The notes under the pieces were generated by a model. The model was not told the origin of the DNA, ran no database searches, and saw only the letters and a program-made list of their open reading frames with translations. A program made the position numbers and the translations under genes. Source: Phycisphaeraceae bacterium (GTDB taxonomy: Bacteria > Planctomycetota > Phycisphaerae > Phycisphaerales > SM1A02). From it: a stretch of DNA of 64,000 bases. The DNA lies in assembly GCA_015709595.1 (NCBI GenBank), contig CP054178.1:2795205-2859204 (forward strand), in the 5' to 3' direction. Position 1 is the first letter of the stretch. Every line of letters starts with the position of its first letter. This document shows positions 1-64,000 of this stretch, piece by piece.

Positions 1-119
1 TCAATCAGTGTCGGACGATGGTGATGATCCGCTGAGCGTGGAACGCTTGACCGGGCTGTCCATCCACGTGCATCCACGTTCGTCAGCGCGTGACCTGCTG
101 GCTCGTTCCGCGAGGAAAC

Positions 120-2162
<2,043 letters not shown>

Positions 2163-2254
2163 CGGAGCACTCCGTGAAGCGGGGTCACATGGCGTGAACG
2201 ACAGACTGTACCGTGTCGAACCCGATGCGTGGCGAATGGGGCGCTCCGGAAAGA

Positions 2255-2282
2255 CACCTGCACGGCGGTTGCCGTGCAGGTG
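2255..2282 (-). terminator. Rho-independent-type hairpin after the OmpA-like gene
   Basis: A perfect 12-bp stem (CACCTGCACGGC pairing with GCCGTGCAGGTG) with a GGTT loop, followed on the minus strand by TCTTT. It lies about 30 bp past the stop of the lipoprotein gene and before the S9 peptidase gene. Confidence 0.6.
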
Positions 2283-2312
2283 CGAGGGCGGTTCGTCTTG
2301 TTGGCGATCAAC

Positions 2313-3158
2313 TCACTTCATCGGCTCCTGCGGGCGCGCCAGCGGCTGATTGACGGTTTCGGGCTGCGCCGGAGGCAGTTCGGCCAGATTGGCGGTGAGG
2401 GGCACGATGAAGATTTCCACGCGCCGGTTCTCCGCCGCACCGCGCGGACCATTCTGCATGACGGGACGGTAGGGCCCGTAGCCGGCGACCTGAATGCGCC
2501 TCGGATCGACGCTGGAGCCGATGAGTGCATCCGCCACTGAGATGGCGCGATGCACCGACAGGTGGGTGTTGGTCGGATGCTTGGCGAGCGTCTGGGCCTG
2601 GGCGATGCGCACGTTGTCGGTGTGTCCCACGACCTTCACTTCATAGGTGGCCAGTGACGGGCTGTTGAGGATGCCGGCCAGCGCCTGAAGCGACTGGGTG
2701 GCGTTGCTCTGCAGGTCCGCCGATCCCAGCGCGAACGTCAGGTCGCTGGCGAATCGCACCATGCCCAGCCGCGAGTCGAAGGTGAGGAGTCCGGGGTACT
2801 GCGCCGCGAGCTGCTGCAGCGCCGCGTTGACGTCGGAGGGCAGGGGCTCGAAGTTGATCGAGTTCACCCGCGCGAGCAGGGCGTCGTAATCAATGCCCAT
2901 CTTCTGGAGTTCGGCGTGGAGGCGCTGGTTGTCGCTTTCCAGCTTGCTCAACTGCGCGCTGGAAGCGTTGAGGCGATCCTGCAGCATGCGGTTGGCGTTG
3001 TTCTTGGCGTCGATCTCCGCCTCGGCCCGCACCAGTTCCTCCTGCAGCGTCTTGTAGCTGGTGGCGAGGTCATCGTACTTCTGCTGCGGGACGCAACCGG
3101 CGGCCATGGCCATCATGGCCACACCGCTGACGAGTGAAAACACGGTTCTTCGATGCAT
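2313..3158 (-). CDS. OmpA-family peptidoglycan-associated lipoprotein
   Basis: A 281-residue protein with a lipoprotein signal peptide (lipobox AAGC, Cys22). A coiled-coil segment follows at about residues 25-90 (repeated heptads of Leu, Glu and Lys), then a C-terminal OmpA/MotB domain with GHTDN and the late NRRVEIF motif that binds peptidoglycan. It probably tethers the outer membrane to the cell wall. An open frame extends upstream to 3416, but the ATG at 3158 is preferred because AAGGAG sits just before it and the signal peptide begins there. No Pal/Tol neighbours are present, so the exact role is unknown. Confidence 0.9.
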   Translation of the reverse strand: MHRRTVFSLVSGVAMMAMAAGCVPQQKYDDLATSYKTLQEELVRAEAEIDAKNNANRMLQDRLNASSAQLSKLESDNQRLHAELQKMGIDYDALLARVNSINFEPLPSDVNAALQQLAAQYPGLLTFDSRLGMVRFASDLTFALGSADLQSNATQSLQALAGILNSPSLATYEVKVVGHTDNVRIAQAQTLAKHPTNTHLSVHRAISVADALIGSSVDPRRIQVAGYGPYRPVMQNGPRGAAENRRVEIFIVPLTANLAELPPAQPETVNQPLARPQEPMK

Positions 3159-3333
3159 GGCGGCTCCTTCCTGGTGAATGTCGAATCCGTCGGTTCGGGT
3201 GCCTTCGGGCGCACAGTGTACTCCGCGCGACGCGGGCGCGTAAACTCCGCCCAGTTTCACATACCGTCCGGAATGCTCAACGAGGCATTTCCACCACGTT
3301 TTGCCGGGCGATTGACCCCACCGCAGACGACTC

Positions 3334-4602
3334 ATGTCGAGTGACCGAGTGCTCATCCGTGCCGCGATGGTGATTGACGCACAGATGGTACGCGCGGCCC
3401 CGGGTGCGGTTTTCATCGAACACGGGCGGCTGATTGCGGCCGGGTCGCCTCAGGCCATCGGAAGGCCGGATGACGTCCGAGTCGTTGACCTGCCGTCGTC
3501 AGTCCTCGTCCCCGGACTGGTCAACGCGCATGCTCACCTCGATCTGACCCATCTCGGCCCTGTCAACTACGGTGGAGATTTTGTCAACTGGATTCGATTC
3601 GTCCGGACCGGTCGGGCGGTGGATTCCGTGGACATCGCGGCGTCCGTCCGTCGGGGGGCGGCCCTGGCGGACACGGGCGGGACGGCTCTCGTCGGGGACA
3701 TCGCGGGTGCGGGCTCGTTGATTCCCGCGCAGGTGTTGCGCGAAGTCGGCATGGCGGGCGTGAGTTACGTGGAGGTGTTCGGCGTGGGGCGATCGCAGGG
3801 CGCGGCGGTGGAGCGCATCCGAGCACTTTGCGCGGAATATGGCCAAGCCGACGGTCCCGTCCGCGTGGGCGTGCAGCCGCACGCACCCTATTCCTGCGGG
3901 CCTCAGGTCTACCGCGCCGCGTCGTCTTCCGGACTGCCCTGCGCCACCCATCTGGCGGAGACGCTCGATGAGGAGTTGTTCACGCGGCGCGGCGAAGGGG
4001 CGTTCGCCGACCTGCTTCGCTCCATCGGGGTGTGGGATGACACCATGACGCCCTCGGGGCGGCATCCGGTGGAGCACGTCGCCGAGGCGTTGGGCGAGGC
4101 GCCATTCGTCGCGGCTCACCTGAACTACGTGGACATGGAGCACCTGCCCATGCTGGCGAGGTGGGGCGTCCACGTGGTCTACTGCCCGCGGGCGAGCACG
4201 TACTTCGGGCATCCCGTTCCAGGCCGCGCGCCGCACCGATACCGCGACATGCTGGAGGCGGGCGTCAACGTCTGCCTGGGCACGGACAGCATGCTCTGTC
4301 TCGACACGCCCGAACGCATCAGCGTGCTTGATGAGATGCGCCTGCTGCACCGGCGCGATGGCGTCGACCCGCGTCTGCTGCTTCGTATGGCGACAGTCAA
4401 CGGCGCCGCGGCGCTGGGGTTCGATCCAGCGACGGTGACGCTGGCCGTGGACGCCTCATCAGCGCGAGGCGAAGCGGGAAGACGATCCGTCCTCGCCGTC
4501 GAACCGCCCGATGAGTGGATCGGCGACCCGCTGCGCGGCATCCTGATGTCGAACACCTCGCCCACGTGGATTCTGCATCCTGACCGCGGCTTGGTGATCT
4601 GA
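3334..4602 (+). CDS. Amidohydrolase, probable aminofutalosine deaminase type
   Basis: A 422-residue metal-dependent hydrolase of the ATZ/TRZ (cytosine deaminase-like) group. Metal ligands are visible as HAH (His66, His68), His206 in THLAE, His262 in AHLNY and Asp318 in GTDS. PHAPYSCG near 183 is typical of deaminases acting on purine-like substrates. Its proximity to mqnC suggests it deaminates 6-amino-6-deoxyfutalosine to futalosine in menaquinone synthesis. That is inference from context, and guanine or SAH-type deaminases share the same fold. The stop codon directly abuts the start of the glycosylase gene at 4603, so the two are probably cotranscribed. Confidence 0.8.
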   Translation: MSSDRVLIRAAMVIDAQMVRAAPGAVFIEHGRLIAAGSPQAIGRPDDVRVVDLPSSVLVPGLVNAHAHLDLTHLGPVNYGGDFVNWIRFVRTGRAVDSVDIAASVRRGAALADTGGTALVGDIAGAGSLIPAQVLREVGMAGVSYVEVFGVGRSQGAAVERIRALCAEYGQADGPVRVGVQPHAPYSCGPQVYRAASSSGLPCATHLAETLDEELFTRRGEGAFADLLRSIGVWDDTMTPSGRHPVEHVAEALGEAPFVAAHLNYVDMEHLPMLARWGVHVVYCPRASTYFGHPVPGRAPHRYRDMLEAGVNVCLGTDSMLCLDTPERISVLDEMRLLHRRDGVDPRLLLRMATVNGAAALGFDPATVTLAVDASSARGEAGRRSVLAVEPPDEWIGDPLRGILMSNTSPTWILHPDRGLVI

Positions 4603-5286
4603 ATGATGCCTCGAACGAGTGCGACGCCATTCCGACTGCTCGCCTTCGACGCCGACCCCGTGACCATGGCCCGGCGGCTGCTCGGCTGTCGATTGGTTCG
4701 CGTGCTCGACGGCGTGCGCCTGAGCGGGATGATCGTCGAAACCGAGGCCTATCTCGGCGCTCGGGATCGGGCCGCGCACACGTTCGGCGGGCGCCGCACA
4801 CCCCGCAACGAGGCCATGTATCTCCCCGGCGGGCACGCCTACGTGTATTTCACCTACGGCATGCACCATTGCCTGAACGTGGTATGCGGCGAGCGGGACG
4901 AGGGCGTCGCCGTGCTGCTGCGGGCGATTGAACCGATCGAGGGACTGGACGTCATGGCGAGTCGTCGAGGCGTCCAACGAGCCACGGCGCTCTGCTCGGG
5001 ACCGGCGAAACTCTGCCAGGCGCTTGGCATCGACCTGACCTTCAACTGTGAAGACATGCGTGTGAGTCAGCGGCTGTTCATCGAGGAAACCCCGGAAAGC
5101 GGGGATGGTCCGGCAAAACGGGGTCGAATCGTCCGGTCCCCTCGGGTGGGCGTGGGGTACGCGGGCGAATGGGCGCTCAAGCCGCTGAGGTTCCATCTTC
5201 GCGGGAACCCGTATGTGTCATCCGTCCGTATACCAGTGGCGGACAACGTCGGGATTCTGTTGCGGAAACGTGACGGAAGCCGATAG
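4603..5286 (+). CDS. DNA-3-methyladenine glycosylase, AAG/MPG family
   Basis: A 227-residue protein of about the usual length for bacterial AAG-type glycosylases. The family signature is plain: ETEAYLG near residue 46 (catalytic Glu region), RNEAMYLPGGHAYVYFTYG near 67-85 and LLRAIEP near 105. It removes alkylated and deaminated purines such as 3-methyladenine and hypoxanthine by base flipping, starting base-excision repair in the cytoplasm. The gene begins immediately after the amidohydrolase stop, with ATG codons at both 4603 and 4606, so translational coupling is likely. Confidence 0.93.
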   Translation: MMPRTSATPFRLLAFDADPVTMARRLLGCRLVRVLDGVRLSGMIVETEAYLGARDRAAHTFGGRRTPRNEAMYLPGGHAYVYFTYGMHHCLNVVCGERDEGVAVLLRAIEPIEGLDVMASRRGVQRATALCSGPAKLCQALGIDLTFNCEDMRVSQRLFIEETPESGDGPAKRGRIVRSPRVGVGYAGEWALKPLRFHLRGNPYVSSVRIPVADNVGILLRKRDGSR

Positions 5287-5308
5287 GATTGCCCGTCGGA
5301 GGACGTTC

Positions 5309-5731
5309 ATGGCCCAGTCACATGCCCCCATCGACTTCGAGGAGATTCTCCGCTCCGCGGGTCCGTACCCGATGGAGGCGGTCAACTTCGTGCGCGAGGG
5401 GCTCAACTTCACCGTGCATCTGATCCACGGCGACCCCAAGACCATGCCGGACGCGGATCGGCACGTGACCGGCCAGCAGCTCTGCATCGGCCTGCGCGAG
5501 TTCGCCATCGCGCAGTACGGCATGATGGCCCCAGCAGTGCTTGGGCACTGGCACATTCACCGCACCGATGACTTCGGCCGCATCGTCTTCGCCATGATCG
5601 ACGCTGGCGTGATGAGCAAGACCCCGTCTGACACCATCGACGACTTCCGCGGCGTATACGACTTCGACGAGGCGTTCAGCACCTCGGAACTGTCCCGCCG
5701 CGTGGGGGCGGGTCGCGCGGATCGGTCGTGA
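5309..5731 (+). CDS. Minf_1886 family protein
   Basis: A 140-residue soluble protein. It matches the conserved family usually labelled Minf_1886, found in Planctomycetes, Verrucomicrobia and relatives, including the segments VHLIHGDPK and HVTGQQLCIGLREFA and the central MMAPAVLGHW. No catalytic motif, signal peptide or membrane segment is seen and the function is unknown. The frame extends upstream to 5213, but the ATG at 5309 is chosen because GGAGG lies about 6 nt before it and the upstream part overlaps the glycosylase gene. It ends convergently 11 bp from mqnC. Confidence 0.85.
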   Translation: MAQSHAPIDFEEILRSAGPYPMEAVNFVREGLNFTVHLIHGDPKTMPDADRHVTGQQLCIGLREFAIAQYGMMAPAVLGHWHIHRTDDFGRIVFAMIDAGVMSKTPSDTIDDFRGVYDFDEAFSTSELSRRVGAGRADRS

Positions 5732-5742
5732 CCGGGTGACGT

Positions 5743-7140
5743 TTATTCGTTGTTCGCCGCCGCTGGCGAAACCGTGAGAGCCACCGGCCTGGGTTCGTCC
5801 CTGGTCTGGACGTGCAGTCGCCTGGCCCGCTGCGTGGACCAGTCGGTCACGCGCCGGTCCGGCGCATCCGGTCCGTCGTGGACGCGCAGCAGTCGGTAGG
5901 CGTTGTCCCGCTGCGCTGGAACGAAACCGGCATCGCGAATCAGGCGGCAGAGCACGGCTTCGTTCAGGCAGTACGTGGTCCCGGCGCTCGAAACCACGTT
6001 TTCCTCCATCATCACGCTGCCCATGTCCGTGGCTCCGAACTGCAACCCCATCTGCCCCACGTGCGGGCCCATGGTGACCCACGAGGCCCCGATCGAGTAG
6101 ATGTTGTCGAGAAACAGCCGCGAGATGGCCTGCGTGCGAAGGTAGTCGGCGGCGCCTGACATGCGGAGGCGCCGACCGAACTCCGGATGCAGATCCTTCG
6201 TGCCGCCGCCGTCGAGCCGGGCCACCACGTCGCCCGGGAAGGGCGCGTCGGGGTCGTCGCCTTCCGGTCCCTGACCCCACTCCTTCAGCCGCCCCAGCGG
6301 CGTGTTCTCCCGCTGGAACGGCCAGGAGATGAACGCCATGTAGCGCCCGCCGGTGGGGAAGTCCGCCAGCGCTCGATCCTGCCACTGGCGCACCAGGTTC
6401 ATGTGGTGGATGCGGTCGGCGTAGCCCTCGATGTGGCCGAACATCATGGTGGCGCTGGTGTTCATGCCCAGTTCGTGCGCCACGCGCATGACGGTGAGCC
6501 ACGCCTGGGCGTCGCACTTGCCGATGCCGATCTTGCGTCGCACGGCAGGCGCGAAGATCTCGCCTCCCCCGCCCGGCACCGAATCCAGCCCCGCACTGCG
6601 CAGGCGCGACATCACGTGTCGGACCTTGTCCTCCAGGGTCGCCCCGGGTGGGTCGAAAAAGTGCACAAACTCGATGAACTCCGGCGGACTGAAGGCGTGG
6701 ACGTGGACGCGGGGAAACTCGGCCTTGATGCGCTCCAGCAATTCGCTGTACCACGAGAGAGGCAGCGCGGGGTTCATGCCCCCCTGCATGAGAATCTGCG
6801 TCCCGCCGATCGCCACCAGCTCGCGCACCTTGTTCAGCAGCACGTCGTAGTCGAGCGTGTAGGCGTCGTGCTCATCACCGTCGCGCCGAAAGGCGCAGAA
6901 CGTGCACTTGGCGGTGCACACGTTGGTGTAGTTGATGTTGCGGTCGATGACGTAGGTGCGAATCGAGCCGCCATGCACAAACCGCGCCCGGGCGTCGGCC
7001 CAGCGGCCCAGCTCGAAGAGGGGCATTTCGTGAAAGAGACGCAGGGCCTGTTCGGGCGTCAGGCGCGCCTGTCCCGCCACCACGTCGGAAAGCAGGACGG
7101 GATCGAGCGCATCAGCGTCGGGAAGAGTTCGAGCGGGCAA
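5743..7140 (-). CDS. mqnC: Cyclic dehypoxanthinyl futalosine synthase (radical SAM)
   Basis: A 465-residue radical SAM enzyme of the futalosine route to menaquinone. It cyclises dehypoxanthine futalosine. The cluster-binding CxxxCxxC is at Cys75, Cys79 and Cys82 (TNVCTAKCTFC). GGTQILMQGG near 112, SWY near 127, HAFSPPE and the AGLDSVPGGGGEI segment fit MqnC better than its paralogue MqnE. The start is a TTG at 7140 with GGAGT about 7 nt upstream, and no in-frame ATG precedes the conserved region. The only candidate pathway neighbour here is the amidohydrolase at 3334. No other mqn gene was recognised. Confidence 0.87.
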   Translation of the reverse strand: MPARTLPDADALDPVLLSDVVAGQARLTPEQALRLFHEMPLFELGRWADARARFVHGGSIRTYVIDRNINYTNVCTAKCTFCAFRRDGDEHDAYTLDYDVLLNKVRELVAIGGTQILMQGGMNPALPLSWYSELLERIKAEFPRVHVHAFSPPEFIEFVHFFDPPGATLEDKVRHVMSRLRSAGLDSVPGGGGEIFAPAVRRKIGIGKCDAQAWLTVMRVAHELGMNTSATMMFGHIEGYADRIHHMNLVRQWQDRALADFPTGGRYMAFISWPFQRENTPLGRLKEWGQGPEGDDPDAPFPGDVVARLDGGGTKDLHPEFGRRLRMSGAADYLRTQAISRLFLDNIYSIGASWVTMGPHVGQMGLQFGATDMGSVMMEENVVSSAGTTYCLNEAVLCRLIRDAGFVPAQRDNAYRLLRVHDGPDAPDRRVTDWSTQRARRLHVQTRDEPRPVALTVSPAAANNE

Positions 7141-7243
7141 CGCGGGACTCCACGGCGTGGGCCGATTCTACGCCGCATCAACAGGTCGGGAGGCCCGGTG
7201 CGGATGAGGTCCAGGGCGCATGGAGCACCGGGGACCAATGAAA

Positions 7244-7263
7244 CCGCCCGGCATGGCGGGCGG
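7244..7263 (-). terminator. Short GC hairpin after the PEP-CTERM gene
   Basis: Perfect 7-bp arms CCGCCCG and CGGGCGG around a 6-nt loop, followed by TTT on the minus strand. It lies about 50 bp beyond the stop of the exported protein gene. The short T run makes it a weak terminator candidate. Confidence 0.4.
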
Positions 7264-7314
7264 ATGCGCCGCGCCGCACCGGGCGGTCGGATCGAGAAGG
7301 TTCGTGATGACGGC

Positions 7315-8022
7315 TCAGTGCGTGTCGCGGCGGCGGCGACGCGGGACCAGACCCGCCGCGCCGAGCAGGGCCAGCGCGCCGGGCGCGGGGACTGTTCCGA
7401 TCGTCAGGTTGTCAATCATGCCGCGGGCGGCGGTGTAGTCGCCGTTGAGCCATGAATACAGGTGCAGTTCATCGAACTCCACGCCTTCGATGGACAGCGT
7501 CGTCCACGCGGGGTTGTCGCGCCCGCCGCCGTCGGCGAGCGTGTAGGTGTCGGTGGCGACGACCTGGCCGTTGCGCACCGCGGCGAGCACCCAGTCGATG
7601 TTGCCCCACGGGCCGTTCTCGTAGAACCCGATGTCGAGCCGCGCGCTGGTGGCGGGAGCGTCCAGCGTCATCCACACGCTGGCCAGCGGGCCGATGGTGA
7701 GATTCTCGCCCGGCACGAAGGCCATGCCGAACGTCAGCGAGTTGACGGGGCTGCCGTATCCGGGGAAGTCGTCGTAGAACAGTCCGGCGTTCTCGATGAT
7801 GAACTGTCGTCCGAGGTCATCCGGCGTGAAGGGCGTGCCGTCCGGGAAGAAGCCGTTGACGTTGTTGGCGTCGCGGTAGGTGACGCCGTTGTGGTAGAAC
7901 GATTCGCCGAGGAATCCCTCGCCGAATGACTCGTAGGTATGCACGATGCCGCCGGCCAGGGCGGCGGGGGCCAGCCACAAGGCCAGCGACGAGGCGAGGG
8001 TCAGTTTCGTTCGGGTTGCCAT
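7315..8022 (-). CDS. Exported protein with PEP-CTERM-type sorting tail
   Basis: A 235-residue secreted protein. The signal peptide covers about residues 1-23 (LTLASSLALWLAPAALAGG). The C-terminus has the arrangement VPAPG, a short hydrophobic stretch ALALLGAAGLV and then RRRRR, typical of PEP-CTERM/exosortase substrates in planctomycetes. The middle is rich in Gly, Asp and aromatics and looks like a beta-sandwich, with no recognisable catalytic residues. The ATG at 8022 is chosen over 8037 because GGAG lies 9 nt before it. No exosortase gene is in the window. Confidence 0.82.
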   Translation of the reverse strand: MATRTKLTLASSLALWLAPAALAGGIVHTYESFGEGFLGESFYHNGVTYRDANNVNGFFPDGTPFTPDDLGRQFIIENAGLFYDDFPGYGSPVNSLTFGMAFVPGENLTIGPLASVWMTLDAPATSARLDIGFYENGPWGNIDWVLAAVRNGQVVATDTYTLADGGGRDNPAWTTLSIEGVEFDELHLYSWLNGDYTAARGMIDNLTIGTVPAPGALALLGAAGLVPRRRRRDTH

Positions 8023-8084
8023 CCTTCGTGTCTCCATGAGGCGAAAAGGGGGTGGAAAGTGAACGGCCCCCCAACGGCGGCGAC

Positions 8085-9368
8085 TCACGCGCCGCCGGGC
8101 GTTGATTCGTTCACGCCCGCGGGAGCGGGCGGCAGGGGATGATGAAACATCACCGAGGCGGGCAGTGGCGGATAGGCCATGCGGATGCGGTACAGGTCGA
8201 ACGCGGTCGGCTCCCACCCGCAGCGCTCAAAGACGTACGCGGCAAGCATGGCGTAGCGAGGCGCTTCCGGAGCGGAGAGCCGCATCAACCCGCGCCCCAG
8301 CGAGTGGACCTGGTCGGAGACCGCCAGCCGGTCGCGCTCGTCGTGGGCGACGGGAGAGAAGAGTTCGCTGTAGACGCGGATGGTGCGTTCGACGCCCGGG
8401 AACAGATCCCGATGCACGAACAGATCGCACAGCAGCATCTCGGCGGGAGTGCGCACCCCCGTGCCGAAGAGCGCATCCTCGCCCTCGCGCGAGCGCCACA
8501 CCGGGCCGACGGAGCGCATGATCTCGCCGGTGACCAGGTTCACCTCGCCCCGGGCGCCGATCGGTCCGGCCTGCAGTTCGTCCTCGACCAGCCCCTCCGG
8601 CCCCGGCCGGCGCACGATGGGCGGCAGCGGAGCGGAGCAGAAGCGCTCGATCAGCGGCACCCCGCCGTGACGCGCCGCGTCGTCCGGCGCCAGCGGCTGG
8701 CGCGTGGAGGGCATCACCGATCCGTCCGGTCCCGCCATGACGACCGACTGCCCGATGACCCAGCGCACGTTGGAGCGCGTACGCACGAAGCCCAGGTGGG
8801 CGTTCACCCGCGCCATGTCGAACCATCCGGAGCGGTCGGCGGAGGGAGCCAGCACCGCCATCGAGAGCAGCGTCTTCACGCGCACACCCAGGATGTACGC
8901 CTGCCCGCGGAAGGCCTCCCCACGCCAGCGAAGGTCGGCTTCGGCGTCGGGCGACGCGGCGCACGACTCCAGCATCATCTCCAGCGACTCGCGGTCCCCG
9001 GCGTGAGCATGAAGCAACCGCTCGAAGGACTCCATGGCGCGATCAACCCGGGCCAGCACCTCGTCAGGCACCCGGCGCGAACGGGCGGCGTCGAGCCACG
9101 GCTCGATCGCCCTTCTGGTCGGCACGAACCGGGCGGCATGGAAGGGGTCATCGTCGTACGCCACACGGGCGATCTGCCAGCCGAGCTTGCGATGCACGCC
9201 GAAGCCGTCGGCGACCTCCTTGGCGGTGGCGACGCGACCCAGCGCCGTCTCAATCACCTCCGCAAAGGCCCCGCGCAGGGACGCAACCACCGCTTCCGCC
9301 TCCGCCTCGAACGAGGAACGGCTGGATTCGGCTGAAGCGGCCTGCGGGCTGGAAGGGGTCCGGCGCAC
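8085..9368 (-). CDS. Hypothetical protein with helix-turn-helix-like N-terminus
   Basis: A 427-residue soluble protein that I do not recognise. Residues 45-70 (VATAKEVADGFGVHRKLGWQ) resemble a helix-turn-helix. The rest has no signal peptide, no membrane segment and no clear catalytic motif. A regulatory role is possible but unproven. The start is a GTG at 9368. A nearby ATG pair upstream is out of frame, so the true start could be further inside. It is divergent from the EamA gene across a short AT-richer gap (9369-9476) that probably holds both promoters. Confidence 0.6.
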   Translation of the reverse strand: MRRTPSSPQAASAESSRSSFEAEAEAVVASLRGAFAEVIETALGRVATAKEVADGFGVHRKLGWQIARVAYDDDPFHAARFVPTRRAIEPWLDAARSRRVPDEVLARVDRAMESFERLLHAHAGDRESLEMMLESCAASPDAEADLRWRGEAFRGQAYILGVRVKTLLSMAVLAPSADRSGWFDMARVNAHLGFVRTRSNVRWVIGQSVVMAGPDGSVMPSTRQPLAPDDAARHGGVPLIERFCSAPLPPIVRRPGPEGLVEDELQAGPIGARGEVNLVTGEIMRSVGPVWRSREGEDALFGTGVRTPAEMLLCDLFVHRDLFPGVERTIRVYSELFSPVAHDERDRLAVSDQVHSLGRGLMRLSAPEAPRYAMLAAYVFERCGWEPTAFDLYRIRMAYPPLPASVMFHHPLPPAPAGVNESTPGGA

Positions 9369-9476
9369 CTCGTTCCATCATACTCCGTTGGCTGCATGTA
9401 TCAAGAAACTATTTCAGAAATCATTTCGTTGAGACCTGCGGCGGACCTGTTTCAGGCAGCCGGTACACTCCCCGTC

Positions 9477-9926
9477 ATGAAAGCGATTCTGTTGGCGACC
9501 ATGGCCGGGCTCTGCTGGGGCGTGGGCGAACTCTTCACCAAGGCGGTGCTCCATTCCGGCAAGGTGGGCCCGATCACCGCCATCGCGGTGCGGTCCACCA
9601 TCGCGCTGCCGATCCTCTGGCTGGTCTACGCGATTCTGGTGCATGGACGGGGCGGTGAGCCGCGCGACTGGGCCAGCGCGGGCGCGCCCGTCCTCTCCAA
9701 GCTCGCGCTGGGCTCCGGGCTGATCGCCGGTGCAGGCGGGATGCTCTGCTTCTATCTCGCGCTGAGCGTGGGCGAGGTTTCTCGCATCAAGCCCATCGCC
9801 TTCACGGTCGCCCCGGCCGTCGCGGTGCTGCTGGGCTGGCTGGTGCTGGGGGAGAGCATGAACGTGCAGAAGCTCATCGGCGTCACGCTCGTCTGCGCGG
9901 GTGTGGTGGTGCTTTCGATCCGCTGA
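9477..9926 (+). CDS. EamA-domain membrane protein, half-size DMT transporter
   Basis: A 149-residue membrane protein with about five hydrophobic segments. It is one EamA repeat rather than the usual two, as in small DMT carriers that act as dimers. The N-terminal GLCWGVGELFTKAVL and C-terminal APAVAVLLGWLVLGE are characteristic. The substrate cannot be told. The frame extends slightly upstream (to 9396), but the ATG at 9477 begins the first membrane segment. No strong ribosome binding site is visible. It lies just upstream of another transporter gene on the same strand, separated by 108 bp. Confidence 0.75.
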   Translation: MKAILLATMAGLCWGVGELFTKAVLHSGKVGPITAIAVRSTIALPILWLVYAILVHGRGGEPRDWASAGAPVLSKLALGSGLIAGAGGMLCFYLALSVGEVSRIKPIAFTVAPAVAVLLGWLVLGESMNVQKLIGVTLVCAGVVVLSIR

Positions 9927-10034
9927 GGCGCGGCGCGCCGCCCGGGCTCCCGCATCGCAACCCTGGACGGCCCCGTCGATACATTCCCCGAACCCGGCGA
10001 GTCGAACGCCCATCCGCCTTCCGGGCGCGCGAGC

Positions 10035-11528
10035 ATGAACGAACCACGAGCATCCTCCGGCTCGCCCCTGCACGCCCTGCTGCGGATCGCGGTGGATGTG
10101 AAGCCCCACGAGGTCGCCGCCCTCGGCTGGTCGTGGCTCTACCTCTTCTGCCTGATGAGCGGCTACTACGTGCTGCGCCCGCTGCGCGACGAGATCGGCT
10201 CGGTGCGCGGCGCGGACGACCTGCCCTGGCTTTACACCGCCACCTTCTTCACCATGCTGGCGGCGGTGCCGGCGTTCTCCTGGCTGGTGGCGCGGTACTC
10301 GCGCCGGACGTTCATCCCGCTCGTCTACCGCTTCTTCAACCTCAACCTGATGCTGTTCTTCCTGGCGCTGACGCTGCTGCCGGAAGACGCCTCGTACCCC
10401 GTGGCGCTCGCCTTCTACGTGTGGGTGAGCGTGTACAACCTCTTCGTCGTCGCGGTGTTCTGGGGCTTCATGGCCGACCTGTTCCGCTCGGACCAGGGCA
10501 AGCGGCTCTTCGGCTTCATCGCCTTCGGGGCTTCCTTCGGCGGCGTGATGGGCGGGCTGGCGGTCAGCGCCCTGGCCGAGCCGCTGGGGCGCACGCCGCT
10601 GATGCTTGTCACCATCGTGCTGCTCGAAGCGGCGGTGTGGTGCGTGTCGGCGCTGATGCGGCAGGCGCGGCGCGTGGCGGGGGGAGAGGGAGACACGAAG
10701 AACCCTCACCCCGGCCCTCTCCCCGGGGGAGAGGGAGAACGAGCGGGGGGAGAGGGCGTGACGCCCGCTGTCGAGGCGCCCATCCGCGGCACCATGTGGG
10801 CGGGGTTCACCACCACGCTCGCCTCGCCGTACCTGCTGGGCATCGTGGCGTACGTGTTCCTCTACACGTACACCTCGACGGTCCTGTACTACCAGCAGGC
10901 GGAGCTGGTGAATGTGACGTTCGAGAGCCGGGACGCGCGGGCGGCGTTCTTCGCGCGGATTGATGTGGCGGTCAACGCGCTGTCGCTGCTGTGCCAGGCG
11001 TTCCTCACGGGTCGTGTGATGAAGCGGCTGGGCGTGGCGCTCACGCTCACGATCCTGCCCGCCGTCACGGCGGCGGGCTTTCTGCTCATCGGCTGGGCGG
11101 CGTGGCTGGACCTGGGCGGCGGGGCGTCGGGCGGCGATGCGGGCGACGCGGCGGGTGGGGCGTGGTGGTGGGGGGGCGTTCCGCCCATCGTCGCGGTGTT
11201 CGTGGGCGTGCAGGTGCTCCGCCGGGCGGGCAACTTCGCCTTCGGCAAGCCCGCCCGCGACGTGCTCTACACCATCGTCCCGCGCGAGGACAAGTACAAG
11301 GCCAAGAGCTTCATCGACACCGCGGTCTACCGCGGCGGCGATGTGCTCTCGGGGTGGTGCTTCGCGGGGATGCAGGCCATCGGCCTGGGCGCGGTGGGCA
11401 TTTCGTTCATCACCGCGCCGCTGGCGATGATCTGGGGCGCGGTGGCGATTGGGCTGGGGGCGCGGTTCCGGCGGGCCGCCCACCCCCCGGGCCAGTCGGC
11501 AGACGCGGCGCGTTCCACCGATTCCTGA
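10035..11528 (+). CDS. NTP/NDP exchange (ATP:ADP antiporter-like) MFS-fold carrier
   Basis: A 497-residue multi-pass protein with about 10-12 hydrophobic segments, resembling the Tlc/NTT carrier group seen in planctomycetes and intracellular bacteria. Characteristic stretches include GYYVLRPLRDEIG near residue 43 and RRAGNFAFGKPARDVLYT near 395. Free-living bacteria keep such proteins without a known nucleotide-parasitism role, so the substrate is uncertain. A cytoplasmic loop at about residues 216-250 contains an in-frame copy of a GC palindrome (NPHPGPLPGGEGE), listed separately. It is followed by a long gene-free repeat region. Confidence 0.78.
   Translation: MNEPRASSGSPLHALLRIAVDVKPHEVAALGWSWLYLFCLMSGYYVLRPLRDEIGSVRGADDLPWLYTATFFTMLAAVPAFSWLVARYSRRTFIPLVYRFFNLNLMLFFLALTLLPEDASYPVALAFYVWVSVYNLFVVAVFWGFMADLFRSDQGKRLFGFIAFGASFGGVMGGLAVSALAEPLGRTPLMLVTIVLLEAAVWCVSALMRQARRVAGGEGDTKNPHPGPLPGGEGERAGGEGVTPAVEAPIRGTMWAGFTTTLASPYLLGIVAYVFLYTYTSTVLYYQQAELVNVTFESRDARAAFFARIDVAVNALSLLCQAFLTGRVMKRLGVALTLTILPAVTAAGFLLIGWAAWLDLGGGASGGDAGDAAGGAWWWGGVPPIVAVFVGVQVLRRAGNFAFGKPARDVLYTIVPREDKYKAKSFIDTAVYRGGDVLSGWCFAGMQAIGLGAVGISFITAPLAMIWGAVAIGLGARFRRAAHPPGQSADAARSTDS
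10701..10741. repeat. In-frame palindromic repeat element inside a gene
   Basis: The arms CCCTCTCCCC (10715-10724) and GGGGAGAGGG (10726-10735) form a near-perfect palindrome preceded by CCCTCACCCCGG. Additional GGGGAGAGGG copies lie at about 10681 and 10747. Translated in frame it gives PHPGPLPGGEGE, a peptide I recognise as recurring from a dispersed bacterial palindromic repeat, here located in a transporter loop. The open frame is maintained. Confidence 0.7.
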
Positions 11529-11690
11529 TCGGGCGTGACCGCCCCCGGGCTGCCGCCGCGAGCTGAGTTCTCGGAACCGCGGGCACGGGATCGCCAGGCC
11601 ACCACGAGCGCGGTGCTGAACTGGCGCGCCATCCTGTTCGGCGTGAACCCCCTGTTTCGCGCGCCGGACTCCCTGTTCCGCGCCGCCGCA

Positions 11691-11900
11691 CACCTGCCCC
11701 AGGGTTCGGAACACCTGTGCCAGGGTTCGGAACACCTGTGCCAGGGTTCGGAACACCTGTGCGAGGGTCCGGAACACCTGTGCGAAGGTCTGGGTCACCT
11801 GTGCGAAGGTCTGGGACACCTGTGCGAGGGCCTGGGACACCTGTGCGAGGGCCTGGGACACCTGTGCGAAGGTCCGGAACACCTGTGCGAGGGCGTGAAA
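11691..11900. repeat. 21-bp minisatellite, ten tandem copies
   Basis: Ten contiguous 21-bp units, each beginning CACCTG and continuing with variants of TGCGAGGGTCCGGAA. Units 2 and 3 are identical, as are 7 and 8. Degenerate 21-22 bp units precede the array from about 11648. All frames stay open because the period is a multiple of 3, giving heptapeptide repeats in every reading. It lies between the carrier gene and the nucleotidyltransferase gene. No protein is called here. Confidence 0.9.
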
Positions 11901-11972
11901 CATCGGTTCCCTCGGCGGTGTTGCGCCGCCGCCGGCCGGGCCGCTGCGAGCGGGCTGATCGCGGGGGCTCAT

Positions 11973-12040
11973 CGTGTGGGGGCATCGTGGGGGGGCATCG
12001 TGGGGGGGCATCGTGTGGGGGGCATCGTGGGGGGCGGGGC
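11973..12040. repeat. G-rich short tandem repeat upstream of nucleotidyltransferase gene
   Basis: About five imperfect 13-16 bp units with the core GGGGGCATCGTG, ending in GGGGGGCGGGG some 16 bp before the start codon at 12056. Runs of four to seven G on the plus strand could form a G-quadruplex in the leader or promoter. The rest of the 527-bp gap (11529-12055) holds the 21-bp array and no recognised gene. Confidence 0.7.
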
Positions 12041-12055
12041 TACACTCCCCGCGCC

Positions 12056-13264
12056 ATGGGCATGATCATCTTCGATGATGGGCGGCACGATCTCTCACCC
12101 ATGACCGACCTGCGGGCGGTGTTTGAGATCCGCACCGGGGTCTTCCCCACGCTGGGCCGCATCACCCATGCCAGGTCCGAAACGCTCGTCGGTGTGTGGG
12201 CGCCGCAGCGGCTGGCGGCCATCGTGGCCGAGCGCAGCGCCGTGCCGGTGAATCAGCTGCCGATCGAGTCGCGCCAGGTGCTGCTGGTCAACGGCCGCTG
12301 GCTGCTGCCAAGCCGCGGGGGAGAGGGGGACGGGTTCTCGCCCGCGCTCAACGAGGCCATCGTGCAGCAGGAATCGGGCGATGTGATCCTCGTCCGGCTG
12401 ACGATCGATGGCGCGCTGCACTTCCTGATGACGGGGTCGCTGCCGGATGAAGTCCACGTGCGGGCCGCGGCGGGGCAGGCGCTGCTGACGCACCCGTGGG
12501 ACGTCATCCGTCACCGCGACGCGGCGATTGGGCACGATCTGCACGCCACGCGCCTGCTCGACACGCAGGTGCCCCCCCACGGCGTCACGGTGCTCGGCGA
12601 CCACCCGGTGGAGATTCACCGCACCGCGAAGGTGTATCCCGGCGTCGTGCTGGACGCGGAGCACGGGCCGGTGTCGATCAACGAGCACGCGGTCATCCGC
12701 CCCAACGCGGTGGTGAGCGGCCCGTGCCGCATCGCGCGGCATTCGACGGTGGTGGACCGGGCCCACATCAAGGCGAACACCGTGGTCGGCCCGTGGTGCA
12801 AGGTGGGCGGCGAGGTGGGGGGCACGATCTTCCAGGGATACTCGAACAAGTCGCACGAAGGCCACCTCGGCGATTCGTGGGTGGGCGAGTGGGCCAACTT
12901 CGGCGCGGGAACCACCAACAGCAACCTGCTCAACACCTACGGCGAGGTGGTGATGAAGTCCCGGCCCGACGGCCAGCACCGGCGCACGGGGCTGATGTTC
13001 CTGGGCGCGATCGTGGGCGACCACGTGAAGTTCGCCATCAACACGCGGATCATGACCGGCAGCGTGTTCGGCACCGGCGCGATGATCGCCACCACCGCCG
13101 CCCCGCCCGCGACCGTGCCGGCCTTCGCGTGGCTGACGGATGCGGGATCGAGAACCTACCGACTGGAGAAGTTCCTTGAAGTGGCCAGGGCGGTGATGGC
13201 GCGGCGGGGCGTGGCGATGAGTTCCGCCATGTCGAACGCCATCGCATCCATCGCGGCCGCGTGA
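12056..13264 (+). CDS. Putative sugar nucleotidyltransferase, GlmU-like
   Basis: A 402-residue protein. The N-terminal part (MIIFDDGRHDLSPMTDLRAV) matches the putative sugar nucleotidyltransferase group known from Bacteroidetes and Planctomycetes. The C-terminal half (about 200-370) has left-handed beta-helix hexapeptide repeats as in GlmU and acyltransferases, for example the segments HAVIRPNAVVSG and GTTNSNLLNTYG. A role in making an activated sugar for the envelope is plausible. The classical GlmU Walker-like GxGTRM motif is not visible, so the N-terminal domain may be divergent. The ATG at 12056 follows the G-rich repeats and a second in-frame ATG is at 12062. Confidence 0.8.
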   Translation: MGMIIFDDGRHDLSPMTDLRAVFEIRTGVFPTLGRITHARSETLVGVWAPQRLAAIVAERSAVPVNQLPIESRQVLLVNGRWLLPSRGGEGDGFSPALNEAIVQQESGDVILVRLTIDGALHFLMTGSLPDEVHVRAAAGQALLTHPWDVIRHRDAAIGHDLHATRLLDTQVPPHGVTVLGDHPVEIHRTAKVYPGVVLDAEHGPVSINEHAVIRPNAVVSGPCRIARHSTVVDRAHIKANTVVGPWCKVGGEVGGTIFQGYSNKSHEGHLGDSWVGEWANFGAGTTNSNLLNTYGEVVMKSRPDGQHRRTGLMFLGAIVGDHVKFAINTRIMTGSVFGTGAMIATTAAPPATVPAFAWLTDAGSRTYRLEKFLEVARAVMARRGVAMSSAMSNAIASIAAA

Positions 13265-13287
13265 GCAGGGCGATCACGCGCCGCGGA

Positions 13288-13653
13288 TCATCCTGGCGTG
13301 GCCGCCGCCTGCCGGCTCTCCTCCAGCGCGTCCAGCGCTTCGATCACCTTGGGCACGTAGACGTACCCCGGTCCGCCCTGCATGACGACGGCCACGCCCG
13401 CGGCGTCGAGAATCTCGGGCCGCGTCGCGCCAAGTTTCATCGCGCGCTGGATGTGGGCGTAGATGCACGCCTCGCAGCGGATGGCGATGGAGATGCCCAG
13501 GGCGATCAGTTCCTTGGTCTTCTCGTCGATCGCTCCCTCGGCCATCAGCGGCTGGTGCAGGGCGTGAAAGGCCGCGCCCACCTCGGGCATCTGGCGCTTC
13601 ATGGCGCCCATCTTCTTCGGCCAGGTCTCGTAGAACTCGCGTGCGGCGGTCAT
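13288..13653 (-). CDS. Carboxymuconolactone decarboxylase family (AhpD-like) protein
   Basis: A 121-residue all-alpha protein with the CxxC...H motif RCEACIYAH (Cys60, Cys63, His67) of AhpD-like proteins, which act as thiol-dependent peroxidase partners or decarboxylases. EKTKELIALGISIAIRC is the typical family helix. The frame extends upstream, but the ATG at 13653 is preceded by AGGAG at good spacing. It is convergent with the nucleotidyltransferase gene, with a 23-bp gap, and divergent from polA. Confidence 0.88.
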   Translation of the reverse strand: MTAAREFYETWPKKMGAMKRQMPEVGAAFHALHQPLMAEGAIDEKTKELIALGISIAIRCEACIYAHIQRAMKLGATRPEILDAAGVAVVMQGGPGYVYVPKVIEALDALEESRQAAATPG

Positions 13654-13834
13654 CGTCGCTTCTCCTGTGAACCCGGGCGGACGTGACGCGATCCGCCGGA
13701 TCCTGTGGATTCGATGCCGGCGCGACGGGCCGACCGACAGGGAAAACACCCTGATCGCTGCGAGGCGACGGCTCGCCGCATGTCACGTCCCGCCCCGTGC
13801 GGCGACCGTCACGCATCCCCGATACCATGCCCGC

Positions 13835-16810
13835 ATGGCCGAGCCGTCCAGCGAGCCCAAGGTGCTGTACCTGATCGACGGTCACGCGCAGTTCTTCCGC
13901 GCGTACCACGCCATCAGGCCGGGCACCATGTCCAGCCCGGTCACGCGCGAGCCCACCAACATGGTGTTCGGCTTCGTGGGCACGCTGCTCAAGCTGCTTC
14001 GCGAGCACCGGCCGCACTACCTGGCGGTGGTCATCGACGCCAGCGGCGACAAGGAGACCTTCCGCAGCACGATCTACCCGGAGTACAAGGCCCACCGTCC
14101 CGAGCCGCCGGACGACTTCCGCCCGCAGGTGGCCCGCTGCCTGCAGGTGCTCCAGGAGATGGACATTCCCATCATCGCCGAGGAGGGCGTGGAGGCGGAC
14201 GACGTGATCGCCACCATCGCCCGCCGCGCCGAGCGAGGCGAGTTCAACAATGTGAAGGTGCGCATCATCTCCCGCGACAAGGATCTCACGCAGCTGGTGA
14301 GCGACCGCGTCGAGCTGTTCGACATCCACAAGGACGAAGTCGTCACGCCCGAAAGCGTGTTCGGCGTGCCGGGCGTGACGCCCGCCATGGTGCCGGACGT
14401 GCTGGCCCTGATGGGCGACGCCGTGGACAACGTGCCCGGCGTGCCCGGCGTCGGCCCCAAGACCGCCGGGCAGTTGATCGTGCAGTACGGGTCGCTGGAC
14501 AACCTGCTCGATCACCTGGACGAGATCAAGGGCAAGCGGCGCGAGAACCTGGAGCAATCGCGCGACCTCGTGCGTCTGTCGCGCCGGCTGGTGGGGCTGA
14601 AGGAGGATTGCGAAGCGCCCTTCTCGCTTGACGCCGCCCGCTTCGACCCCGCCGCCATCGACCTGCCCCGCGTGCAGGCCACCTTCCGCGAACTGGGCTT
14701 CAACCGCCATCAGGACGACCTGGCGGCGATCGTCAACGGCCAGGGCGGCGCTTCCGGCGACAAGCCCGGCGCCGCGGCGGCGGGCGGGGCGGCGGAACCT
14801 CGTGCGGCGGGTTCATCGCGGTCCTCGCCCGCGTCGTCCGCCGCCGCGGTCGAGGAGCCGGAACACGCCCGCCCGCCCGAAGCGGGGGGGCTCTTCGGCT
14901 ATTCCCTCTTCGCCGACGCCGCCAAACCCGGCGCGGCGATCATCGACGATCACCCGGCGCTCGCCGCCGCCGCGCGGGGCGACTACCGCTGTCTGCGCAC
15001 CGCGGCGGACGTGTCGTCGTTCGTCGAGGACGTCCGCCGCACCGGCTTCGTCTCCTTCGACACCGAGACCGACGGGCTTTCGCCCATCAGCGCCAACCTG
15101 TGCGGGGTCTCCCTGTCCATCGCGCCGGGAACCGGCGTGTACATCCCCGTCCGTTCGCCCGAGCAGGGCACGCACCTGGCCGCCGCCGCCGCGCTCGATC
15201 TGCTGCGGCCCGTGCTCGAGGACCCGGCCATCGCCAAGATCGGCCACAACATGAAGTTCGACCTGAACGTTCTGCGCACGCACGGGGTGCGCGTGCGCGG
15301 CGTCGCCTTCGACACCATGGTGGCCAGTTACGTCATCGACGCCACGCGCTCCAGCCACGGCATGGATGCGCTGGCGCTGGCCTTCCTGCGCTACGCGCCG
15401 ATCCCCATCACGCGGCTGATCGGTTCGGGCAAGGCGCAATCCACCTTCGACCGCGCGCCCCTGCCGCTCGCCGCCGCCTACGCCGCCGAGGACGCCGACA
15501 TCACCCTGCGCCTGCGCGGCGTGTTCGACCCGATGATCGACGCCATGCACCTGCGCGACCTCTTCCGCGACGTGGAGATGCCGCTGGTCGAGGTGCTGGC
15601 CGAGCTGGAGTTCAACGGCATCCGCGTCGATCCGGTCGAGCTCGATCGCCAGCGCGACGCGCTCAACGGTCGCATCGCCGACCTGCGGCGGCGCATCATC
15701 GACGCCTCGCCCTTCCCCTTCAATCCCGATTCGCCCCGGCAGCTGGCCGAGGTGCTCTTCAACCGCCCCGACCAGGAGCCGCCGGGGCTGGGGCTGAAGG
15801 TTCTCAAGCGCGGCAAGACCGGGCCATCGACGGACGTGGAGGTGCTCGAGAAACTCGCCGCCGACCCCGCGATCGATTCGCCCGTGCCCTCGCTCATCGT
15901 CGAGCACCGTCAGCTCACGAAGCTGGTCAACACCTACCTCGTCGCGCTCAAGGACGCCATCAACCCCCGGACGGGCCGCGTCCACGCCTCGTTCCACCAG
16001 ACCGTCGCGGCCACGGGCCGCCTGGCCAGTTCCGACCCGAACCTGCAGAACATTCCCATCCGCACGGACGTGGGGCGCGAGATCCGCCGCGCCTTCGTGG
16101 CCGACCCCGGCGGGGCGCTCATCACCGCCGACTATTCGCAGATCGAACTGCGCATCCTGGCGCACCTGTCTGGCGACCCCGGGCTGATCGACGCCTTCCG
16201 CCGCGACATGGACATCCACACCGCCGTCGCGGCCGAGGTCTACCGCGTGCCCCCCGACCAGGTGACGCCCGCGCAGCGCTCCAGCGCCAAGATGATCAAC
16301 TTCGGCATCGTCTACGGCATCACGCCCTTCGGGCTGGCGCGGCGGCTGGGCGGGCAGGTCACCAACGAGGAGGCCGCCGCCATCATCGCCGACTACAAGC
16401 ACCGCTTCAGCCGCATCAACGAGTTCCTCGACGCCTGCGTCCACGCCGCCGAGCGGCGCGGCTACGTGGAGACGATCCTCAAGCGCCGCCGCGCCATTCC
16501 GCAGGTGCTGTCGCGCCACCCGCAGGAGAAGGCCCTGGGCGAGCGGATGGCCATCAACTCCGTGGTGCAGGGCTCCGCCGCCGACCTCATCAAGGTCGCC
16601 ATGATCACCCTGCACCGCGAACTGCCGGGGGCCTTCCCGCGGGCGCGCATGCTCCTGCAGATTCACGATGAACTCGTCTTCGAGGCGCCCCGGCCCGACG
16701 CCGAGCCGCTGCGATCCTTCGTCGTCGATCGCATGGAGCACGCCATGAACCTCGTGGTGCCGCTCAAGGTCGGCTCCGCCATCGGAACATCCTGGATCGA
16801 CGCCAAGTGA
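13835..16810 (+). CDS. polA: DNA polymerase I
   Basis: A 991-residue family A polymerase. Domain order is 5' nuclease (about 1-310, with the H3TH segment GVPGVGPKTAGQLI), a Pro/Ala-rich linker, a 3'-5' exonuclease (about 385-590, with FDTETDGL near 408, so the proofreading acidic residues are kept) and the polymerase domain. Polymerase motifs A, B and C are seen as TADYSQIELR near 765, INFGIVYGIT near 825 and QIHDELVFE near 942. It fills gaps in repair and removes Okazaki primers. The frame is open to 13667, but the ATG at 13835 begins the conserved N-terminus. The PAC2 gene follows after 27 bp. Confidence 0.97.
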   Translation: MAEPSSEPKVLYLIDGHAQFFRAYHAIRPGTMSSPVTREPTNMVFGFVGTLLKLLREHRPHYLAVVIDASGDKETFRSTIYPEYKAHRPEPPDDFRPQVARCLQVLQEMDIPIIAEEGVEADDVIATIARRAERGEFNNVKVRIISRDKDLTQLVSDRVELFDIHKDEVVTPESVFGVPGVTPAMVPDVLALMGDAVDNVPGVPGVGPKTAGQLIVQYGSLDNLLDHLDEIKGKRRENLEQSRDLVRLSRRLVGLKEDCEAPFSLDAARFDPAAIDLPRVQATFRELGFNRHQDDLAAIVNGQGGASGDKPGAAAAGGAAEPRAAGSSRSSPASSAAAVEEPEHARPPEAGGLFGYSLFADAAKPGAAIIDDHPALAAAARGDYRCLRTAADVSSFVEDVRRTGFVSFDTETDGLSPISANLCGVSLSIAPGTGVYIPVRSPEQGTHLAAAAALDLLRPVLEDPAIAKIGHNMKFDLNVLRTHGVRVRGVAFDTMVASYVIDATRSSHGMDALALAFLRYAPIPITRLIGSGKAQSTFDRAPLPLAAAYAAEDADITLRLRGVFDPMIDAMHLRDLFRDVEMPLVEVLAELEFNGIRVDPVELDRQRDALNGRIADLRRRIIDASPFPFNPDSPRQLAEVLFNRPDQEPPGLGLKVLKRGKTGPSTDVEVLEKLAADPAIDSPVPSLIVEHRQLTKLVNTYLVALKDAINPRTGRVHASFHQTVAATGRLASSDPNLQNIPIRTDVGREIRRAFVADPGGALITADYSQIELRILAHLSGDPGLIDAFRRDMDIHTAVAAEVYRVPPDQVTPAQRSSAKMINFGIVYGITPFGLARRLGGQVTNEEAAAIIADYKHRFSRINEFLDACVHAAERRGYVETILKRRRAIPQVLSRHPQEKALGERMAINSVVQGSAADLIKVAMITLHRELPGAFPRARMLLQIHDELVFEAPRPDAEPLRSFVVDRMEHAMNLVVPLKVGSAIGTSWIDAK

Positions 16811-16837
16811 TCGGCATCCAATCCCTCGGGAGGACGC

Positions 16838-17851
16838 ATGGCCGAGGAAACCAGACTCGAACTCAACCACCCCTGGCTCGTCGCCGTCTGGCCCGGCATG
16901 GGGCACGTGGCGGTCAACGCGGGCGTCTACCTGCTGGCCAAGCTGGGCATGACCGTCATCGCCGAGCTCGAGGGCGGCGACCTCTTCGACGTCGATCACG
17001 TCGAGGTGAAGAAGGGCGTGATCCAGCCCGTGCGCAAGCCGCGCAACCGCTTCTTCCTGTGGCGCGATCCCGCCGGGCGCCACGACCTGATCGTCTTCGT
17101 GGGCGAGCAGCAGCCGCCCATCGGCAAGTTCGCCTTCTGCCGGCAGATCATCCGCTACGCCCGCGACCACGGCGTGGAGCGGGTCTTCACCTTCGCCGCC
17201 ATGGCCACGGGCATGGAGCCCGCGCACCGCTCGCGCCTCTTCGGCGCCGCGGCCGATGAGGAAACCGCCCGCGAGTTCACCCGGCTCGAAATCGAGCCCC
17301 TGGCCGAGGGCCGCGTCTCCGGACTCAACGGCGTGCTCCTCGCCGCCGCCCAGGAGGCCAACCTCCGCGGCGGCTGCCTGCTGGGCGAAATGCCGCAGGT
17401 CTTCGCCCAACTGCCCTTCCCCAAGGCGTCCCTGGGCATCCTCGAGGTCTTCACCGTGCTCAGCGGCATCGACCTGGACCTCTCCGAACTCCGGCAGCAG
17501 GCCCAGCACATCGAGGGCCAACTCGTCGACCTGCTCGAACGACTCCAGCAGGCCTACCGCGAACAGCAGCAGCGCGGCGGCGACAGCGGTGGGGGGGGCG
17601 ACGAAGATGAAGGGCCCGAGTTCCCCGCCACCGAAGGCGACGAAGCCGCCGACGCCGAATCACCCGCCCCCGGATCACCCGCCCCCCGACCCCGCCTGAC
17701 GGCGGACCAGCACGCCGCCATCGAACGCCTCTTCGATCAGGCCAGCGCCGACCGCTCCAAGGCCTTCGAACTCAAGCAACTCCTCGATCAACTGGGCGTG
17801 TTCAAGGACTACGAGGATCGCTTCCTCGACCTGTTCGCGGGAGACAAGTAA
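16838..17851 (+). CDS. PAC2 family protein
   Basis: A 337-residue protein with a PAC2 domain (about 10-240). The pattern WPGMGHVAVNAG at the N-terminus and SGLNGVLLAAAQ near 163 fits the family named after proteasome assembly chaperone 2 but widespread in bacteria with unknown function. A low-complexity acidic Gly/Glu/Pro linker (about 246-287) leads to a short helical tail (about 288-337). GGGAGG just before the ATG is a good ribosome binding site. It probably shares the polA transcript (27-bp gap). The following 408 bp contain repeats, not a gene. Confidence 0.85.
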   Translation: MAEETRLELNHPWLVAVWPGMGHVAVNAGVYLLAKLGMTVIAELEGGDLFDVDHVEVKKGVIQPVRKPRNRFFLWRDPAGRHDLIVFVGEQQPPIGKFAFCRQIIRYARDHGVERVFTFAAMATGMEPAHRSRLFGAAADEETAREFTRLEIEPLAEGRVSGLNGVLLAAAQEANLRGGCLLGEMPQVFAQLPFPKASLGILEVFTVLSGIDLDLSELRQQAQHIEGQLVDLLERLQQAYREQQQRGGDSGGGGDEDEGPEFPATEGDEAADAESPAPGSPAPRPRLTADQHAAIERLFDQASADRSKAFELKQLLDQLGVFKDYEDRFLDLFAGDK

Positions 17852-17892
17852 GACGCTGGTGACTGACGACCGACGGCGGCGGACTGCGCGTG

Positions 17893-18199
17893 CCACGGCC
17901 GTGTCGGCCGCGGGGAAGTCGCAATGACGCAGACCATCGAGTCGTGAGGGAGTCGCTCCGAGTGTGGCGGGTGCGCGATCGAGCACCGCAGGCCGCCCGC
18001 ACGGCTCACAGAGCCGTGGCACACACGCGGGAGTGTGCCGCGGCCGTGTCGGCCGCGGGGAAGTCGCAATGACGCAGACCATCGAGTCGTGAGGGAGTCC
18101 TCCGAGTGTGCGGGTGCGCGATCGAGCGCCGCAGGCCGCCCGCACGGCTCACAGAGCCGTGGCACACACGGGAGTGTGCCGCGGCCGTGTCGGCCGCGG
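17893..18199. repeat. Left hairpin-repeat block flanking the R-M island
   Basis: About two copies of a roughly 145-bp unit. Each contains two tri-loop hairpins: arms CCGCGGCCG and CGGCCGCGG with loop TGT (18038-18058, 18179-18199 and a variant at 17893), and CACGGCTC and GAGCCGTG with loop ACA (18000-18018, 18143-18161). Between them is a conserved spacer beginning GAAGTCGCAATGACGCAG. The segment of about 18024-18148 reappears nearly unchanged on the other side of the island. This fills most of the 408-bp gap 17852-18259. Confidence 0.88.
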
Positions 18200-18259
18200 G
18201 GAAGCCCACCGCACCTACCGACCCTTGCCCGAACAACCGGCGCCGGGTATGCTCCGATC

Positions 18260-18730
18260 ATGGCACGGAAACGCGGGGTTCAACCCGACAAGTCCGCTCG
18301 AACAGCACGGCGCGACACCGACGCCAAGGACAAGCCCCTCAACCGCTCGCTCCGCGCCGCCGCAGCGTCCAAGAAGGACGAGTTCTACACTCAGCTTCCC
18401 GACATCGAAAAGGAACTCAAGCACTACACCAAGCATTTCAAGGGCAAAACCGTCCTGTGCAACTGCGATGACCCCAAGGTCAGCAACTTCTTTCACTACT
18501 TCTCGCACAACTTCCACAAGATCGGCCTCAAGCGGCTCATCACCACCTGCTACAAGAATGCCGACCCCGACCTCTTCAGCAAGCACCAGGGCAAGCATGG
18601 CCTGCGGCTCATCTACAACGGCGAACTCCCCCCCGGCGGCCGCGTTCCCGCGCTGAGCAAACTTGATGTGGGGGTGCTGGAAGAAGATGGCGACTTCCGC
18701 AGCGATGAGTCGAGTAGACTTCACACATGA
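18260..18730 (+). pseudogene. EcoRI-type adenine methyltransferase, N-terminal fragment
   Basis: A 156-residue open frame whose body matches the N-terminal part of M.EcoRI-like methyltransferases: KKDEFYTQLPDIEKELKHY, then CNCDDPKVSNFFHYFSHNF, then KRLITTCYKN. The match continues to EDGDFRSDES and then breaks into SRLHT and a stop, just before the place where the family's catalytic NPPF motif should come. The fragment therefore lacks the methyl-transfer centre and should be inactive. Its stop overlaps the ATG of the next gene in ATGA, so it could still couple translation. It probably arose by a deletion or recombination that joined two R-M loci. Confidence 0.8.
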
Positions 18731-19662
18731 CGACTAAGACGATCCCCATCATAATGAAGGATGATGTAACGAAGCGCCGCAAAAGCGCGCCACCGCCCGT
18801 TTCTAGACTGAACGGGAGCAAGAAGTTGATTGCGTTCGGCTGGTACAGCGGGAAGTTCTCCCATCTGGATTGGCTTCTGCCGCTTCTGCCGAAGTGTCAC
18901 CACTATTGTGAGCCGTTCGCGGGGTCTGCGGCAGTCTTGCTGAACCGCGCTCCCTCGCCCATCGAGACGTACAACGATCTGGATGGTGAAGTCTGTAACT
19001 TCTTCCGTGTCCTGCGCAACCAGAAGGAACGGCTCGTCAAGGCGATTGGATTGACCCCATTCTCACGGGAAGAGTTCGCAATCGCCTGCGAACTCGACGG
19101 CAAGCAATCCGCGATTGAACGGGCACGCCGATTCTACGTTAGAGCGCGACAGGTGCGGACAGGATTGGCGCAGACCGCAAGCCTTGGGCGTTGGGCAAAC
19201 TGCATGGACACAAGCCGCGCTGGAATGAGCGGTGTGGTAAGTCGGTGGCTCGGTGGCGTCGAGATGCTGCCGGAGATTGGTGAACGCTTGATCCGTGTGC
19301 AGATCGAGAATCGTCCCGCTATCGATGTCATTCGACTCTACGACTCTCCCGACACGCTCTTTTACTGCGATCCGCCGTATGTGCATGAGACGCGCGGTGA
19401 CTCCAAGGCATACGGGCATGAAATGACCGACGCGCAGCACGAAGAGTTGGCCGACGCCCTGAACGCGGCCAAGGGTATGGTCGCATTCTCCAACTACGAC
19501 TGCGAGCTCATCGACCGCCTGTATCCATCGAAGCGTTGGCGGAAGATCGTCGGTCCTGCGAAAACGAATCACTCCACGAAGGACACGCGCACCGAAGTTC
19601 TGTGGGTCAACTACGACCCCGAGAAGAAGCGCGCTAGCGACGTTCTGTGGGGAGATCATTGA
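18727..19662 (+). CDS. DNA adenine methylase, Dam/D12 class
   Basis: A 311-residue N6-adenine methyltransferase. The AdoMet-binding motif is CEPFAGSAAVL (about 61-71) and the catalytic motif CDPPY is near 214-218, in the order typical of the alpha (D12) class. Both are intact, so this is the one apparently functional enzyme in the island. The recognition sequence cannot be predicted. It starts within an ATGA overlap with the EcoRI-type fragment, and its own stop overlaps the start of the next gene (TGATG). GC content is visibly lower than in flanking chromosome genes. It may now be an orphan methyltransferase, because the neighbouring candidate nuclease gene is broken. Confidence 0.9.
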   Translation: MTTKTIPIIMKDDVTKRRKSAPPPVSRLNGSKKLIAFGWYSGKFSHLDWLLPLLPKCHHYCEPFAGSAAVLLNRAPSPIETYNDLDGEVCNFFRVLRNQKERLVKAIGLTPFSREEFAIACELDGKQSAIERARRFYVRARQVRTGLAQTASLGRWANCMDTSRAGMSGVVSRWLGGVEMLPEIGERLIRVQIENRPAIDVIRLYDSPDTLFYCDPPYVHETRGDSKAYGHEMTDAQHEELADALNAAKGMVAFSNYDCELIDRLYPSKRWRKIVGPAKTNHSTKDTRTEVLWVNYDPEKKRASDVLWGDH

Positions 19663-20115
19663 TGCCGACGCCACGCGAACTGCTCGACTCGACGCTGGCG
19701 AAAGCGGCGACGCTTGGGGCCAAGCATGTTGTAACCGATGAGGCCATTCTTGAACGTATCGACTACGTTGCAAGGTGCATCAGTAACCGCGCTGGCGTTC
19801 GATTGCTCATGTCGTGCATGCTCGCCAAGATGCACAAGCCAGAGGTCGATCCACGAAAGCCGTACACGGAGATCGGTTCCAAGGATTCCTTCTCCGGGCG
19901 CACCTACGACGAACAGTATTTGACGCGGTTCATCACGGACAATCGTCTGCCCTGCAATCCCACCACCGCCTTTCTTACACCGGCGCTGCGCAATCACGAC
20001 TCGACGCTGACAAAGAATACAGCACTCGTCGGTCGGCCTGCCAAGATGTACGAAGACACTCTGCAACTCCTCGATGATGTCGCCACGGGCAAGGTGACTG
20101 CCGAGCAGGTACTTA

Positions 20116-21009
20116 GAGACTGTTTCAGAACAGTAGATGCCTGGACTTGATCGACTTGATCCGCGAGCAGACGAGCATCGCGGCGGCGAGGTCATGGAAG
20201 GCCTGGAATTGTTCATTCCAGCGTTCGTAGCACAGGCGGAGGCGTCGGAAGTGGCTGAAGCACGCCAGCGTCCGCTCGACCACGTACCGCAGCACGCCCA
20301 GGCCGCTGCCGTGGGTGTCGTCGGTGCGCGGGGCGAGCATGCTGTGGATGCGTTGGCCTTCGACGTGCGCGATCATTTCCCGGGTTCCGTACGCGCGATC
20401 GCCGATGATCGCCTCCGGGCGCCGCGCGGCGCCACGCGGACCCTGCACCGCAGGACGCGCCGCCAGCAGCGCGGGCAGTTGCCTCTGGTCGGGCACGTTG
20501 GCGGGCGTGGTCTGCACCACCAGAGGGGTGCCTCGGGCATCGGTCAGCACATGGCGTTTGCAGCCCTGTTTGCCGCGGTCCGTCGGGTTGGGGCCGGTGT
20601 GCGCCCCTTGGACGGCCCGCACCGACTGCGAATCGACCACGACATGCTGGAGGTCGATGCCATCGAGTTTCCCCAGGCGATTGAGCAACGCCCGATGCAC
20701 CTGCGCCCACACGCCCGCCCTGGTCCACTCGCTGAAACGCCGCCAGCAGGACGAGCCGCTGACGCCGAAGGCGTCGGTCGGCACCGCCTGCCACGGCACG
20801 CCGTAGCGGAGCACGAAGATGATGCCCCGCAGCGCCCGCTTGTTGTCCACCGGCGGCCGGCCCGTCCGGGCCCGCGACACCGGGGCAGCAATGGTTCGAT
20901 CTCTTCCCACAACGCTTCCGGGAGCAGTTCCGCCGCCATGATCGTGCCTCCCTGCACTTGTGCTGACGACGCTCTTCATCGGTCGAGACTCATGTTCTGA
21001 AACAGTCTC
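20116..21009 (-). mobile_element. IS5-family insertion sequence (IS427-like group), 894 bp
   Basis: Ends are defined by perfect 17-bp terminal inverted repeats GAGACTGTTTCAGAACA (20116-20132, and its complement at 20993-21009). The target duplication is TTA at 20113-20115 and 21010-21012, fitting the TNA-type targets of some IS5 groups. It carries one transposase in two frames on the minus strand. Intact ends and duplication indicate a single direct insertion without later rearrangement. Confidence 0.92.
20125..20939 (-). CDS. IS5-family transposase in two frames
   Basis: The N-terminal frame starts at ATG 20939 (GGAGG 7 nt upstream) and reads MAAELLPEALWEEIEPLLPR, the usual IS5-family beginning. 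After about 20-25 codons the homology moves to the -1 frame, which continues from GRPPVDNKRALRGIIF to the end. DDE motifs are in the second frame: VVDSQSVRA (first Asp), GDRAYG (second Asp) and ERTLACFSHFRRLRL (Glu). The stop lies within the terminal inverted repeat. The frame change falls between about 20885 and 20860. It may be programmed frameshifting, known in IS427-type elements, or a disabling 1-nt deletion. No classic A-rich slippery run is present. Confidence 0.8.
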
Positions 21010-21140
21010 TTATTCCACCGCCTGCGCATTGCTTTCCTCGATGCGTACCAAGCTCTTTTGCTTGCCGAGCCGGACAGCGCGGTTAAGCAGCCTCTAAAGG
21101 AAGCATTCTTGAGCCTGCGACAAGCTGCGGAATCGGATGA

Positions 21141-21923
21141 ATGAATCCTCAACAACACTGCATGATCTACTTCTGTTCCGGCACCGACAGCGAGCGGCTG
21201 GACTGGTTCAGAACCATCAACATCGCAGGCGAGAAACTCACCGATCAGGAATTGCGCAACGCGGTCTATGCCGGGCCGTGGACTGCCGATGCCAAGCGGT
21301 ATTTCAGCAAGACGGGCTGTGCTGCGTATGGGCTGGCAAGCGATTACATGCCCGCAGGATGCAGCCCGATCCGGCAGGAATACCTCGAAACCGCGATCGA
21401 CTGGCACGCCCAGGCGACAGGATTGGACAGCATCGAAGAGTACATGTCCAAGCACCAGCACGATGCGGATGCTGGCGAGTTGTGGCACTACTTCCAGAGC
21501 GTGATCGCATGGGTCAAAGCGACGTTCCCGACCAGGCGCAAGGAAATGAAGAACGTCAAATGGGGAGAACTCTTCAACCAGTTCGGGACCAAGCGATTGA
21601 ACCCGACGAAACTGGAGCAGGAAGTCGCCCGGCTCATGGAAGATGAGGACGTGGAGAAGAAGTCAGGCATTTATCCCTACGTTCTCGATGGCGATGAGCG
21701 TCACCTGAACATCCGCGCGTTCTCGCCCAACATGAGGCGGGAAGCGTACGAGAAACAAAAGGGCAAATGTCCGAAGTGCACAGGGGAAAACAAGAACAAG
21801 AAGTGGGAACTCGACGAGATGGAAGCCGACCACATCAAGCCGTGGCATGAAGGCGGCAAGACTGTGGGGGGGAACTGCCAGATGCTGTGCAAGGACTGCA
21901 ATCGCAGAAAGTCGGGCACGTAG
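21141..21923 (+). CDS. HNH endonuclease, truncated DUF262-HNH type
   Basis: A 260-residue product. Its first recognisable part, IYFCSGTDSERLDWFRTINI followed by GEKLTDQELRNAVY, corresponds to the middle of DUF262/GmrSD-type proteins. The preceding ParB-like nucleotide-binding half that should come first is missing. The C-terminal zinc-type HNH domain is present: two CxxC pairs (CPKC, CKDC) around EADHIKPWHEGG and NCQMLC. Family members are phage-restricting nucleases. The truncation probably abolishes the regulatory NTPase half. The ATG overlaps the previous stop (ATGA), but this may be fortuitous given the deletion. Confidence 0.78.
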   Translation: MNPQQHCMIYFCSGTDSERLDWFRTINIAGEKLTDQELRNAVYAGPWTADAKRYFSKTGCAAYGLASDYMPAGCSPIRQEYLETAIDWHAQATGLDSIEEYMSKHQHDADAGELWHYFQSVIAWVKATFPTRRKEMKNVKWGELFNQFGTKRLNPTKLEQEVARLMEDEDVEKKSGIYPYVLDGDERHLNIRAFSPNMRREAYEKQKGKCPKCTGENKNKKWELDEMEADHIKPWHEGGKTVGGNCQMLCKDCNRRKSGT

Positions 21924-21986
21924 CTCGTCACAGGGCAGGGTGAGTCTGCTAACCCCCCGCCCCCCGGACCATCATGCCCCGTACCC

Positions 21987-22132
21987 GGAGTTCCATGACA
22001 TCCTCGCGGCGTTCCGGCGCGCGCCCCCGGCGTTCCGGTGCGCGGCGGCGGCGTTCCGGCGCGCGGTGGCGGCGTTCCGCGCGCGCCCCCGGCGTTCCGC
22101 GCGCGCGCCCCGGAGTTCCGGCGCGCCATCGC
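21987..22132. repeat. 21-bp GGCGTTCCGG tandem array, seven copies
   Basis: Units begin at 21987, 22008, 22029, 22050, 22071 (20 bp), 22091 and 22112. Each starts GGCGTTCC or GGAGTTCC followed by a GC-rich variable part. Read on the opposite strand, the units of the 11.7-kb array also have the period 21 and a GGTGTTCCGG core, so the two arrays appear related. Confidence 0.82.
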
Positions 22133-22170
22133 GGCCTGTCACCCGCTCACGACTCCATCGTGACCAGTAT

Positions 22171-22475
22171 CGAGCGCCGCAGGCCGCCCGCACGGCTCAC
22201 AGAGCCGTGGCACACGCGGGAGTGTGCCGCGGCCGTGTCGGCCGCGGGGAAGTCGCAATGACGCAGACCATCGAGTCGTGAGGGAGTCCTCCGAGTGTGC
22301 GGGTGCGCGATCGAGCGCCGCAGGCCGCCCGCACGGCTGGGACAGCCGTGGCACGCGGGGGGTACGTGGGGGCACGGCTCACAGAGCCGTGGCACGCGGG
22401 GGGTACGTGGGGGCACGGCTCACAGAGCCGTGGCACGCGGGGGGCACGTGGGGGCGCACGGCTCACAGAGCCGTG
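22171..22475. repeat. Right hairpin-repeat block flanking the R-M island
   Basis: One copy of the roughly 145-bp unit seen on the left, then a run of CACGGCTC/GAGCCGTG hairpins about 40 bp apart (22191, 22332, 22373, 22414, 22457) separated by GGCACGCGGGGGG-type spacers. The copy at 22332-22350 has the arms CACGGCTG and CAGCCGTG with loop GGA, that is, both partners of the loop-closing pair have changed. The block sits between convergent genes (HNH and clpV), where it may act as a two-way transcription terminator. It fills most of the 587-bp gap 21924-22510. Confidence 0.88.
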
Positions 22476-22510
22476 GCATGCGGGGGGGTGTGGGGGGCGC
22501 GTGGGGGGGG

Positions 22511-25279
22511 TCAATCGAAGGCGTAGGCGAAGTCGTTGTCGTGGACGCTGATGTGGACGCGGGTGATGCTGCGGCCGTCGATCATGCGGTTGAGGACTTC
22601 GGCGCTGATGGTGGGGAGGACGGTGTTGGTGAGGATGGCGTCGATCATGCGTCCGCCGCTTTCGAGTTCGGTGCAGCGGCTGCCGATGAGGGTGATGACG
22701 GCGGGGTCGTAGTCGAAGGGCACCTTGTGCGTTCCGCGGACGCGCCTGGCGATGCGTGAGAGCTGGAGTTTGCAGATGGCGGCGATCATCTCATCGCTGA
22801 GGGGGTAGTAGGGGATGGTGACGATGCGGCCGAGGAGTGCGGGCGGGAAGACCTTGAGCAGGGGTTCGCGGAGGGCCTTGGCGAGCTGGTCGGGCTCGGG
22901 CTTGAGGTCCGGGTCCTTGCAGAGGTTCATGATGAGGTCGGTGCCGGCGTTGGTGGTGAGCAGGATGATGGTGTTCTTGAAGTCGATGAAGCGTCCCTCG
23001 CCGTCCTCCATCCATCCTTTGTCGAAGACCTGGAAGAAGATTTCGTGGACGTCGGGGTGGGCCTTTTCGACCTCGTCGAGAAGGACGACGGAGTAGGGCT
23101 TGCGTCGGACGGCCTCGGTGAGGATGCCGCCCTCGCCGTAGCCGACGTATCCGGGCGGCGCGCCCTTGAGGGTGGAGACGGTGTGGGCCTCCTGGAACTC
23201 GCTCATGTTGATGGTGATGACGTTCTGTTCGCCGCCGTAGAGTGCCTCGGCGAGTGCGAGGGCGGTTTCGGTCTTTCCGACGCCGGAGGGTCCGGCGAGC
23301 ATGAAGACGCCGATGGGCTTCTGGGGGTTGTCGAGCCCGGCGCGTGAGGTCTGGATGCGCTTGGCGATCATCTCCATGGCGTGCCGCTGTCCGACGACGC
23401 GGTCGGAGAGGATGGAGGCGAGGTTCATGACGGTCTGAATCTCGTTGCGCATCATGCGTCCGACGGGGATGCCGGTCCAGTCGGCGACGACGGAGCCGAC
23501 GGCCTCGGCCCCGACGCTGGGGAGGATGAGGGGTGTTTCGCCCTGGAGTTCGGCGAGTTGCCGCTGGAGTTGGTGGAGGTGGGCGAGGATGTCGGCGCGT
23601 TCCTGTTGGGAGAGGTCGCTGCCGGCGCCGGTGCCGGCTTCGAGCGACTTGGCTTCCCTGGCGGCGGCGTCCCTGGCGGCGGCCTGTTCGAGCTTGGAGC
23701 CGGTGCCCTCGACGGGGGCGGCGTCGCCTCGCAGGCGGGCGCGGGCGCGCAGGACTTCCTCGACGAGTGAGCGTTCCTTCTCCCAGCGGGCTTCGAGGAG
23801 GGCGAGGCGCTCCTTCTCATCCGCCAGCTTCTGCCCGGCGGACTTCTTGCGTTCGGCGACGTCGATGCCGATCTTCTCCTCGCGGGCGATGATGTCGAGC
23901 TCGGTGGTGAGGGCCTCGATGCGCTTGCGGCAGTCATCCACCTCGGCGGGGACGGCGTGCTGGCTGATGGCCACGCGGGCGCAGGCGGTGTCGAGCAGGG
24001 AGACGCACTTGTCGGGCATCTGCCGGGCGGGGATGTAGCGTGCGGAGAGGCGGACGGCGGCCTCGATGCCTTCATCGAGGAGCTGGACCTTGTGGTGCTT
24101 CTCCATGGTGGAGGCGACGCCGCGCATCATGAGGATGGCGCGCTCCTCGGTGGGCTCATCGACCTGCACCACCTGGAAGCGGCGGGTCATGGCGGGATCC
24201 TTCTCGATGTGCTTCTTGTACTCCGCCCAGGTGGTGGCGGCGATGGTGCGCAGGGTGCCGCGGGCCAGGGCGGGCTTGAGGAGCTGGGCGGCGTCGCCGG
24301 TGCCCGCCGAGCCGCCCGCGCCCATGAGGGTGTGGGCCTCGTCGATGAAGAGGATGATGGGCTTGGGGGAGGACTGGACCTCCTCGATGACCTGCTTGAG
24401 GCGGTTCTCGAACTCGCCCTTCATGCTGGCGCCGGCCTGGAGCAGGCCGACGTCGAGCGAGCGCAGGGTGACATCCTTGAGGGAGGGCGGGACGTCGCCC
24501 CGCGCGATGCGCAGGGCGAAGCCCTCGACCACGGCGGTCTTGCCCACGCCCGCCTCGCCGGTGAGGATGGGGTTGTTCTGGCGTCGGCGCATGAGGATGT
24601 CCACGATCTGGCGGATTTCCTCGTCGCGTCCGACGACGGGGTCGATCTTGCCGGAGCGTGCCTGCTCGGTCATGTCCACGGTGAACATGCGCAGGGCCTC
24701 GTTCTTGCCCATCTGGGCGGGCGCCATGGCGCCGCTGGCCTCGCCCGGCGCGCCCGGTCCGCCGGCGGCGGCCTGGAAGCCGTCGGAGGCGGTGAGGGAC
24801 TCCTCGACGGAGCCGGCGACGACTTCCCTGAAGCGATTCTCCAGCGTCTCGGCGGAAATCTTGTCGAACTCCCGGCTGATGGCGAGGAGTTCGTGGCGCA
24901 GCCCGCGCGTGCGCAGGATGCCGACCATCAGGTAGCCGGTGCGCACCTGGGGCTCGTTGAACATGAGGGTGGCGTAGACCCAGCCGCGCTCGACGGCCTC
25001 CTCGACGTGCGGGGAGAGGTCGGAGATGGTGGTGGAGCCGCGCGGCAGGCGATCGAGCGCCTCGGTGACGTCCTTGGCCAGGCGCGAGGGTTCGAGGTTG
25101 AACTGCTTGACGATCTTGACGAGGTCGCAGTCGTTGAGCTGGAGGATCTGGTGGATCCAGTGGACCAGCTCGACGTTGGGATTGCCCCGCATCTTGCAGA
25201 AGACGGTGGCGGCCTCGATGGCCCGGTAGGCCACCTTGTTGAGCTTTCCGAACAGGGCTGCCCGTGAGATCTCGGCCAT
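22511..25279 (-). CDS. tssH: T6SS sheath-recycling ATPase ClpV
   Basis: A 922-residue Hsp100/ClpB-type AAA+ protein. The N-terminal Clp repeat domain (about 1-160) has the sequence style of ClpV. The first Walker A is GEAGVGKT (241-248) and the second GPSGVGKT (663-670). A coiled middle domain lies around 400-560. ClpV extracts and disassembles contracted TssB/TssC sheaths. It is the last gene of the T6SS run, 31 bp after tssG, with GAGGAAAG before its ATG. Downstream is the hairpin-repeat block, a plausible terminator for the locus. Confidence 0.96.
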   Translation of the reverse strand: MAEISRAALFGKLNKVAYRAIEAATVFCKMRGNPNVELVHWIHQILQLNDCDLVKIVKQFNLEPSRLAKDVTEALDRLPRGSTTISDLSPHVEEAVERGWVYATLMFNEPQVRTGYLMVGILRTRGLRHELLAISREFDKISAETLENRFREVVAGSVEESLTASDGFQAAAGGPGAPGEASGAMAPAQMGKNEALRMFTVDMTEQARSGKIDPVVGRDEEIRQIVDILMRRRQNNPILTGEAGVGKTAVVEGFALRIARGDVPPSLKDVTLRSLDVGLLQAGASMKGEFENRLKQVIEEVQSSPKPIILFIDEAHTLMGAGGSAGTGDAAQLLKPALARGTLRTIAATTWAEYKKHIEKDPAMTRRFQVVQVDEPTEERAILMMRGVASTMEKHHKVQLLDEGIEAAVRLSARYIPARQMPDKCVSLLDTACARVAISQHAVPAEVDDCRKRIEALTTELDIIAREEKIGIDVAERKKSAGQKLADEKERLALLEARWEKERSLVEEVLRARARLRGDAAPVEGTGSKLEQAAARDAAAREAKSLEAGTGAGSDLSQQERADILAHLHQLQRQLAELQGETPLILPSVGAEAVGSVVADWTGIPVGRMMRNEIQTVMNLASILSDRVVGQRHAMEMIAKRIQTSRAGLDNPQKPIGVFMLAGPSGVGKTETALALAEALYGGEQNVITINMSEFQEAHTVSTLKGAPPGYVGYGEGGILTEAVRRKPYSVVLLDEVEKAHPDVHEIFFQVFDKGWMEDGEGRFIDFKNTIILLTTNAGTDLIMNLCKDPDLKPEPDQLAKALREPLLKVFPPALLGRIVTIPYYPLSDEMIAAICKLQLSRIARRVRGTHKVPFDYDPAVITLIGSRCTELESGGRMIDAILTNTVLPTISAEVLNRMIDGRSITRVHISVHDNDFAYAFD

Positions 25280-25310
25280 GGGTGGAACTTTCCTCGTTGG
25301 TGGAGTCAGA

Positions 25311-26330
25311 TCACAGATCGCCGGACTGTAGCACGAGGTCGTCCGGGTCGCGGTTGAGCGGCTGGGCGTGCAGCCAGGTGGTCCATCCGAGGCGACCGTC
25401 GCGCCCGAGCTGGACGCTGGGCACCTCGTCGCGTCGCAGGATGAGCTGGACTTCCCACTGCAGCATCCGTCCGAGATAGTTGCGGATCCAGTCGCGCAGA
25501 CGGGTGAACCCGATCGTGCCCGGCAGGAATCGCAGGTAATCCTTCAGACGCAGAGGCCCGAAGACCAGCCGGAACTTCTGCTGACAGTCCCACACCCTGG
25601 AGCCCACGATGGAGGTGCGTCCGAGCGCGCCGGTGGCGCGGGATTCACCCAGACGGCACTGGTACTCGCGGGGCAGGTCGATCCACTGACCGACGAATTC
25701 GACGATGCGCACGGGAACCTGAAAGAAGTCGGACAGGATCGCGGTGAGGCCTTCGGCGTTGCGGGACTGGGCGGCCAGCCGCCCGGCGTAGTGCAGCTTC
25801 GCTTCGTCCGGCAGCGAGTCGCGCTGGTGGAGCGTGGAGAAGGCGTGGCCGAACAGCGAACCGACGTACACCGCGAAGCGGTCCTCATTGGCGCGATCGC
25901 GGCTGACTGTGATCTCGCCGGAAGACCACGCCCGGTAGAAGAGCGAGAGCATCCGGTGGTGGAAGACGTCGAGAAAGCGGGTCAGCGTCGGATCATGCGC
26001 GTTGAGTTCGCGGTTGCGGACGTAGTCGGTCAGGTGGATGGGCAGCGGGCCGTTGGGGCCGAGAAACCCGAAGAACCGGACGGTCATGACCGGCACGGGC
26101 GAGGAGCCGCGCGGCCCGAAGCGGGCCAGCGTGGAGGGGGCGAACGCCGCCGACGCCTCCTGGGCGAAGCGCACGGGGTCGTCGGCCAGCCGCTGCGACC
26201 ATCCCACGCGCGGCAGGTGCGGGTGCTCGCACTCCAGCCGTCGGACGGCCTGGAAGTAGTCGTACTCCCACGGCGCCCGGGCCAGCCGCTCGGTCAGAGG
26301 ATGTTCAGAAGCCCGGTTCTCGCCGGCCAC
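25311..26330 (-). CDS. tssG: T6SS baseplate protein TssG
   Basis: A 339-residue TssG (ImpH/VasB) protein. Family features include the N-terminal FQAVRRLE, RFFGFLGPNGPLP near 95, a DVFHHRMLSLFYRAW segment near 130 and the late FGPLRLKDYLRFLPG. TssG joins TssF and TssE in baseplate wedges. The frame is open far upstream inside tssF, but the GTG at 26330 is selected. GGGGAGG lies 7 nt before it and homology begins right after. It overlaps the end of tssF by 37 bp, pointing to coupled translation. Confidence 0.93.
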   Translation of the reverse strand: MAGENRASEHPLTERLARAPWEYDYFQAVRRLECEHPHLPRVGWSQRLADDPVRFAQEASAAFAPSTLARFGPRGSSPVPVMTVRFFGFLGPNGPLPIHLTDYVRNRELNAHDPTLTRFLDVFHHRMLSLFYRAWSSGEITVSRDRANEDRFAVYVGSLFGHAFSTLHQRDSLPDEAKLHYAGRLAAQSRNAEGLTAILSDFFQVPVRIVEFVGQWIDLPREYQCRLGESRATGALGRTSIVGSRVWDCQQKFRLVFGPLRLKDYLRFLPGTIGFTRLRDWIRNYLGRMLQWEVQLILRRDEVPSVQLGRDGRLGWTTWLHAQPLNRDPDDLVLQSGDL

Positions 26331-28168
26331 TGCTTGACCTCCCCTCGTTGCGCGCTGCGGATGGTGGTGGTGGTGAACACGTTGAGCGTGGCGTACTTGG
26401 CGAAGAAACGCTCCAGCACCGCGCCCAGCAGGAAAATGCCGGTGCCTTCGAAGGCCGCCTCGTCGAGCGTCACGGCGACTTCCAGGCCGCGGGCAAAGGA
26501 GACGGGACCGGCGCCGTGAATCCGCCGGATCACCGGGCGGCTCTGCACCTGCTTGACGCCTTCGATCTGCTTGCGGATCTCCGGCCTCGTCGCGTCGGCA
26601 TACAGCCCGAGCAGGTCGCGCAGCGCCGCGGCGGCGTCGCCCTTCTGCGTGTCCAGCAGGGTCAGGTAGTTTGGGCGCAGGTGGTTCACGAGGCGCCAGG
26701 CGAAGTCGCCCTCGGCCAGCGACGGCGCGGGCGGCGTGGGCGTGCCCACGCACCGGATGGCCGCCACGGGTGCGCCCGTCTCCAGCGTGAAGTCCGTCGG
26801 CCCCTGCCCGATGGGCATGTGGATGGGCAGATCGCGATTGGTGCACAGGGCGGTGACCGCCAGCTGCTTCAGATCGCCCCGCCAGGGGGCGGCGTTGACA
26901 TCCACCAGCGACAGATACGTCTCGCTGCCCGCGTACCGCGAGGTGCGGCGTCGCCCGAGCTTCTCGCGCTCGCTGAGCACCCGCGGCACGCGCGTCACCG
27001 CGTAGTACCGGGCGTCCGCCGTGGCGGCGCTGTCGCGGGCCGTGTAGAAGGGCTCGAACCGCTGCTCGTCCGTCACACCCGAAGCGCCGTAGCCCACCAC
27101 GTCGTGAATCCTGTAGACCTCGTAGTCGAGCGGGGCCGTCCGGTCCGGCACCACGTGAAACTCAGAGGTCCGATCGGTGATGTGGATTCGGTCAAGCCGC
27201 TTCTCGAACAGGTTGACCGCGGGCGCGCAGTTGAGCAGGAAGTTCGCCGCGGACACGGCGTTCTCCAGCTCGATGTCCGCCGAGCGCAGCAGGATCGTGA
27301 AGTCGATGACGTCGCCCTCGGTGCGTCGGAACGCGCCGTTGAGACCGGTGAGATCGACGAACATGAAGCGGTCGGAGAACGCGAAGTACTCCTGAAGAAG
27401 GCGATAGCCGTGGAACGACCGCGGACCGTAGGGCAGCATGGCCTGATCGTCGTCAAAACCCACTTGCCTCAGGCAGGGCGGCGGCACCGGCGCGACCCAC
27501 TTGGGCGGACGGGCGGGCGCGTGCATGAAGACGCCGCACACGTGGGTGAAGAGCGCCTCGTACAGCCGCATGGCCGTCGCACCCTGTCCCCGCAGGTGCA
27601 GAGTGAGTCGATCGACGGGCAACTGGTTGAACTTCTGCCCGGCGGTGGCCCGCAGCCGCAGGCGAAGGGCGGCGCGGGCATGGCGGGTGTTCTCCAGTCC
27701 GAGCGAACCCAGATCCCGCGTGTGGTACGCCGCCTCGATGATTTCGATCGGCCACAGCCGCACGGGATGCACGGTGGAGTAGATGCAGCGGGTCTGTTCA
27801 CCCTTGGGAAGAATGCTGCGCAGGGGGCTGCCGCGTGGAATCTCCGGTCCCTCGGCCAGACTGCCCTCGGTCAGATCCGCCTGGAACTGCACGATGGCCA
27901 TGGATGGCATCGGACAGAGGTAGTGCGGGTAGACCACCTCCAGCAGGTGCTGCGTGAACCGCGGGAACTCCGACTCGATCTTGAGCTGCACGCGGGCCGC
28001 CATGTACGCGGCGCCCTCCAGCAGGCGCTCCACGTATGGATCGGCGCATTCGAAGCCCTCGAGTCCCAGTCGTCCCGCGATCTTGGGAAAATCGCGTGCG
28101 AACTCCGCCGCCGACTCACGGAGATGCTGCAACTCCCGGTTGTACAGCCGCAGCAGTCGCTCATCCAT
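26294..28168 (-). CDS. tssF: T6SS baseplate protein TssF
   Basis: A 624-residue TssF (ImpG/VasA) protein of normal family length. The N-terminus LLRLYNRELQHLRESAAEFA, followed by PKIAGRLGLEG and DPYVERLLEG, is diagnostic, as is FPRFTQHLLEVVYPHYL near 68. It forms the baseplate wedge with TssG. Its ATG overlaps the tssE stop by one base (TGATG). Confidence 0.96.
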   Translation of the reverse strand: MDERLLRLYNRELQHLRESAAEFARDFPKIAGRLGLEGFECADPYVERLLEGAAYMAARVQLKIESEFPRFTQHLLEVVYPHYLCPMPSMAIVQFQADLTEGSLAEGPEIPRGSPLRSILPKGEQTRCIYSTVHPVRLWPIEIIEAAYHTRDLGSLGLENTRHARAALRLRLRATAGQKFNQLPVDRLTLHLRGQGATAMRLYEALFTHVCGVFMHAPARPPKWVAPVPPPCLRQVGFDDDQAMLPYGPRSFHGYRLLQEYFAFSDRFMFVDLTGLNGAFRRTEGDVIDFTILLRSADIELENAVSAANFLLNCAPAVNLFEKRLDRIHITDRTSEFHVVPDRTAPLDYEVYRIHDVVGYGASGVTDEQRFEPFYTARDSAATADARYYAVTRVPRVLSEREKLGRRRTSRYAGSETYLSLVDVNAAPWRGDLKQLAVTALCTNRDLPIHMPIGQGPTDFTLETGAPVAAIRCVGTPTPPAPSLAEGDFAWRLVNHLRPNYLTLLDTQKGDAAAALRDLLGLYADATRPEIRKQIEGVKQVQSRPVIRRIHGAGPVSFARGLEVAVTLDEAAFEGTGIFLLGAVLERFFAKYATLNVFTTTTIRSAQRGEVKQWPARTGLLNIL

Positions 28169-28683
28169 CAGCGTGACCCCCGACCGATGGACTCATCCAG
28201 CAGAATGGAGCCGGACTCCAGATCGACTCGCGTCTGCAGGTACAGGTTCTCCGGCACCGGTTCGGCCCACAGGTCGCCCGTAATCTCCAGCGACAGCACG
28301 TTGGGCGCGCCGTGATCCTCGGAGATGATCGCCTTCACCCGGAGCGAGGGCGGAAGAATCCGCGGCTCGAACCGCAGAATGGCTTCGCGCACGCGTTTCT
28401 CCACGTCCGCTACATCGAGCCCTGACGCCGTGCCGCCCGTCATGTCGCGCAGACCGAAGTTCAGCACGGACGACTGCACCTGGGGATAGTCGTCAAGCAC
28501 GCCCTGACCATCCCAGTTGCTGGTGTTCAGCAGCCACTCCAGGTCTCGCAGCACGACCTCCCGCAGGCGCCTCATCGACAGCACGCGCTTGTCGCGCGAC
28601 TCGACCTGCTTGTCCGGCTCGTCATCCGTGAGCCGGTCGAGCAGCGACGGCTGGAGCAGCTCCTTGGGAATGAGTTCAGGCAT
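28168..28683 (-). CDS. tssE: T6SS baseplate protein TssE (gp25-like)
   Basis: A 171-residue gp25/lysozyme-like baseplate protein. Typical elements are SLLDRLTDDEP near residue 13, RRLREVVLRDLEWLLNT near 38-54, and VQSSVLNFGLRDMTG near 68. It is homologous to phage T4 gp25 and helps start sheath assembly. The frame extends upstream into tagJ, but the ATG at 28683 starts the conserved part. It overlaps tagJ by 8 bp. Confidence 0.93.
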   Translation of the reverse strand: MPELIPKELLQPSLLDRLTDDEPDKQVESRDKRVLSMRRLREVVLRDLEWLLNTSNWDGQGVLDDYPQVQSSVLNFGLRDMTGGTASGLDVADVEKRVREAILRFEPRILPPSLRVKAIISEDHGAPNVLSLEITGDLWAEPVPENLYLQTRVDLESGSILLDESIGRGSR

Positions 28684-29482
28684 GGGTCGTCTGATGGAGC
28701 GTGATCGTCCGGATGTCCAGCAGCGCGTGCTCCCCGGCGTCGGTGGCCAGCAGTCGCTGCCCCTGACCGACGAAGAGATCATGACCACGATCGATCCACT
28801 CAGTCTTTCTGGCCAGGCGGATCAGGTCGTCGGGGTTTGATTCGCTGGCGGGGTATCGGGTGGGGATGACGCCGACGGCTTCGCCGCCGTTGACCCACGT
28901 GAAGTAGGCCGGTGCCCACACGAAGTCACGCAGATCGGCGGGTGGCTCGATCCTGATCTCGCGGATGTTGGTGAAGGGAACCCAGAAGTACCGTCCATTG
29001 ACGATGACTTCCAGCACCGGGCCGAGCCGTGGGTCGGCGTCAGCGATCCACTCGAAGGGCTGACCATCCAGCGTGCCCGGCGAAGCAGGGGCCGCGTCGA
29101 ACGCCCGGCTGCGCAGGTCAGCGGCGGCCTGATCCTGACCGTGGGCCAGCAGGCGGACGGCCTCGATGAGCAGCCCGATCCACTCGGGGGGCTCGCCCAG
29201 CACGAGCGGCGAACGCTTTCCCGCGAAGACTTCGGCCCGCAGGGCCTCGTTTCGCAGGGCCTCGCGGTACATCTGCGCCATTCCGAGCGCGATGGGGTCG
29301 AGTTCCGCCGCCACGTTCAGCTGCGTGAGGGCCTTTTCCCACTCACCGCGAATGGCCTGAAGCTGGAAGAGGAAGATGCGATGCCTGGCGACCGATGGAT
29401 TGGCGCGGATCGTTCGCTGCAGTTCCTCCAGCGCTGGATCGACGCGTGCTTCGGCGAGCAGTTGTTCGGCGGAAGTGGCCAT
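28676..29482 (-). CDS. tagJ: T6SS accessory protein TagJ (ImpE family)
   Basis: A 268-residue ImpE/TagJ protein. A TPR-like N-terminal half (EELQRTIRANPSVARHRIFL, then GEWEKALTQL) precedes the domain with FEWIADADPRLGPVLEV and WVPFTNIREI near 170-200, characteristic of the family. TagJ binds the TssB N-terminus in systems studied and may tune ClpV recruitment. The ATG at 29482 is preferred over 29515 because AAAGG lies before it and homology starts there. An intrinsic hairpin lies between it and hcp, so its expression may be lower than that of hcp. Confidence 0.9.
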   Translation of the reverse strand: MATSAEQLLAEARVDPALEELQRTIRANPSVARHRIFLFQLQAIRGEWEKALTQLNVAAELDPIALGMAQMYREALRNEALRAEVFAGKRSPLVLGEPPEWIGLLIEAVRLLAHGQDQAAADLRSRAFDAAPASPGTLDGQPFEWIADADPRLGPVLEVIVNGRYFWVPFTNIREIRIEPPADLRDFVWAPAYFTWVNGGEAVGVIPTRYPASESNPDDLIRLARKTEWIDRGHDLFVGQGQRLLATDAGEHALLDIRTITLHQTTHA

Positions 29483-29546
29483 CCCAACCGCACCTTTCTC
29501 GAGAGAGTGATCCATCGGCGGGGCCGAGGGACGACGAATCGGCGAA

Positions 29547-29580
29547 ACGGGACGGCGGGCGCCTGGTCCCGCCGTCCCGT
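29547..29580 (-). terminator. Strong hairpin between hcp and tagJ
   Basis: A perfect 13-bp stem (29547-29559 with 29568-29580, sequence ACGGGACGGCGGG) and 8-nt loop, followed on the minus strand by TTC. It lies just past the hcp stop. The weak T run suggests partial termination or protection of the 3' end of an abundant hcp transcript. Confidence 0.6.
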
Positions 29581-29607
29581 GCCGGTGATCTCATGCGCGA
29601 AGCCGGA

Positions 29608-30108
29608 TCAGGAGCCGCTGTTCCATTCCTGGTTCTTGACGCGGTCCCAGCCCTTGGCGCCGAAGGCGGTGTACGTTTCGCCGTCGGTGGTGGTGTAGTA
29701 CTTCATCCAGATCTTGTGGTACCACAGGGTGACGGATTCATTGGGGCGGTCATCGTCGGAGGCGTCGATCGACCACGACGCAACGATGGCGTTGTCCAGC
29801 TTGAACTCGAGGTAGACCGCCACCTTGCCGCTCACGCCCGCGGTGGAGACGAACTTGAGCTCCGCGGTTCCCAGCGCGCCGCCGGCGATGGCGTTCTGCA
29901 TCAGGTCCACGGACGCGGTGTCCATGGACTTGGCCAGACTGATCGGCGGCAGCGCCGCCACGCCGACGTTGATGTCCTTGGTTCCGACCTTGCCGCTTTC
30001 CGCCAGTTCGCGCTCGATGTTCCACGAGCAGCTGGAGCAGGTGATGTACTTCTCGTAGCCGGGCACGTTGCAGTCGCCGATGATCTTCGGCAGCTTCAGC
30101 AGAATCAT
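29608..30108 (-). CDS. hcp: T6SS inner-tube protein Hcp
   Basis: A 166-residue Hcp (TssD) protein, which stacks as hexamers to form the secreted inner tube. The start MILLKLPKIIGDC and the pattern CSWNIERE near 27 fit the Hcp beta-barrel, as does the late pattern SVTLWYHKIWMKYY. AAAGGA precedes the ATG. Cys pairs at CSSC (about 24-27) are an individual trait. It lies between tssC and tagJ and is bounded downstream by a strong hairpin. Confidence 0.93.
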   Translation of the reverse strand: MILLKLPKIIGDCNVPGYEKYITCSSCSWNIERELAESGKVGTKDINVGVAALPPISLAKSMDTASVDLMQNAIAGGALGTAELKFVSTAGVSGKVAVYLEFKLDNAIVASWSIDASDDDRPNESVTLWYHKIWMKYYTTTDGETYTAFGAKGWDRVKNQEWNSGS

Positions 30109-30213
30109 GCGTTGATCCTTTCCCTTCTTGTTTTCAGCGAGTCATGCGATCCCACGCCTGTTGTTCAGCCGACGGTCGCGGGCGTGCGCCGCGGCCGCCG
30201 GAGTTGCTCACGA

Positions 30214-31716
30214 TCATCCGCCGCCCTTGGCCGACGGCAGCTTCGACACCAGCCGGAGGGAGACAGTCAGGCCTTCGAGCTGGTAGTGCGGCCTGAGGAA
30301 GAACTTGGAGGTGTAGTAGCCGGGGTTGCCCTCGACCTCCTCGACCACCACCTCGGCCCCGGCCAGCGGCTTGCGGGCCTTGTCGCCCTCGTTGGCCATG
30401 GCCGGGTTGTGCTCCACGTAGTTGTTGATCCACGTGTTGAGCCACTTCTCCATGTCCTCGCGCTCGGCGAACGAGCCGATCTTGTCGCGGACGATGCACT
30501 TGAGGTAATGCGCGAAGCGGCAGGTGGCGAAGAGGTACGGCAGACGGGCCGCCAGGTTGGCGTTGGCGGTGGCGTCCGGGTCGTCGTATTCCGCCGGCTT
30601 CTGAAGCGACTGGGCGCCGATGAACGCCGCCACATCCGAGTTCTTGCGGTGCAGCAGCGGCATCAGCCCGTTCTTGGCGAGTTCCGCCTCGCGTCGATCG
30701 CTGATGGCGATTTCAGTGGGACACTTCATGTCCACGCCGCCGTCGTCCGTGGGGAAGGTGTGGCAGGGGAGCCCTTCCACCGCGCCGCCCGATTCCACGC
30801 CGCGGATGCGCGAGCACCAGCCGTAGAGCTTGAACGACCGGGTGATGTTGGTGGCCATGGCGTAGGCGCTGTTGGCCCAGGTGTACTTGCTGTGATCGGC
30901 GCCTTCCACGTCCTCCTCGAAGGCGAACTCCTCAACCGGGTTGGTCTTGGAGCCGTATGGGATGCGCGACAGGAACCGCGGCATGGCCAGTCCGATGTAG
31001 CGGCTGTCCTCGCTCTCGCGCAGCGACCGCCACGGGGCGTATTCCGGCGTCTGGAAGATCTTGGTCAGGTCGCGCGGGTTGGCGAGCTCCTGCCACGAGT
31101 CCATGTTCAGCAGCGACGGGCTGGCGCCGGCGATGAACGGGGCGTGGCATGCCGCCGCCACCTTGGCCATCTCTCCAAGCAGTTCGACATCCGGGGGCGT
31201 GTGATCGAAGTGATAGTCGCCCACGAGGCACCCGTACGGCTCGCCGCCGAACTGTCCGTACTCCTCCTCATAGAACTTCTTGAAGAGGGGGCTCTGATCC
31301 CACGCGGTGCCCTTGAATTTCTTGAGGGTCTTGCCCAGCTCCTTCTTGGAGATGTTGAGCACGCGGATCTTGAGCATCTCGTCGGTTTCAGTGTTGTTGA
31401 CGAGATAATGCAGCCCGCGCCACGCGCCTTCCAGCTGCTGGAAGTCCGGGTGGTGCAGGATCTGGTTGATCTGCTGCGTGAGTTTGCGGTCGATCTCGGC
31501 GATGATCGCCTCGATCGTCTTGACGGCGTCCTCGGACACCAGGTTGGTGCCGGCGAGCGCCTGCTCCGCCAGGGTCTGCACGGCGGACTGGACCGCCTCC
31601 TTGGCGCGATCGGACTTGGGCTTGAATTCTTTCTGCAGCAGGGCTGCGAACTCGCTGGGTTCCAGCGTCGTGGTGGCGCCTGCCTGGGCCTGTGTCGCCT
31701 GATTCGCTTCAGCCAT
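30214..31716 (-). CDS. tssC: T6SS sheath protein TssC
   Basis: A 500-residue large sheath subunit (VipB/ImpC). Diagnostic segments include FQQLEGAWRGLHYLV near 92, YGCLVGDYHFDH near 161, PFIAGASPSLL near 192 and SRFAHYLK-like sequence (CRFAHYLKCIVRD) near 400. It builds the contractile sheath with TssB. GAGGAG is well placed before the ATG. It starts 25 bp after tssB. Confidence 0.97.
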   Translation of the reverse strand: MAEANQATQAQAGATTTLEPSEFAALLQKEFKPKSDRAKEAVQSAVQTLAEQALAGTNLVSEDAVKTIEAIIAEIDRKLTQQINQILHHPDFQQLEGAWRGLHYLVNNTETDEMLKIRVLNISKKELGKTLKKFKGTAWDQSPLFKKFYEEEYGQFGGEPYGCLVGDYHFDHTPPDVELLGEMAKVAAACHAPFIAGASPSLLNMDSWQELANPRDLTKIFQTPEYAPWRSLRESEDSRYIGLAMPRFLSRIPYGSKTNPVEEFAFEEDVEGADHSKYTWANSAYAMATNITRSFKLYGWCSRIRGVESGGAVEGLPCHTFPTDDGGVDMKCPTEIAISDRREAELAKNGLMPLLHRKNSDVAAFIGAQSLQKPAEYDDPDATANANLAARLPYLFATCRFAHYLKCIVRDKIGSFAEREDMEKWLNTWINNYVEHNPAMANEGDKARKPLAGAEVVVEEVEGNPGYYTSKFFLRPHYQLEGLTVSLRLVSKLPSAKGGG

Positions 31717-31741
31717 GGTGGTTCATCTCCTCTGCCGGGCG

Positions 31742-32260
31742 TCAGCCCTGGGCGTTTCCATCACCCTCGGGCTTCGGCGCCGAGGCGAGCGACTGCAGCA
31801 GGGCGGGATCTTTCAGCACGCGGGACAGCAGCTCCTCCGCGCCGGCCTTGCCGTCCATGAACGTGAGCAGGTTGGCGAGCTGGGACCGGGCTTCCAGCAG
31901 CTTGCGGAGCGGCTCGATCTTGCGCGCCACCGCCGCCGGAGAGAAGTCGTCCATGCTTTCGAAGGTGATGTCCACGCTCATCTCGCCCTCGCCCGTGAGC
32001 GTGTTGGGCACGCGGAACGCGGCGCGGGGCTTCATCGACTTCAGCCGCTCGTCGAAGTTGTCCACGTCGATGGTGAGCACCTTGCGGTCCTCGACCGGGG
32101 CAAGCGGATCCGCCGGCTTGCCCGACAGATCCGCCATGACGCCCATGACGAAGGGCAACTGGACCTTCTTCTCGGCGCCGTACAGCTCCACGTCGTATTC
32201 GATCTGGACGCGCGGGGCGCGGTTGCGCGCAATGAATTTCTGCGAGCTTTGCTTGGCCAT
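31742..32260 (-). CDS. tssB: T6SS sheath protein TssB
   Basis: A 172-residue small sheath subunit (VipA/ImpB). The segments RVQIEYDVELYG, KVQLPFVMGVMADLSG and KVLTIDVDNFDERL are typical. The C-terminal helices (about 110-150) interlock with TssC. AAGGAG lies 9 nt before ATG 32260, making this start better than the upstream in-frame one at 32305. Confidence 0.96.
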   Translation of the reverse strand: MAKQSSQKFIARNRAPRVQIEYDVELYGAEKKVQLPFVMGVMADLSGKPADPLAPVEDRKVLTIDVDNFDERLKSMKPRAAFRVPNTLTGEGEMSVDITFESMDDFSPAAVARKIEPLRKLLEARSQLANLLTFMDGKAGAEELLSRVLKDPALLQSLASAPKPEGDGNAQG

Positions 32261-32323
32261 GCCGACGTACTCCTTCTGCGCCGTCCGACTCCCGTCGCGG
32301 CGCACGGTTGTTCAGAATCCCGA

Positions 32324-33409
32324 TCAGCCGCCGCTCAGCGTGGAGCGAACGCGTTTGACAGACTCCAGAGTGTCCGGTGGAATCGCTTCGCAGATCTCCA
32401 GGTAGGACTTCTGGACGAGCGCCAGCGCCACCTCAACAAAGAGAGGAACCGGGCTCGATGGTTCGTTCGCCTCATAGTAACGACTGATCTTTCCCAACGC
32501 CAGACGTACGTCCTGGGGAGAACCGATCTCGCCGGACAATCGGGCGGCTGGTGACCGACCGTCGCCACCATCTCCGGCGGGGGCGTCGCCCTCGGCGCTT
32601 CCGGCTGCTTCAGCACCGTGGCCCCGAAGCGCCAACCGCTGCTGAAGCTCCTTCCGGGCCAGGCGGAGATCTCCTTTCAGACCGTCCAGATCGGGCAGGG
32701 AGCTCCCCCCGATCCGGTCAATCAGGTCGGCGATCATCCCATCCAGGGCTTCGGCCGCCGCGTTCACCGCCTCGAATGTGGCCACCAGCTCGTCCAGATC
32801 GGCATCCTGGAAGGCAGCCGCAATCGTCGTGCCGGACATCCCGGCGGCCTCGGCAGAACCGGAGGAATCCCCTTCCGAGGCCCCCGAATCGGCCATGGCG
32901 GCCTTCTGAATGTCCCGGAGCGTCACGACCCCGAACTGCCGTGACCGGCACAATGGGGCGGCAGCCACACGCATGCGCAGCCGAACTGGGTCTCCAAACC
33001 CACCCGGAGGGCTGGAGATGCCGCCCAGGATGTTCATCCGCATCAGCGGGTCGTTGTTGTCTTCGGGATCCAACTGGGGGTGGAGATGGTCCCAATGGTC
33101 GGCCATCATGCGGCGGAGCAGCGTCAGCCCGTCAGCCAGACCCCGGTAGCCGTTCGTCTGAAGCCACGCCACGGTGAGCATGACGCCGATTCGCAGGTCG
33201 TGGCTGCGACCCAGGGCTTCCTGCCCCATGCGGCTGACTTCCCGCCAGTCCGGCTCCTCGCCTTCGACGACGGCGTCCCCCATCTGCTGCGCTGGTTTGC
33301 CCTGAAACGACCGCTCCAGATCGAGAAACGCCGGGTCATAGGAGAGATCCTCTCCACAGGGATGGTCCGGCGAGATCACCTGAAGCAGCGAGTCGATGTC
33401 GATGGCCAT
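32324..33409 (-). CDS. tssA: T6SS assembly protein TssA
   Basis: A 361-residue protein with the ImpA N-terminal domain (DIDSLLQVISPDHPCGEDLSY, then DWREVSRMGQEAL near 60, then LGGISSPPGG) and a C-terminal helical region ending in the short form of TssA. TssA primes tube and sheath polymerisation. Both 33409 and 33430 are possible starts. Domain homology begins at 33409. Alanine/Gly-rich linker segments lie at about 180-195 and 270-290. Confidence 0.92.
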   Translation of the reverse strand: MAIDIDSLLQVISPDHPCGEDLSYDPAFLDLERSFQGKPAQQMGDAVVEGEEPDWREVSRMGQEALGRSHDLRIGVMLTVAWLQTNGYRGLADGLTLLRRMMADHWDHLHPQLDPEDNNDPLMRMNILGGISSPPGGFGDPVRLRMRVAAAPLCRSRQFGVVTLRDIQKAAMADSGASEGDSSGSAEAAGMSGTTIAAAFQDADLDELVATFEAVNAAAEALDGMIADLIDRIGGSSLPDLDGLKGDLRLARKELQQRLALRGHGAEAAGSAEGDAPAGDGGDGRSPAARLSGEIGSPQDVRLALGKISRYYEANEPSSPVPLFVEVALALVQKSYLEICEAIPPDTLESVKRVRSTLSGG

Positions 33410-33481
33410 GCACACACCCACAAGGTTCATGGTTCCGTCGAGCCGCCTCGGCGTGCGGGCAGAACGGGATTGTGCGGCATT

Positions 33482-36400
33482 CTACTCGGGCTGCTCGGGT
33501 TGTGTGGCCTGCCAGCCCAGAAGTTCCGACATCTCCGCGACCGTGATGTTCTCCGGCTGAAACTCGTTGACCAGTTTCTCCTGCGTGCGCTGGATCTCGT
33601 AGTTGGTCAGACCAAGGGTCCGGATTCCGTTGATGATCCCGCGGAACCCCTGGATGAACCGATGGGCGTCGGCGAACTGCTCCTGGCTGAGGAATGTCAG
33701 GAAGCCGTCCGGCGAGAACTCCTCGTGCTGCTCGAGGAACAGCATCTTGGCCTCGCGCAGCTGCTCACGCACCGACTCCTTGAACGACGCGGCGGCAACC
33801 TGGGCCGAGCCGCCGGCTTCAAGCGACCGGTACTGGTCCAGCAGCCCTCGCGCGGCCTGCGTCTGGAGCCGGTTGGCGGTGACGCTGGGCAGCTCCGGCA
33901 GACGCGCCCGACGATCGTTGAAGCGGCCGACGCCTTCCTCGGCGTTCTGACGAGCGTCGGGAACAGGCAGGAAGCGGGCCGTGACGCCCAGCTGGTTCAG
34001 GAGTTCGATCTCGGTGGCGTCCAGAGCGCTCTCGGGATCGACCGCCTCGGCCTTTTCATCGCGGGGGATGACCGACGCCAGGGCCTGGGCGTAGTTGGTG
34101 ATGGTCGGCCCGTCAGTGCGAAGGTCCACCAGCGCCACGTCGCCGTTGGCCAGCCGCAGCAGCATGGCGTCCACCACGTTCTGATTGATGCCGAAGGCCT
34201 GGATGATGAAGCCGGACAGGTTGCCGGTGACGTCGCCCTGCCCGTCGGGATTGGCGAACAGGCCGCCTCGTCCGGCGCCGAACACGACCGGGTTGGATGA
34301 GAACCGGAAGACGCCGCCGGTGACGAAGTCCGTGCCGAAGTCGAGTTCGAGCGTCAGATCGTCAATCGTCGGTCCGGCGATGAGGAACCCGGGGTCGCGC
34401 AGGCGAATCCGGATGGTCTGGGCGGTGACGTTCATATCGCCCAGCGAACTGATGTCGCCCAGCGTCGCCGTGCCGGTTCCGTCCAGTTGAACGCGCAGCA
34501 CGCTCTGCGTCGCGGTGTCGATGATCGCGCCGATGCCCAGGGTGGGGTCAGCCACGACGAGCTTGGCGTTCTGACCCATGATGAAGTCGCCGTTGCCCAC
34601 GACATGGAACAGGATGCCATCGGGGTGGTGAGCGATGATGGTCGGACCGGACGGGACCGAGGCGTGGCCGTCGGGCTGAAGCGCCAGATCGCCCGTGGTT
34701 CGCACCAGGTTCGTATTGAAGATGATGGCGCGGAACGGCGGGCCGCCCGTGGTCTGCGCGGCGAAGGAGCCGAGCGGATTGATGCCGCCGATGGCCTGCT
34801 GGAAGATGATGTCCGAACTGCTGTTGATGCGGAGCGAATGGCCGGCCGGCGCCGGGTCGTCGTCGATCGTCGTGCCGAAGATGAGCGGACTCGCGCCGGT
34901 GTAGTTGATGGTTGAGGCGCCGACGAGCAGAATCGCATCGCCAATGCCCATGAGCGTGTTGATGTTCAGCACGCCGCCAAGATTGGTCGTGCCGGCGGCG
35001 TCCGTCACCAGGGTGCCGATGGTGGCGACCCCGCCGAACGTGGTGGCGCCGGCGCTGGCCACGTTCACGGTGTTGAGACCGTCGGACGCGCCGAGGAAGG
35101 TGACGTCCCCCAGTCCTGTGCTGATGGCGAGCGAGTTGCCGCCGCCTGTCACGCCGTCGTTGAACAGCATGGCGGCGTTGTTGGTGGTCAGCGACGTGTT
35201 GGCGCCAAGAATGACCTGGTCGCCGTAGGTTTGCCCGCCCGTTGTGGCGACGGCGCCGCCGTTGAGCCGAGTGACGCCGCCCGCGTTGGTAGTCAGCGAC
35301 CCCATGCTGGCCGCGGCGGCGAAGGTGGTTGTGCCGGTGCTGTTGACTGTCACGTCATCCAGGCCGTTGATGACGCCCTGGAAGGTGACGTGGCCCGCAC
35401 CGGCGTTCACCGCCAGGTCGAACGCACCGCCGAGCGTGGAGCCGAAGAGGACCGCGCTGTCCGTCGTGCCCAGGATGGTGTTGGCTCCGAGCGCGACCGC
35501 GTCGTTGTAGACCTGAGCGCCGGTAGTGATGATGGACCCGCCGTTGATCTGGGTGACGCCGCCGGCGTTGGTACGGAGCGAGTTGAGCGCCGCGGCGCCG
35601 CCGAAGGTCGTCGTCCCGGTGCTGTTCACCACGAGGTCGTTGAGCCCGTTGATGGCCAGGAAGGCCACGTTGCCGGCGCCGGCGTTGACGGTCAGGTCAA
35701 AGCCGCCCGTCAGCAGGTCGCCGAACGTCAGATTGCCGCCGCCCGTGCTGAGCGTGGTGTTCGCGCCCAACGTGACCTGATCGCCGTAACTCTGGGCGCC
35801 GGTGGTGGTGACCGAACCACCGTTGATCTGGGTGGCGCCGCCGGCGTTGGTGGTCAGCGAGTTCATGCTGGCCGCGGCGGCGAAGGTGGTTACCCCGGTG
35901 TTGTTGATGACGACATCATCCAGCCCGTTGACCTGACCTTGGAAAGTGACGTTTCCGCTGCCGGTGCTGGTTGTCAGGTCGAACGCCCCGCCCAGGGTGT
36001 TGGAGAAGAGGATGTTGCTGTTGGTGGTGGTCAGCGTGGTGTTGGCGCCGAGCAGCACGGCGTCACCGTAAGTCTGAGCGCCGATGGTGGTGATGGAGCC
36101 GCCGTTGATCTGCGTGGAGCCGCCCGCGTCGGTGGTCAGGAAGCCGACGTTGTCGACGGTTGAGCCGAACGTGGTGACGCCGCTGGTGTTGGCGGTGATG
36201 CCGGTGGCGCCGTTGATGGTTCCGAGGAATCCGATGGCGCCGCCGGCGGCGTCCACCTGGACCAGGGCCAGTCCGGAGAGATTCTGGAAGGTGGCGTTGC
36301 CACCGCCGGTGTTGGCGGTGACGTTGAATCCGCCCAGGAGCGTGTTGGCGAACGTCAGGTTTCCACCGCCGGTGGTGAGGGTGGTGTTGGCGCCGATTGT

Positions 36401-39400
36401 GACCGCGTCGTTATAGGTCTGGTTGCCGGTGGTGGTGACGGAGCCGCCGTTGATCTGCGTGGCGCCGCCGGCGTTGGTGGTCAGCGTGTTCATGCTGGCC
36501 GCCGCAGCGAACGTGGTCACGCCGGTGTTGTTGATGACCACGTCACCCAGCCCGGTCACGACGCCCTGGAAGACCACGTTGCCGGCGCCCGTGTTGGTGG
36601 TCAGGTTGAAGGGGCCGCCGAGCGTGCTGCCGAACAGGATGGCGCTGTTGTTGGTGGTCAGAACCGTGTTGGCGCCGAGCACGACGGCGTCGCCGTAGGT
36701 CTGGGTTCCCACGGTGGTGATCGCGCCACCGTTGATGCGGGTGGAGCCGCCGACGTTGGTGGTCAGCGTGTTCATGCTGGCGGCGGACTGGAACCGCGTG
36801 ATGCCTGAACTGTTGACGACGAGATCGCCCAGCCCGCTGACGAGGCCCTGGAAGGTGGTGCTGCCCGCGCCGTTGGCGATGGTCAGATTGAAGCCGCCGC
36901 TCAGGGCGTCGGCAAACAGGATGTTGCTGTTGGTGGTGGTCAGCGTGGTGTTGGCGCCGAGCGTGACGGCGTCTCCGAAGGATTGAGCTCCCGTCGTGGT
37001 GATCGTGCCGCCGCTCAGCAGGGTGGAACCGGCGGCATCGGTGGTGAGGGAGCCGGTGTTGGTAATGGGGGCGCCGATGGTGGTGACGCCGGCGCTGTTG
37101 ATGACGATGCTGTTGAGGCCGTTGACGGCGCCAGCCAGGTTGACGTTGCCGGCGCCCGCATTGACGAGCAGATCGATCAGGCCGGCGATCCCCTGGAAGG
37201 AGGCGTTGCCGCCCGACGTGTTGGCCGTGAGGTTGAACGCGCCGCCCAGGGAGTCGTTGAACGCCAGGTTGCCGCCGCCGGTGGCGAGCGTGGTGTTGGC
37301 CCCGAGCGTGACGGCGTCGTTGTAGGTCTGGTCGCCGGTGGTGGTGATCGAGCCGCCGTTCAGCAGAGTTGTGCCGCCGGCGTCGGTGGTCAGGGAATTC
37401 ATGGTGGCCGCCGCGGCGAAGGTGGTGGCGCCGCTGCTGTTGACGACCATGTCGCCCGCGCCGGTGATGACGCCCTGGAAGGCGACGTTGCCAGCCCCGG
37501 CGTTCACGGTCAGGTTGCCAATGCCGTTGATGGCCTGGAACGAGGCCGCGCCGCCGGTGGTGGTGGCGATGAGATTGAACGCGCCGCCGAGCGAGTCGGC
37601 GAACGTCAGGTCGCCGCCGCCGGTGTCGAGGGTGGTGTTGGCCCCCAGCGTGACGGCGTCGTTGTAGGTCTGATTGCCCGAGGTGGTGATGGCGCCGCGA
37701 AGTTCAGTCGTGCCCCCGGCGTCGGTGGTAATCGCGGCGACGTTGATCGGCCCTCGCAGTTCCGTCGACCCGGCCGTGTTGAGGTTGAGCGCGAAGGCGC
37801 CGGTGGCCCCGCCGCGCAGCAACACGCCGCCAGCGCCGGTGCTGGCCAGCGTGGTGGCGGCGCCGAGGACGATCTGATCGTTGTAGGTCTGCGAGCCGGT
37901 GGTAGCTACCGAGCCGCCGTTGATGCGGGTGGTTCCCGCAGCGTCGGTGGCGAGAGACTGGAGCGTCACCGCACCGTCGAACCGGGTTTCACCCGCGGCG
38001 TTGATGATGAGGTCGATCGTGGCGTTGGTGAGCGCCTGGTCGAAGCGCACGTCCGTCCCGGCGGTGAGCGTCGTGGCGCCGCCGAAGGTCACGTCATCCT
38101 GGTACCGCTGGAAGGTTGTGGTGGTGATCGATCCACCGTTGATCTGGGTGGCGCCGCCGGCGTTGGTGGTCAGCGAGTTCATGCTGGCTGCGGCGGCGAA
38201 GGTGGTCACCCCGGTGTTGTTGATGACCACGTCATCCAGTCCGTTGACCTGACCTTGGAAGGTGACGTTTCCGCTGCCGGTGCTGGTCGTGAGATCGAAG
38301 CCGCCGCTCAGCGTGGATCCGAACAGGATGGCGCTGTTGGTGGTGTCGAGGGTGGTATTGGCCGTCAGCGTGACGGCGTCGTTGAAGGTCATGCCGTTGG
38401 AGGCGGTGATGCCGCCGCGCAGCTGGGTCGTGCCAGCGGCGTCGGTGGTGATGGAGCCGACCGAGGTTGCGCCGCGGATCTCGCTGATGCCGCCCGTGTT
38501 GATCGTCAGGTCGAACGCCCCGTTGGCGCCGCCAATCAACCGGATGGCGCCATTGCCGCTGCTGGCGAGAACGGTGTTCTGGCCCAGCACGACCGCATCG
38601 TTGTAGGTCTGATTGCCTGTGGTGGAGACTCCGCCGTTGTTGAGTTCGGTGGTTCCCGCGGCGTCGGTCGTGAGGGCCGCGATGGAGACCAGATCCTCGA
38701 ACCGGGTGACGCCGGCGGTGTTGACGGCCAGGTTGAACGCCCCAGTCACGCTGTCTGCGAACCGGATGAGCGAAGCGCCGTTGTCCGTCAGCGTGACGTT
38801 GGCGCCGAGCACCACGTCGTCGCCGTACGACTGGCCGGCGTTGGTGGTGATGGAGGTGTTGAGTTCGGTGGTTCCACCGGCGTCGGTGACGAGGCGACCG
38901 ATGGTGACGGTTCCCGCCAGCCGCGTGACGCCGCCGGTCCTGGCGTCGAGCACGAACAGACCGCTGGCGCCGTTGGAGAAGAGGATGTTGGCGGAGCCGG
39001 TGTCCTGGAAGATGGTGTCGCCGAAGAGCACGACGGCGTCGCTGAACGACTGCCCGGCCGAGGTCAGGACGGTCAATGGTCCGCTGAAGCGGGTGTTGCC
39101 GCCGCCGATGGTGCTGATCGACCGCACGGTGACGTTGTTGTCGAATCGGGTCAGGCCGCCCGTGTCAACGACCAGGTCAAACGCCCCGCCGGTGACGGTG
39201 TTGAAGAAGGTGATGTTGCCGGCCACGGAGGCGAAGGTCGCGTTGGTCAGCAGGGTCAGCGGGTCATTCCAGCGCTGGAACCCGGTGGTGGTGATGGTGG
39301 CGACGTTGACTTCCGTCGTGCCGGGGGCATCGACTTCGAGCGTTCCCACCGTCACCAGCCCATTGAAGCGGGTCACGCCCGAGGTGTTGATGAGGAGGTT

Positions 39401-42400
39401 CTGCAGACCCGACAGAGCGCCGTTGAAGGTGACGTTGCCGCTGGACGTGGCGGCGGGATTGATGGTGAGATCAAACGCGCCGCTGATGGCCTGCTGGAAA
39501 GTCAGGTTGGCGGCGGCGACGCCCGTGATCTGGGCGTTGCCAAGCAGCACGATGGGCTTGCCGTACACCTGGGCGCCGATGGTCCGCAGGTGTGCCCCGG
39601 CGGCGAGTTCAATGGCGCCGCCGGCGCCGGCGAAGGTGAGCAGGTTGACGTCGGTCAGCGCGCTGAACCGGGTGGTGCCGGTGGTGTTGAGCGTCAGGTC
39701 GAAGAGCGTGCCCGTGACGGTGCTGTCGAAGATCAGGTCACCGCCTCCTGTGCTCTGCAGGGGCAGCGTGAGACTGAGCACGACGGGCGATCGGTATCGC
39801 TGGCTGCCGCTGGTGGTCAGAAACGCGCCGTTGAGGTTGATGGCGTTGCCTGCGGTGGCGTCCAGCGAGGCGAGGTTGAGCGCGACGTTGATGTTCACGT
39901 CGGTGGCGGCGCTCAGCACCAGGTCGGTGCCGGCCACGCGCAGCAGACTGTCGATGGTGACGCCGCCGTCATCGGAGATGATGATGTAGTCCAGCCCCGC
40001 CAGGCCGTCGGTGAACTGACCGGGGTTGGGGCCGGTCGAGTTGAGGATGGCGGCGTCCTGCTGCCACAGGAACGAATCGAGCGAACCGGGGGTGGGCCCC
40101 TGGAAGACGGCGGCGGCGTTGAACGAGACCGTTGATGCCGCGCCGCCTCCAGCGCCGTTGCCGGCCTGGAAGAGCATGTCAATGGCCTCGAGCGTCACCG
40201 CGCCGACGGTGAGGTTGCCCGTGCCGTCGTTGCCGGCGCGGACGCGCAGGGTGTCGTCGGCGAGCAGATCGGCGGCGACGTTCACGTCGCCTGTATGGTC
40301 AATGTCGATGTTGACGGCCTCGATGGGAGCGCCAGTGTTGGTGAACGTGCCGCCGGTGCTGGAGAAGTCGCCGCTGGCGATGGTGACGGCGTCGCCCAGC
40401 GACACGCCGGTAGTGCCCGTCACGACCAGGTCGCCGGCGGCCTTGTCGATGGTGGCGCCGGCGTTGGTGGTCAGCGTGGTTCCCGCGGAGAGGGTCTGCG
40501 TGCCGGCTCCCGTGAGGGTGACGGGATCGTTGAACGTGAGCGCGGCGGCGCTGGCGATGTCGCCCGCGGCGTTGACGGGATCGTTGAACGTGAGCGCGCC
40601 GCTGGTGCTGACGTTGCCGCCGAAGTTGAGCGCGGTTCCCGCCGCGCTGAGCACGCCGGATGAGACGTTCAGGTTGCCCGTCACGGTCAGATCGGCGGCG
40701 GCGGTGAAGCTGAGGTCGCCGGTCGCCTTGGCGACGGCCCCGTTGATCGTGATGAACGACCCGGCGGTCATCGCCTGGTTGCCTGCGTTGGTGAAGGAGA
40801 CGGCGCCGTTGAGGGTGATCGAGGAGGTGGAGGTGAACGAGGTGGGGGCGATCTGGATGTTGACGCCGGTGATGTTGACCGGTCCGCTGACGGCGAACGC
40901 GCCGCCGCCGAGGATGATGACGTTGCCCACGCCATCTGACGGGAAGCCGGTGAAGGCCTGATCCGCGACGATGGTCATCTGCGTGGCGTTGTCGATGCGG
41001 ACGTTGTTGTTGAAGGTGACGTTGTTGCCGGCTTCGAGAGTGATGGCGTTGTTGTTCAGATTGAGATTGACATCGTTTTCGACGGTGATGTCGTTGGTGG
41101 CCTGGAGGATGATGGCCCCGCCGAAGTTGCGCAGCGAGTTGGGCCGGATGCGCAGGGTGGCGTTGGCGGCGCCTTCGTTGAAGAGGATCTGGCCGTCGCC
41201 GAAGAAACCGGCCCCGTTCTCCGTGCCGGCGTTCGTGATGCGGATGTTCAGTGGGTCGATCAGCAGGGTGCCCGCTTCAAACCCTTCCCGGCTCTGCAGG
41301 CGGACGGAGCCCATGAAATCGAGCCCGAAGCCCGAGACCTCGGCGAATCCGCCGGCGCCGCCCAGCGCGCCGCCGGACACGTTGATCACCGCCCGCCGGG
41401 CGAACCCGGTGAAGCCGTCGAAGCTGTGGACGATGACGCGCCCGCCCTGGGCGAAGCCCGGACCGCCGGCGGCCGAGATGCGGCTGTGGGGCAGGAGATA
41501 GGTGTGGTTCTGCGACGTGAAACGGATGTCTCCCGCCGCGCCGCTCCAGGCGTCGGCGGTGATGCGACCCTCGTTGAGGATGCTCGGGCCGTTGACGTCG
41601 ATAGCGCCGGCCTGTCCGTTCACGACCGACGTGGTCATGGTTCCGGTGTTGCGGACCAGGCCGTCCTTGGCGCTGACGTCGATGCGTCCGCCGGGCGCGC
41701 GCAGCTTGCCCGCGTTGTGGATGCCCAGCGCGTACAGGTCGCCCGCACCAAGCGCGATGCGACCGCCGCCGGCGCTCACGCTGCCTTCGTTGCGGACGCC
41801 CGGCGTGGCGGACAGACTGGGAGCTGTGCCGCCGTGGGAGGGTGCGGCGTTCTCGGCCAGCGTCCGTCCATCGACCTGTACGAGCACGCGGCCGCCGACT
41901 TCGCCGATGAGCATGTTGTCGCCGGCGAGCATCGTCACGATGCCGCCGTCGGTGCGGATGTGTCCGTAGTTCTCGACGTGGCGTCCGAGCAGGTGAACGG
42001 CGTCGCCGCGCAGCGTTCCCTGGTTGATGACCGAGCCGCTGGCGTCGGTGAACTGATTGAGCCCGGCGAGGAAGTTGGTGTTGGAGATCTGGGCGGCGGC
42101 GGCGTAGAGCCCGCCCACGTTGACGACGGAGTTGGCGCCGAAGATCACGCCAGCGGGATTGACCAGATAGACCTGTCCGTTGGCCAGAAGACGCCCCTCG
42201 ATGCGGGAGGGGGCCGCGCCGTCGATTCGGTTGAGAACCCGCGACAGTTCACCCGGCTGAATGAACCGGACGACCTGGTTGCGGCCGATGTCGAACCGGG
42301 CGTATTCGATGATGCTGCCGTCGCCGGCTCGGATCAGCAGTCGGTTGCCCTGACGATGGAACGTCACGTCGCCCCGGATGACCCGTTCACCCTGCACGTC

Positions 42401-42496
42401 GGCGGAAGCGGTCGGTGCGGGCATGGCGGCCAAGAGCACCGACGCCGCCAGCACGCTCTTGGCGAACTCAAGCCGACACGATGATCGTCGAGACAT
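33482..42496 (-). CDS. Giant filamentous-haemagglutinin-like exoprotein (TpsA type)
   Basis: A 3,004-residue secreted protein. A signal peptide (about 1-32) leads to a TPS/FHA N-terminal domain with NPAGVIFGA at 113-121, then several beta-helix segments rich in Asn, Gly and Thr, and a long repeat zone (listed separately). The last 200 residues are different: charged and helical, with no beta-barrel, so it is not a classical autotransporter. The ATG at 42496 follows GGGAGGAG. It lies immediately after the TpsB-type transporter gene, its likely exporter. It could be an adhesin, surface filament or contact-dependent toxin carrier, but no toxin domain was recognised. The placement between tssA and the TpsB/tagF/tssM genes is unusual. 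Confidence 0.85.
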   Translation of the reverse strand: MSRRSSCRLEFAKSVLAASVLLAAMPAPTASADVQGERVIRGDVTFHRQGNRLLIRAGDGSIIEYARFDIGRNQVVRFIQPGELSRVLNRIDGAAPSRIEGRLLANGQVYLVNPAGVIFGANSVVNVGGLYAAAAQISNTNFLAGLNQFTDASGSVINQGTLRGDAVHLLGRHVENYGHIRTDGGIVTMLAGDNMLIGEVGGRVLVQVDGRTLAENAAPSHGGTAPSLSATPGVRNEGSVSAGGGRIALGAGDLYALGIHNAGKLRAPGGRIDVSAKDGLVRNTGTMTTSVVNGQAGAIDVNGPSILNEGRITADAWSGAAGDIRFTSQNHTYLLPHSRISAAGGPGFAQGGRVIVHSFDGFTGFARRAVINVSGGALGGAGGFAEVSGFGLDFMGSVRLQSREGFEAGTLLIDPLNIRITNAGTENGAGFFGDGQILFNEGAANATLRIRPNSLRNFGGAIILQATNDITVENDVNLNLNNNAITLEAGNNVTFNNNVRIDNATQMTIVADQAFTGFPSDGVGNVIILGGGAFAVSGPVNITGVNIQIAPTSFTSTSSITLNGAVSFTNAGNQAMTAGSFITINGAVAKATGDLSFTAAADLTVTGNLNVSSGVLSAAGTALNFGGNVSTSGALTFNDPVNAAGDIASAAALTFNDPVTLTGAGTQTLSAGTTLTTNAGATIDKAAGDLVVTGTTGVSLGDAVTIASGDFSSTGGTFTNTGAPIEAVNIDIDHTGDVNVAADLLADDTLRVRAGNDGTGNLTVGAVTLEAIDMLFQAGNGAGGGAASTVSFNAAAVFQGPTPGSLDSFLWQQDAAILNSTGPNPGQFTDGLAGLDYIIISDDGGVTIDSLLRVAGTDLVLSAATDVNINVALNLASLDATAGNAINLNGAFLTTSGSQRYRSPVVLSLTLPLQSTGGGDLIFDSTVTGTLFDLTLNTTGTTRFSALTDVNLLTFAGAGGAIELAAGAHLRTIGAQVYGKPIVLLGNAQITGVAAANLTFQQAISGAFDLTINPAATSSGNVTFNGALSGLQNLLINTSGVTRFNGLVTVGTLEVDAPGTTEVNVATITTTGFQRWNDPLTLLTNATFASVAGNITFFNTVTGGAFDLVVDTGGLTRFDNNVTVRSISTIGGGNTRFSGPLTVLTSAGQSFSDAVVLFGDTIFQDTGSANILFSNGASGLFVLDARTGGVTRLAGTVTIGRLVTDAGGTTELNTSITTNAGQSYGDDVVLGANVTLTDNGASLIRFADSVTGAFNLAVNTAGVTRFEDLVSIAALTTDAAGTTELNNGGVSTTGNQTYNDAVVLGQNTVLASSGNGAIRLIGGANGAFDLTINTGGISEIRGATSVGSITTDAAGTTQLRGGITASNGMTFNDAVTLTANTTLDTTNSAILFGSTLSGGFDLTTSTGSGNVTFQGQVNGLDDVVINNTGVTTFAAAASMNSLTTNAGGATQINGGSITTTTFQRYQDDVTFGGATTLTAGTDVRFDQALTNATIDLIINAAGETRFDGAVTLQSLATDAAGTTRINGGSVATTGSQTYNDQIVLGAATTLASTGAGGVLLRGGATGAFALNLNTAGSTELRGPINVAAITTDAGGTTELRGAITTSGNQTYNDAVTLGANTTLDTGGGDLTFADSLGGAFNLIATTTGGAASFQAINGIGNLTVNAGAGNVAFQGVITGAGDMVVNSSGATTFAAAATMNSLTTDAGGTTLLNGGSITTTGDQTYNDAVTLGANTTLATGGGNLAFNDSLGGAFNLTANTSGGNASFQGIAGLIDLLVNAGAGNVNLAGAVNGLNSIVINSAGVTTIGAPITNTGSLTTDAAGSTLLSGGTITTTGAQSFGDAVTLGANTTLTTTNSNILFADALSGGFNLTIANGAGSTTFQGLVSGLGDLVVNSSGITRFQSAASMNTLTTNVGGSTRINGGAITTVGTQTYGDAVVLGANTVLTTNNSAILFGSTLGGPFNLTTNTGAGNVVFQGVVTGLGDVVINNTGVTTFAAAASMNTLTTNAGGATQINGGSVTTTGNQTYNDAVTIGANTTLTTGGGNLTFANTLLGGFNVTANTGGGNATFQNLSGLALVQVDAAGGAIGFLGTINGATGITANTSGVTTFGSTVDNVGFLTTDAGGSTQINGGSITTIGAQTYGDAVLLGANTTLTTTNSNILFSNTLGGAFDLTTSTGSGNVTFQGQVNGLDDVVINNTGVTTFAAAASMNSLTTNAGGATQINGGSVTTTGAQSYGDQVTLGANTTLSTGGGNLTFGDLLTGGFDLTVNAGAGNVAFLAINGLNDLVVNSTGTTTFGGAAALNSLRTNAGGVTQINGGSIITTGAQVYNDAVALGANTILGTTDSAVLFGSTLGGAFDLAVNAGAGHVTFQGVINGLDDVTVNSTGTTTFAAAASMGSLTTNAGGVTRLNGGAVATTGGQTYGDQVILGANTSLTTNNAAMLFNDGVTGGGNSLAISTGLGDVTFLGASDGLNTVNVASAGATTFGGVATIGTLVTDAAGTTNLGGVLNINTLMGIGDAILLVGASTINYTGASPLIFGTTIDDDPAPAGHSLRINSSSDIIFQQAIGGINPLGSFAAQTTGGPPFRAIIFNTNLVRTTGDLALQPDGHASVPSGPTIIAHHPDGILFHVVGNGDFIMGQNAKLVVADPTLGIGAIIDTATQSVLRVQLDGTGTATLGDISSLGDMNVTAQTIRIRLRDPGFLIAGPTIDDLTLELDFGTDFVTGGVFRFSSNPVVFGAGRGGLFANPDGQGDVTGNLSGFIIQAFGINQNVVDAMLLRLANGDVALVDLRTDGPTITNYAQALASVIPRDEKAEAVDPESALDATEIELLNQLGVTARFLPVPDARQNAEEGVGRFNDRRARLPELPSVTANRLQTQAARGLLDQYRSLEAGGSAQVAAASFKESVREQLREAKMLFLEQHEEFSPDGFLTFLSQEQFADAHRFIQGFRGIINGIRTLGLTNYEIQRTQEKLVNEFQPENITVAEMSELLGWQATQPEQPE
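34950..39900. repeat. Beta-helix repeat zone coding for TpsA units of 73-115 residues
   Basis: Near-identical blocks recur, most readily tracked by the phrase coding for INGGSxTTTG...TYxDAVxLGANTTL. Distances between successive anchors at 35541, 35820, 36102, 36447, 36729, 37011, 37356, 37695, 37917, 38136 and 38415 are 279, 282, 345, 282, 282, 345, 339, 222, 219 and 279 bp, all multiples of 3. They fall near 4, 5 or 6 times 19 residues. Confidence 0.82.
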
Positions 42497-42561
42497 GGCC
42501 TCTCCTCCCGATCCCATCTCCGAATGCGCACCTGCACACAGGATAACTCGGGTTTGGGGCT

Positions 42562-44550
42562 TCAAAAGACAAAAGTGATGAGGAAGTGAACCTGGCTGGA
42601 CCCGGCGGTCACATCCCCGTCAAGGATGTCCCGGAGTGCGAATCCCCAGTCCACGCGAGCGCTGAAGTTCCGACGAAAGGAAAACTCCATCCCGATTCCA
42701 GCGCCGATCAGGGTTTCGTCGGTTTCGAAGATGAGGGGGTCGCTGTTCTCGGTCCTTCCCACGTCAAGGAAGGTTCTGAAGATCAGATCCCAGTCGGCGC
42801 TGCCGTAGGGCTCCTGCGGCTTCCAGCGGAACGGTTCGCCGAAGAGTTGCCCGGTCTGCCGTTCGTGGGGGAATGACTTGGGCAGGTGGAAGCGGTACTC
42901 CACCGTGGCGACATAGGCGTTATCGCCGGCCACCACGGATTCCGGGTATCCGCGGACGCTCAAGGCGCCGCCCGCCACTTCCTCGGCCTGCGGGATCAGG
43001 CGGTTCCCCAAGGCGTGCTGGCCTCGGAAGGACAGGAAGATCTCGTGAGCCAGCGTGGTGGCGGCAGGATTCGAGATGTCGCGCCATTCCCTGGCGTTGA
43101 AGATCGGCTCCAGGTAGAAACTGTGGCTGAACTCCCACAGCACCACCAGCCAGTCCTTGTCAGGAAAGAGCCGTCCGAGCCGGTCCAATCCATCCTCATC
43201 CGTGCCGGCGACGCCGGCCCAGTTGCCCTCCAGCGCGATGGAGCCGCGGGTGGAGGCGATGTCGGTGCGTCGTTCGAGCCGCAGTCCGATGGTGGGGATG
43301 AAGAAATCGTCCTGACCCTCGATGTCAACGATGTCGTTGCGCACCTTGATATGCTGGAATCGGGCGCCCAGGAAGGCGTCGAGGAACAGTTCGCGATGCT
43401 GGAGAATGGTCGCGGAGACTTCCGCGCCGATGGTCCACGAATCGCCCGAGAACTCCTCGTCCGCGAACCCGACGTCCGACGCGGTGAAGGTCTGGAACGA
43501 CCCGAAGACCCGCCATCGCATGTCGCGGCGGTCGCCCAGCGGCGCGTCGTAGGAGCCGATCACGGCATGCGACTCGCTGAACCCGGCGGTGACATACTCC
43601 AGCGAAAACTCGTCGTCGTTGTTGGTCACCTGGCTCCAGATCAGCCCGAAACGCTCTCGGATCTCGTTGGTCTGCTTGGTGCCGGTGTTGGACACTTGGG
43701 CGTAGAGGGTGAGGGGGCGGTTCTCCGACACCAGGTAGTCGAGCACCACGCCGTTCTCGTCGGCCTCGGAAATCGCCACGTCCACCCGGCGGCCCGGGCG
43801 ACGGTTCAACTGGAACAGGTAGTCGTCGAGCATCCGTTTCCGCAGCAGGTCACCGACGGCGGCTTCCTCGCCCTCGGCGGGCGGATCGGCGGGGTGGAAC
43901 GGCGACCGGGCGCGGATGCGCTCGTGAAGCGGATGATTGATCCGGTTGTCCTTGGGAAGCCGGTCGCCGAACCCGACCGTTCGCACGTCTCGCACGATGG
44001 CGGTGTAGATCAGCACCCGAAGCGCCGTTTCCCCGTCCCGACCGTCCACGTAGGTGAAGTTGCCCTGATCGGCGATGTCGTCCGGGTGCGGGGTCACGAA
44101 CACACCCAGCAGGCCCGCCTCGGTGACCAGGTAATCGCGGACGGCTTCCAGCACGGTCTGGATGGCGGTGACGTGGTAGTTCTGCGAGGCGAGCGAAGGG
44201 GCGTCGGCCAGCCGCAACCGGATGGACTCCACACCCAATCGGGGGCTGACGTAGCCGGTGGGGAGGACGCCGAGCGTCACTTCCAGGTTGCCGAGGAGTT
44301 CCGCCGACGGATGATCCGGATGGTCGATGTTGTAGAGGAAGTCGAATCGGCTTACTGGGAAGGATTCGCCATCTCCGGAGTGCGGCGCCGGCGTCGCCTC
44401 GCCGGGGGGTTCCGGGGGCGGCTCGTCCGAGGCGGGCGGTGGATCCTGCTGCCGCGCGGCAGCCGCGACGCCGAGCCAGAGGCACGCGCACGAAGCCGCA
44501 AGCCCTGACAGCCAGCGCGCCCATCGACGATCCCATCCGTTCCCACACAT
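42562..44550 (-). CDS. Two-partner secretion outer-membrane transporter (ShlB/FhaC-type)
   Basis: A 662-residue Omp85/TpsB-superfamily protein. A signal peptide (about 1-32) is followed by a Pro/Asp-rich linker, POTRA-like domains (about 50-260) and a C-terminal beta-barrel. The barrel contains LSVRGYPES (532-538 core), the conserved VRGY-type motif, and ends with Phe in LITFVF as outer-membrane barrels do. It should export the adjacent TpsA protein. Its length is above that of many TpsB proteins, mainly in the POTRA part. ATG 44550 has AGGAG upstream and an alternative start lies at 44586. TpsA begins 66 bp downstream. Confidence 0.85.
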   Translation of the reverse strand: MCGNGWDRRWARWLSGLAASCACLWLGVAAAARQQDPPPASDEPPPEPPGEATPAPHSGDGESFPVSRFDFLYNIDHPDHPSAELLGNLEVTLGVLPTGYVSPRLGVESIRLRLADAPSLASQNYHVTAIQTVLEAVRDYLVTEAGLLGVFVTPHPDDIADQGNFTYVDGRDGETALRVLIYTAIVRDVRTVGFGDRLPKDNRINHPLHERIRARSPFHPADPPAEGEEAAVGDLLRKRMLDDYLFQLNRRPGRRVDVAISEADENGVVLDYLVSENRPLTLYAQVSNTGTKQTNEIRERFGLIWSQVTNNDDEFSLEYVTAGFSESHAVIGSYDAPLGDRRDMRWRVFGSFQTFTASDVGFADEEFSGDSWTIGAEVSATILQHRELFLDAFLGARFQHIKVRNDIVDIEGQDDFFIPTIGLRLERRTDIASTRGSIALEGNWAGVAGTDEDGLDRLGRLFPDKDWLVVLWEFSHSFYLEPIFNAREWRDISNPAATTLAHEIFLSFRGQHALGNRLIPQAEEVAGGALSVRGYPESVVAGDNAYVATVEYRFHLPKSFPHERQTGQLFGEPFRWKPQEPYGSADWDLIFRTFLDVGRTENSDPLIFETDETLIGAGIGMEFSFRRNFSARVDWGFALRDILDGDVTAGSSQVHFLITFVF

Positions 44551-44616
44551 GTCCGATGCACTCCTCTTCACGGCGCGCCCGAGCACGCATCAGGAGATCA
44601 GGTCACGACATGACTT

Positions 44617-45576
44617 TCACGCACCCGTCCCAACTCGAGAGTGCCCCCGGATCGAACGCGCCACCAGGTCGGCGGCTCGGGCGGTGAACGCCTCGTCGAG
44701 ACTATACGGGATTTGCGAGACAAGTGGGATGCGTTCCTGGCTGGCGCGCATCACAAACATCTGCGATGCCCCGATCGGACCGACCAGCAGGTCCACCCAG
44801 GCCAGCTCGGGCGCCACCAGAACCATGCAGGGGGTGGAAGGTCCGATATAACCAGCCAGAAAGCCCAGCCAGGATGCGGCCGCATCCGATGCGGTGTGCT
44901 CACAGGCGGGAACTCGCATGGTCTGGGGGCGTGTTTCAGCACCCGTGCGGAACGGCGCGAGATCGCGCTCCGCCTGGTACATGATGCGGTCGAATCCCGT
45001 TCGATCGGTGGCGAAGGACGGACTGGCGGCCAGTCGAGCCACGGCGCGCTCGAACAGGTCGGCCGGCTCCCACTGGGCTGGCGCACGAGCCCCCAGATCG
45101 AGCAGGCGCGAACGAAGACCGTCGAAGCCGCGTCGCACGTCGTCCGCTGATCGGGTGGCGGTGAAGAGCGTCTTGGCCTCGTCCACCACCGGAGTAACGG
45201 CGTGCAGGCACCATTCGAGGGTCAGCCCATGGCAGTGAGCCGCGACGATCATCGGGTAGAGGTGACGGCCGCGTCCATCGCTCGATGACCACAGCCGCCC
45301 GATGATGATCTCGCCGGAGACACGCCAGACGAAGAAATGGTCGAAGTACTCGAGTCGGTGCCTGGGGTCGAGGTTGGCCCATGCGCCGGAGTCAACGTTC
45401 GGGTTCACGCCCTCGGTGTAGAGCACGCGCCGCAGTTGAACGAGGCCCTCGGTGTCGAGCCCCAGTTCGTCCATGTGATCGTCCCATCCCGGGTGCTTGC
45501 CGAACGTGGCAAGATGAATCCCCGGCTTGGGGGCCTCCTCCTGAGCGCCGAGCATCTTGAAGATCTTCTTGAACAC
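44617..45576 (-). CDS. tagF: TagF-domain T6SS-associated protein
   Basis: A 319-residue protein with the TagF N-terminal domain: FGKHPGWDDHMDELG near residue 26, then DHFFVWRVSGEIIIGRLW near 75-95 and GRGRHLYPMIVAAH near 100. TagF represses T6SS post-translationally in some species. Here it lies between tssM and the TPS genes. The start is a GTG at 45576 with GGGAG 7 nt upstream and the frame is open further upstream. No PppA phosphatase domain is fused to it. Confidence 0.85.
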   Translation of the reverse strand: MFKKIFKMLGAQEEAPKPGIHLATFGKHPGWDDHMDELGLDTEGLVQLRRVLYTEGVNPNVDSGAWANLDPRHRLEYFDHFFVWRVSGEIIIGRLWSSSDGRGRHLYPMIVAAHCHGLTLEWCLHAVTPVVDEAKTLFTATRSADDVRRGFDGLRSRLLDLGARAPAQWEPADLFERAVARLAASPSFATDRTGFDRIMYQAERDLAPFRTGAETRPQTMRVPACEHTASDAAASWLGFLAGYIGPSTPCMVLVAPELAWVDLLVGPIGASQMFVMRASQERIPLVSQIPYSLDEAFTARAADLVARSIRGHSRVGTGA

Positions 45577-45610
45577 CGCAACGCTCCCAGGAACATGAAC
45601 TGCCTCGGAA

Positions 45611-48600
45611 TCAGCGCGGCCAGCGGTCCAGCGACGGCAGCTCGACGCCGTCAAAGGTGAGGCGCAGCCACAGCGCGTGGGGTTGCCCGTCCGCCGTGAA
45701 GAGGTACTCGACCTCCCACACGTTTCGCGGTCCCGCCGCGGGTTGGCGGCCCCCGAAGCGATGCACGATCGCCAGGGCGGCCCACGGACCGGGAATGGTC
45801 AGCGTCGCGTCCGGCGCGCCGCGCTCCAGGTTGCCGCTGTTGCGCCCGAAGAGCAGGGTGAGATCCCGGCCCGGAACGGCTGCACCCTGGGCGACGACGA
45901 CCTCGGGCGCCCGGATGCGCTGCACGTCTTCGGCGGTTCCGTCGGCGCCGCCCGTTCGCACGCGCATGTACTCAAACGTCTCCCATCCCGGCTTGTGGCC
46001 GGCGTCGGTGGGTCTTCGCGTGCCCAGCACGGTGATGGTGCAGCGCATCGGCTCGGACGGCATGGCGCGCAGCAGCGTCACCAGTTGATCCAGCTGTTCG
46101 GAAGAGGGGGTCACTGGCGCTCGACCGCGCAGCAGGTCCAACTGGGTGTCGATGCGTGCGATCTCGGTGCGGGACAGCGGGTGCCCCAGTCTGCCGACCG
46201 GGTAGGTGGACGGCCCGCCTGCGGTTCGTGCGGCGTCGGGTCGCAGGTGCGAGACGGCCTCGCGGGCCTTGGCCAGCTCCTCCGGCGTCAGCACCCGGTG
46301 CTGATCGGTGGCCGTGGGGCTCAGCCGGTCCAACTGGGCCTCGGTGCTCAGGCGCGTCAGGGGAAACGCCCACAGCGACTTGAGCACCGTTTCGGCATCG
46401 AGAATCTGGCGGTTGGTGGCGTCCGCGAGGGTCTTGAGCGCGGCGACGGCGAGCAGATCCCAGTATTCAACCGGCCCCCGGCCGTCCGCGCCTTCGACCG
46501 GACGCACGTACGTGCGACGGAACTCCGGCAGGTCCACGTCCAGCAGCAGCCGCCGCGCCGCCGGCGCATCGCCGCGCAGGTTGGTCCAGGATCGGACGAA
46601 CTCGACGCATTCCCGTTCGAAGTCCAGCGTGCGCCGCAACTGCGTCAGTTCGTCCGACACGCGGCGCAGCGCGGCCTGACGGGCGTTGCGAACCGATTCG
46701 GCCCAGTCGCCGGCGCCGGTATCCAGCCCCGCGATGGCCCGCTCACGGAGCGCCGCAAGCGACTCCAGTTCGGCGTTCACGGTCTTGACGTTGAGATTGG
46801 TCAGGGACGCCAGGAAGCTCGCCCAGTTTTCGCCGGCGACGACGCCGCCATGCGAGCCGATGACGCCTGACCAGTAACGCAGGTAGTTCTCCGCGTAGGC
46901 CTCACGGGCGATTCGGATCGTTGAGGCCGTCGATGGATCGGGCTGCCCGCCGCGCAGATGCGCCTCCACCAGTTGCATGGCTCGCACCACGCGCGGGCCC
47001 GCCTGCTCGTGATACTCGGTCCGGTACGACTCGCCCCGCGTCAACGCCGTGAGGGGCAGGGTGTGCTGGGGGGTCTGAAGGTTCCGCCGCAGGGCGAAAC
47101 TCTCCACCTGCCTCGCCACGTCGGCGGCGTTGGTGAGTCGTCTGGCGTCCTCCACCGACGAGGCGACGAGGGATCGAGTCTTGTCCTCTCGCACGAGTGA
47201 GAGCACGGCCAGACAGGCGTCCTTGGCGCGGCGCATCGTGTCGTCGCCGGCCCCGCCCGCCGCACTCTGCACCGCGCCGCGCGCCGACTCCAGGTCGGCA
47301 TCGAGCGTATCAAGCTGGTCGAGCAGGTCGATGAAAGACGAGGCGACCCGCGCCGTAGAGTTCAACTGATCCGTGCGGGCGTAGAGCGCGAAGCGCTGCT
47401 GGTAGGGCCTGTCGGTCCCGCCGGATGTCGCCAGCAGCGCCCGATGCAGACGGTCGATCTCCACCTGGCGGGCCCGCAGTTTCTGCGTCTCCTGATCGAG
47501 CGAAGAACGAGCGGCCTCGATCCGCGACCGGTAGGACAGCAGGGCCTCGGTGATCCGATCATCGGCGGCGGGAGTCGTGGACGCCGGGGGAAGGGCCGCC
47601 AGCACCCGCTCCAGGTCGGCATCCACCCGGCTGCGGGCGGCGTCGATCCGCTCCTGGTACCACGACCACAGCGTCTTCGACCCCAGCTGGGCGGCCAACG
47701 CCTCGACCAGGGTGAACGCCTCGCGCATGGCGGGGAATGTCTCGCGCCATGGCTGGAGCGACGGTGGAGCGGCAGGAGCCGTCCCGCCCGGCGCCGGAGC
47801 GTACGCCGCGTGAAGACGTTGCTCATACTGGTCCAGCAGCGCCAGGGCGTCGAGCAGGTCGTTGGCGGCCTTCAGGTCGCCTCCCGCGCCGCTCAGCGAG
47901 CCCTTGCACCACGCGGTGAACCGCTCCGTGGCCGCTTCCAGGTCGGCCAGCGTTCGGCCCTGCCGGGCGCGATCGAGCGCCGCGCGGGGCCAGTCCGGCC
48001 ACCCCGGAACGCTCCGCAGCGTGCGGAACGTGTTCTCCAGCGACACCATGCTCTCCGCGGCGGTGTCCCCCTCATCACTGCCCACGCTCCACCGATCCGG
48101 CGGCAGCACATAAGCCGTCAGAGGGTAAAGGAGGTCGCCGGCTGAAGATGCCCGGGCGCCGCCTTCCGACGCGCCGCTGGTGGGCGTCATCGAGTTCAGC
48201 CGGTACAGCGCCGCCAGCGCCCCGGTGGAGGCCGGCGTCCACTCGCCCTGATCGCCTGTTCCGGTGGCGAGGAACCGCGCGGCGCGTTGCGCCACGGGAC
48301 GGAGGGTGGAGAGCTCAAAGAGGGCCTGGGCCGCCTTGGCGCGCTCCGTCGGGTACAGGTTCGCGCTCTCGCCCGGGGAGAACCAGAGCAGGGGCCTGAA
48401 CAGCAGGGGCACGTCGATGCGCCGCTCCACCTGCGCGACGGCCTCGGCGTGAACCTCGGCCACGGTCAGATCCCGTCCGCGCAGGCGCAGCCCGTGCTTG
48501 CGGTCGGGCGTGTCCGCCCGTCGGTCGCCCCGGAACTGCAGGTTGGCGTCGGAGCGAGGGTCGGGCTCGCCCCGGACCAGGTAGGGGTAGTCCGGACTGT

Positions 48601-50080
48601 CGGTGGGCGAAGCGAGCAGCGACCGGATCGAGTACCAGAACCGGGCCGGTTCGCCCACGCTGGTCGTCAACTGGCGGTACTGCAGCCAGGAGACGCCGAT
48701 GAGCGCCGCCACGCCGACGCATGCCGCCAGCATGAGTGTTCGCAGACGGCGTTTCTTGAGCTGTCGCGTGTTGGAGAAGTTGGTGACCAGCCCGCGCTCG
48801 CGGAACATCTTTTCGAGAAACAGGTCGCGCAGGAAGTAGCTGCGGTCGCGCTCCCAGATCCGCCCCTCCGGCAGCTGCTCGACCGGCAGGCCCAGCGCCT
48901 GGGCCAGGTCGGCGTCCAGCGCCGAACCCTCGCGCATCGACGACACGAAATACAGCCCGCGCATGAACAGCGGCTTCGACGACCACTCGCCCGCGACGAA
49001 GATGTTCTCCAGGTACAGCCGCAGGCGCGGCGCGATCTGCATGAGCGAATCAGGGAAGGCGAACAGCGCGTCCACCTCGTCCGTGCGCCGCGCCATCGGC
49101 CCTTCCCGGCTGACCGGGTCGAGCAGCAGCGCCGCGCGCTTGCGCACCAGCCGGGTGCGCACCATGGCCAGGTGATCCTCGATGTCCTCGGGAAAGAACG
49201 GCTCGTCCAGTGCGTACGGGTTCGACCAGCCCAGCATCTGGTGCTGCAGTTGAGGATCGTTGAGCTGGTCGAAGAACTCGCGGAAGCCGTTGATCAGGTC
49301 GGCCTTGGTGATGAGCACGAACACCGGGAAGCGAACGCCCAGCGTGCGCTGAATCAGGTCGAGCTGGCGAGCGATCCGTCCCGCCTTCTGCGTGACCTGG
49401 TCGGCGGAATCGCGGATCAGACTGTCGGCGGGAATGACCAGCATCAGCCCGTTGATCGGGCAGTTGGGCCGGAACTTCGCCAGCAGCTTGAGGAACTCCT
49501 TCCACTCGTTGGTGGCCCCGCCCGAGGCCTCCTCGAACAGCAGCCGTCCGGCGGTGTCCAGGATGACCGCGCTGTTGGTGAACCACCAGTCCATGTTGAT
49601 GGTGCCGCCCGAGCCCTGCAGTTCGTCCTGCAACCCCGGCGGAAAGCCCACGTTGGAATGGCGCAGTGCTTCCGTCTTGCCCGAGCCGGGCTCGCCGACG
49701 ATGGCGTACCACGGCAGCGAGTAGATGTCCTTGCCGTGCTGCTTGAACGTATTGATGCCCTGCTCGAACTTGCGCCGCAGGTCATCCAGTCTGGCGCGAC
49801 TGGCGGCGTCGCTGACCGAACCCGGCACGGCGCCGGTGTTGCCGGCGATGGCGCTCTCGAACGGCTTGGCCTTCCGCTTCTTGAGAACCTTGAGGATCAG
49901 TCCGTACAGGATCATCAGCCCGCCGACCGCGACCAGGCCGACGAGGAACACGATGAGCGCCGTCTTGCCGGCGCTCCCGATGAGGATCGATCCGCCGCCT
50001 ACCCCGCCCACGCCCACGGCCACCGTACCGGCCTTGGCCGGGCCGGGCAGCGCCTGAAACTTGGAGAGAATCCCGCTCAC
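45611..50080 (-). CDS. tssM: T6SS inner-membrane protein TssM (IcmF)
   Basis: A 1,489-residue TssM, longer than many. N-terminal membrane segments lie at about 40-64, with another near 455-475. The cytoplasmic GTPase-like domain has Walker A GEPGSGKT (129-136) and the segment NMDWWFTNSAVILDTAGRLL near 162. The large periplasmic portion ends in an ImpL/VasK-type domain. It spans the envelope with TssL and usually TssJ. The GTG start at 50080 overlaps the tssL stop in GTGA, with GGAGG 6 nt upstream. Confidence 0.95.
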   Translation of the reverse strand: MSGILSKFQALPGPAKAGTVAVGVGGVGGGSILIGSAGKTALIVFLVGLVAVGGLMILYGLILKVLKKRKAKPFESAIAGNTGAVPGSVSDAASRARLDDLRRKFEQGINTFKQHGKDIYSLPWYAIVGEPGSGKTEALRHSNVGFPPGLQDELQGSGGTINMDWWFTNSAVILDTAGRLLFEEASGGATNEWKEFLKLLAKFRPNCPINGLMLVIPADSLIRDSADQVTQKAGRIARQLDLIQRTLGVRFPVFVLITKADLINGFREFFDQLNDPQLQHQMLGWSNPYALDEPFFPEDIEDHLAMVRTRLVRKRAALLLDPVSREGPMARRTDEVDALFAFPDSLMQIAPRLRLYLENIFVAGEWSSKPLFMRGLYFVSSMREGSALDADLAQALGLPVEQLPEGRIWERDRSYFLRDLFLEKMFRERGLVTNFSNTRQLKKRRLRTLMLAACVGVAALIGVSWLQYRQLTTSVGEPARFWYSIRSLLASPTDSPDYPYLVRGEPDPRSDANLQFRGDRRADTPDRKHGLRLRGRDLTVAEVHAEAVAQVERRIDVPLLFRPLLWFSPGESANLYPTERAKAAQALFELSTLRPVAQRAARFLATGTGDQGEWTPASTGALAALYRLNSMTPTSGASEGGARASSAGDLLYPLTAYVLPPDRWSVGSDEGDTAAESMVSLENTFRTLRSVPGWPDWPRAALDRARQGRTLADLEAATERFTAWCKGSLSGAGGDLKAANDLLDALALLDQYEQRLHAAYAPAPGGTAPAAPPSLQPWRETFPAMREAFTLVEALAAQLGSKTLWSWYQERIDAARSRVDADLERVLAALPPASTTPAADDRITEALLSYRSRIEAARSSLDQETQKLRARQVEIDRLHRALLATSGGTDRPYQQRFALYARTDQLNSTARVASSFIDLLDQLDTLDADLESARGAVQSAAGGAGDDTMRRAKDACLAVLSLVREDKTRSLVASSVEDARRLTNAADVARQVESFALRRNLQTPQHTLPLTALTRGESYRTEYHEQAGPRVVRAMQLVEAHLRGGQPDPSTASTIRIAREAYAENYLRYWSGVIGSHGGVVAGENWASFLASLTNLNVKTVNAELESLAALRERAIAGLDTGAGDWAESVRNARQAALRRVSDELTQLRRTLDFERECVEFVRSWTNLRGDAPAARRLLLDVDLPEFRRTYVRPVEGADGRGPVEYWDLLAVAALKTLADATNRQILDAETVLKSLWAFPLTRLSTEAQLDRLSPTATDQHRVLTPEELAKAREAVSHLRPDAARTAGGPSTYPVGRLGHPLSRTEIARIDTQLDLLRGRAPVTPSSEQLDQLVTLLRAMPSEPMRCTITVLGTRRPTDAGHKPGWETFEYMRVRTGGADGTAEDVQRIRAPEVVVAQGAAVPGRDLTLLFGRNSGNLERGAPDATLTIPGPWAALAIVHRFGGRQPAAGPRNVWEVEYLFTADGQPHALWLRLTFDGVELPSLDRWPR

Positions 50081-50784
50081 GATCCGCCTCCGGTGCCCGT
50101 TCTGGGGCTCTCGACGTGTCCGATGATCTCCTGCAGTGATTCACCGATCTCCGCGCGGCTTTTCATGAACAGCGTGATGCTGGTCGCCATCAGCACCAGG
50201 ATCAGCCCGAACAGCGCGATGGCGATGCCCAGCACCTTGGCGCCGGGCGGCTGGACCAGGTTGCTCGTATCCACGTTCTCGTACGCCTCGGGCGTGATCC
50301 GCGCCCGGTCATCCAGGTCCATCTGGTCGCGGATGCGCCCTGAAATCTCCGTCATGGTCTTGCGCAGGTACTCGGGCTGCCCCTGGTAGAAACCCTGGAA
50401 TCCCAGCCCGATGCACGTGTAGAACACCGCCAGCCGCTCGTTGGCGGCCGCGGAGCGATCCTTCAGCGTTTCATCGAGCAGGTCGAAGAACTTCTCGTCG
50501 CCGGCGTGCTCGTTGTAGTCACGCTGAATCTCGTGCCAGTCGCGCGCGAAGGGAAGGTTGCTTTCCTTGATCATGTAGTCCGCGAAGAAGATGAGCGGCA
50601 TCTTCACCTTCTCGAACTGCGTCGTCAGTTCGGGGCGCGAGGAGGCCGACTTCTCGAGCTTGTCCAGCAGGGCGAGAATCTCGCTCCGGACCGAGGTCAT
50701 GTCGATCGACGCGCCCTTGCGGGCCGACCGGTTCAGACGACAGATGTACTGAAAGAATGGTTCGCAGTGTTCAGACAGCGACAT
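50077..50784 (-). CDS. tssL: T6SS inner-membrane protein TssL (DotU family)
   Basis: A 235-residue DotU-type protein. The cytoplasmic helical domain carries MPLIFFADYMI near 60 and the AVFYTCIGLGFQGFYQGQPE segment near 118-137, diagnostic for TssL. A single membrane segment lies near residue 185 to 207 (VLGIAIALFGLILVLMATSI), with a short C-terminal periplasmic tail and no peptidoglycan-binding domain. ATG 50784 has GGAGG upstream. An alternative GTG at 50790 would overlap the tssK stop. Confidence 0.95.
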   Translation of the reverse strand: MSLSEHCEPFFQYICRLNRSARKGASIDMTSVRSEILALLDKLEKSASSRPELTTQFEKVKMPLIFFADYMIKESNLPFARDWHEIQRDYNEHAGDEKFFDLLDETLKDRSAAANERLAVFYTCIGLGFQGFYQGQPEYLRKTMTEISGRIRDQMDLDDRARITPEAYENVDTSNLVQPPGAKVLGIAIALFGLILVLMATSITLFMKSRAEIGESLQEIIGHVESPRTGTGGGS

Positions 50785-50786
50785 GG

Positions 50787-52160
50787 TCACCCGCCTCCGC
50801 CCGGAAGGGTCATGTAGAGGGCGATCGAATAATCAGAGGCGTCCAATCCGGGCCACCACGCGGCGATGGCGCTTTCCGACGACACCCGATCCCACATGCG
50901 CTGGCTCTCGGCCCGGTTGATGCGGAAGTAGTGCAGCCCCGTCTCGGCGGGGAACTGCACCGGCGGATGGCGCTCCTCCTGCACCTTCACGCCGCGGATG
51001 CGGCTCTGCCACATCGACGGCGCCGTGAGCTTGAACTTGTCCTCGTCCTCCACCAGCATGGCGACGGCCCGGGGATCCTCCCGCGTCTTGATGCCGATGT
51101 AGTACTCGTTGGGCTCGGTGAGGTCCGCCGCGGAGAGCGGCGCCTTGAGAAACGGTCCTTCCCGCACGAACGGCACCTTGCGGAACACGTCGCCCTTGAG
51201 GGGGCGAAGGTACTCGCGGATGCGGTCGGACAGCTCGTGAAACGGCACCGCCGGAGCGTCGTGGTCGTAGGGCGGCGCGTCGAAGGGATCTCGGTCCGGG
51301 TGCAGGGCGGCCAGTTCCGCCAGCAGGTCGCGGAACTCCAGGTACATCTCCGACGGAGAAACCGCCGGTGACGCCAGCAGGTGCGGCAGACGCGCGCTGA
51401 AGCGATTGATGGTCTTCAGCCGCAGCATCTGCTGAAAGTCCGACCCGCGCATGGTCTCCACGCTGAAGCCGCCGCGGGTCATCTGCACCACCATCTCGCG
51501 CCGGCTGGCCTCAACCGCGTTCGTCAGATCGCGCACCAGCTCGCGCAGGATGACGCTGCCGCTGATGGCGAAGCAGGGCGGGATGAAGTTCGGGTCGATG
51601 CGCGGCATCCCGATGCCTTCGCCCGTGCCGTGAACGACGCGCAGCACCGGCATCACTTCCATGTCGGTCTGGTCGTCGTCCTGGTACATGAGCCGGGCGT
51701 TGATGAGCCGGTGCATCATCGGCTGACGGTTCTCGCCGGTGTTCTCGTCCGGGCGCTCCTGCTCCCTGATCCGGTAGAGCCGCTTGGCCCGCCAGTCATC
51801 GCCGCCGGGATCGATGGTGTTGGCCCGCGCCTCGTACCACAGCGGCACGCCCAGCAGGATGGTGAATCCTTCGCTGCTGGCCTCGAAGCGCTTCTTGATG
51901 TCCATCGGCGGCAGTTCCGCCAGGCCGGGAAACGTCACGCGCGTCCCGCTGGGCATGATCGCATCCAGGCGGTCGAACCGCACCAGCATGTTCTCCAGCG
52001 CGTCGGTCGAAAGCCGTGACTCGACCAGTCCGTACGGATACGCACAGACGGCTCGACGGTCATCCGCCCTGGTTTCAGCGAGATGACGCTGCATCGCCTG
52101 AAGGTGATGCGGCTGGAGGAAGAGGCCTTCGTGCCAGTGGACGGGGGGAATGGTGGCCAT
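50787..52160 (-). CDS. tssK: T6SS baseplate protein TssK
   Basis: A 457-residue TssK (ImpJ/VasE). The N-terminal signature PPVHWHEGLFLQPHHLQAM is unmistakable and YLEFRDLLAELAALHP lies near 280. TssK is the trimeric adaptor linking baseplate and membrane complex. ATG 52160 is preferred to an upstream TTG at 52169. Its stop overlaps the start region of tssL. Confidence 0.96.
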   Translation of the reverse strand: MATIPPVHWHEGLFLQPHHLQAMQRHLAETRADDRRAVCAYPYGLVESRLSTDALENMLVRFDRLDAIMPSGTRVTFPGLAELPPMDIKKRFEASSEGFTILLGVPLWYEARANTIDPGGDDWRAKRLYRIREQERPDENTGENRQPMMHRLINARLMYQDDDQTDMEVMPVLRVVHGTGEGIGMPRIDPNFIPPCFAISGSVILRELVRDLTNAVEASRREMVVQMTRGGFSVETMRGSDFQQMLRLKTINRFSARLPHLLASPAVSPSEMYLEFRDLLAELAALHPDRDPFDAPPYDHDAPAVPFHELSDRIREYLRPLKGDVFRKVPFVREGPFLKAPLSAADLTEPNEYYIGIKTREDPRAVAMLVEDEDKFKLTAPSMWQSRIRGVKVQEERHPPVQFPAETGLHYFRINRAESQRMWDRVSSESAIAAWWPGLDASDYSIALYMTLPGGGG

Positions 52161-52176
52161 GTCGCGCAAGCCGCAC

Positions 52177-53103
52177 TCAGCGGCTCAGTCCTTTCATGAG
52201 CCGTTCAGCGTACTCGGCGATGAGTTGCATGATGTCCCGCTCGATGGTCGCCTGATCCGATGTGCCCCACAGTTCACGGTATTTTCGCCAACTGGCGACC
52301 GGAACGGACTCCAGCGTCTTCTTCTCGCGGCGGGCGGTGTCCTCGATGCTGTCGGGCGCGAAGCGAGCGTACTGCTGCTGGGCGTACTGCCGACCGGTCT
52401 GGCTGATCGCGGACACCAGGGCGGCGGTGAGCTGCCGGAGACGCTCGAGCTGCTGCGTCACTTCCCCGCGCGGAACGTCCGGGTCGCCGGACAGGTAGGC
52501 GGGAAGGGTCTTGCGCCACTCGCCCCCGCCGCGGATCTCTGATCGCGGGTTGATGGCCTTCCATGTCGTCCACCCCACTTGGTCAAGCGAACCGAGCAGG
52601 TCGACGAGCATCTGCATCACTTCCAGCGTCCGGGCGGGGTCGAGCGACTGGCTCTCCGGCATCTTCAGGTGCGCCCGGAGCTTGTCGGCGGCCTGCTCCG
52701 GCCAGACCTGCTTGCCTTCGGTGGAAAGTCCCGCCTCGCGCAGTCGGATGGCGGCCTTGCGGCGGTCCTCCGCCGACAGGGTGGGCGCCAGTTCGATCAA
52801 TCGCGTGAGCAGAAAGCTCACGTCCTTCAGCTCCTTCACGTCGGTGGCGGAGAGGTCCATGGCGTCGGCCGCTCCTTTGGCGGTGAGCCCGCCGCTGTCC
52901 CAGGATGGGAAAATCTCCATCAATTCCTTCAGCACCGCGGCCCGCTCCGACGGCACCACCTTGTTCAGGGCGCGCTCGACCTCGTCGGCGAGATACTGCT
53001 GACGCACCTCCGGCGTCTCATCGGCCAGATCGGCCTGCACCAGGCGCAGTCGATTGGCGGTGGAAAGAACCAGTCGGGATCGTTCGCCGCCTGCGGTGGA
53101 CAT
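52177..53103 (-). CDS. Hypothetical protein encoded beside tssK
   Basis: A 308-residue soluble, mostly helical and charged protein without signal peptide, membrane segment or catalytic motif that I recognise. Notable stretches are LADEVERALNKVVPSER near 38 and WRKYRELWGTSDQATIERDI near the C-terminus. It is 16 bp upstream of tssK on the same strand, and the next gene upstream (FGE protein) is also in the run, so a structural or regulatory T6SS role is inferred from position only. It might be the helical C-terminal part of an FHA-type (TagH/ImpI) protein, but no FHA motif is seen. Confidence 0.7.
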   Translation of the reverse strand: MSTAGGERSRLVLSTANRLRLVQADLADETPEVRQQYLADEVERALNKVVPSERAAVLKELMEIFPSWDSGGLTAKGAADAMDLSATDVKELKDVSFLLTRLIELAPTLSAEDRRKAAIRLREAGLSTEGKQVWPEQAADKLRAHLKMPESQSLDPARTLEVMQMLVDLLGSLDQVGWTTWKAINPRSEIRGGGEWRKTLPAYLSGDPDVPRGEVTQQLERLRQLTAALVSAISQTGRQYAQQQYARFAPDSIEDTARREKKTLESVPVASWRKYRELWGTSDQATIERDIMQLIAEYAERLMKGLSR

Positions 53104-53184
53104 CGTGGGGTTCCGTGGGCCAATGATCCGGGAGCGATCGTGGCCCAGCCAGTATAGTGACAGCCGATCGAGTCCGAAAGCGGA

Positions 53185-56100
53185 TCACGGAGCGCCCAAT
53201 GCCCGTCTGGCGGGGGTATCGAAGGCGGCGGTGCTCGTTTCGAGCACCCATTCCGCCAGCGTGGTGAAGCGACCGCGGGGCTCCAGCACCAGGCGGAAGC
53301 CCACGTCCGCGAGGCGCATGAACTTCAGCTGCCCGCCGAAGGTGCGAGGATCAACCCGCTGGCGAACCAGCGGGTCAAGCGAAGGCGGCGACATGGACGA
53401 CCCGCCCATCACGCCCAGCAGGTCCGCGCGAAGGGCGGTGTCCGCGTCGGCAGGGGTGAGAATCCGCCGGTCCCGACCTTCCCGGAAGACCAGCGGATCG
53501 TCATACGTCCACTCCATCACGTTGCCCAGCAGATGCTCGAAGTTCATCACGGGATCACCCGGAATCTCCGTAAAGTACAGCACGCCGTCGTCATAGCCCG
53601 TGAGGTGCGAGTCGGCGTCCGCCGACGACGAACGCGAGGGGTTGTTGAACGAACCCCGATCGGGCGTGATGAGGGTCTGGTTCAGTTGAGCGGCGACCTC
53701 GACCATGTGAGCCCGCTGTCGCTCGAAACGGGTGTCCCGGAGATTCGGCGCCGGAGTCAGCGCGCCGCGCTGGATCTCGCCCTTGAGCCGATCCCAGTCG
53801 GTGATGAACGGATTGCTGTAGGACTGTCGGATCGCCGCCTGAAACTCCAGGTTGGTCGGCAGACGACAACCCAGCAGCGATGCCGCGTAGGCGGCGGCGG
53901 TTGGCGACAGGTGCTGCATTGGATAATTGCGATCCGGCAGCCGGGAGTCGATGTCGGTGTTGATGTCCAGTCGCACGTTGTCGGCGTTGCGCCATTGGTC
54001 GGTGTCGGCTCGCCAGGCCGGACGTTCGCCCTGACGCAACGGCAGGGGCGGCGAGATCAAACCCGGTGGGTTTCGCCGGTATTGCCACACGCGCGGGCCA
54101 TAGCGGCGATCAACCTGCGCACCGACATCCACCAGGTGCTCGGCCACGCCCTGAAGACCTCGCGCCCGGTTGATCGTGTCCGCGAACAGGTTGAATGAAA
54201 CCTCGGTGGTCGAAAGGTACACGGGCGACTTGAAGCCCAGTTCCTTCAGATCAGGCGCCCGGCTGGGGTCCACCAGACGGAAGATCAGATGGATCGGGCG
54301 CTCACCGGCGGTGGCGTAATGGACCCAGGGCGGCGGCGCATTTCCCTGCCTCGGCCCTTCCTGGACCAACCGCCAGCCCTGGGCCACCCGCTCATCGGGG
54401 CTGGCGGAAGGCCCGATCCTGGTGAAGTCCACGCGCGTGTTCTCCGGCGCCAGCATGTCGTTCAACTCGGTCAGGAACGACGCAACCTGCTGCGTGGAAC
54501 GCACCGTGGCGTCCATCGCGCCCATGTCGGCGAGGAACTGTCGGATCAACGGCGTGGTCAGTTCATCATCCTGAGATGCACCGCCCTGATCGATGCGCTG
54601 CCGGAACGCCATCAGGTCAAGGTTCCAACCCACCCACGGCGGCATCTGCTCGCGTCGAGCGTGGAATCGCCCCATCTCACGCAGCATGGCCTCGATCTCC
54701 ACCGCCGATACGCGGGTCGCCAGGTGGTTCAGCCAACGGTTCGGCGCCTGCCCCCGGAGGCGATCGGACAGCCGCCTTGCGCGATCCGCCTCGTCCAGAC
54801 GCGACAACAGGGCTTCGTATCGCTCCAGGGCCTCGGCATGCAGCCGCAGGGAATCGGCGTCCCCGGCGATGGGAAGTTCACCCAGCCGCTCCCAGACCGC
54901 CCGCGTGATCTCGATGCGATCAGCGTGCTCCGCGGCCGATCCGTAGGCGGAGACGGATTGAAGGTCGTCGAGCGTGGACACCCGCTCCAGGTCGCTGATG
55001 CGCGTGAGGAGCCCGGAGAAGACGTCGGCGAACCCGTCCAGCGAAGCAGCGTCCATCGACGCCGGGCGTCTCCATGCCGCAAGCATGGTCCGAATTGTCC
55101 CCTGGTTCTCGTCCGGCTCGTCGGGCAGGTAGGCCAGGTCGAGCAGACGCCGCAGTCGATCAAGGTCGGCGAACAACCCGGTCACCGACTGCTGCCACGC
55201 CGCGAATGACTGCTCTTCGCGCTGCAGGGCGCTGCGAACCGTCTCGTGCTCCAGCGAGGCGCCGCTCCCTCCCGGCGCGGCCAGACGGTTCAGGGACTGC
55301 ACCACGACCGCAACGCCCTGCTCGCGACGATCCTCGGCATGACGCCGCGCCAGGTTGGGTTCGGGCGCGGCATCCAGAATCTCCCGAACGGAGGGTTCGA
55401 GTTTCAGTCGATTCAGCACCAGGTCGCTCAGAGCGGACTCGAAATCCAGCGTCGCCCCGTTGAACGCGAGGTATTTCGATCGATCCGCTTCGTACTGTCC
55501 AGCGTCGCCGGCGCGGGCGAAGTATTCATCCCAGGCGCGCTGCGCGGAGGCCGAGGCGAACCGGACCGCGCGCTTCCGCTCGAGGAACTCCGCCGGCGGT
55601 TGAAGGACGATCCGGTGGACCGCCTCGGTGTCGTTCAGCAGACGGGCCAGTTCCGTCCTGACCCGCTGATCCGATGCAACGATGTCCTGACGATCGCGTT
55701 CGATCAGCGGTCGCTCGTGCAGGGCCGTCAGCGCCGCCGTCACCTCGGCGCGGCGCCGCGCCAGGTCGTCCACTTCCGGCAGGCGGCGTCCGTGCAGAAA
55801 CTCGTTGACTTCTCCCAGGAGTTCATCGACTTTCCCGGTCGTGGTTGCCGCTTCGGCGCGGGCAAGCCGCGGATCAGGCGCGATGATGCGATAGCCCCGC
55901 GCGGATTCCGCCCAGGACTCAAAGGTCGCGGCATCGTTCAGTCGCGACGGGTCAACGGGATGTTCGGCGACCAGCAGATCCCAGCGAAGCCCCGATTCGT
56001 CGATGGACGACACGTCGTCGATCCGCCGCGCCAGCGGCAGCAGGTCCGCCGCCTGCCTCGCCAGCGCTTCGAGTGACGAAGCGCCAGTCAGCCGCCCCTG

Positions 56101-57672
56101 CGACCAGCGGACGAACGCGCCGGGCGCCGGGCTGGGGCGCTGCGAGGCGACTGCCTCGATCCGGCTGATCGCATCCAGCAATGCGAAGGTCGCCTCATGT
56201 GCGGATCGCACGCCGGCCAGTTGCACCACCATCTCGGCCAGCCCCTTCGGCTCCTCGTCCTGCAATCCGACCAGCAGGGCGCGAAGTTCGCGGGCCGGCC
56301 CGTCCAGACCGATGCCAGCCAGCTGGTCGGCGGCGTTGGAGCACTCGGTGGCGAGCGCGCTTTCCCGAAGCGACTGCTTGAGAGAATCCAGCAGGACGAC
56401 GGCGCGCTGAACCCGCGCGTTCTCCGCCTCCGAGAACCAGCGGAGACGCAGCTCGGGCTTGAGGATGTAGAACTGAAAGTTCCGCTGCGACTCGATCACG
56501 TCGCGGTTCTCAACGTCGTCGAGCAGGCGGGGGACGGAGGTCGGTTCTCCCTCGCGCCGCGGCTCGCCGGGATTCGGTCTCAGACCGAAGTAACGGCGCG
56601 GATCAAACTGCACCTGTTCGGCGGCGGCGGCGGAGCCGAATCGGTCCAGAATGCCGTTCAAATCGTCCAGCACCGCGCGCATCGACTCGCTGGTCCTCGC
56701 CGTCTGGAACGGGTCTCGACCCGCCCTTCGTTCGACGAAGAGGCGGGCTTCGAAATCGGTGAACCAGTCCTCGCAGGCCTCGCTCAGCGTCATCAGATCG
56801 CGGCGCAGGGGCTCCACCTGCGCCTCACTGATGGTGGCGACGTGGAAGAACTGAAAGTACACGAGCAACCCCACGCCGATCGTGGCGGCCAGCCCGCCCC
56901 CAGCCAGCACCGGCTTGCGCAGACTGCGCGGTTCGATGGGGAGCGACTCGATCGCCTGCCGAATGGTGACGGGCTCGCGGCCCGCGCCGGGATCGAGCCA
57001 GCGATTGACGGTGTTGAGCCAGGCCTCGCCGCTGCGACCAAGCCGTTTCCACGCCTCGGTCATCTGGAGCGGCCATCGGGCCGCGGCCCATGCGGGTCGA
57101 CGCTCCACCACCTGTTCGATCAGCCGCGCCGTCGCGCGAAGGTCGGTCGTCACCGGGTCGCCCGAAGCGGTCGGTGAGGGGTCCGTGAGCGTCACCCGCG
57201 CTTCGGTCAGGTCGTCGAGTCGATCCAGCAGCACCTGCCGGGGGTGGAGAACGCCCACCGGGCGGGCGGCGACGGCGTGGAACGCCTCGACGCCCAGCAG
57301 AACCTGCTCGACAAGCGTGCGCAACCCGGCGGCGTCAACACGCACGCCTCGATCGATCAGGGACTGCGCCGAGACGAGGGAGTGAACGCGATGCACCACC
57401 ACGCGCCCCTCGGTGAGCGACACGTGATCGACCCGGGCCCAGCGATCCGACGCAGCGGCGACCTCGCGCTGGACGCCTGCGGCCTCCGCGAACAGACGCA
57501 GTTCAATCGCCGCGCGGGCGTTGCCCTGCAGCAGCGGCGAGGGCTCGAAGACGCGCGCGACCGTTGGCGTCTCGCCGCGAGAGCTGCGCCCGGTCGCACC
57601 GACCGCGTGCAGGGATTCGATCCCGTCGCCCCAGATCCGCTCCCCCAGCGCGATTCCCCCTCCGGACGGCAT
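53185..57672 (-). CDS. Pseudokinase-like, single-TM, FGE-sulfatase-domain protein
   Basis: A 1,495-residue protein. Residues 30-230 look like a degenerate protein kinase: GVLHPRQVLLDR near 140 occupies the place of the HRDxKxxN loop without its Asp, and TLTDPS near 161 stands for DFG. One membrane segment lies at about 254-278. A long, helix-rich, probably extracytoplasmic region follows (about 280-1240). The C-terminal 230 residues form a formylglycine-generating-enzyme-like domain: GCRLPTNLEFQAAI, HLLGNVMEWTYDD and VGFRLVLEPR. FGE-like domains are often non-enzymatic in signalling proteins. Kinase and FGE genes occur in T6SS threonine-phosphorylation modules elsewhere. GGAAG precedes the ATG. 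Confidence 0.78.
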   Translation of the reverse strand: MPSGGGIALGERIWGDGIESLHAVGATGRSSRGETPTVARVFEPSPLLQGNARAAIELRLFAEAAGVQREVAAASDRWARVDHVSLTEGRVVVHRVHSLVSAQSLIDRGVRVDAAGLRTLVEQVLLGVEAFHAVAARPVGVLHPRQVLLDRLDDLTEARVTLTDPSPTASGDPVTTDLRATARLIEQVVERRPAWAAARWPLQMTEAWKRLGRSGEAWLNTVNRWLDPGAGREPVTIRQAIESLPIEPRSLRKPVLAGGGLAATIGVGLLVYFQFFHVATISEAQVEPLRRDLMTLSEACEDWFTDFEARLFVERRAGRDPFQTARTSESMRAVLDDLNGILDRFGSAAAAEQVQFDPRRYFGLRPNPGEPRREGEPTSVPRLLDDVENRDVIESQRNFQFYILKPELRLRWFSEAENARVQRAVVLLDSLKQSLRESALATECSNAADQLAGIGLDGPARELRALLVGLQDEEPKGLAEMVVQLAGVRSAHEATFALLDAISRIEAVASQRPSPAPGAFVRWSQGRLTGASSLEALARQAADLLPLARRIDDVSSIDESGLRWDLLVAEHPVDPSRLNDAATFESWAESARGYRIIAPDPRLARAEAATTTGKVDELLGEVNEFLHGRRLPEVDDLARRRAEVTAALTALHERPLIERDRQDIVASDQRVRTELARLLNDTEAVHRIVLQPPAEFLERKRAVRFASASAQRAWDEYFARAGDAGQYEADRSKYLAFNGATLDFESALSDLVLNRLKLEPSVREILDAAPEPNLARRHAEDRREQGVAVVVQSLNRLAAPGGSGASLEHETVRSALQREEQSFAAWQQSVTGLFADLDRLRRLLDLAYLPDEPDENQGTIRTMLAAWRRPASMDAASLDGFADVFSGLLTRISDLERVSTLDDLQSVSAYGSAAEHADRIEITRAVWERLGELPIAGDADSLRLHAEALERYEALLSRLDEADRARRLSDRLRGQAPNRWLNHLATRVSAVEIEAMLREMGRFHARREQMPPWVGWNLDLMAFRQRIDQGGASQDDELTTPLIRQFLADMGAMDATVRSTQQVASFLTELNDMLAPENTRVDFTRIGPSASPDERVAQGWRLVQEGPRQGNAPPPWVHYATAGERPIHLIFRLVDPSRAPDLKELGFKSPVYLSTTEVSFNLFADTINRARGLQGVAEHLVDVGAQVDRRYGPRVWQYRRNPPGLISPPLPLRQGERPAWRADTDQWRNADNVRLDINTDIDSRLPDRNYPMQHLSPTAAAYAASLLGCRLPTNLEFQAAIRQSYSNPFITDWDRLKGEIQRGALTPAPNLRDTRFERQRAHMVEVAAQLNQTLITPDRGSFNNPSRSSSADADSHLTGYDDGVLYFTEIPGDPVMNFEHLLGNVMEWTYDDPLVFREGRDRRILTPADADTALRADLLGVMGGSSMSPPSLDPLVRQRVDPRTFGGQLKFMRLADVGFRLVLEPRGRFTTLAEWVLETSTAAFDTPARRALGAP

Positions 57673-57706
57673 GCGATCGCTTCCGTTCAGGGTGTCGGGA
57701 GAGGGA

Positions 57707-58243
57707 CTACTTGACCTTCTCCGGTTTCATGGCGGAGACGCACTGCACGCCGTCGGACTTGACCACGATGTTGATCTGCTGACGGTCGTTCCAGCGCGCG
57801 GTGCTCAGCGGGAGAACCAGCCGCCGGGTGTCGCCGCCCGTGCTGGTGACGCCCGAACCGGGGATGCTCGCCAGCAGCACCACGTGCATGGCGCCCTGGT
57901 TTCTCCAGGTGTTCCACACCTGGGCGTCGTATCGCAGCGTCTGGGGCTGCGGCTGCTGATTGCTGAAGCTCATGGTGTGGCGCGTGGCATTGGCCCGGCG
58001 TGCGTTCCGGGGCGAGAAGTAGTCGTCAACGTTCTGGGCCTCCCAGGTGGGCTTGTCCAGCTCCGTCACGCCGACGATGTCCACTTCGAAGGACACCATG
58101 GAGCCGCCGCTGCGCAGACTCTCATCGGGGCTCACCACGAACGTGTACTGTCCCATCTTCGGCGTGGAACTGCAGCCCATGAACGCCGAGCACGCCAGCG
58201 AGAGCAGCAGCATCCACCATCCAAGTCGCATGAGCGTTGACAT
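57707..58243 (-). CDS. Lipoprotein, TssJ candidate
   Basis: A 178-residue probable outer-membrane lipoprotein. The hydrophobic signal is followed by Cys24 in AFMGCSS, and the mature part is predicted beta-rich. Size and context fit TssJ (SciN), the lipoprotein that anchors TssM, but sequence identity to TssJ is not evident to me. Segments QTLRYDAQVWNTWRN and ARWNDRQQINIVV may form beta strands. GGAG lies 8 nt before the ATG. It lies between two kinase-like genes of the T6SS run. Confidence 0.7.
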   Translation of the reverse strand: MSTLMRLGWWMLLLSLACSAFMGCSSTPKMGQYTFVVSPDESLRSGGSMVSFEVDIVGVTELDKPTWEAQNVDDYFSPRNARRANATRHTMSFSNQQPQPQTLRYDAQVWNTWRNQGAMHVVLLASIPGSGVTSTGGDTRRLVLPLSTARWNDRQQINIVVKSDGVQCVSAMKPEKVK

Positions 58244-58322
58244 GTCCGTCGCTCCTGATCCACGTGTTGCGGGTTGGTTTGTTCCCCCGGCCGAGTCGTC
58301 GAATCATACCCGGAATCATCGT

Positions 58323-60293
58323 TCACCGCGCGCCGATTCCCAGCCCGATCTGGCGAAGCACCGCGTGAATCTCCCGGTTGAAGCGCCAGTCGATGACGAT
58401 CAGACTCCGCGACTTGACGATCAGGTCGCCGACGTTCTTGAGCACCGGATCGAAGATGCGGTGGATGCCGCCCGACGGAGCGTCGGCGAAGTCGCGGCAG
58501 TGGCTATCCGGTCCCGCGCCCGGGAACAGGCGCACCAAGGTCGCCAGCACGTCGTACCACAGTTCCGCGGGAATCAGGTCGCGGGCCTCGGCCGGGTCCA
58601 TGGACTGCCTCAGGAGCCGGTGCGGCCCGAGCGAATCCTGCCACCGGGGGTCGCGAGCCATGATCGTGGCGATGCGTTCGCGCAGGGGCGTGTGCTCGTC
58701 GTACTCCACCTGCAACTGGCGCGCCAGCGAAAGGAGCTCGTCCAGCGCGACGGGAAGGGTGTTGTCGCGGTTCACCAGCAGCGTGCGCACGCCCAGCACG
58801 CCCAGGGCGTACATGTCCTGCGGGGAGGTGAGCAGCGGAACGACCTCGAACGGCACGTTCCCAAGGGGGATGCCCGCCGCGTCCTTGAGCGCGGAGCGCA
58901 GGTCGGTCGAGAACTGGTGCGGCACGGTGCGGAACCGCTTCTCGCCGCTGGCCATGGCGGCCTGCTCGTCGAACCGCGCGTACAGGTCAACCGGCTTGTC
59001 GCGAACGGTCAGTCGAAGCCAGACCAGGTCGTTGCGGGCGCACGTGAACCGTTCCTGTGTGTCAAACGTGCCTTCGAGAATCGTCTCCTTGTCGGTGTCG
59101 GACACCGCGCCGCGCAGCCGAACCACGCCGCGACCGCTGGGCGCCGCGGCCGCGGAGACCGGGTGATACACGGTCAGCCCATCCTGCCCCCGAGCGAAGT
59201 ACGCCGTATCCGTGCCCCGGATCGGCAGCCGGATCGCGGCGCCGGGATCGACCAGCACGGCGGATGCCGCCCACAGGCGCGGCAGTCCGGCGCTCTGCGT
59301 CGCCAGACGTACGCGGAAGGAATCGGCGTTCAGATTGAGCAACGGGGCCTGGGTCATCCGCACATGGCGATGAACGGCTGCGATCGCGTCCCCCAGCATG
59401 CGGATCTTCAGGTGCAGCGTCTCGATGATGCGCCCCGCCCTTCCGTGACGTCCCTGGAACAGCCAGTCCTCTCCCAGCAGGTGACCTTCGGGGATGACCA
59501 TGGGTTCGTCGAGGTCCGGACCCAGGTCGATCGCCTGTCGGCCGTGCCGCACGCCTTCCCACGCCTCGCCTCCGAGCACGTCGATGAATGACTCATACAT
59601 CAGCGGCAGGTGCTCGCGAATGCGCAGCAGCCCGGCGCCGGGGTTGAGTGCCGGCGCGGTCGAGATCGTCATCAGCGCCTGCTCACGCGTGACGCACCGA
59701 TCATTCGTCGGGGCATCCGCCGAGGTGGGGGCGAAGGAACCCGTCGTACCGGCACGCCAGTAGCGGTGCAGCGACCCGCCATACGCGGGCAGACCGGCGG
59801 CGGTCAGCGCGGCGTCATCGACGCAGAGCCGCCATGCTCCGGCGGTCTCCCCCTGTGATCCACCCTGACCCGGTGTGACGCATGATCCGGTTTTCAGGTC
59901 GACGTAGGTCGGCGCGGGATGATCGGCTTCCCAGCCGATTCGAAAGAGCGGAGCGTCGGGCACCGCGTCGCACGCCTCCACGTTCGACTGCCAGCGATCA
60001 TCCAGCAGGCGGTTGGTCACGGCCTGACGTGCCCCGTGCAGGCCGCGGGCCACGCGGTCAATGTCCTGAAACGCCATCTCCAGCCAGCGATGCACACGTC
60101 CCCCGGCATCCAGCAGACATCCGAGGAGGACGCGGGCGTCGGCCTCCTCCCGCAGCGTGACAAAGTGGCCGGCAACGGGGTCTGGCTCGCGGCGGGCCAC
60201 CACGCAAGCTTGCAGTACGCCCATGGAGACGCTGCCCTCCAGGGGGACGGCCAGGTAGGCGTCGGAAAGCTTCCATCGGGGTTTGGAAGGCAT
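58323..60293 (-). CDS. Kinase-fold (probable pseudokinase) protein, first gene of the T6SS run
   Basis: A 656-residue soluble protein. Two regions resemble protein kinase landmarks: AVHRHVRMTQAPLLNLNADS (near residue 310-330) at the place of the catalytic loop, and SPQDMYALGVLGVRTLL (near 515) in place of the DxYxLGxLxxELL helix. The catalytic Asp and the glycine loop are not seen, so it is probably inactive. The reading is tentative. ATG 60293 is favoured because the upstream extension would need a TTG. It heads the minus-strand run, about 290 bp from the divergent redoxin gene, so the locus promoter probably lies there. Confidence 0.65.
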   Translation of the reverse strand: MPSKPRWKLSDAYLAVPLEGSVSMGVLQACVVARREPDPVAGHFVTLREEADARVLLGCLLDAGGRVHRWLEMAFQDIDRVARGLHGARQAVTNRLLDDRWQSNVEACDAVPDAPLFRIGWEADHPAPTYVDLKTGSCVTPGQGGSQGETAGAWRLCVDDAALTAAGLPAYGGSLHRYWRAGTTGSFAPTSADAPTNDRCVTREQALMTISTAPALNPGAGLLRIREHLPLMYESFIDVLGGEAWEGVRHGRQAIDLGPDLDEPMVIPEGHLLGEDWLFQGRHGRAGRIIETLHLKIRMLGDAIAAVHRHVRMTQAPLLNLNADSFRVRLATQSAGLPRLWAASAVLVDPGAAIRLPIRGTDTAYFARGQDGLTVYHPVSAAAAPSGRGVVRLRGAVSDTDKETILEGTFDTQERFTCARNDLVWLRLTVRDKPVDLYARFDEQAAMASGEKRFRTVPHQFSTDLRSALKDAAGIPLGNVPFEVVPLLTSPQDMYALGVLGVRTLLVNRDNTLPVALDELLSLARQLQVEYDEHTPLRERIATIMARDPRWQDSLGPHRLLRQSMDPAEARDLIPAELWYDVLATLVRLFPGAGPDSHCRDFADAPSGGIHRIFDPVLKNVGDLIVKSRSLIVIDWRFNREIHAVLRQIGLGIGAR

Positions 60294-60586
60294 GAAGTGG
60301 AATCCGGTCGGCGGCAGTCGAGCACAACCATCGTCTGGGGCGCCTCGCCGACCGCGTGACCGGCGAAACGACGTTGCCAAGGCCGTTCAGTGTAGCGGAA
60401 ACGACCCGCTTCCGGGAAATGGCGCCCACGCCCGGGTCAACCGCGGCGGGTCGGGGCAGTAGAATCTGGTGGCAGGGGAGAACAATTCCTGCCTCTCGTG
60501 CGTTTGACAGGTCACCGGCGCATTCCTTTCCCATCTGCGCCACCGATCGGTCGCACGTGTGCGACCTTCCTCAGGAGAACTCTGCA

Positions 60587-61213
60587 ATGAAGACACGACG
60601 TCACCTGCTGTCGCTGTTCGGTCTGGCCGCTGCCGCCGCCGTCGCCCTTGGCGCTGCCCAGAGCGCCCCCAGTCAGGACGCCTCGCCCAAGATCGGCGAA
60701 GCCGCGCCGGCCTTCACGCTGAAGGACATCAAGGGCAAGGAGCACTCACTTGCCGACTACAAGGGCAAGATCGTGGTGCTGCAGTGGATCAATCCCGGCT
60801 GCCCGGTCTGCAAGCGCGTGTTCGTGAGCGGTGTCGAAAAGAACATGCTGACCTCGCTCAAGGAACTGGACAAGGACATCGTCGTCCTGGGCATCAGCAG
60901 CACCCACAACCTCGGTGAGGACGGCATCGCCAAGTACCTCGAGTCCACCAAGATCGAGATCAGCGCGCTCATGGACCGCGACGGCAAGGTCGGGCGGCTC
61001 TACAACGCCAAGACCACGCCGCACCTCTACGTCATCGACCGCGATGGCAAGCTCCGGTACAACGGCGCCATCGACGACGATGAGCGCGGCAACAAGGGCG
61101 ACAAGGCCACCAACTACGTGGTCAATGCCGTCAAGCAGATTCTCGCCGGTGAGACGGTGTCGCCAGACACGACCCGGCCCTACGGCTGCAACGTGAAGTA
61201 CGCCCGCAACTGA
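60587..61213 (+). CDS. Exported thioredoxin-like redoxin
   Basis: A 208-residue AhpC/TSA-thioredoxin-fold protein with a signal peptide (about 1-30) and the active site GCPVC (Cys72, Cys75). The segment PAFTLKDIKGKEHSLADYKG leads into the fold and TPHLYVIDRDGKLRYNGAID is the cis-Pro end. It probably acts in the periplasm as a thiol peroxidase or disulfide reductase. AGGAG is well placed before the ATG. It is divergent from the T6SS run and followed by an intrinsic terminator. Confidence 0.9.
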   Translation: MKTRRHLLSLFGLAAAAAVALGAAQSAPSQDASPKIGEAAPAFTLKDIKGKEHSLADYKGKIVVLQWINPGCPVCKRVFVSGVEKNMLTSLKELDKDIVVLGISSTHNLGEDGIAKYLESTKIEISALMDRDGKVGRLYNAKTTPHLYVIDRDGKLRYNGAIDDDERGNKGDKATNYVVNAVKQILAGETVSPDTTRPYGCNVKYARN

Positions 61214-61244
61214 GCGATCGCTCCACGGGTTGCTTGACTCCTCG

Positions 61245-61267
61245 ACGCCCCCGGTTTCCGGGGGCGT
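61245..61267 (+). terminator. Intrinsic terminator after the redoxin gene
   Basis: A perfect 10-bp stem (ACGCCCCCGG with CCGGGGGCGT) and TTT loop, followed by TCTTCATT. It lies 31 bp past the stop and just before the convergent MBL gene. Confidence 0.7.
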
Positions 61268-61270
61268 TCT

Positions 61271-62017
61271 TCATTCAAGCACCAGGAGTTCGCGGTCGCG
61301 CAGCGGCGGAATGTCGCTGCATGCCGGATCGAAGTCATCCACCATGTGGATGAGGCGCATCTTCCGCCGCAGGTCATCCGGCAGCGAGTTGAGCGACTCA
61401 ATGGGCGTGTGCGCCGGGCCCAGGTTGGTCTCGTGAACGATGAGATCCGCGTCCGCCAGCCACTCGACGTGAGCCGGCTCGAACGGGGTGTCGCCCGACC
61501 AGCCAAGCGTCCGCCGGCTGTCCGTGATCTTCACGCCGACCGTCGGCACAGGGTGGCGGGTGGGGCGCGTTTCGACGCGCAGGCCCGCGATCAGAGATGG
61601 TTCACCAGGCGTGATGACACGCAGGTCAAAGTAGTCCGCCAGCGTGCGCGGCGAACTTGGATCGCCCGAGGCGTCCATCGCCGGGGCGAGCTTGCCCCAC
61701 ACCCGCGAGGCCACCTCCGCGGTGACGTGCAGGCGCGGCGTCGTGGTCGTCATGCCCAGCCGACGCGAGAACCATCGCCAGAAACCGAACGACTCCAGCC
61801 CGTTGCAGTGGTCGCCGTGCAGGTGCGTGATGATGACATCGTCGATATGACGCGCGTCGATCGACGCGCCGTGTTCGCTGGTCGCCTCGTGGATGGCCCG
61901 GTGAATCGGGTCGGGACAGTCGAGCAGCACCCAGCCGTGCGGCCCCTCGATGAGCGCGCTCGACCCGAAGTGCAATCGGGTGAAGGCGTCTCCAATGCCG
62001 AGAATGAAGACACGCAT
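61271..62017 (-). CDS. MBL-fold metallo-hydrolase
   Basis: A 248-residue metallo-beta-lactamase-fold protein of the RNase Z/PhnP-like type. Metal ligands are visible: THLHGDH at 64-70, a later GWSGDT (near 172) and HET (near 192). The beginning GIGDAFTRLHFGSSALIE resembles RNase Z-related hydrolases. The substrate is unknown. It ends convergently with the redoxin gene and starts 24 bp downstream of the GAF phosphatase gene on the same strand, so these two are probably cotranscribed. Confidence 0.9.
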   Translation of the reverse strand: MRVFILGIGDAFTRLHFGSSALIEGPHGWVLLDCPDPIHRAIHEATSEHGASIDARHIDDVIITHLHGDHCNGLESFGFWRWFSRRLGMTTTTPRLHVTAEVASRVWGKLAPAMDASGDPSSPRTLADYFDLRVITPGEPSLIAGLRVETRPTRHPVPTVGVKITDSRRTLGWSGDTPFEPAHVEWLADADLIVHETNLGPAHTPIESLNSLPDDLRRKMRLIHMVDDFDPACSDIPPLRDRELLVLE

Positions 62018-62041
62018 GATTCTCTCACCGCTCTTCCTGGA

Positions 62042-63340
62042 TCAGGGAACGCACCGGACGATCACCATGGTCCGGTCGTCCGAGGCCGGCGCGCCGCCCG
62101 TGAACGCGGCGAGGGCCTCATTGATCGCCCGAACAACGCCTTCCGCGCCCAGCCGGTGAGATGCGCGAATCACATCGCAGGTTCGCTCGATGCCGAAGGG
62201 GTGCTCGGTTCCTCCCTCCGCCTCGATGATGCCGTCCGAGATCGCCGCGAAGATGTCTCCGGGTTTGAGCCGGATCGTCGAACCCTCGCACGGACCAAGC
62301 TCGCGCCCGATGCCCAGCGGCATGGCGTCCGCGCCGAGAACCTCGACGGAGTCGGCGTGCGCGTGATACCACAGCAGCGGCGCCTGACCCGCGCTGAACG
62401 TCCGCAGCGTGGCCTTTGGCGCATCCAGCAGGCCGAACCACGCGGTGACGAACCGACCCACCGGCGTGTCGCTGAGCAGCTGCCGATTCAGATGATCGAT
62501 CAGCACCGGCCAGGGCGCCGCCAGCCGCACGCCCATGCGCAGCAGGGCCCGCATTTCCGCCACCATGAGCGATGGGCCCACGCCGTGCCCCGTGGCGTCC
62601 GCGAGCACCAGCATGACCTGCTCGACCGGCGTGTGCGGATCGCCGTTGCGACCCGCCCTGGAGAGCGGGATGACGTCGAAGGTGTCGCCGCCAGTCTGGT
62701 CGGCCGGTTCGCTCCATACCGCCAGTTCGAAGCCCGGCAGCACCGGCAGGGTGCGCGGGAGCGTGCGCTGCTGAATCTCCCTCGCCAGTTCCAGTTCCCG
62801 CTCCAGCCGCCGGCGCTGCAAGGCCTCTTCCACCAGCCGCGCCCGCTTGATGGCTACGGCGGCCTGGGCCGCCAGGGCCTCGGCGAGCAGCACGTCCTCG
62901 GCGCCGAACGCGCCGCCTCGCTTGTTGAGCACCTGCGCCACGCCCACCAGCTCCGCGTCGAAACTGTGCAGGGGGATGGAGAGGATGCTGTGCGTACGGT
63001 ACCCGGTCCGGCGATCGACTTCGGCGTTGAAGCGAGGGTCGTCGTACGCCTCTCGCACGTTGATGGTCGTGCCGCTCGTGGCGGCGGCGCCGGCCAGGCC
63101 CTCGCTGATGGGGAATCGCACCGCGCCGCCGCCCGTTGCCAGGCCGTGGGCCACGGTGGCGAACAATTCGCCGCGCACCGCGTCATGCTCGAACACCGTG
63201 GCCCGGTCGGCGTTCAGCAGGTCGCGCATGGCGTCGATGATGAGTGACAGCACTTCTCCCAGATCCGCCGTGACGCCCAACCGGCGGCTGACCTCGAGCA
63301 CGCGGCGCAGGGCGTCGGATGGCAGGGCGGGGTGGGGCAT
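62042..63340 (-). CDS. GAF-domain SpoIIE-type serine/threonine phosphatase
   Basis: A 432-residue protein with an N-terminal GAF sensor domain (about 15-165, with NADRATVFEHD and ISEGLAGAAATSGTTINV) joined by a helical ELELAREIQQRTLP linker to a PP2C/SpoIIE domain (about 200-432). Acidic metal-binding residues are visible in LADATGHGVGPSLM and ISDGIIEA. Such RsbU-like proteins dephosphorylate anti-anti-sigma factors. No RsbV or RsbW gene is nearby. The frame extends to 63697, but the ATG at 63340 starts the conserved part. Confidence 0.88.
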   Translation of the reverse strand: MPHPALPSDALRRVLEVSRRLGVTADLGEVLSLIIDAMRDLLNADRATVFEHDAVRGELFATVAHGLATGGGAVRFPISEGLAGAAATSGTTINVREAYDDPRFNAEVDRRTGYRTHSILSIPLHSFDAELVGVAQVLNKRGGAFGAEDVLLAEALAAQAAVAIKRARLVEEALQRRRLERELELAREIQQRTLPRTLPVLPGFELAVWSEPADQTGGDTFDVIPLSRAGRNGDPHTPVEQVMLVLADATGHGVGPSLMVAEMRALLRMGVRLAAPWPVLIDHLNRQLLSDTPVGRFVTAWFGLLDAPKATLRTFSAGQAPLLWYHAHADSVEVLGADAMPLGIGRELGPCEGSTIRLKPGDIFAAISDGIIEAEGGTEHPFGIERTCDVIRASHRLGAEGVVRAINEALAAFTGGAPASDDRTMVIVRCVP

Positions 63341-63671
63341 GGGTGGCGAAGTGCTGAGTGCCGGGGAATGAATGCTGAGTGACGAAGGGGAGGGGTTTGG
63401 ATTCTCAAATCTTGGTGATCGGCTTGGGACGGTCGGTCTGCCTGTGAGCGGGGATGGGTCGAGTCCGCGAAGCCCATCGACGCGGCAGCCGGCCGTCGCC
63501 AAACTGAGAACCGGGAACCGACAACCCCTCCATCGTACCGCCGCACGCCTCGTGCGACCGATGATGCAAAGAATCTTGGGGGAATCTCGGTTCGACGCTA
63601 AGAACCCCGCGTTTCCCGCGTCTGATCTGGTGACGCCGTGAATGGTACTGGTCCGATCCGCATCGCAGCCA
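63341..63671. other. Divergent intergenic region, 331 bp
   Basis: It separates the GAF phosphatase gene from the ECF sigma factor gene, so promoters for both probably lie here. Two copies of TGCTGAGTG occur at about 63353-63392. I see no convincing -35/-10 pair, RNA gene or further coding sequence. Confidence 0.4.
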
Positions 63672-64000
63672 ATGAAGCACGATGACGCGACCGACAATGC
63701 CGGCTGGGTGCGGGGACTGCTCGAATCTCACGAGCAGCCCCTGGTTCGTTACGCCCAGCGGCTGACCGGCGATCTGGATCAGGCCCGAGACGTGGTGCAG
63801 GACGTGTTTCTTCGCCTGATCGCCGCGGATCGGTCCTCGGTGGATGGTCACGCCGTGGAGTGGCTCTACACCGTCTGCCGCAACCGCTGCCTCGACGTGC
63901 GGCGGAAGGAGCGACGCATGACGACCCTGAGCACCGAAGCCGAGCAAGTGCTGGAGAATCGGGGATCAGCCGATCCGTCGCCAGGTGGGGAGGCATTGGA
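63672..64000 (+). CDS. ECF-type RNA polymerase sigma factor, 5' part (cut by window edge)
   Basis: An open frame continues beyond the window, with 109 residues visible. DQARDVVQDVFLRLIA is the sigma region 2.1-2.2 helix and WLYTVCRNRCLDVRRKERR is region 2.4, both typical of sigma-70 family ECF factors. The N-terminal part is short, as expected. ATG 63672 is chosen, with ATG 63642 as an in-frame alternative. No clear ribosome binding site is visible. An anti-sigma factor would probably lie outside the window. Confidence 0.88.
   Translation, partial: MKHDDATDNAGWVRGLLESHEQPLVRYAQRLTGDLDQARDVVQDVFLRLIAADRSSVDGHAVEWLYTVCRNRCLDVRRKERRMTTLSTEAEQVLENRGSADPSPGGEAL

Follow-up and report, generated by a model that had tools for sequence, protein, structure and literature searches.

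The window, a 64,000-nucleotide stretch of contig CP054178.1 from a Phycisphaeraceae bacterium, contains a T6SS cluster whose 19 open reading frames (ORFs) all lie on the minus strand, from 60380 to 22511 (Table 1). Gaps between neighbouring ORFs range from -113 to +105 bases, which confirms the closely packed, partly overlapping single-strand run of a preliminary description. The T6SS core is represented by tssA, B, C, E, F, G, H, K, L, M and hcp; each of these, and tagJ, was assigned by Pfam as previously named, whereas the tagF label found no profile support. For tssH, the Pfam support consists of AAA_2 and AAA_lid_9, both general ATPase models. VgrG is absent from the cluster and has one match elsewhere in the same genome. 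A two-partner secretion (TPS) pair, tpsB and tpsA, lies between tagF-like/tssM and tssA in the same orientation, just as first described, with the tagF label tentative. No terminator-like site was found on the coding strand from TpsB through tssH, and the gaps make co-transcription of the pair with the T6SS genes plausible. Two scans for sigma-70-like promoters over 22.0-61.4 kb on both strands each returned none against 1.3 expected, a result that is little informative for such an organism.

Table 1. Genes of the T6SS cluster in the window and the evidence for each assignment.
Feature	Position	Strand	Evidence
tssH (ClpV)	22511..25279	-	Pfam AAA_2 9.2e-55, AAA_lid_9 1.6e-29
tssG	25311..26321	-	Pfam T6SS_TssG 7e-109
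tssF	26294..28168	-	Pfam T6SS_TssF 1.2e-234
tssE	28168..28788	-	Pfam GPW_gp25 6.7e-22
tagJ / ImpE	28676..29515	-	Pfam ImpE 8.7e-48
hcp (tube)	29608..30108	-	Pfam T6SS_HCP 2.8e-24
tssC (sheath)	30214..31716	-	Pfam VipB 6.9e-139
tssB (sheath)	31742..32305	-	Pfam T6SS_VipA 9.2e-59
tssA	32324..33430	-	Pfam ImpA_N 2.7e-33
TpsA, 3,004-aa TPS-domain filament protein	33482..42496	-	TIGR01901, PDB TPS-domain matches, repeats
TpsB, outer-membrane exporter of TpsA (predicted)	42562..44586	-	ShlB, hhalign, Foldseek
tagF-like protein, 345 aa (tentative)	44617..45654	-	Motif resemblance and position; adjoins TpsB or tssM in relatives
tssM (IcmF)	45611..50080	-	Pfam IcmF-related_N 1.4e-53
tssL (DotU)	50077..50790	-	Pfam DotU 1.1e-23
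tssK	50787..52169	-	Pfam T6SS_VasE 3.7e-66
308-aa protein	52177..53103	-	Pfam blank at 1e-3; homologues adjoin tssK in G380, G388, G095, G311
1,495-aa protein, C-terminal FGE-sulfatase-like domain	53185..57672	-	FGE-sulfatase 2.2e-5
178-aa lipoprotein, TssJ candidate	57707..58243	-	Lipobox-type cysteine invariant in 4/4 aligned homologues
685-aa protein	58323..60380	-	Pfam blank; conserved in G380 and G388 clusters

The length first given for TpsA holds when its 3,004 residues are counted from the ATG at 42496 (the ORF is open to 42565), and its FHA-like character is upheld by a TPS domain recognised by NCBIfam TIGR01901 at residues 86-161 (71 bits, cut-off 29). The N terminus matches TPS domains of EtpA, an HMW-type adhesin and a haem/haemopexin-binding (HxuA-type) protein in the PDB, with E values of 4.6e-25 to 2.7e-18, and the gene contains repeats of about 280 bases; Pfam at 1e-3 gave no match within TpsA. 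A helical C terminus is common to most of the T6SS-linked and unlinked TpsA compared and is conserved between distant relatives, and its presence in unlinked proteins means that the domain is not T6SS-specific. Its fold model had no PDB relative (best E 0.31). The tpsB gene is adjacent on the same strand, with 65 bases between TpsB and the TpsA ATG. The TpsB product matches Pfam ShlB weakly (8.5e-8) and has no POTRA domain match in Pfam at 1e-3, while profile-profile comparison by hhalign with Burkholderiaceae and Rhodoferax TpsB gave 98.9% and E 1e-17 over residues 71-636. The best Foldseek matches of its model, for which mean pLDDT is just 47 with the N-terminal part below 50, are FhaC and CdiB; together, the ShlB match, the alignment to classical TpsB and these structural matches support its assignment as a predicted exporter.

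Several accessory genes are less certain. The 345-aa tagF-like protein matched nothing in Pfam, NCBIfam or profile comparison, its counterpart in the relative G311 gave a TagF_N match at an E value of 0.05 only, and comparison with Caballeronia TagF, a weak test with two-row profiles, did not confirm the assignment. The same weak two-row test returned no significant match between the 178-aa lipoprotein and Caballeronia TssJ, so that TssJ is likewise unconfirmed. By eye alone, the 1,495-aa protein appears to have one membrane helix and, at its N terminus, a degenerate kinase-like region; Pfam gives no support to the kinase reading.

The preliminary description had proposed searching planctomycete genomes for TpsB/TpsA pairs within T6SS gene runs, and this search was positive. 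The window's class includes 74 T6SS-positive genomes, 41 of which were mapped, and a TPS gene lies inside the T6SS locus in 27 of the 41 (G731 and G663, in which the contig with tssA stops at that gene, are omitted from the linked/unlinked count). At 25 of these 27 loci, TpsA and tssA share a strand and TpsA lies just upstream. Several families of the class keep the order TpsB-TpsA-tssA-tssB-tssC, and TpsA-tssA-tssB-tssC occurs once in another class (G145). Relatives that have the T6SS genes and lack the pair, which had been named in advance, together with independent transcription of the pair, as a sign of chance insertion, do exist, but the outcome is mixed: against the 27 with the pair, in 9 of the 41 a T6SS of the same kind has no TPS adjoining tssA in the stretch read. 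Furthermore, 32 of the 33 unmapped T6SS-positive genomes of the class had no TIGR01901 match, and TPS is therefore non-essential to a T6SS. Unlinked TPS pairs also occur in genomes without TssC, and in the adjoining stretches that were read no T6SS gene was recognised.

The linkage has a recurrent origin. In the TpsB tree, built by a quick method and with several forks open, the linked state changes at least three times, and a single origin of linked TpsB is unsupported. Distances between TpsB correlate with those between TssBC across 18 linked loci (r 0.68, p 2e-4), and with G311 and G746 added the correlation is 0.29 (p 0.046), host relatedness being removed from neither value. TpsA of planctomycete T6SS loci have roughly double the length of the others compared, without correction for relatedness (median 3,327 aa, n=18, versus 1,633, n=9, and 1,592, n=14). 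Long TpsA are also found away from T6SS genes, namely G441c (2,931 aa), G493 (2,873 aa) and G352a (5,474 aa); the length test leaves out two incomplete non-T6SS proteins (G064, at least 3,732 aa, and G220a, at least 5,654 aa) and the linked G746 (open frame 1,668 aa). G731 was treated as linked in the tree, distance and length tests since 126 bases separate the end of its TpsA from a contig start, and for G627 and G716 the TpsB was taken from a second contig, joined to the locus by inference.

Beyond the planctomycetes, a classical TpsB/TpsA pair precedes tssA in Burkholderiaceae, where both the filament and the TpsB lineage are distant from the planctomycete ones. For one Burkholderiaceae TpsA family, 19 of 20 matches at genus level share a strand with tssC and lie no more than 8.1 kb from it. 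At family level, T6SS genes are close by for 30 of the 31 strong matches; five genomes are common to both sets.

TPS-tssA adjacency recurs across planctomycete families and also in Burkholderiaceae, where the TpsB lineage is a distant one, and this strongly supports the earlier suggestion that the placement of the pair would reflect a functional link and not chance. The pair is probably a dedicated, co-inherited adhesin module of the T6SS, a reading held with some reserve, in which the filament would hold neighbouring cells for injection in the manner of TasL of V. fischeri. Co-expressed with the T6SS, TpsB would export TpsA to the cell surface. There its 3,000 residues would form a beta-helical filament with a probable length of tens of nanometres, which may bind neighbouring cells and keep them close enough for injection by the contact-dependent T6SS. 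As the arrangement recurs in planctomycetes and in relatives of Burkholderia, the filament is probably part of neighbour-holding before injection. As first proposed, it would join cells before firing; TasL is a tested precedent for an adhesin encoded with a T6SS (PMC9040878). More tentatively, the T6SS clusters of two or more phyla may on several occasions have taken up a TPS filament to serve as a dedicated tether, and perhaps even a contact sensor, that decides target and timing, and TpsA-tssA adjacency would then mark a T6SS class with a targeting arm; this broader proposal is possible and somewhat doubtful.

Adhesion or aggregation is the usual role of TPS adhesins, and the filament could instead serve kin aggregation, biofilm formation or surface attachment, sharing only its regulation with the T6SS and neither selecting nor holding prey. 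Both machines would be wanted in dense, surface-bound life, and the unlinked pairs of genomes without TssC fit such a role, but shared regulation poorly explains a pair set amid core T6SS genes in two phyla, or why nearly all strong matches to one Burkholderiaceae TpsA family sit at a T6SS. This alternative is therefore rather unlikely, if still a serious one. That an accessory adhesin hitch-hiked or landed by chance in a T6SS island is disfavoured much more strongly: although accessory genes do gather in T6SS loci and the mapped relatives with no TPS beside tssA speak for it, recurrence of the same position in several families and two phyla, with the changes forced on the TpsB tree, makes it very improbable, as does the retention of the pair with tssABC where tagF/tssM do not adjoin (in G607, G518, G503 and G680 neither was recognised next to TpsB).

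Equally improbable is that TpsA delivers a C-terminal polymorphic toxin and that the locus is a weapon island. CdiA/CdiB are TPS proteins and CdiB is among the Foldseek matches of the TpsB model, yet the TpsA C terminus is predicted to be helical and is conserved between distant relatives, TpsA has no Pfam match at 1e-3, and it is tssA, not an immunity-type gene, that follows TpsA at nearly all linked loci; comparison of linked with unlinked C termini found the shared helical domain in most and no variable toxin. The conserved helical domain could alternatively belong to a contact sensor, in which neighbour-bound TpsA passes a signal across the periplasm that sets off firing, and the kinase-like reading (by eye) of the membrane-helix protein, together with the tagF-like gene, suggests post-translational control. 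However, that domain also occurs in unlinked TpsA, the kinase reading is without Pfam support and the TagF assignment without statistical support, and such a sensor is accordingly considered highly unlikely.

How a T6SS chooses and holds its targets is largely an open question. If the TPS pair is an adhesin module of the T6SS, the recurrence of an adhesin with its own exporter, built into the locus, in named Burkholderiaceae strains, with Caballeronia grimmiae and Paraburkholderia diazotrophica among the culturable holders, would make T6SS target selection directly testable; TpsB-TpsA-tssA could serve as a genomic marker for finding such systems, and some giant haemagglutinin-like proteins of planctomycetes would gain a role.

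The pair shares the TpsB-TpsA order, the TPS domain and an FhaC-like exporter with FHA/FhaC, HMW1/HMW1B and EtpA/EtpB, but differs from them in being embedded among T6SS genes, and its TpsB shares 21-23% identity with two from betaproteobacteria. CDI is a form of contact-dependent competition, and CdiA/CdiB resemble the pair in TPS export and a large filament, whereas at the window's locus neither a variable toxin terminus nor an immunity-type gene was seen. T6SS clusters with tagJ/ImpE occur in many proteobacteria, and in the 80 loci kept TssB is 73-85% identical and the order tssABC-hcp-tagJ-tssEFGH is found in many; in contrast, no TpsA/TpsB was recognised in 70 of the 80, in stretches of differing length. 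That TPS and T6SS are normally independent machines agrees with the literature found, although in these lineages they form one locus; no earlier report placing a TPS pair within T6SS genes was recognised in the open-licence literature, which is weak evidence of absence. Type IV pili are reported as another tested answer to target choice or holding (PMC10281587). The closest comparison is TasL, described as a predicted lipoprotein of more than 380 kDa with fibronectin-type repeats, encoded in the T6SS2 island, produced with T6SS2, needed for contact and killing and with a proposed reach of up to 70 nm (PMC9040878). TpsA differs from TasL in its TPS domain and in having a dedicated predicted exporter, TpsB, but both are large adhesin-like proteins encoded inside a T6SS locus (PMC9040878).

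The T6SS genes of the window, 64 kb of a single-contig genome of 3.84 Mb, form a run of 19 genes, all on the minus strand from 60380 to 22511, with intergenic gaps of -113 to +105 bases and Pfam support for tssK, tssL, tssM, tssA, tssB, tssC, hcp, tagJ, tssE, tssF, tssG and tssH. The interval between the tagF-like gene and tssA is occupied by TpsB and TpsA. A further, unlinked TPS pair lies at C1:2127986, and the sole VgrG match of the genome is outside the T6SS cluster; in the relative G380, a VgrG follows tssH. About 180 kb beyond the window lies a second TssC/VipB match, divergent and scoring 149 bits, that possibly belongs to another contractile system. Just beyond tssH, window positions 18000-22000 have a G+C of 0.60-0.62 against ~0.67 in the surroundings, contain D12-class adenine methyltransferase and HNH endonuclease genes, and may be a mobile insert. 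The tagF-like protein is lengthened to ~1,500 residues in G388 and its G380 counterpart; close to its C terminus, the G388 protein has an FGE-sulfatase-like match that is very weak (E 0.07).

Coordinates of the TPS pair and of other genes discussed
Feature	Location	Strand	Remarks
TpsB	window 42562-44586	minus	distant FhaC relative
TpsA	window 33482-42496 (from ATG)	minus	3,004 residues; TPS domain by TIGR01901 and solved TPS domains
Adenine methyltransferase	window 18727-19662		D12 class
HNH endonuclease	window 21141-21923		
Second TssC/VipB	G000 (genome of the window), C1:3036446-3037309 (L213)		divergent
Extended tagF-like gene	G388, L036 14334-18782		
CHAT-domain TPR protein	L192 9634-11817		
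CHAT-domain TPR protein	L193 9662-12007		
CHAT-domain TPR protein	L191 11944-14193		

Of 392 genomes sampled from the phylum, 30 have a TpsB match (query P0002) and 85 have TssC, and all five T6SS-positive genomes of the class among them (G000, G095, G380, G388 and G311) encode TpsB on the contig and strand that carry TssC, at most ~23 kb away. A class sample of 397 genomes yielded TssC in 74, of which 38 matched TIGR01901, the NCBIfam TPS-domain model. The T6SS locus, or the part of it on one contig, was mapped in 41 of these, contig partners included, using a mechanical ORF reader and BLAST against proteins of the window and its relatives rather than curated annotation, with cut TpsA fragments labelled by BLAST at 1e-4 and C-terminal similarity; the TIGR01901 search gave no match in 32 of the 33 unmapped T6SS-positive genomes, G513 being the exception. 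The preliminary description had taken the position of the pair to suggest a link between the two machines, and TPS genes do recur within the T6SS locus in 27 of the 41 mapped genomes (G000, G095, G311, G380, G388, G432, G441, G459, G493, G503, G508, G511, G518, G524, G607, G609, G612, G621, G624, G627, G657, G680, G698, G716, G734, G743 and G746), nine of which have a tssA contig that ends within TpsA (G432, G441, G493, G508, G511, G524, G621, G627 and G716). No TPS gene stood beside tssA within the stretch read in 12 of the 41, where a G311-like placement could be missed because the far side of the clusters mostly falls outside that stretch. Nine of these have a T6SS of the same kind (G394, G410, G417, G473, G519, G570, G595, G628 and G696) and three one of another lineage (G465, G548 and G578); G663 and G731 could not be assigned.

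TpsA is the upstream, same-strand neighbour of tssA in 25 of the 27 linked loci. The exceptions are G311, in which the pair lies between a tagF-like gene and tssH and TpsB comes from a deep other branch, and G746, in which the pair is inverted in the same interval and TssC is only 49% identical. Four genomes (G607, G518, G503 and G680) keep the pair with tssABC, with no tagF or tssM recognised adjoining TpsB. In G095 (L039) and G621 (L064), tssA and tssB are separated by an inserted opposite-strand block that encodes a second TssF-like protein and contains other large genes, and TpsA-tssA stay together. Between tssA and tssB of G417, G394 and G473 (L053, L055 and L061), in which no TPS gene was seen beside tssA, is a 477-aa ORF; one also adjoins the TPS pair of G417 elsewhere in its genome (L090), and these may be the same gene, perhaps a transposase. 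Outside the class, TIGR01901 matched 4 of 80 T6SS-positive genomes; the gene order in G145, from another class, is TpsA-tssA-tssB-tssC, the TPS genes of G064 and G307 lie away from the T6SS, and placement in G274 and G347 is not readable from the contigs.

A TssB-alignment scan of genome contigs, from which the best 80 of at least 585 confirmed candidates were kept, placed TpsA beside tssA or a few genes away, within the stretch read, in 10 of these 80 loci, and the same 10 were recovered when Burkholderiaceae references were added. Four are planctomycete records (L114, L141, L155 and L181), five are all the Paraburkholderia/Burkholderia records of the 80 (L131, L159, L169, L180 and L182), and in the Rhodoferax MAG L186 the pair is divergent from tssA. 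Seven further planctomycete records of the 80 showed no TPS near tssA in the stretch read (L112, which is short, L125, L132, L142, L145, L154 and L172). The TpsA-tssA T6SS locus of L155 (QWIH01000005.1) is of planctomycete type, and this record, which bears the title 'Leptolyngbya sp. PLA1', is probably a planctomycete MAG under a wrong name. G612, a genome of the window's order, and L181, a Phycisphaeraceae MAG, share 94% identity in the C terminus of TpsA, which suggests that this order is Phycisphaerales or close to it.

In a TpsB tree of 51 rows, built by a quick method, the 21 rows labelled linked are spread over several places; the linked state changes 8 times, and well-supported branches require at least 3 of these changes. 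Shuffled labels give a mean of 16.5 changes, and the label is therefore clustered but not of one origin. With G311 and G746 set aside, TpsB and TssB/C distances agree across 18 linked loci (r 0.68, p 0.0002), as joint inheritance of a module would predict; with both included the agreement falls (r 0.29, p 0.046), host relatedness not being factored out of either value. The window's TpsB is only 23% identical to that of Paraburkholderia diazotrophica and 21% identical to that of Rhodoferax, a distance that points to separate recruitment.

Ninety-seven genomes from the genus of P. diazotrophica, searched with the 300-residue C terminus of its TpsA, gave 20 matching sites in 19 genomes, the two fragments in G822 being treated as a single site. 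At 19 of the 20 sites a TssC lies at most 8.1 kb away, on the same strand of the same contig; the lone exception, G848, is a weak match (E 6e-5). TIGR01901 matches 89 places in the 18 genomes that have linked matches; at least 18 of these places are no more than 15 kb from a TssC among those listed, and most TPS pairs of these genomes therefore lie elsewhere. Among 398 Burkholderiaceae genomes 40 matched, five of them shared with the genus sample (G748, G774, G804, G818 and G820); nine matches were weak (E 5e-5 or worse) and the 31 strong ones were followed up. Of these, 24 have tssA inside the 1.5-kb flank, three were already linked in the genus sample (G748, G774 and G820), three have T6SS genes in longer stretches (G1051, G1060 and G1172) and one, G885, has no T6SS genes within ~12 kb downstream. 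Some synteny among close orthologues is expected, since the query was taken from a linked locus; the point that counts is that the whole family is almost always found at a T6SS. Two Caballeronia replicons, by RefSeq annotation, have tagF-tssM-tssL-tssK-tssJ on one strand, followed on the opposite strand by a CHAT protein, a ShlB/FhaC protein, a filamentous haemagglutinin and tssA. The CHAT-domain TPR protein gene precedes TpsB of the linked unit in Caballeronia and one Paraburkholderia, and none was recognised at the corresponding place of the window.

Complete T6SS-linked planctomycete TpsA ORFs span 2,497-4,544 residues (median 3,327, n=18, G731 included, completeness rechecked for 13), compared with 1,178-2,931 (median 1,633, n=9) for unlinked TpsA of T6SS genomes and 898-5,474 (median 1,592, n=14) for TpsA of genomes without TssC. 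This contrast between linked and other TpsA (Mann-Whitney p 1.4e-6, without correction for relatedness) is somewhat flattered, because the TpsA left out include linked G746, whose open frame spans 1,668 aa, and, among TpsA truncated where a contig or stretch stops, the long unlinked G064 (at least 3,732 aa) and G220a (at least 5,654 aa); unlinked G696 and G473, with N runs, were also outside the test. The last ~250 residues are alike in most linked and several unlinked TpsA and are predicted to be helical (mean pLDDT 51, mostly 82-91 in the last helices), and a PDB search with the C-terminal model returned no match. A variable toxin tip on TpsA was considered, and the shared, predicted helical C terminus argues against it.

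Most likely the locus works by tethering and then firing: TpsB would export TpsA to the cell surface, the long TpsA beta-helix would tether a neighbouring cell, and the T6SS, co-expressed from the same gene run, would then fire into it. Judged from known TPS proteins, the filament would be tens of nanometres long. Cooperation among secretion systems, type V included, is treated in a review whose consulted passages mention no genetic linkage (PMC10778856). For the V. fischeri T6SS2 island, one report describes a giant predicted lipoprotein, TasL, on which both contact and killing depend (PMC9040878). TasL is the tested precedent for the tether proposed here.
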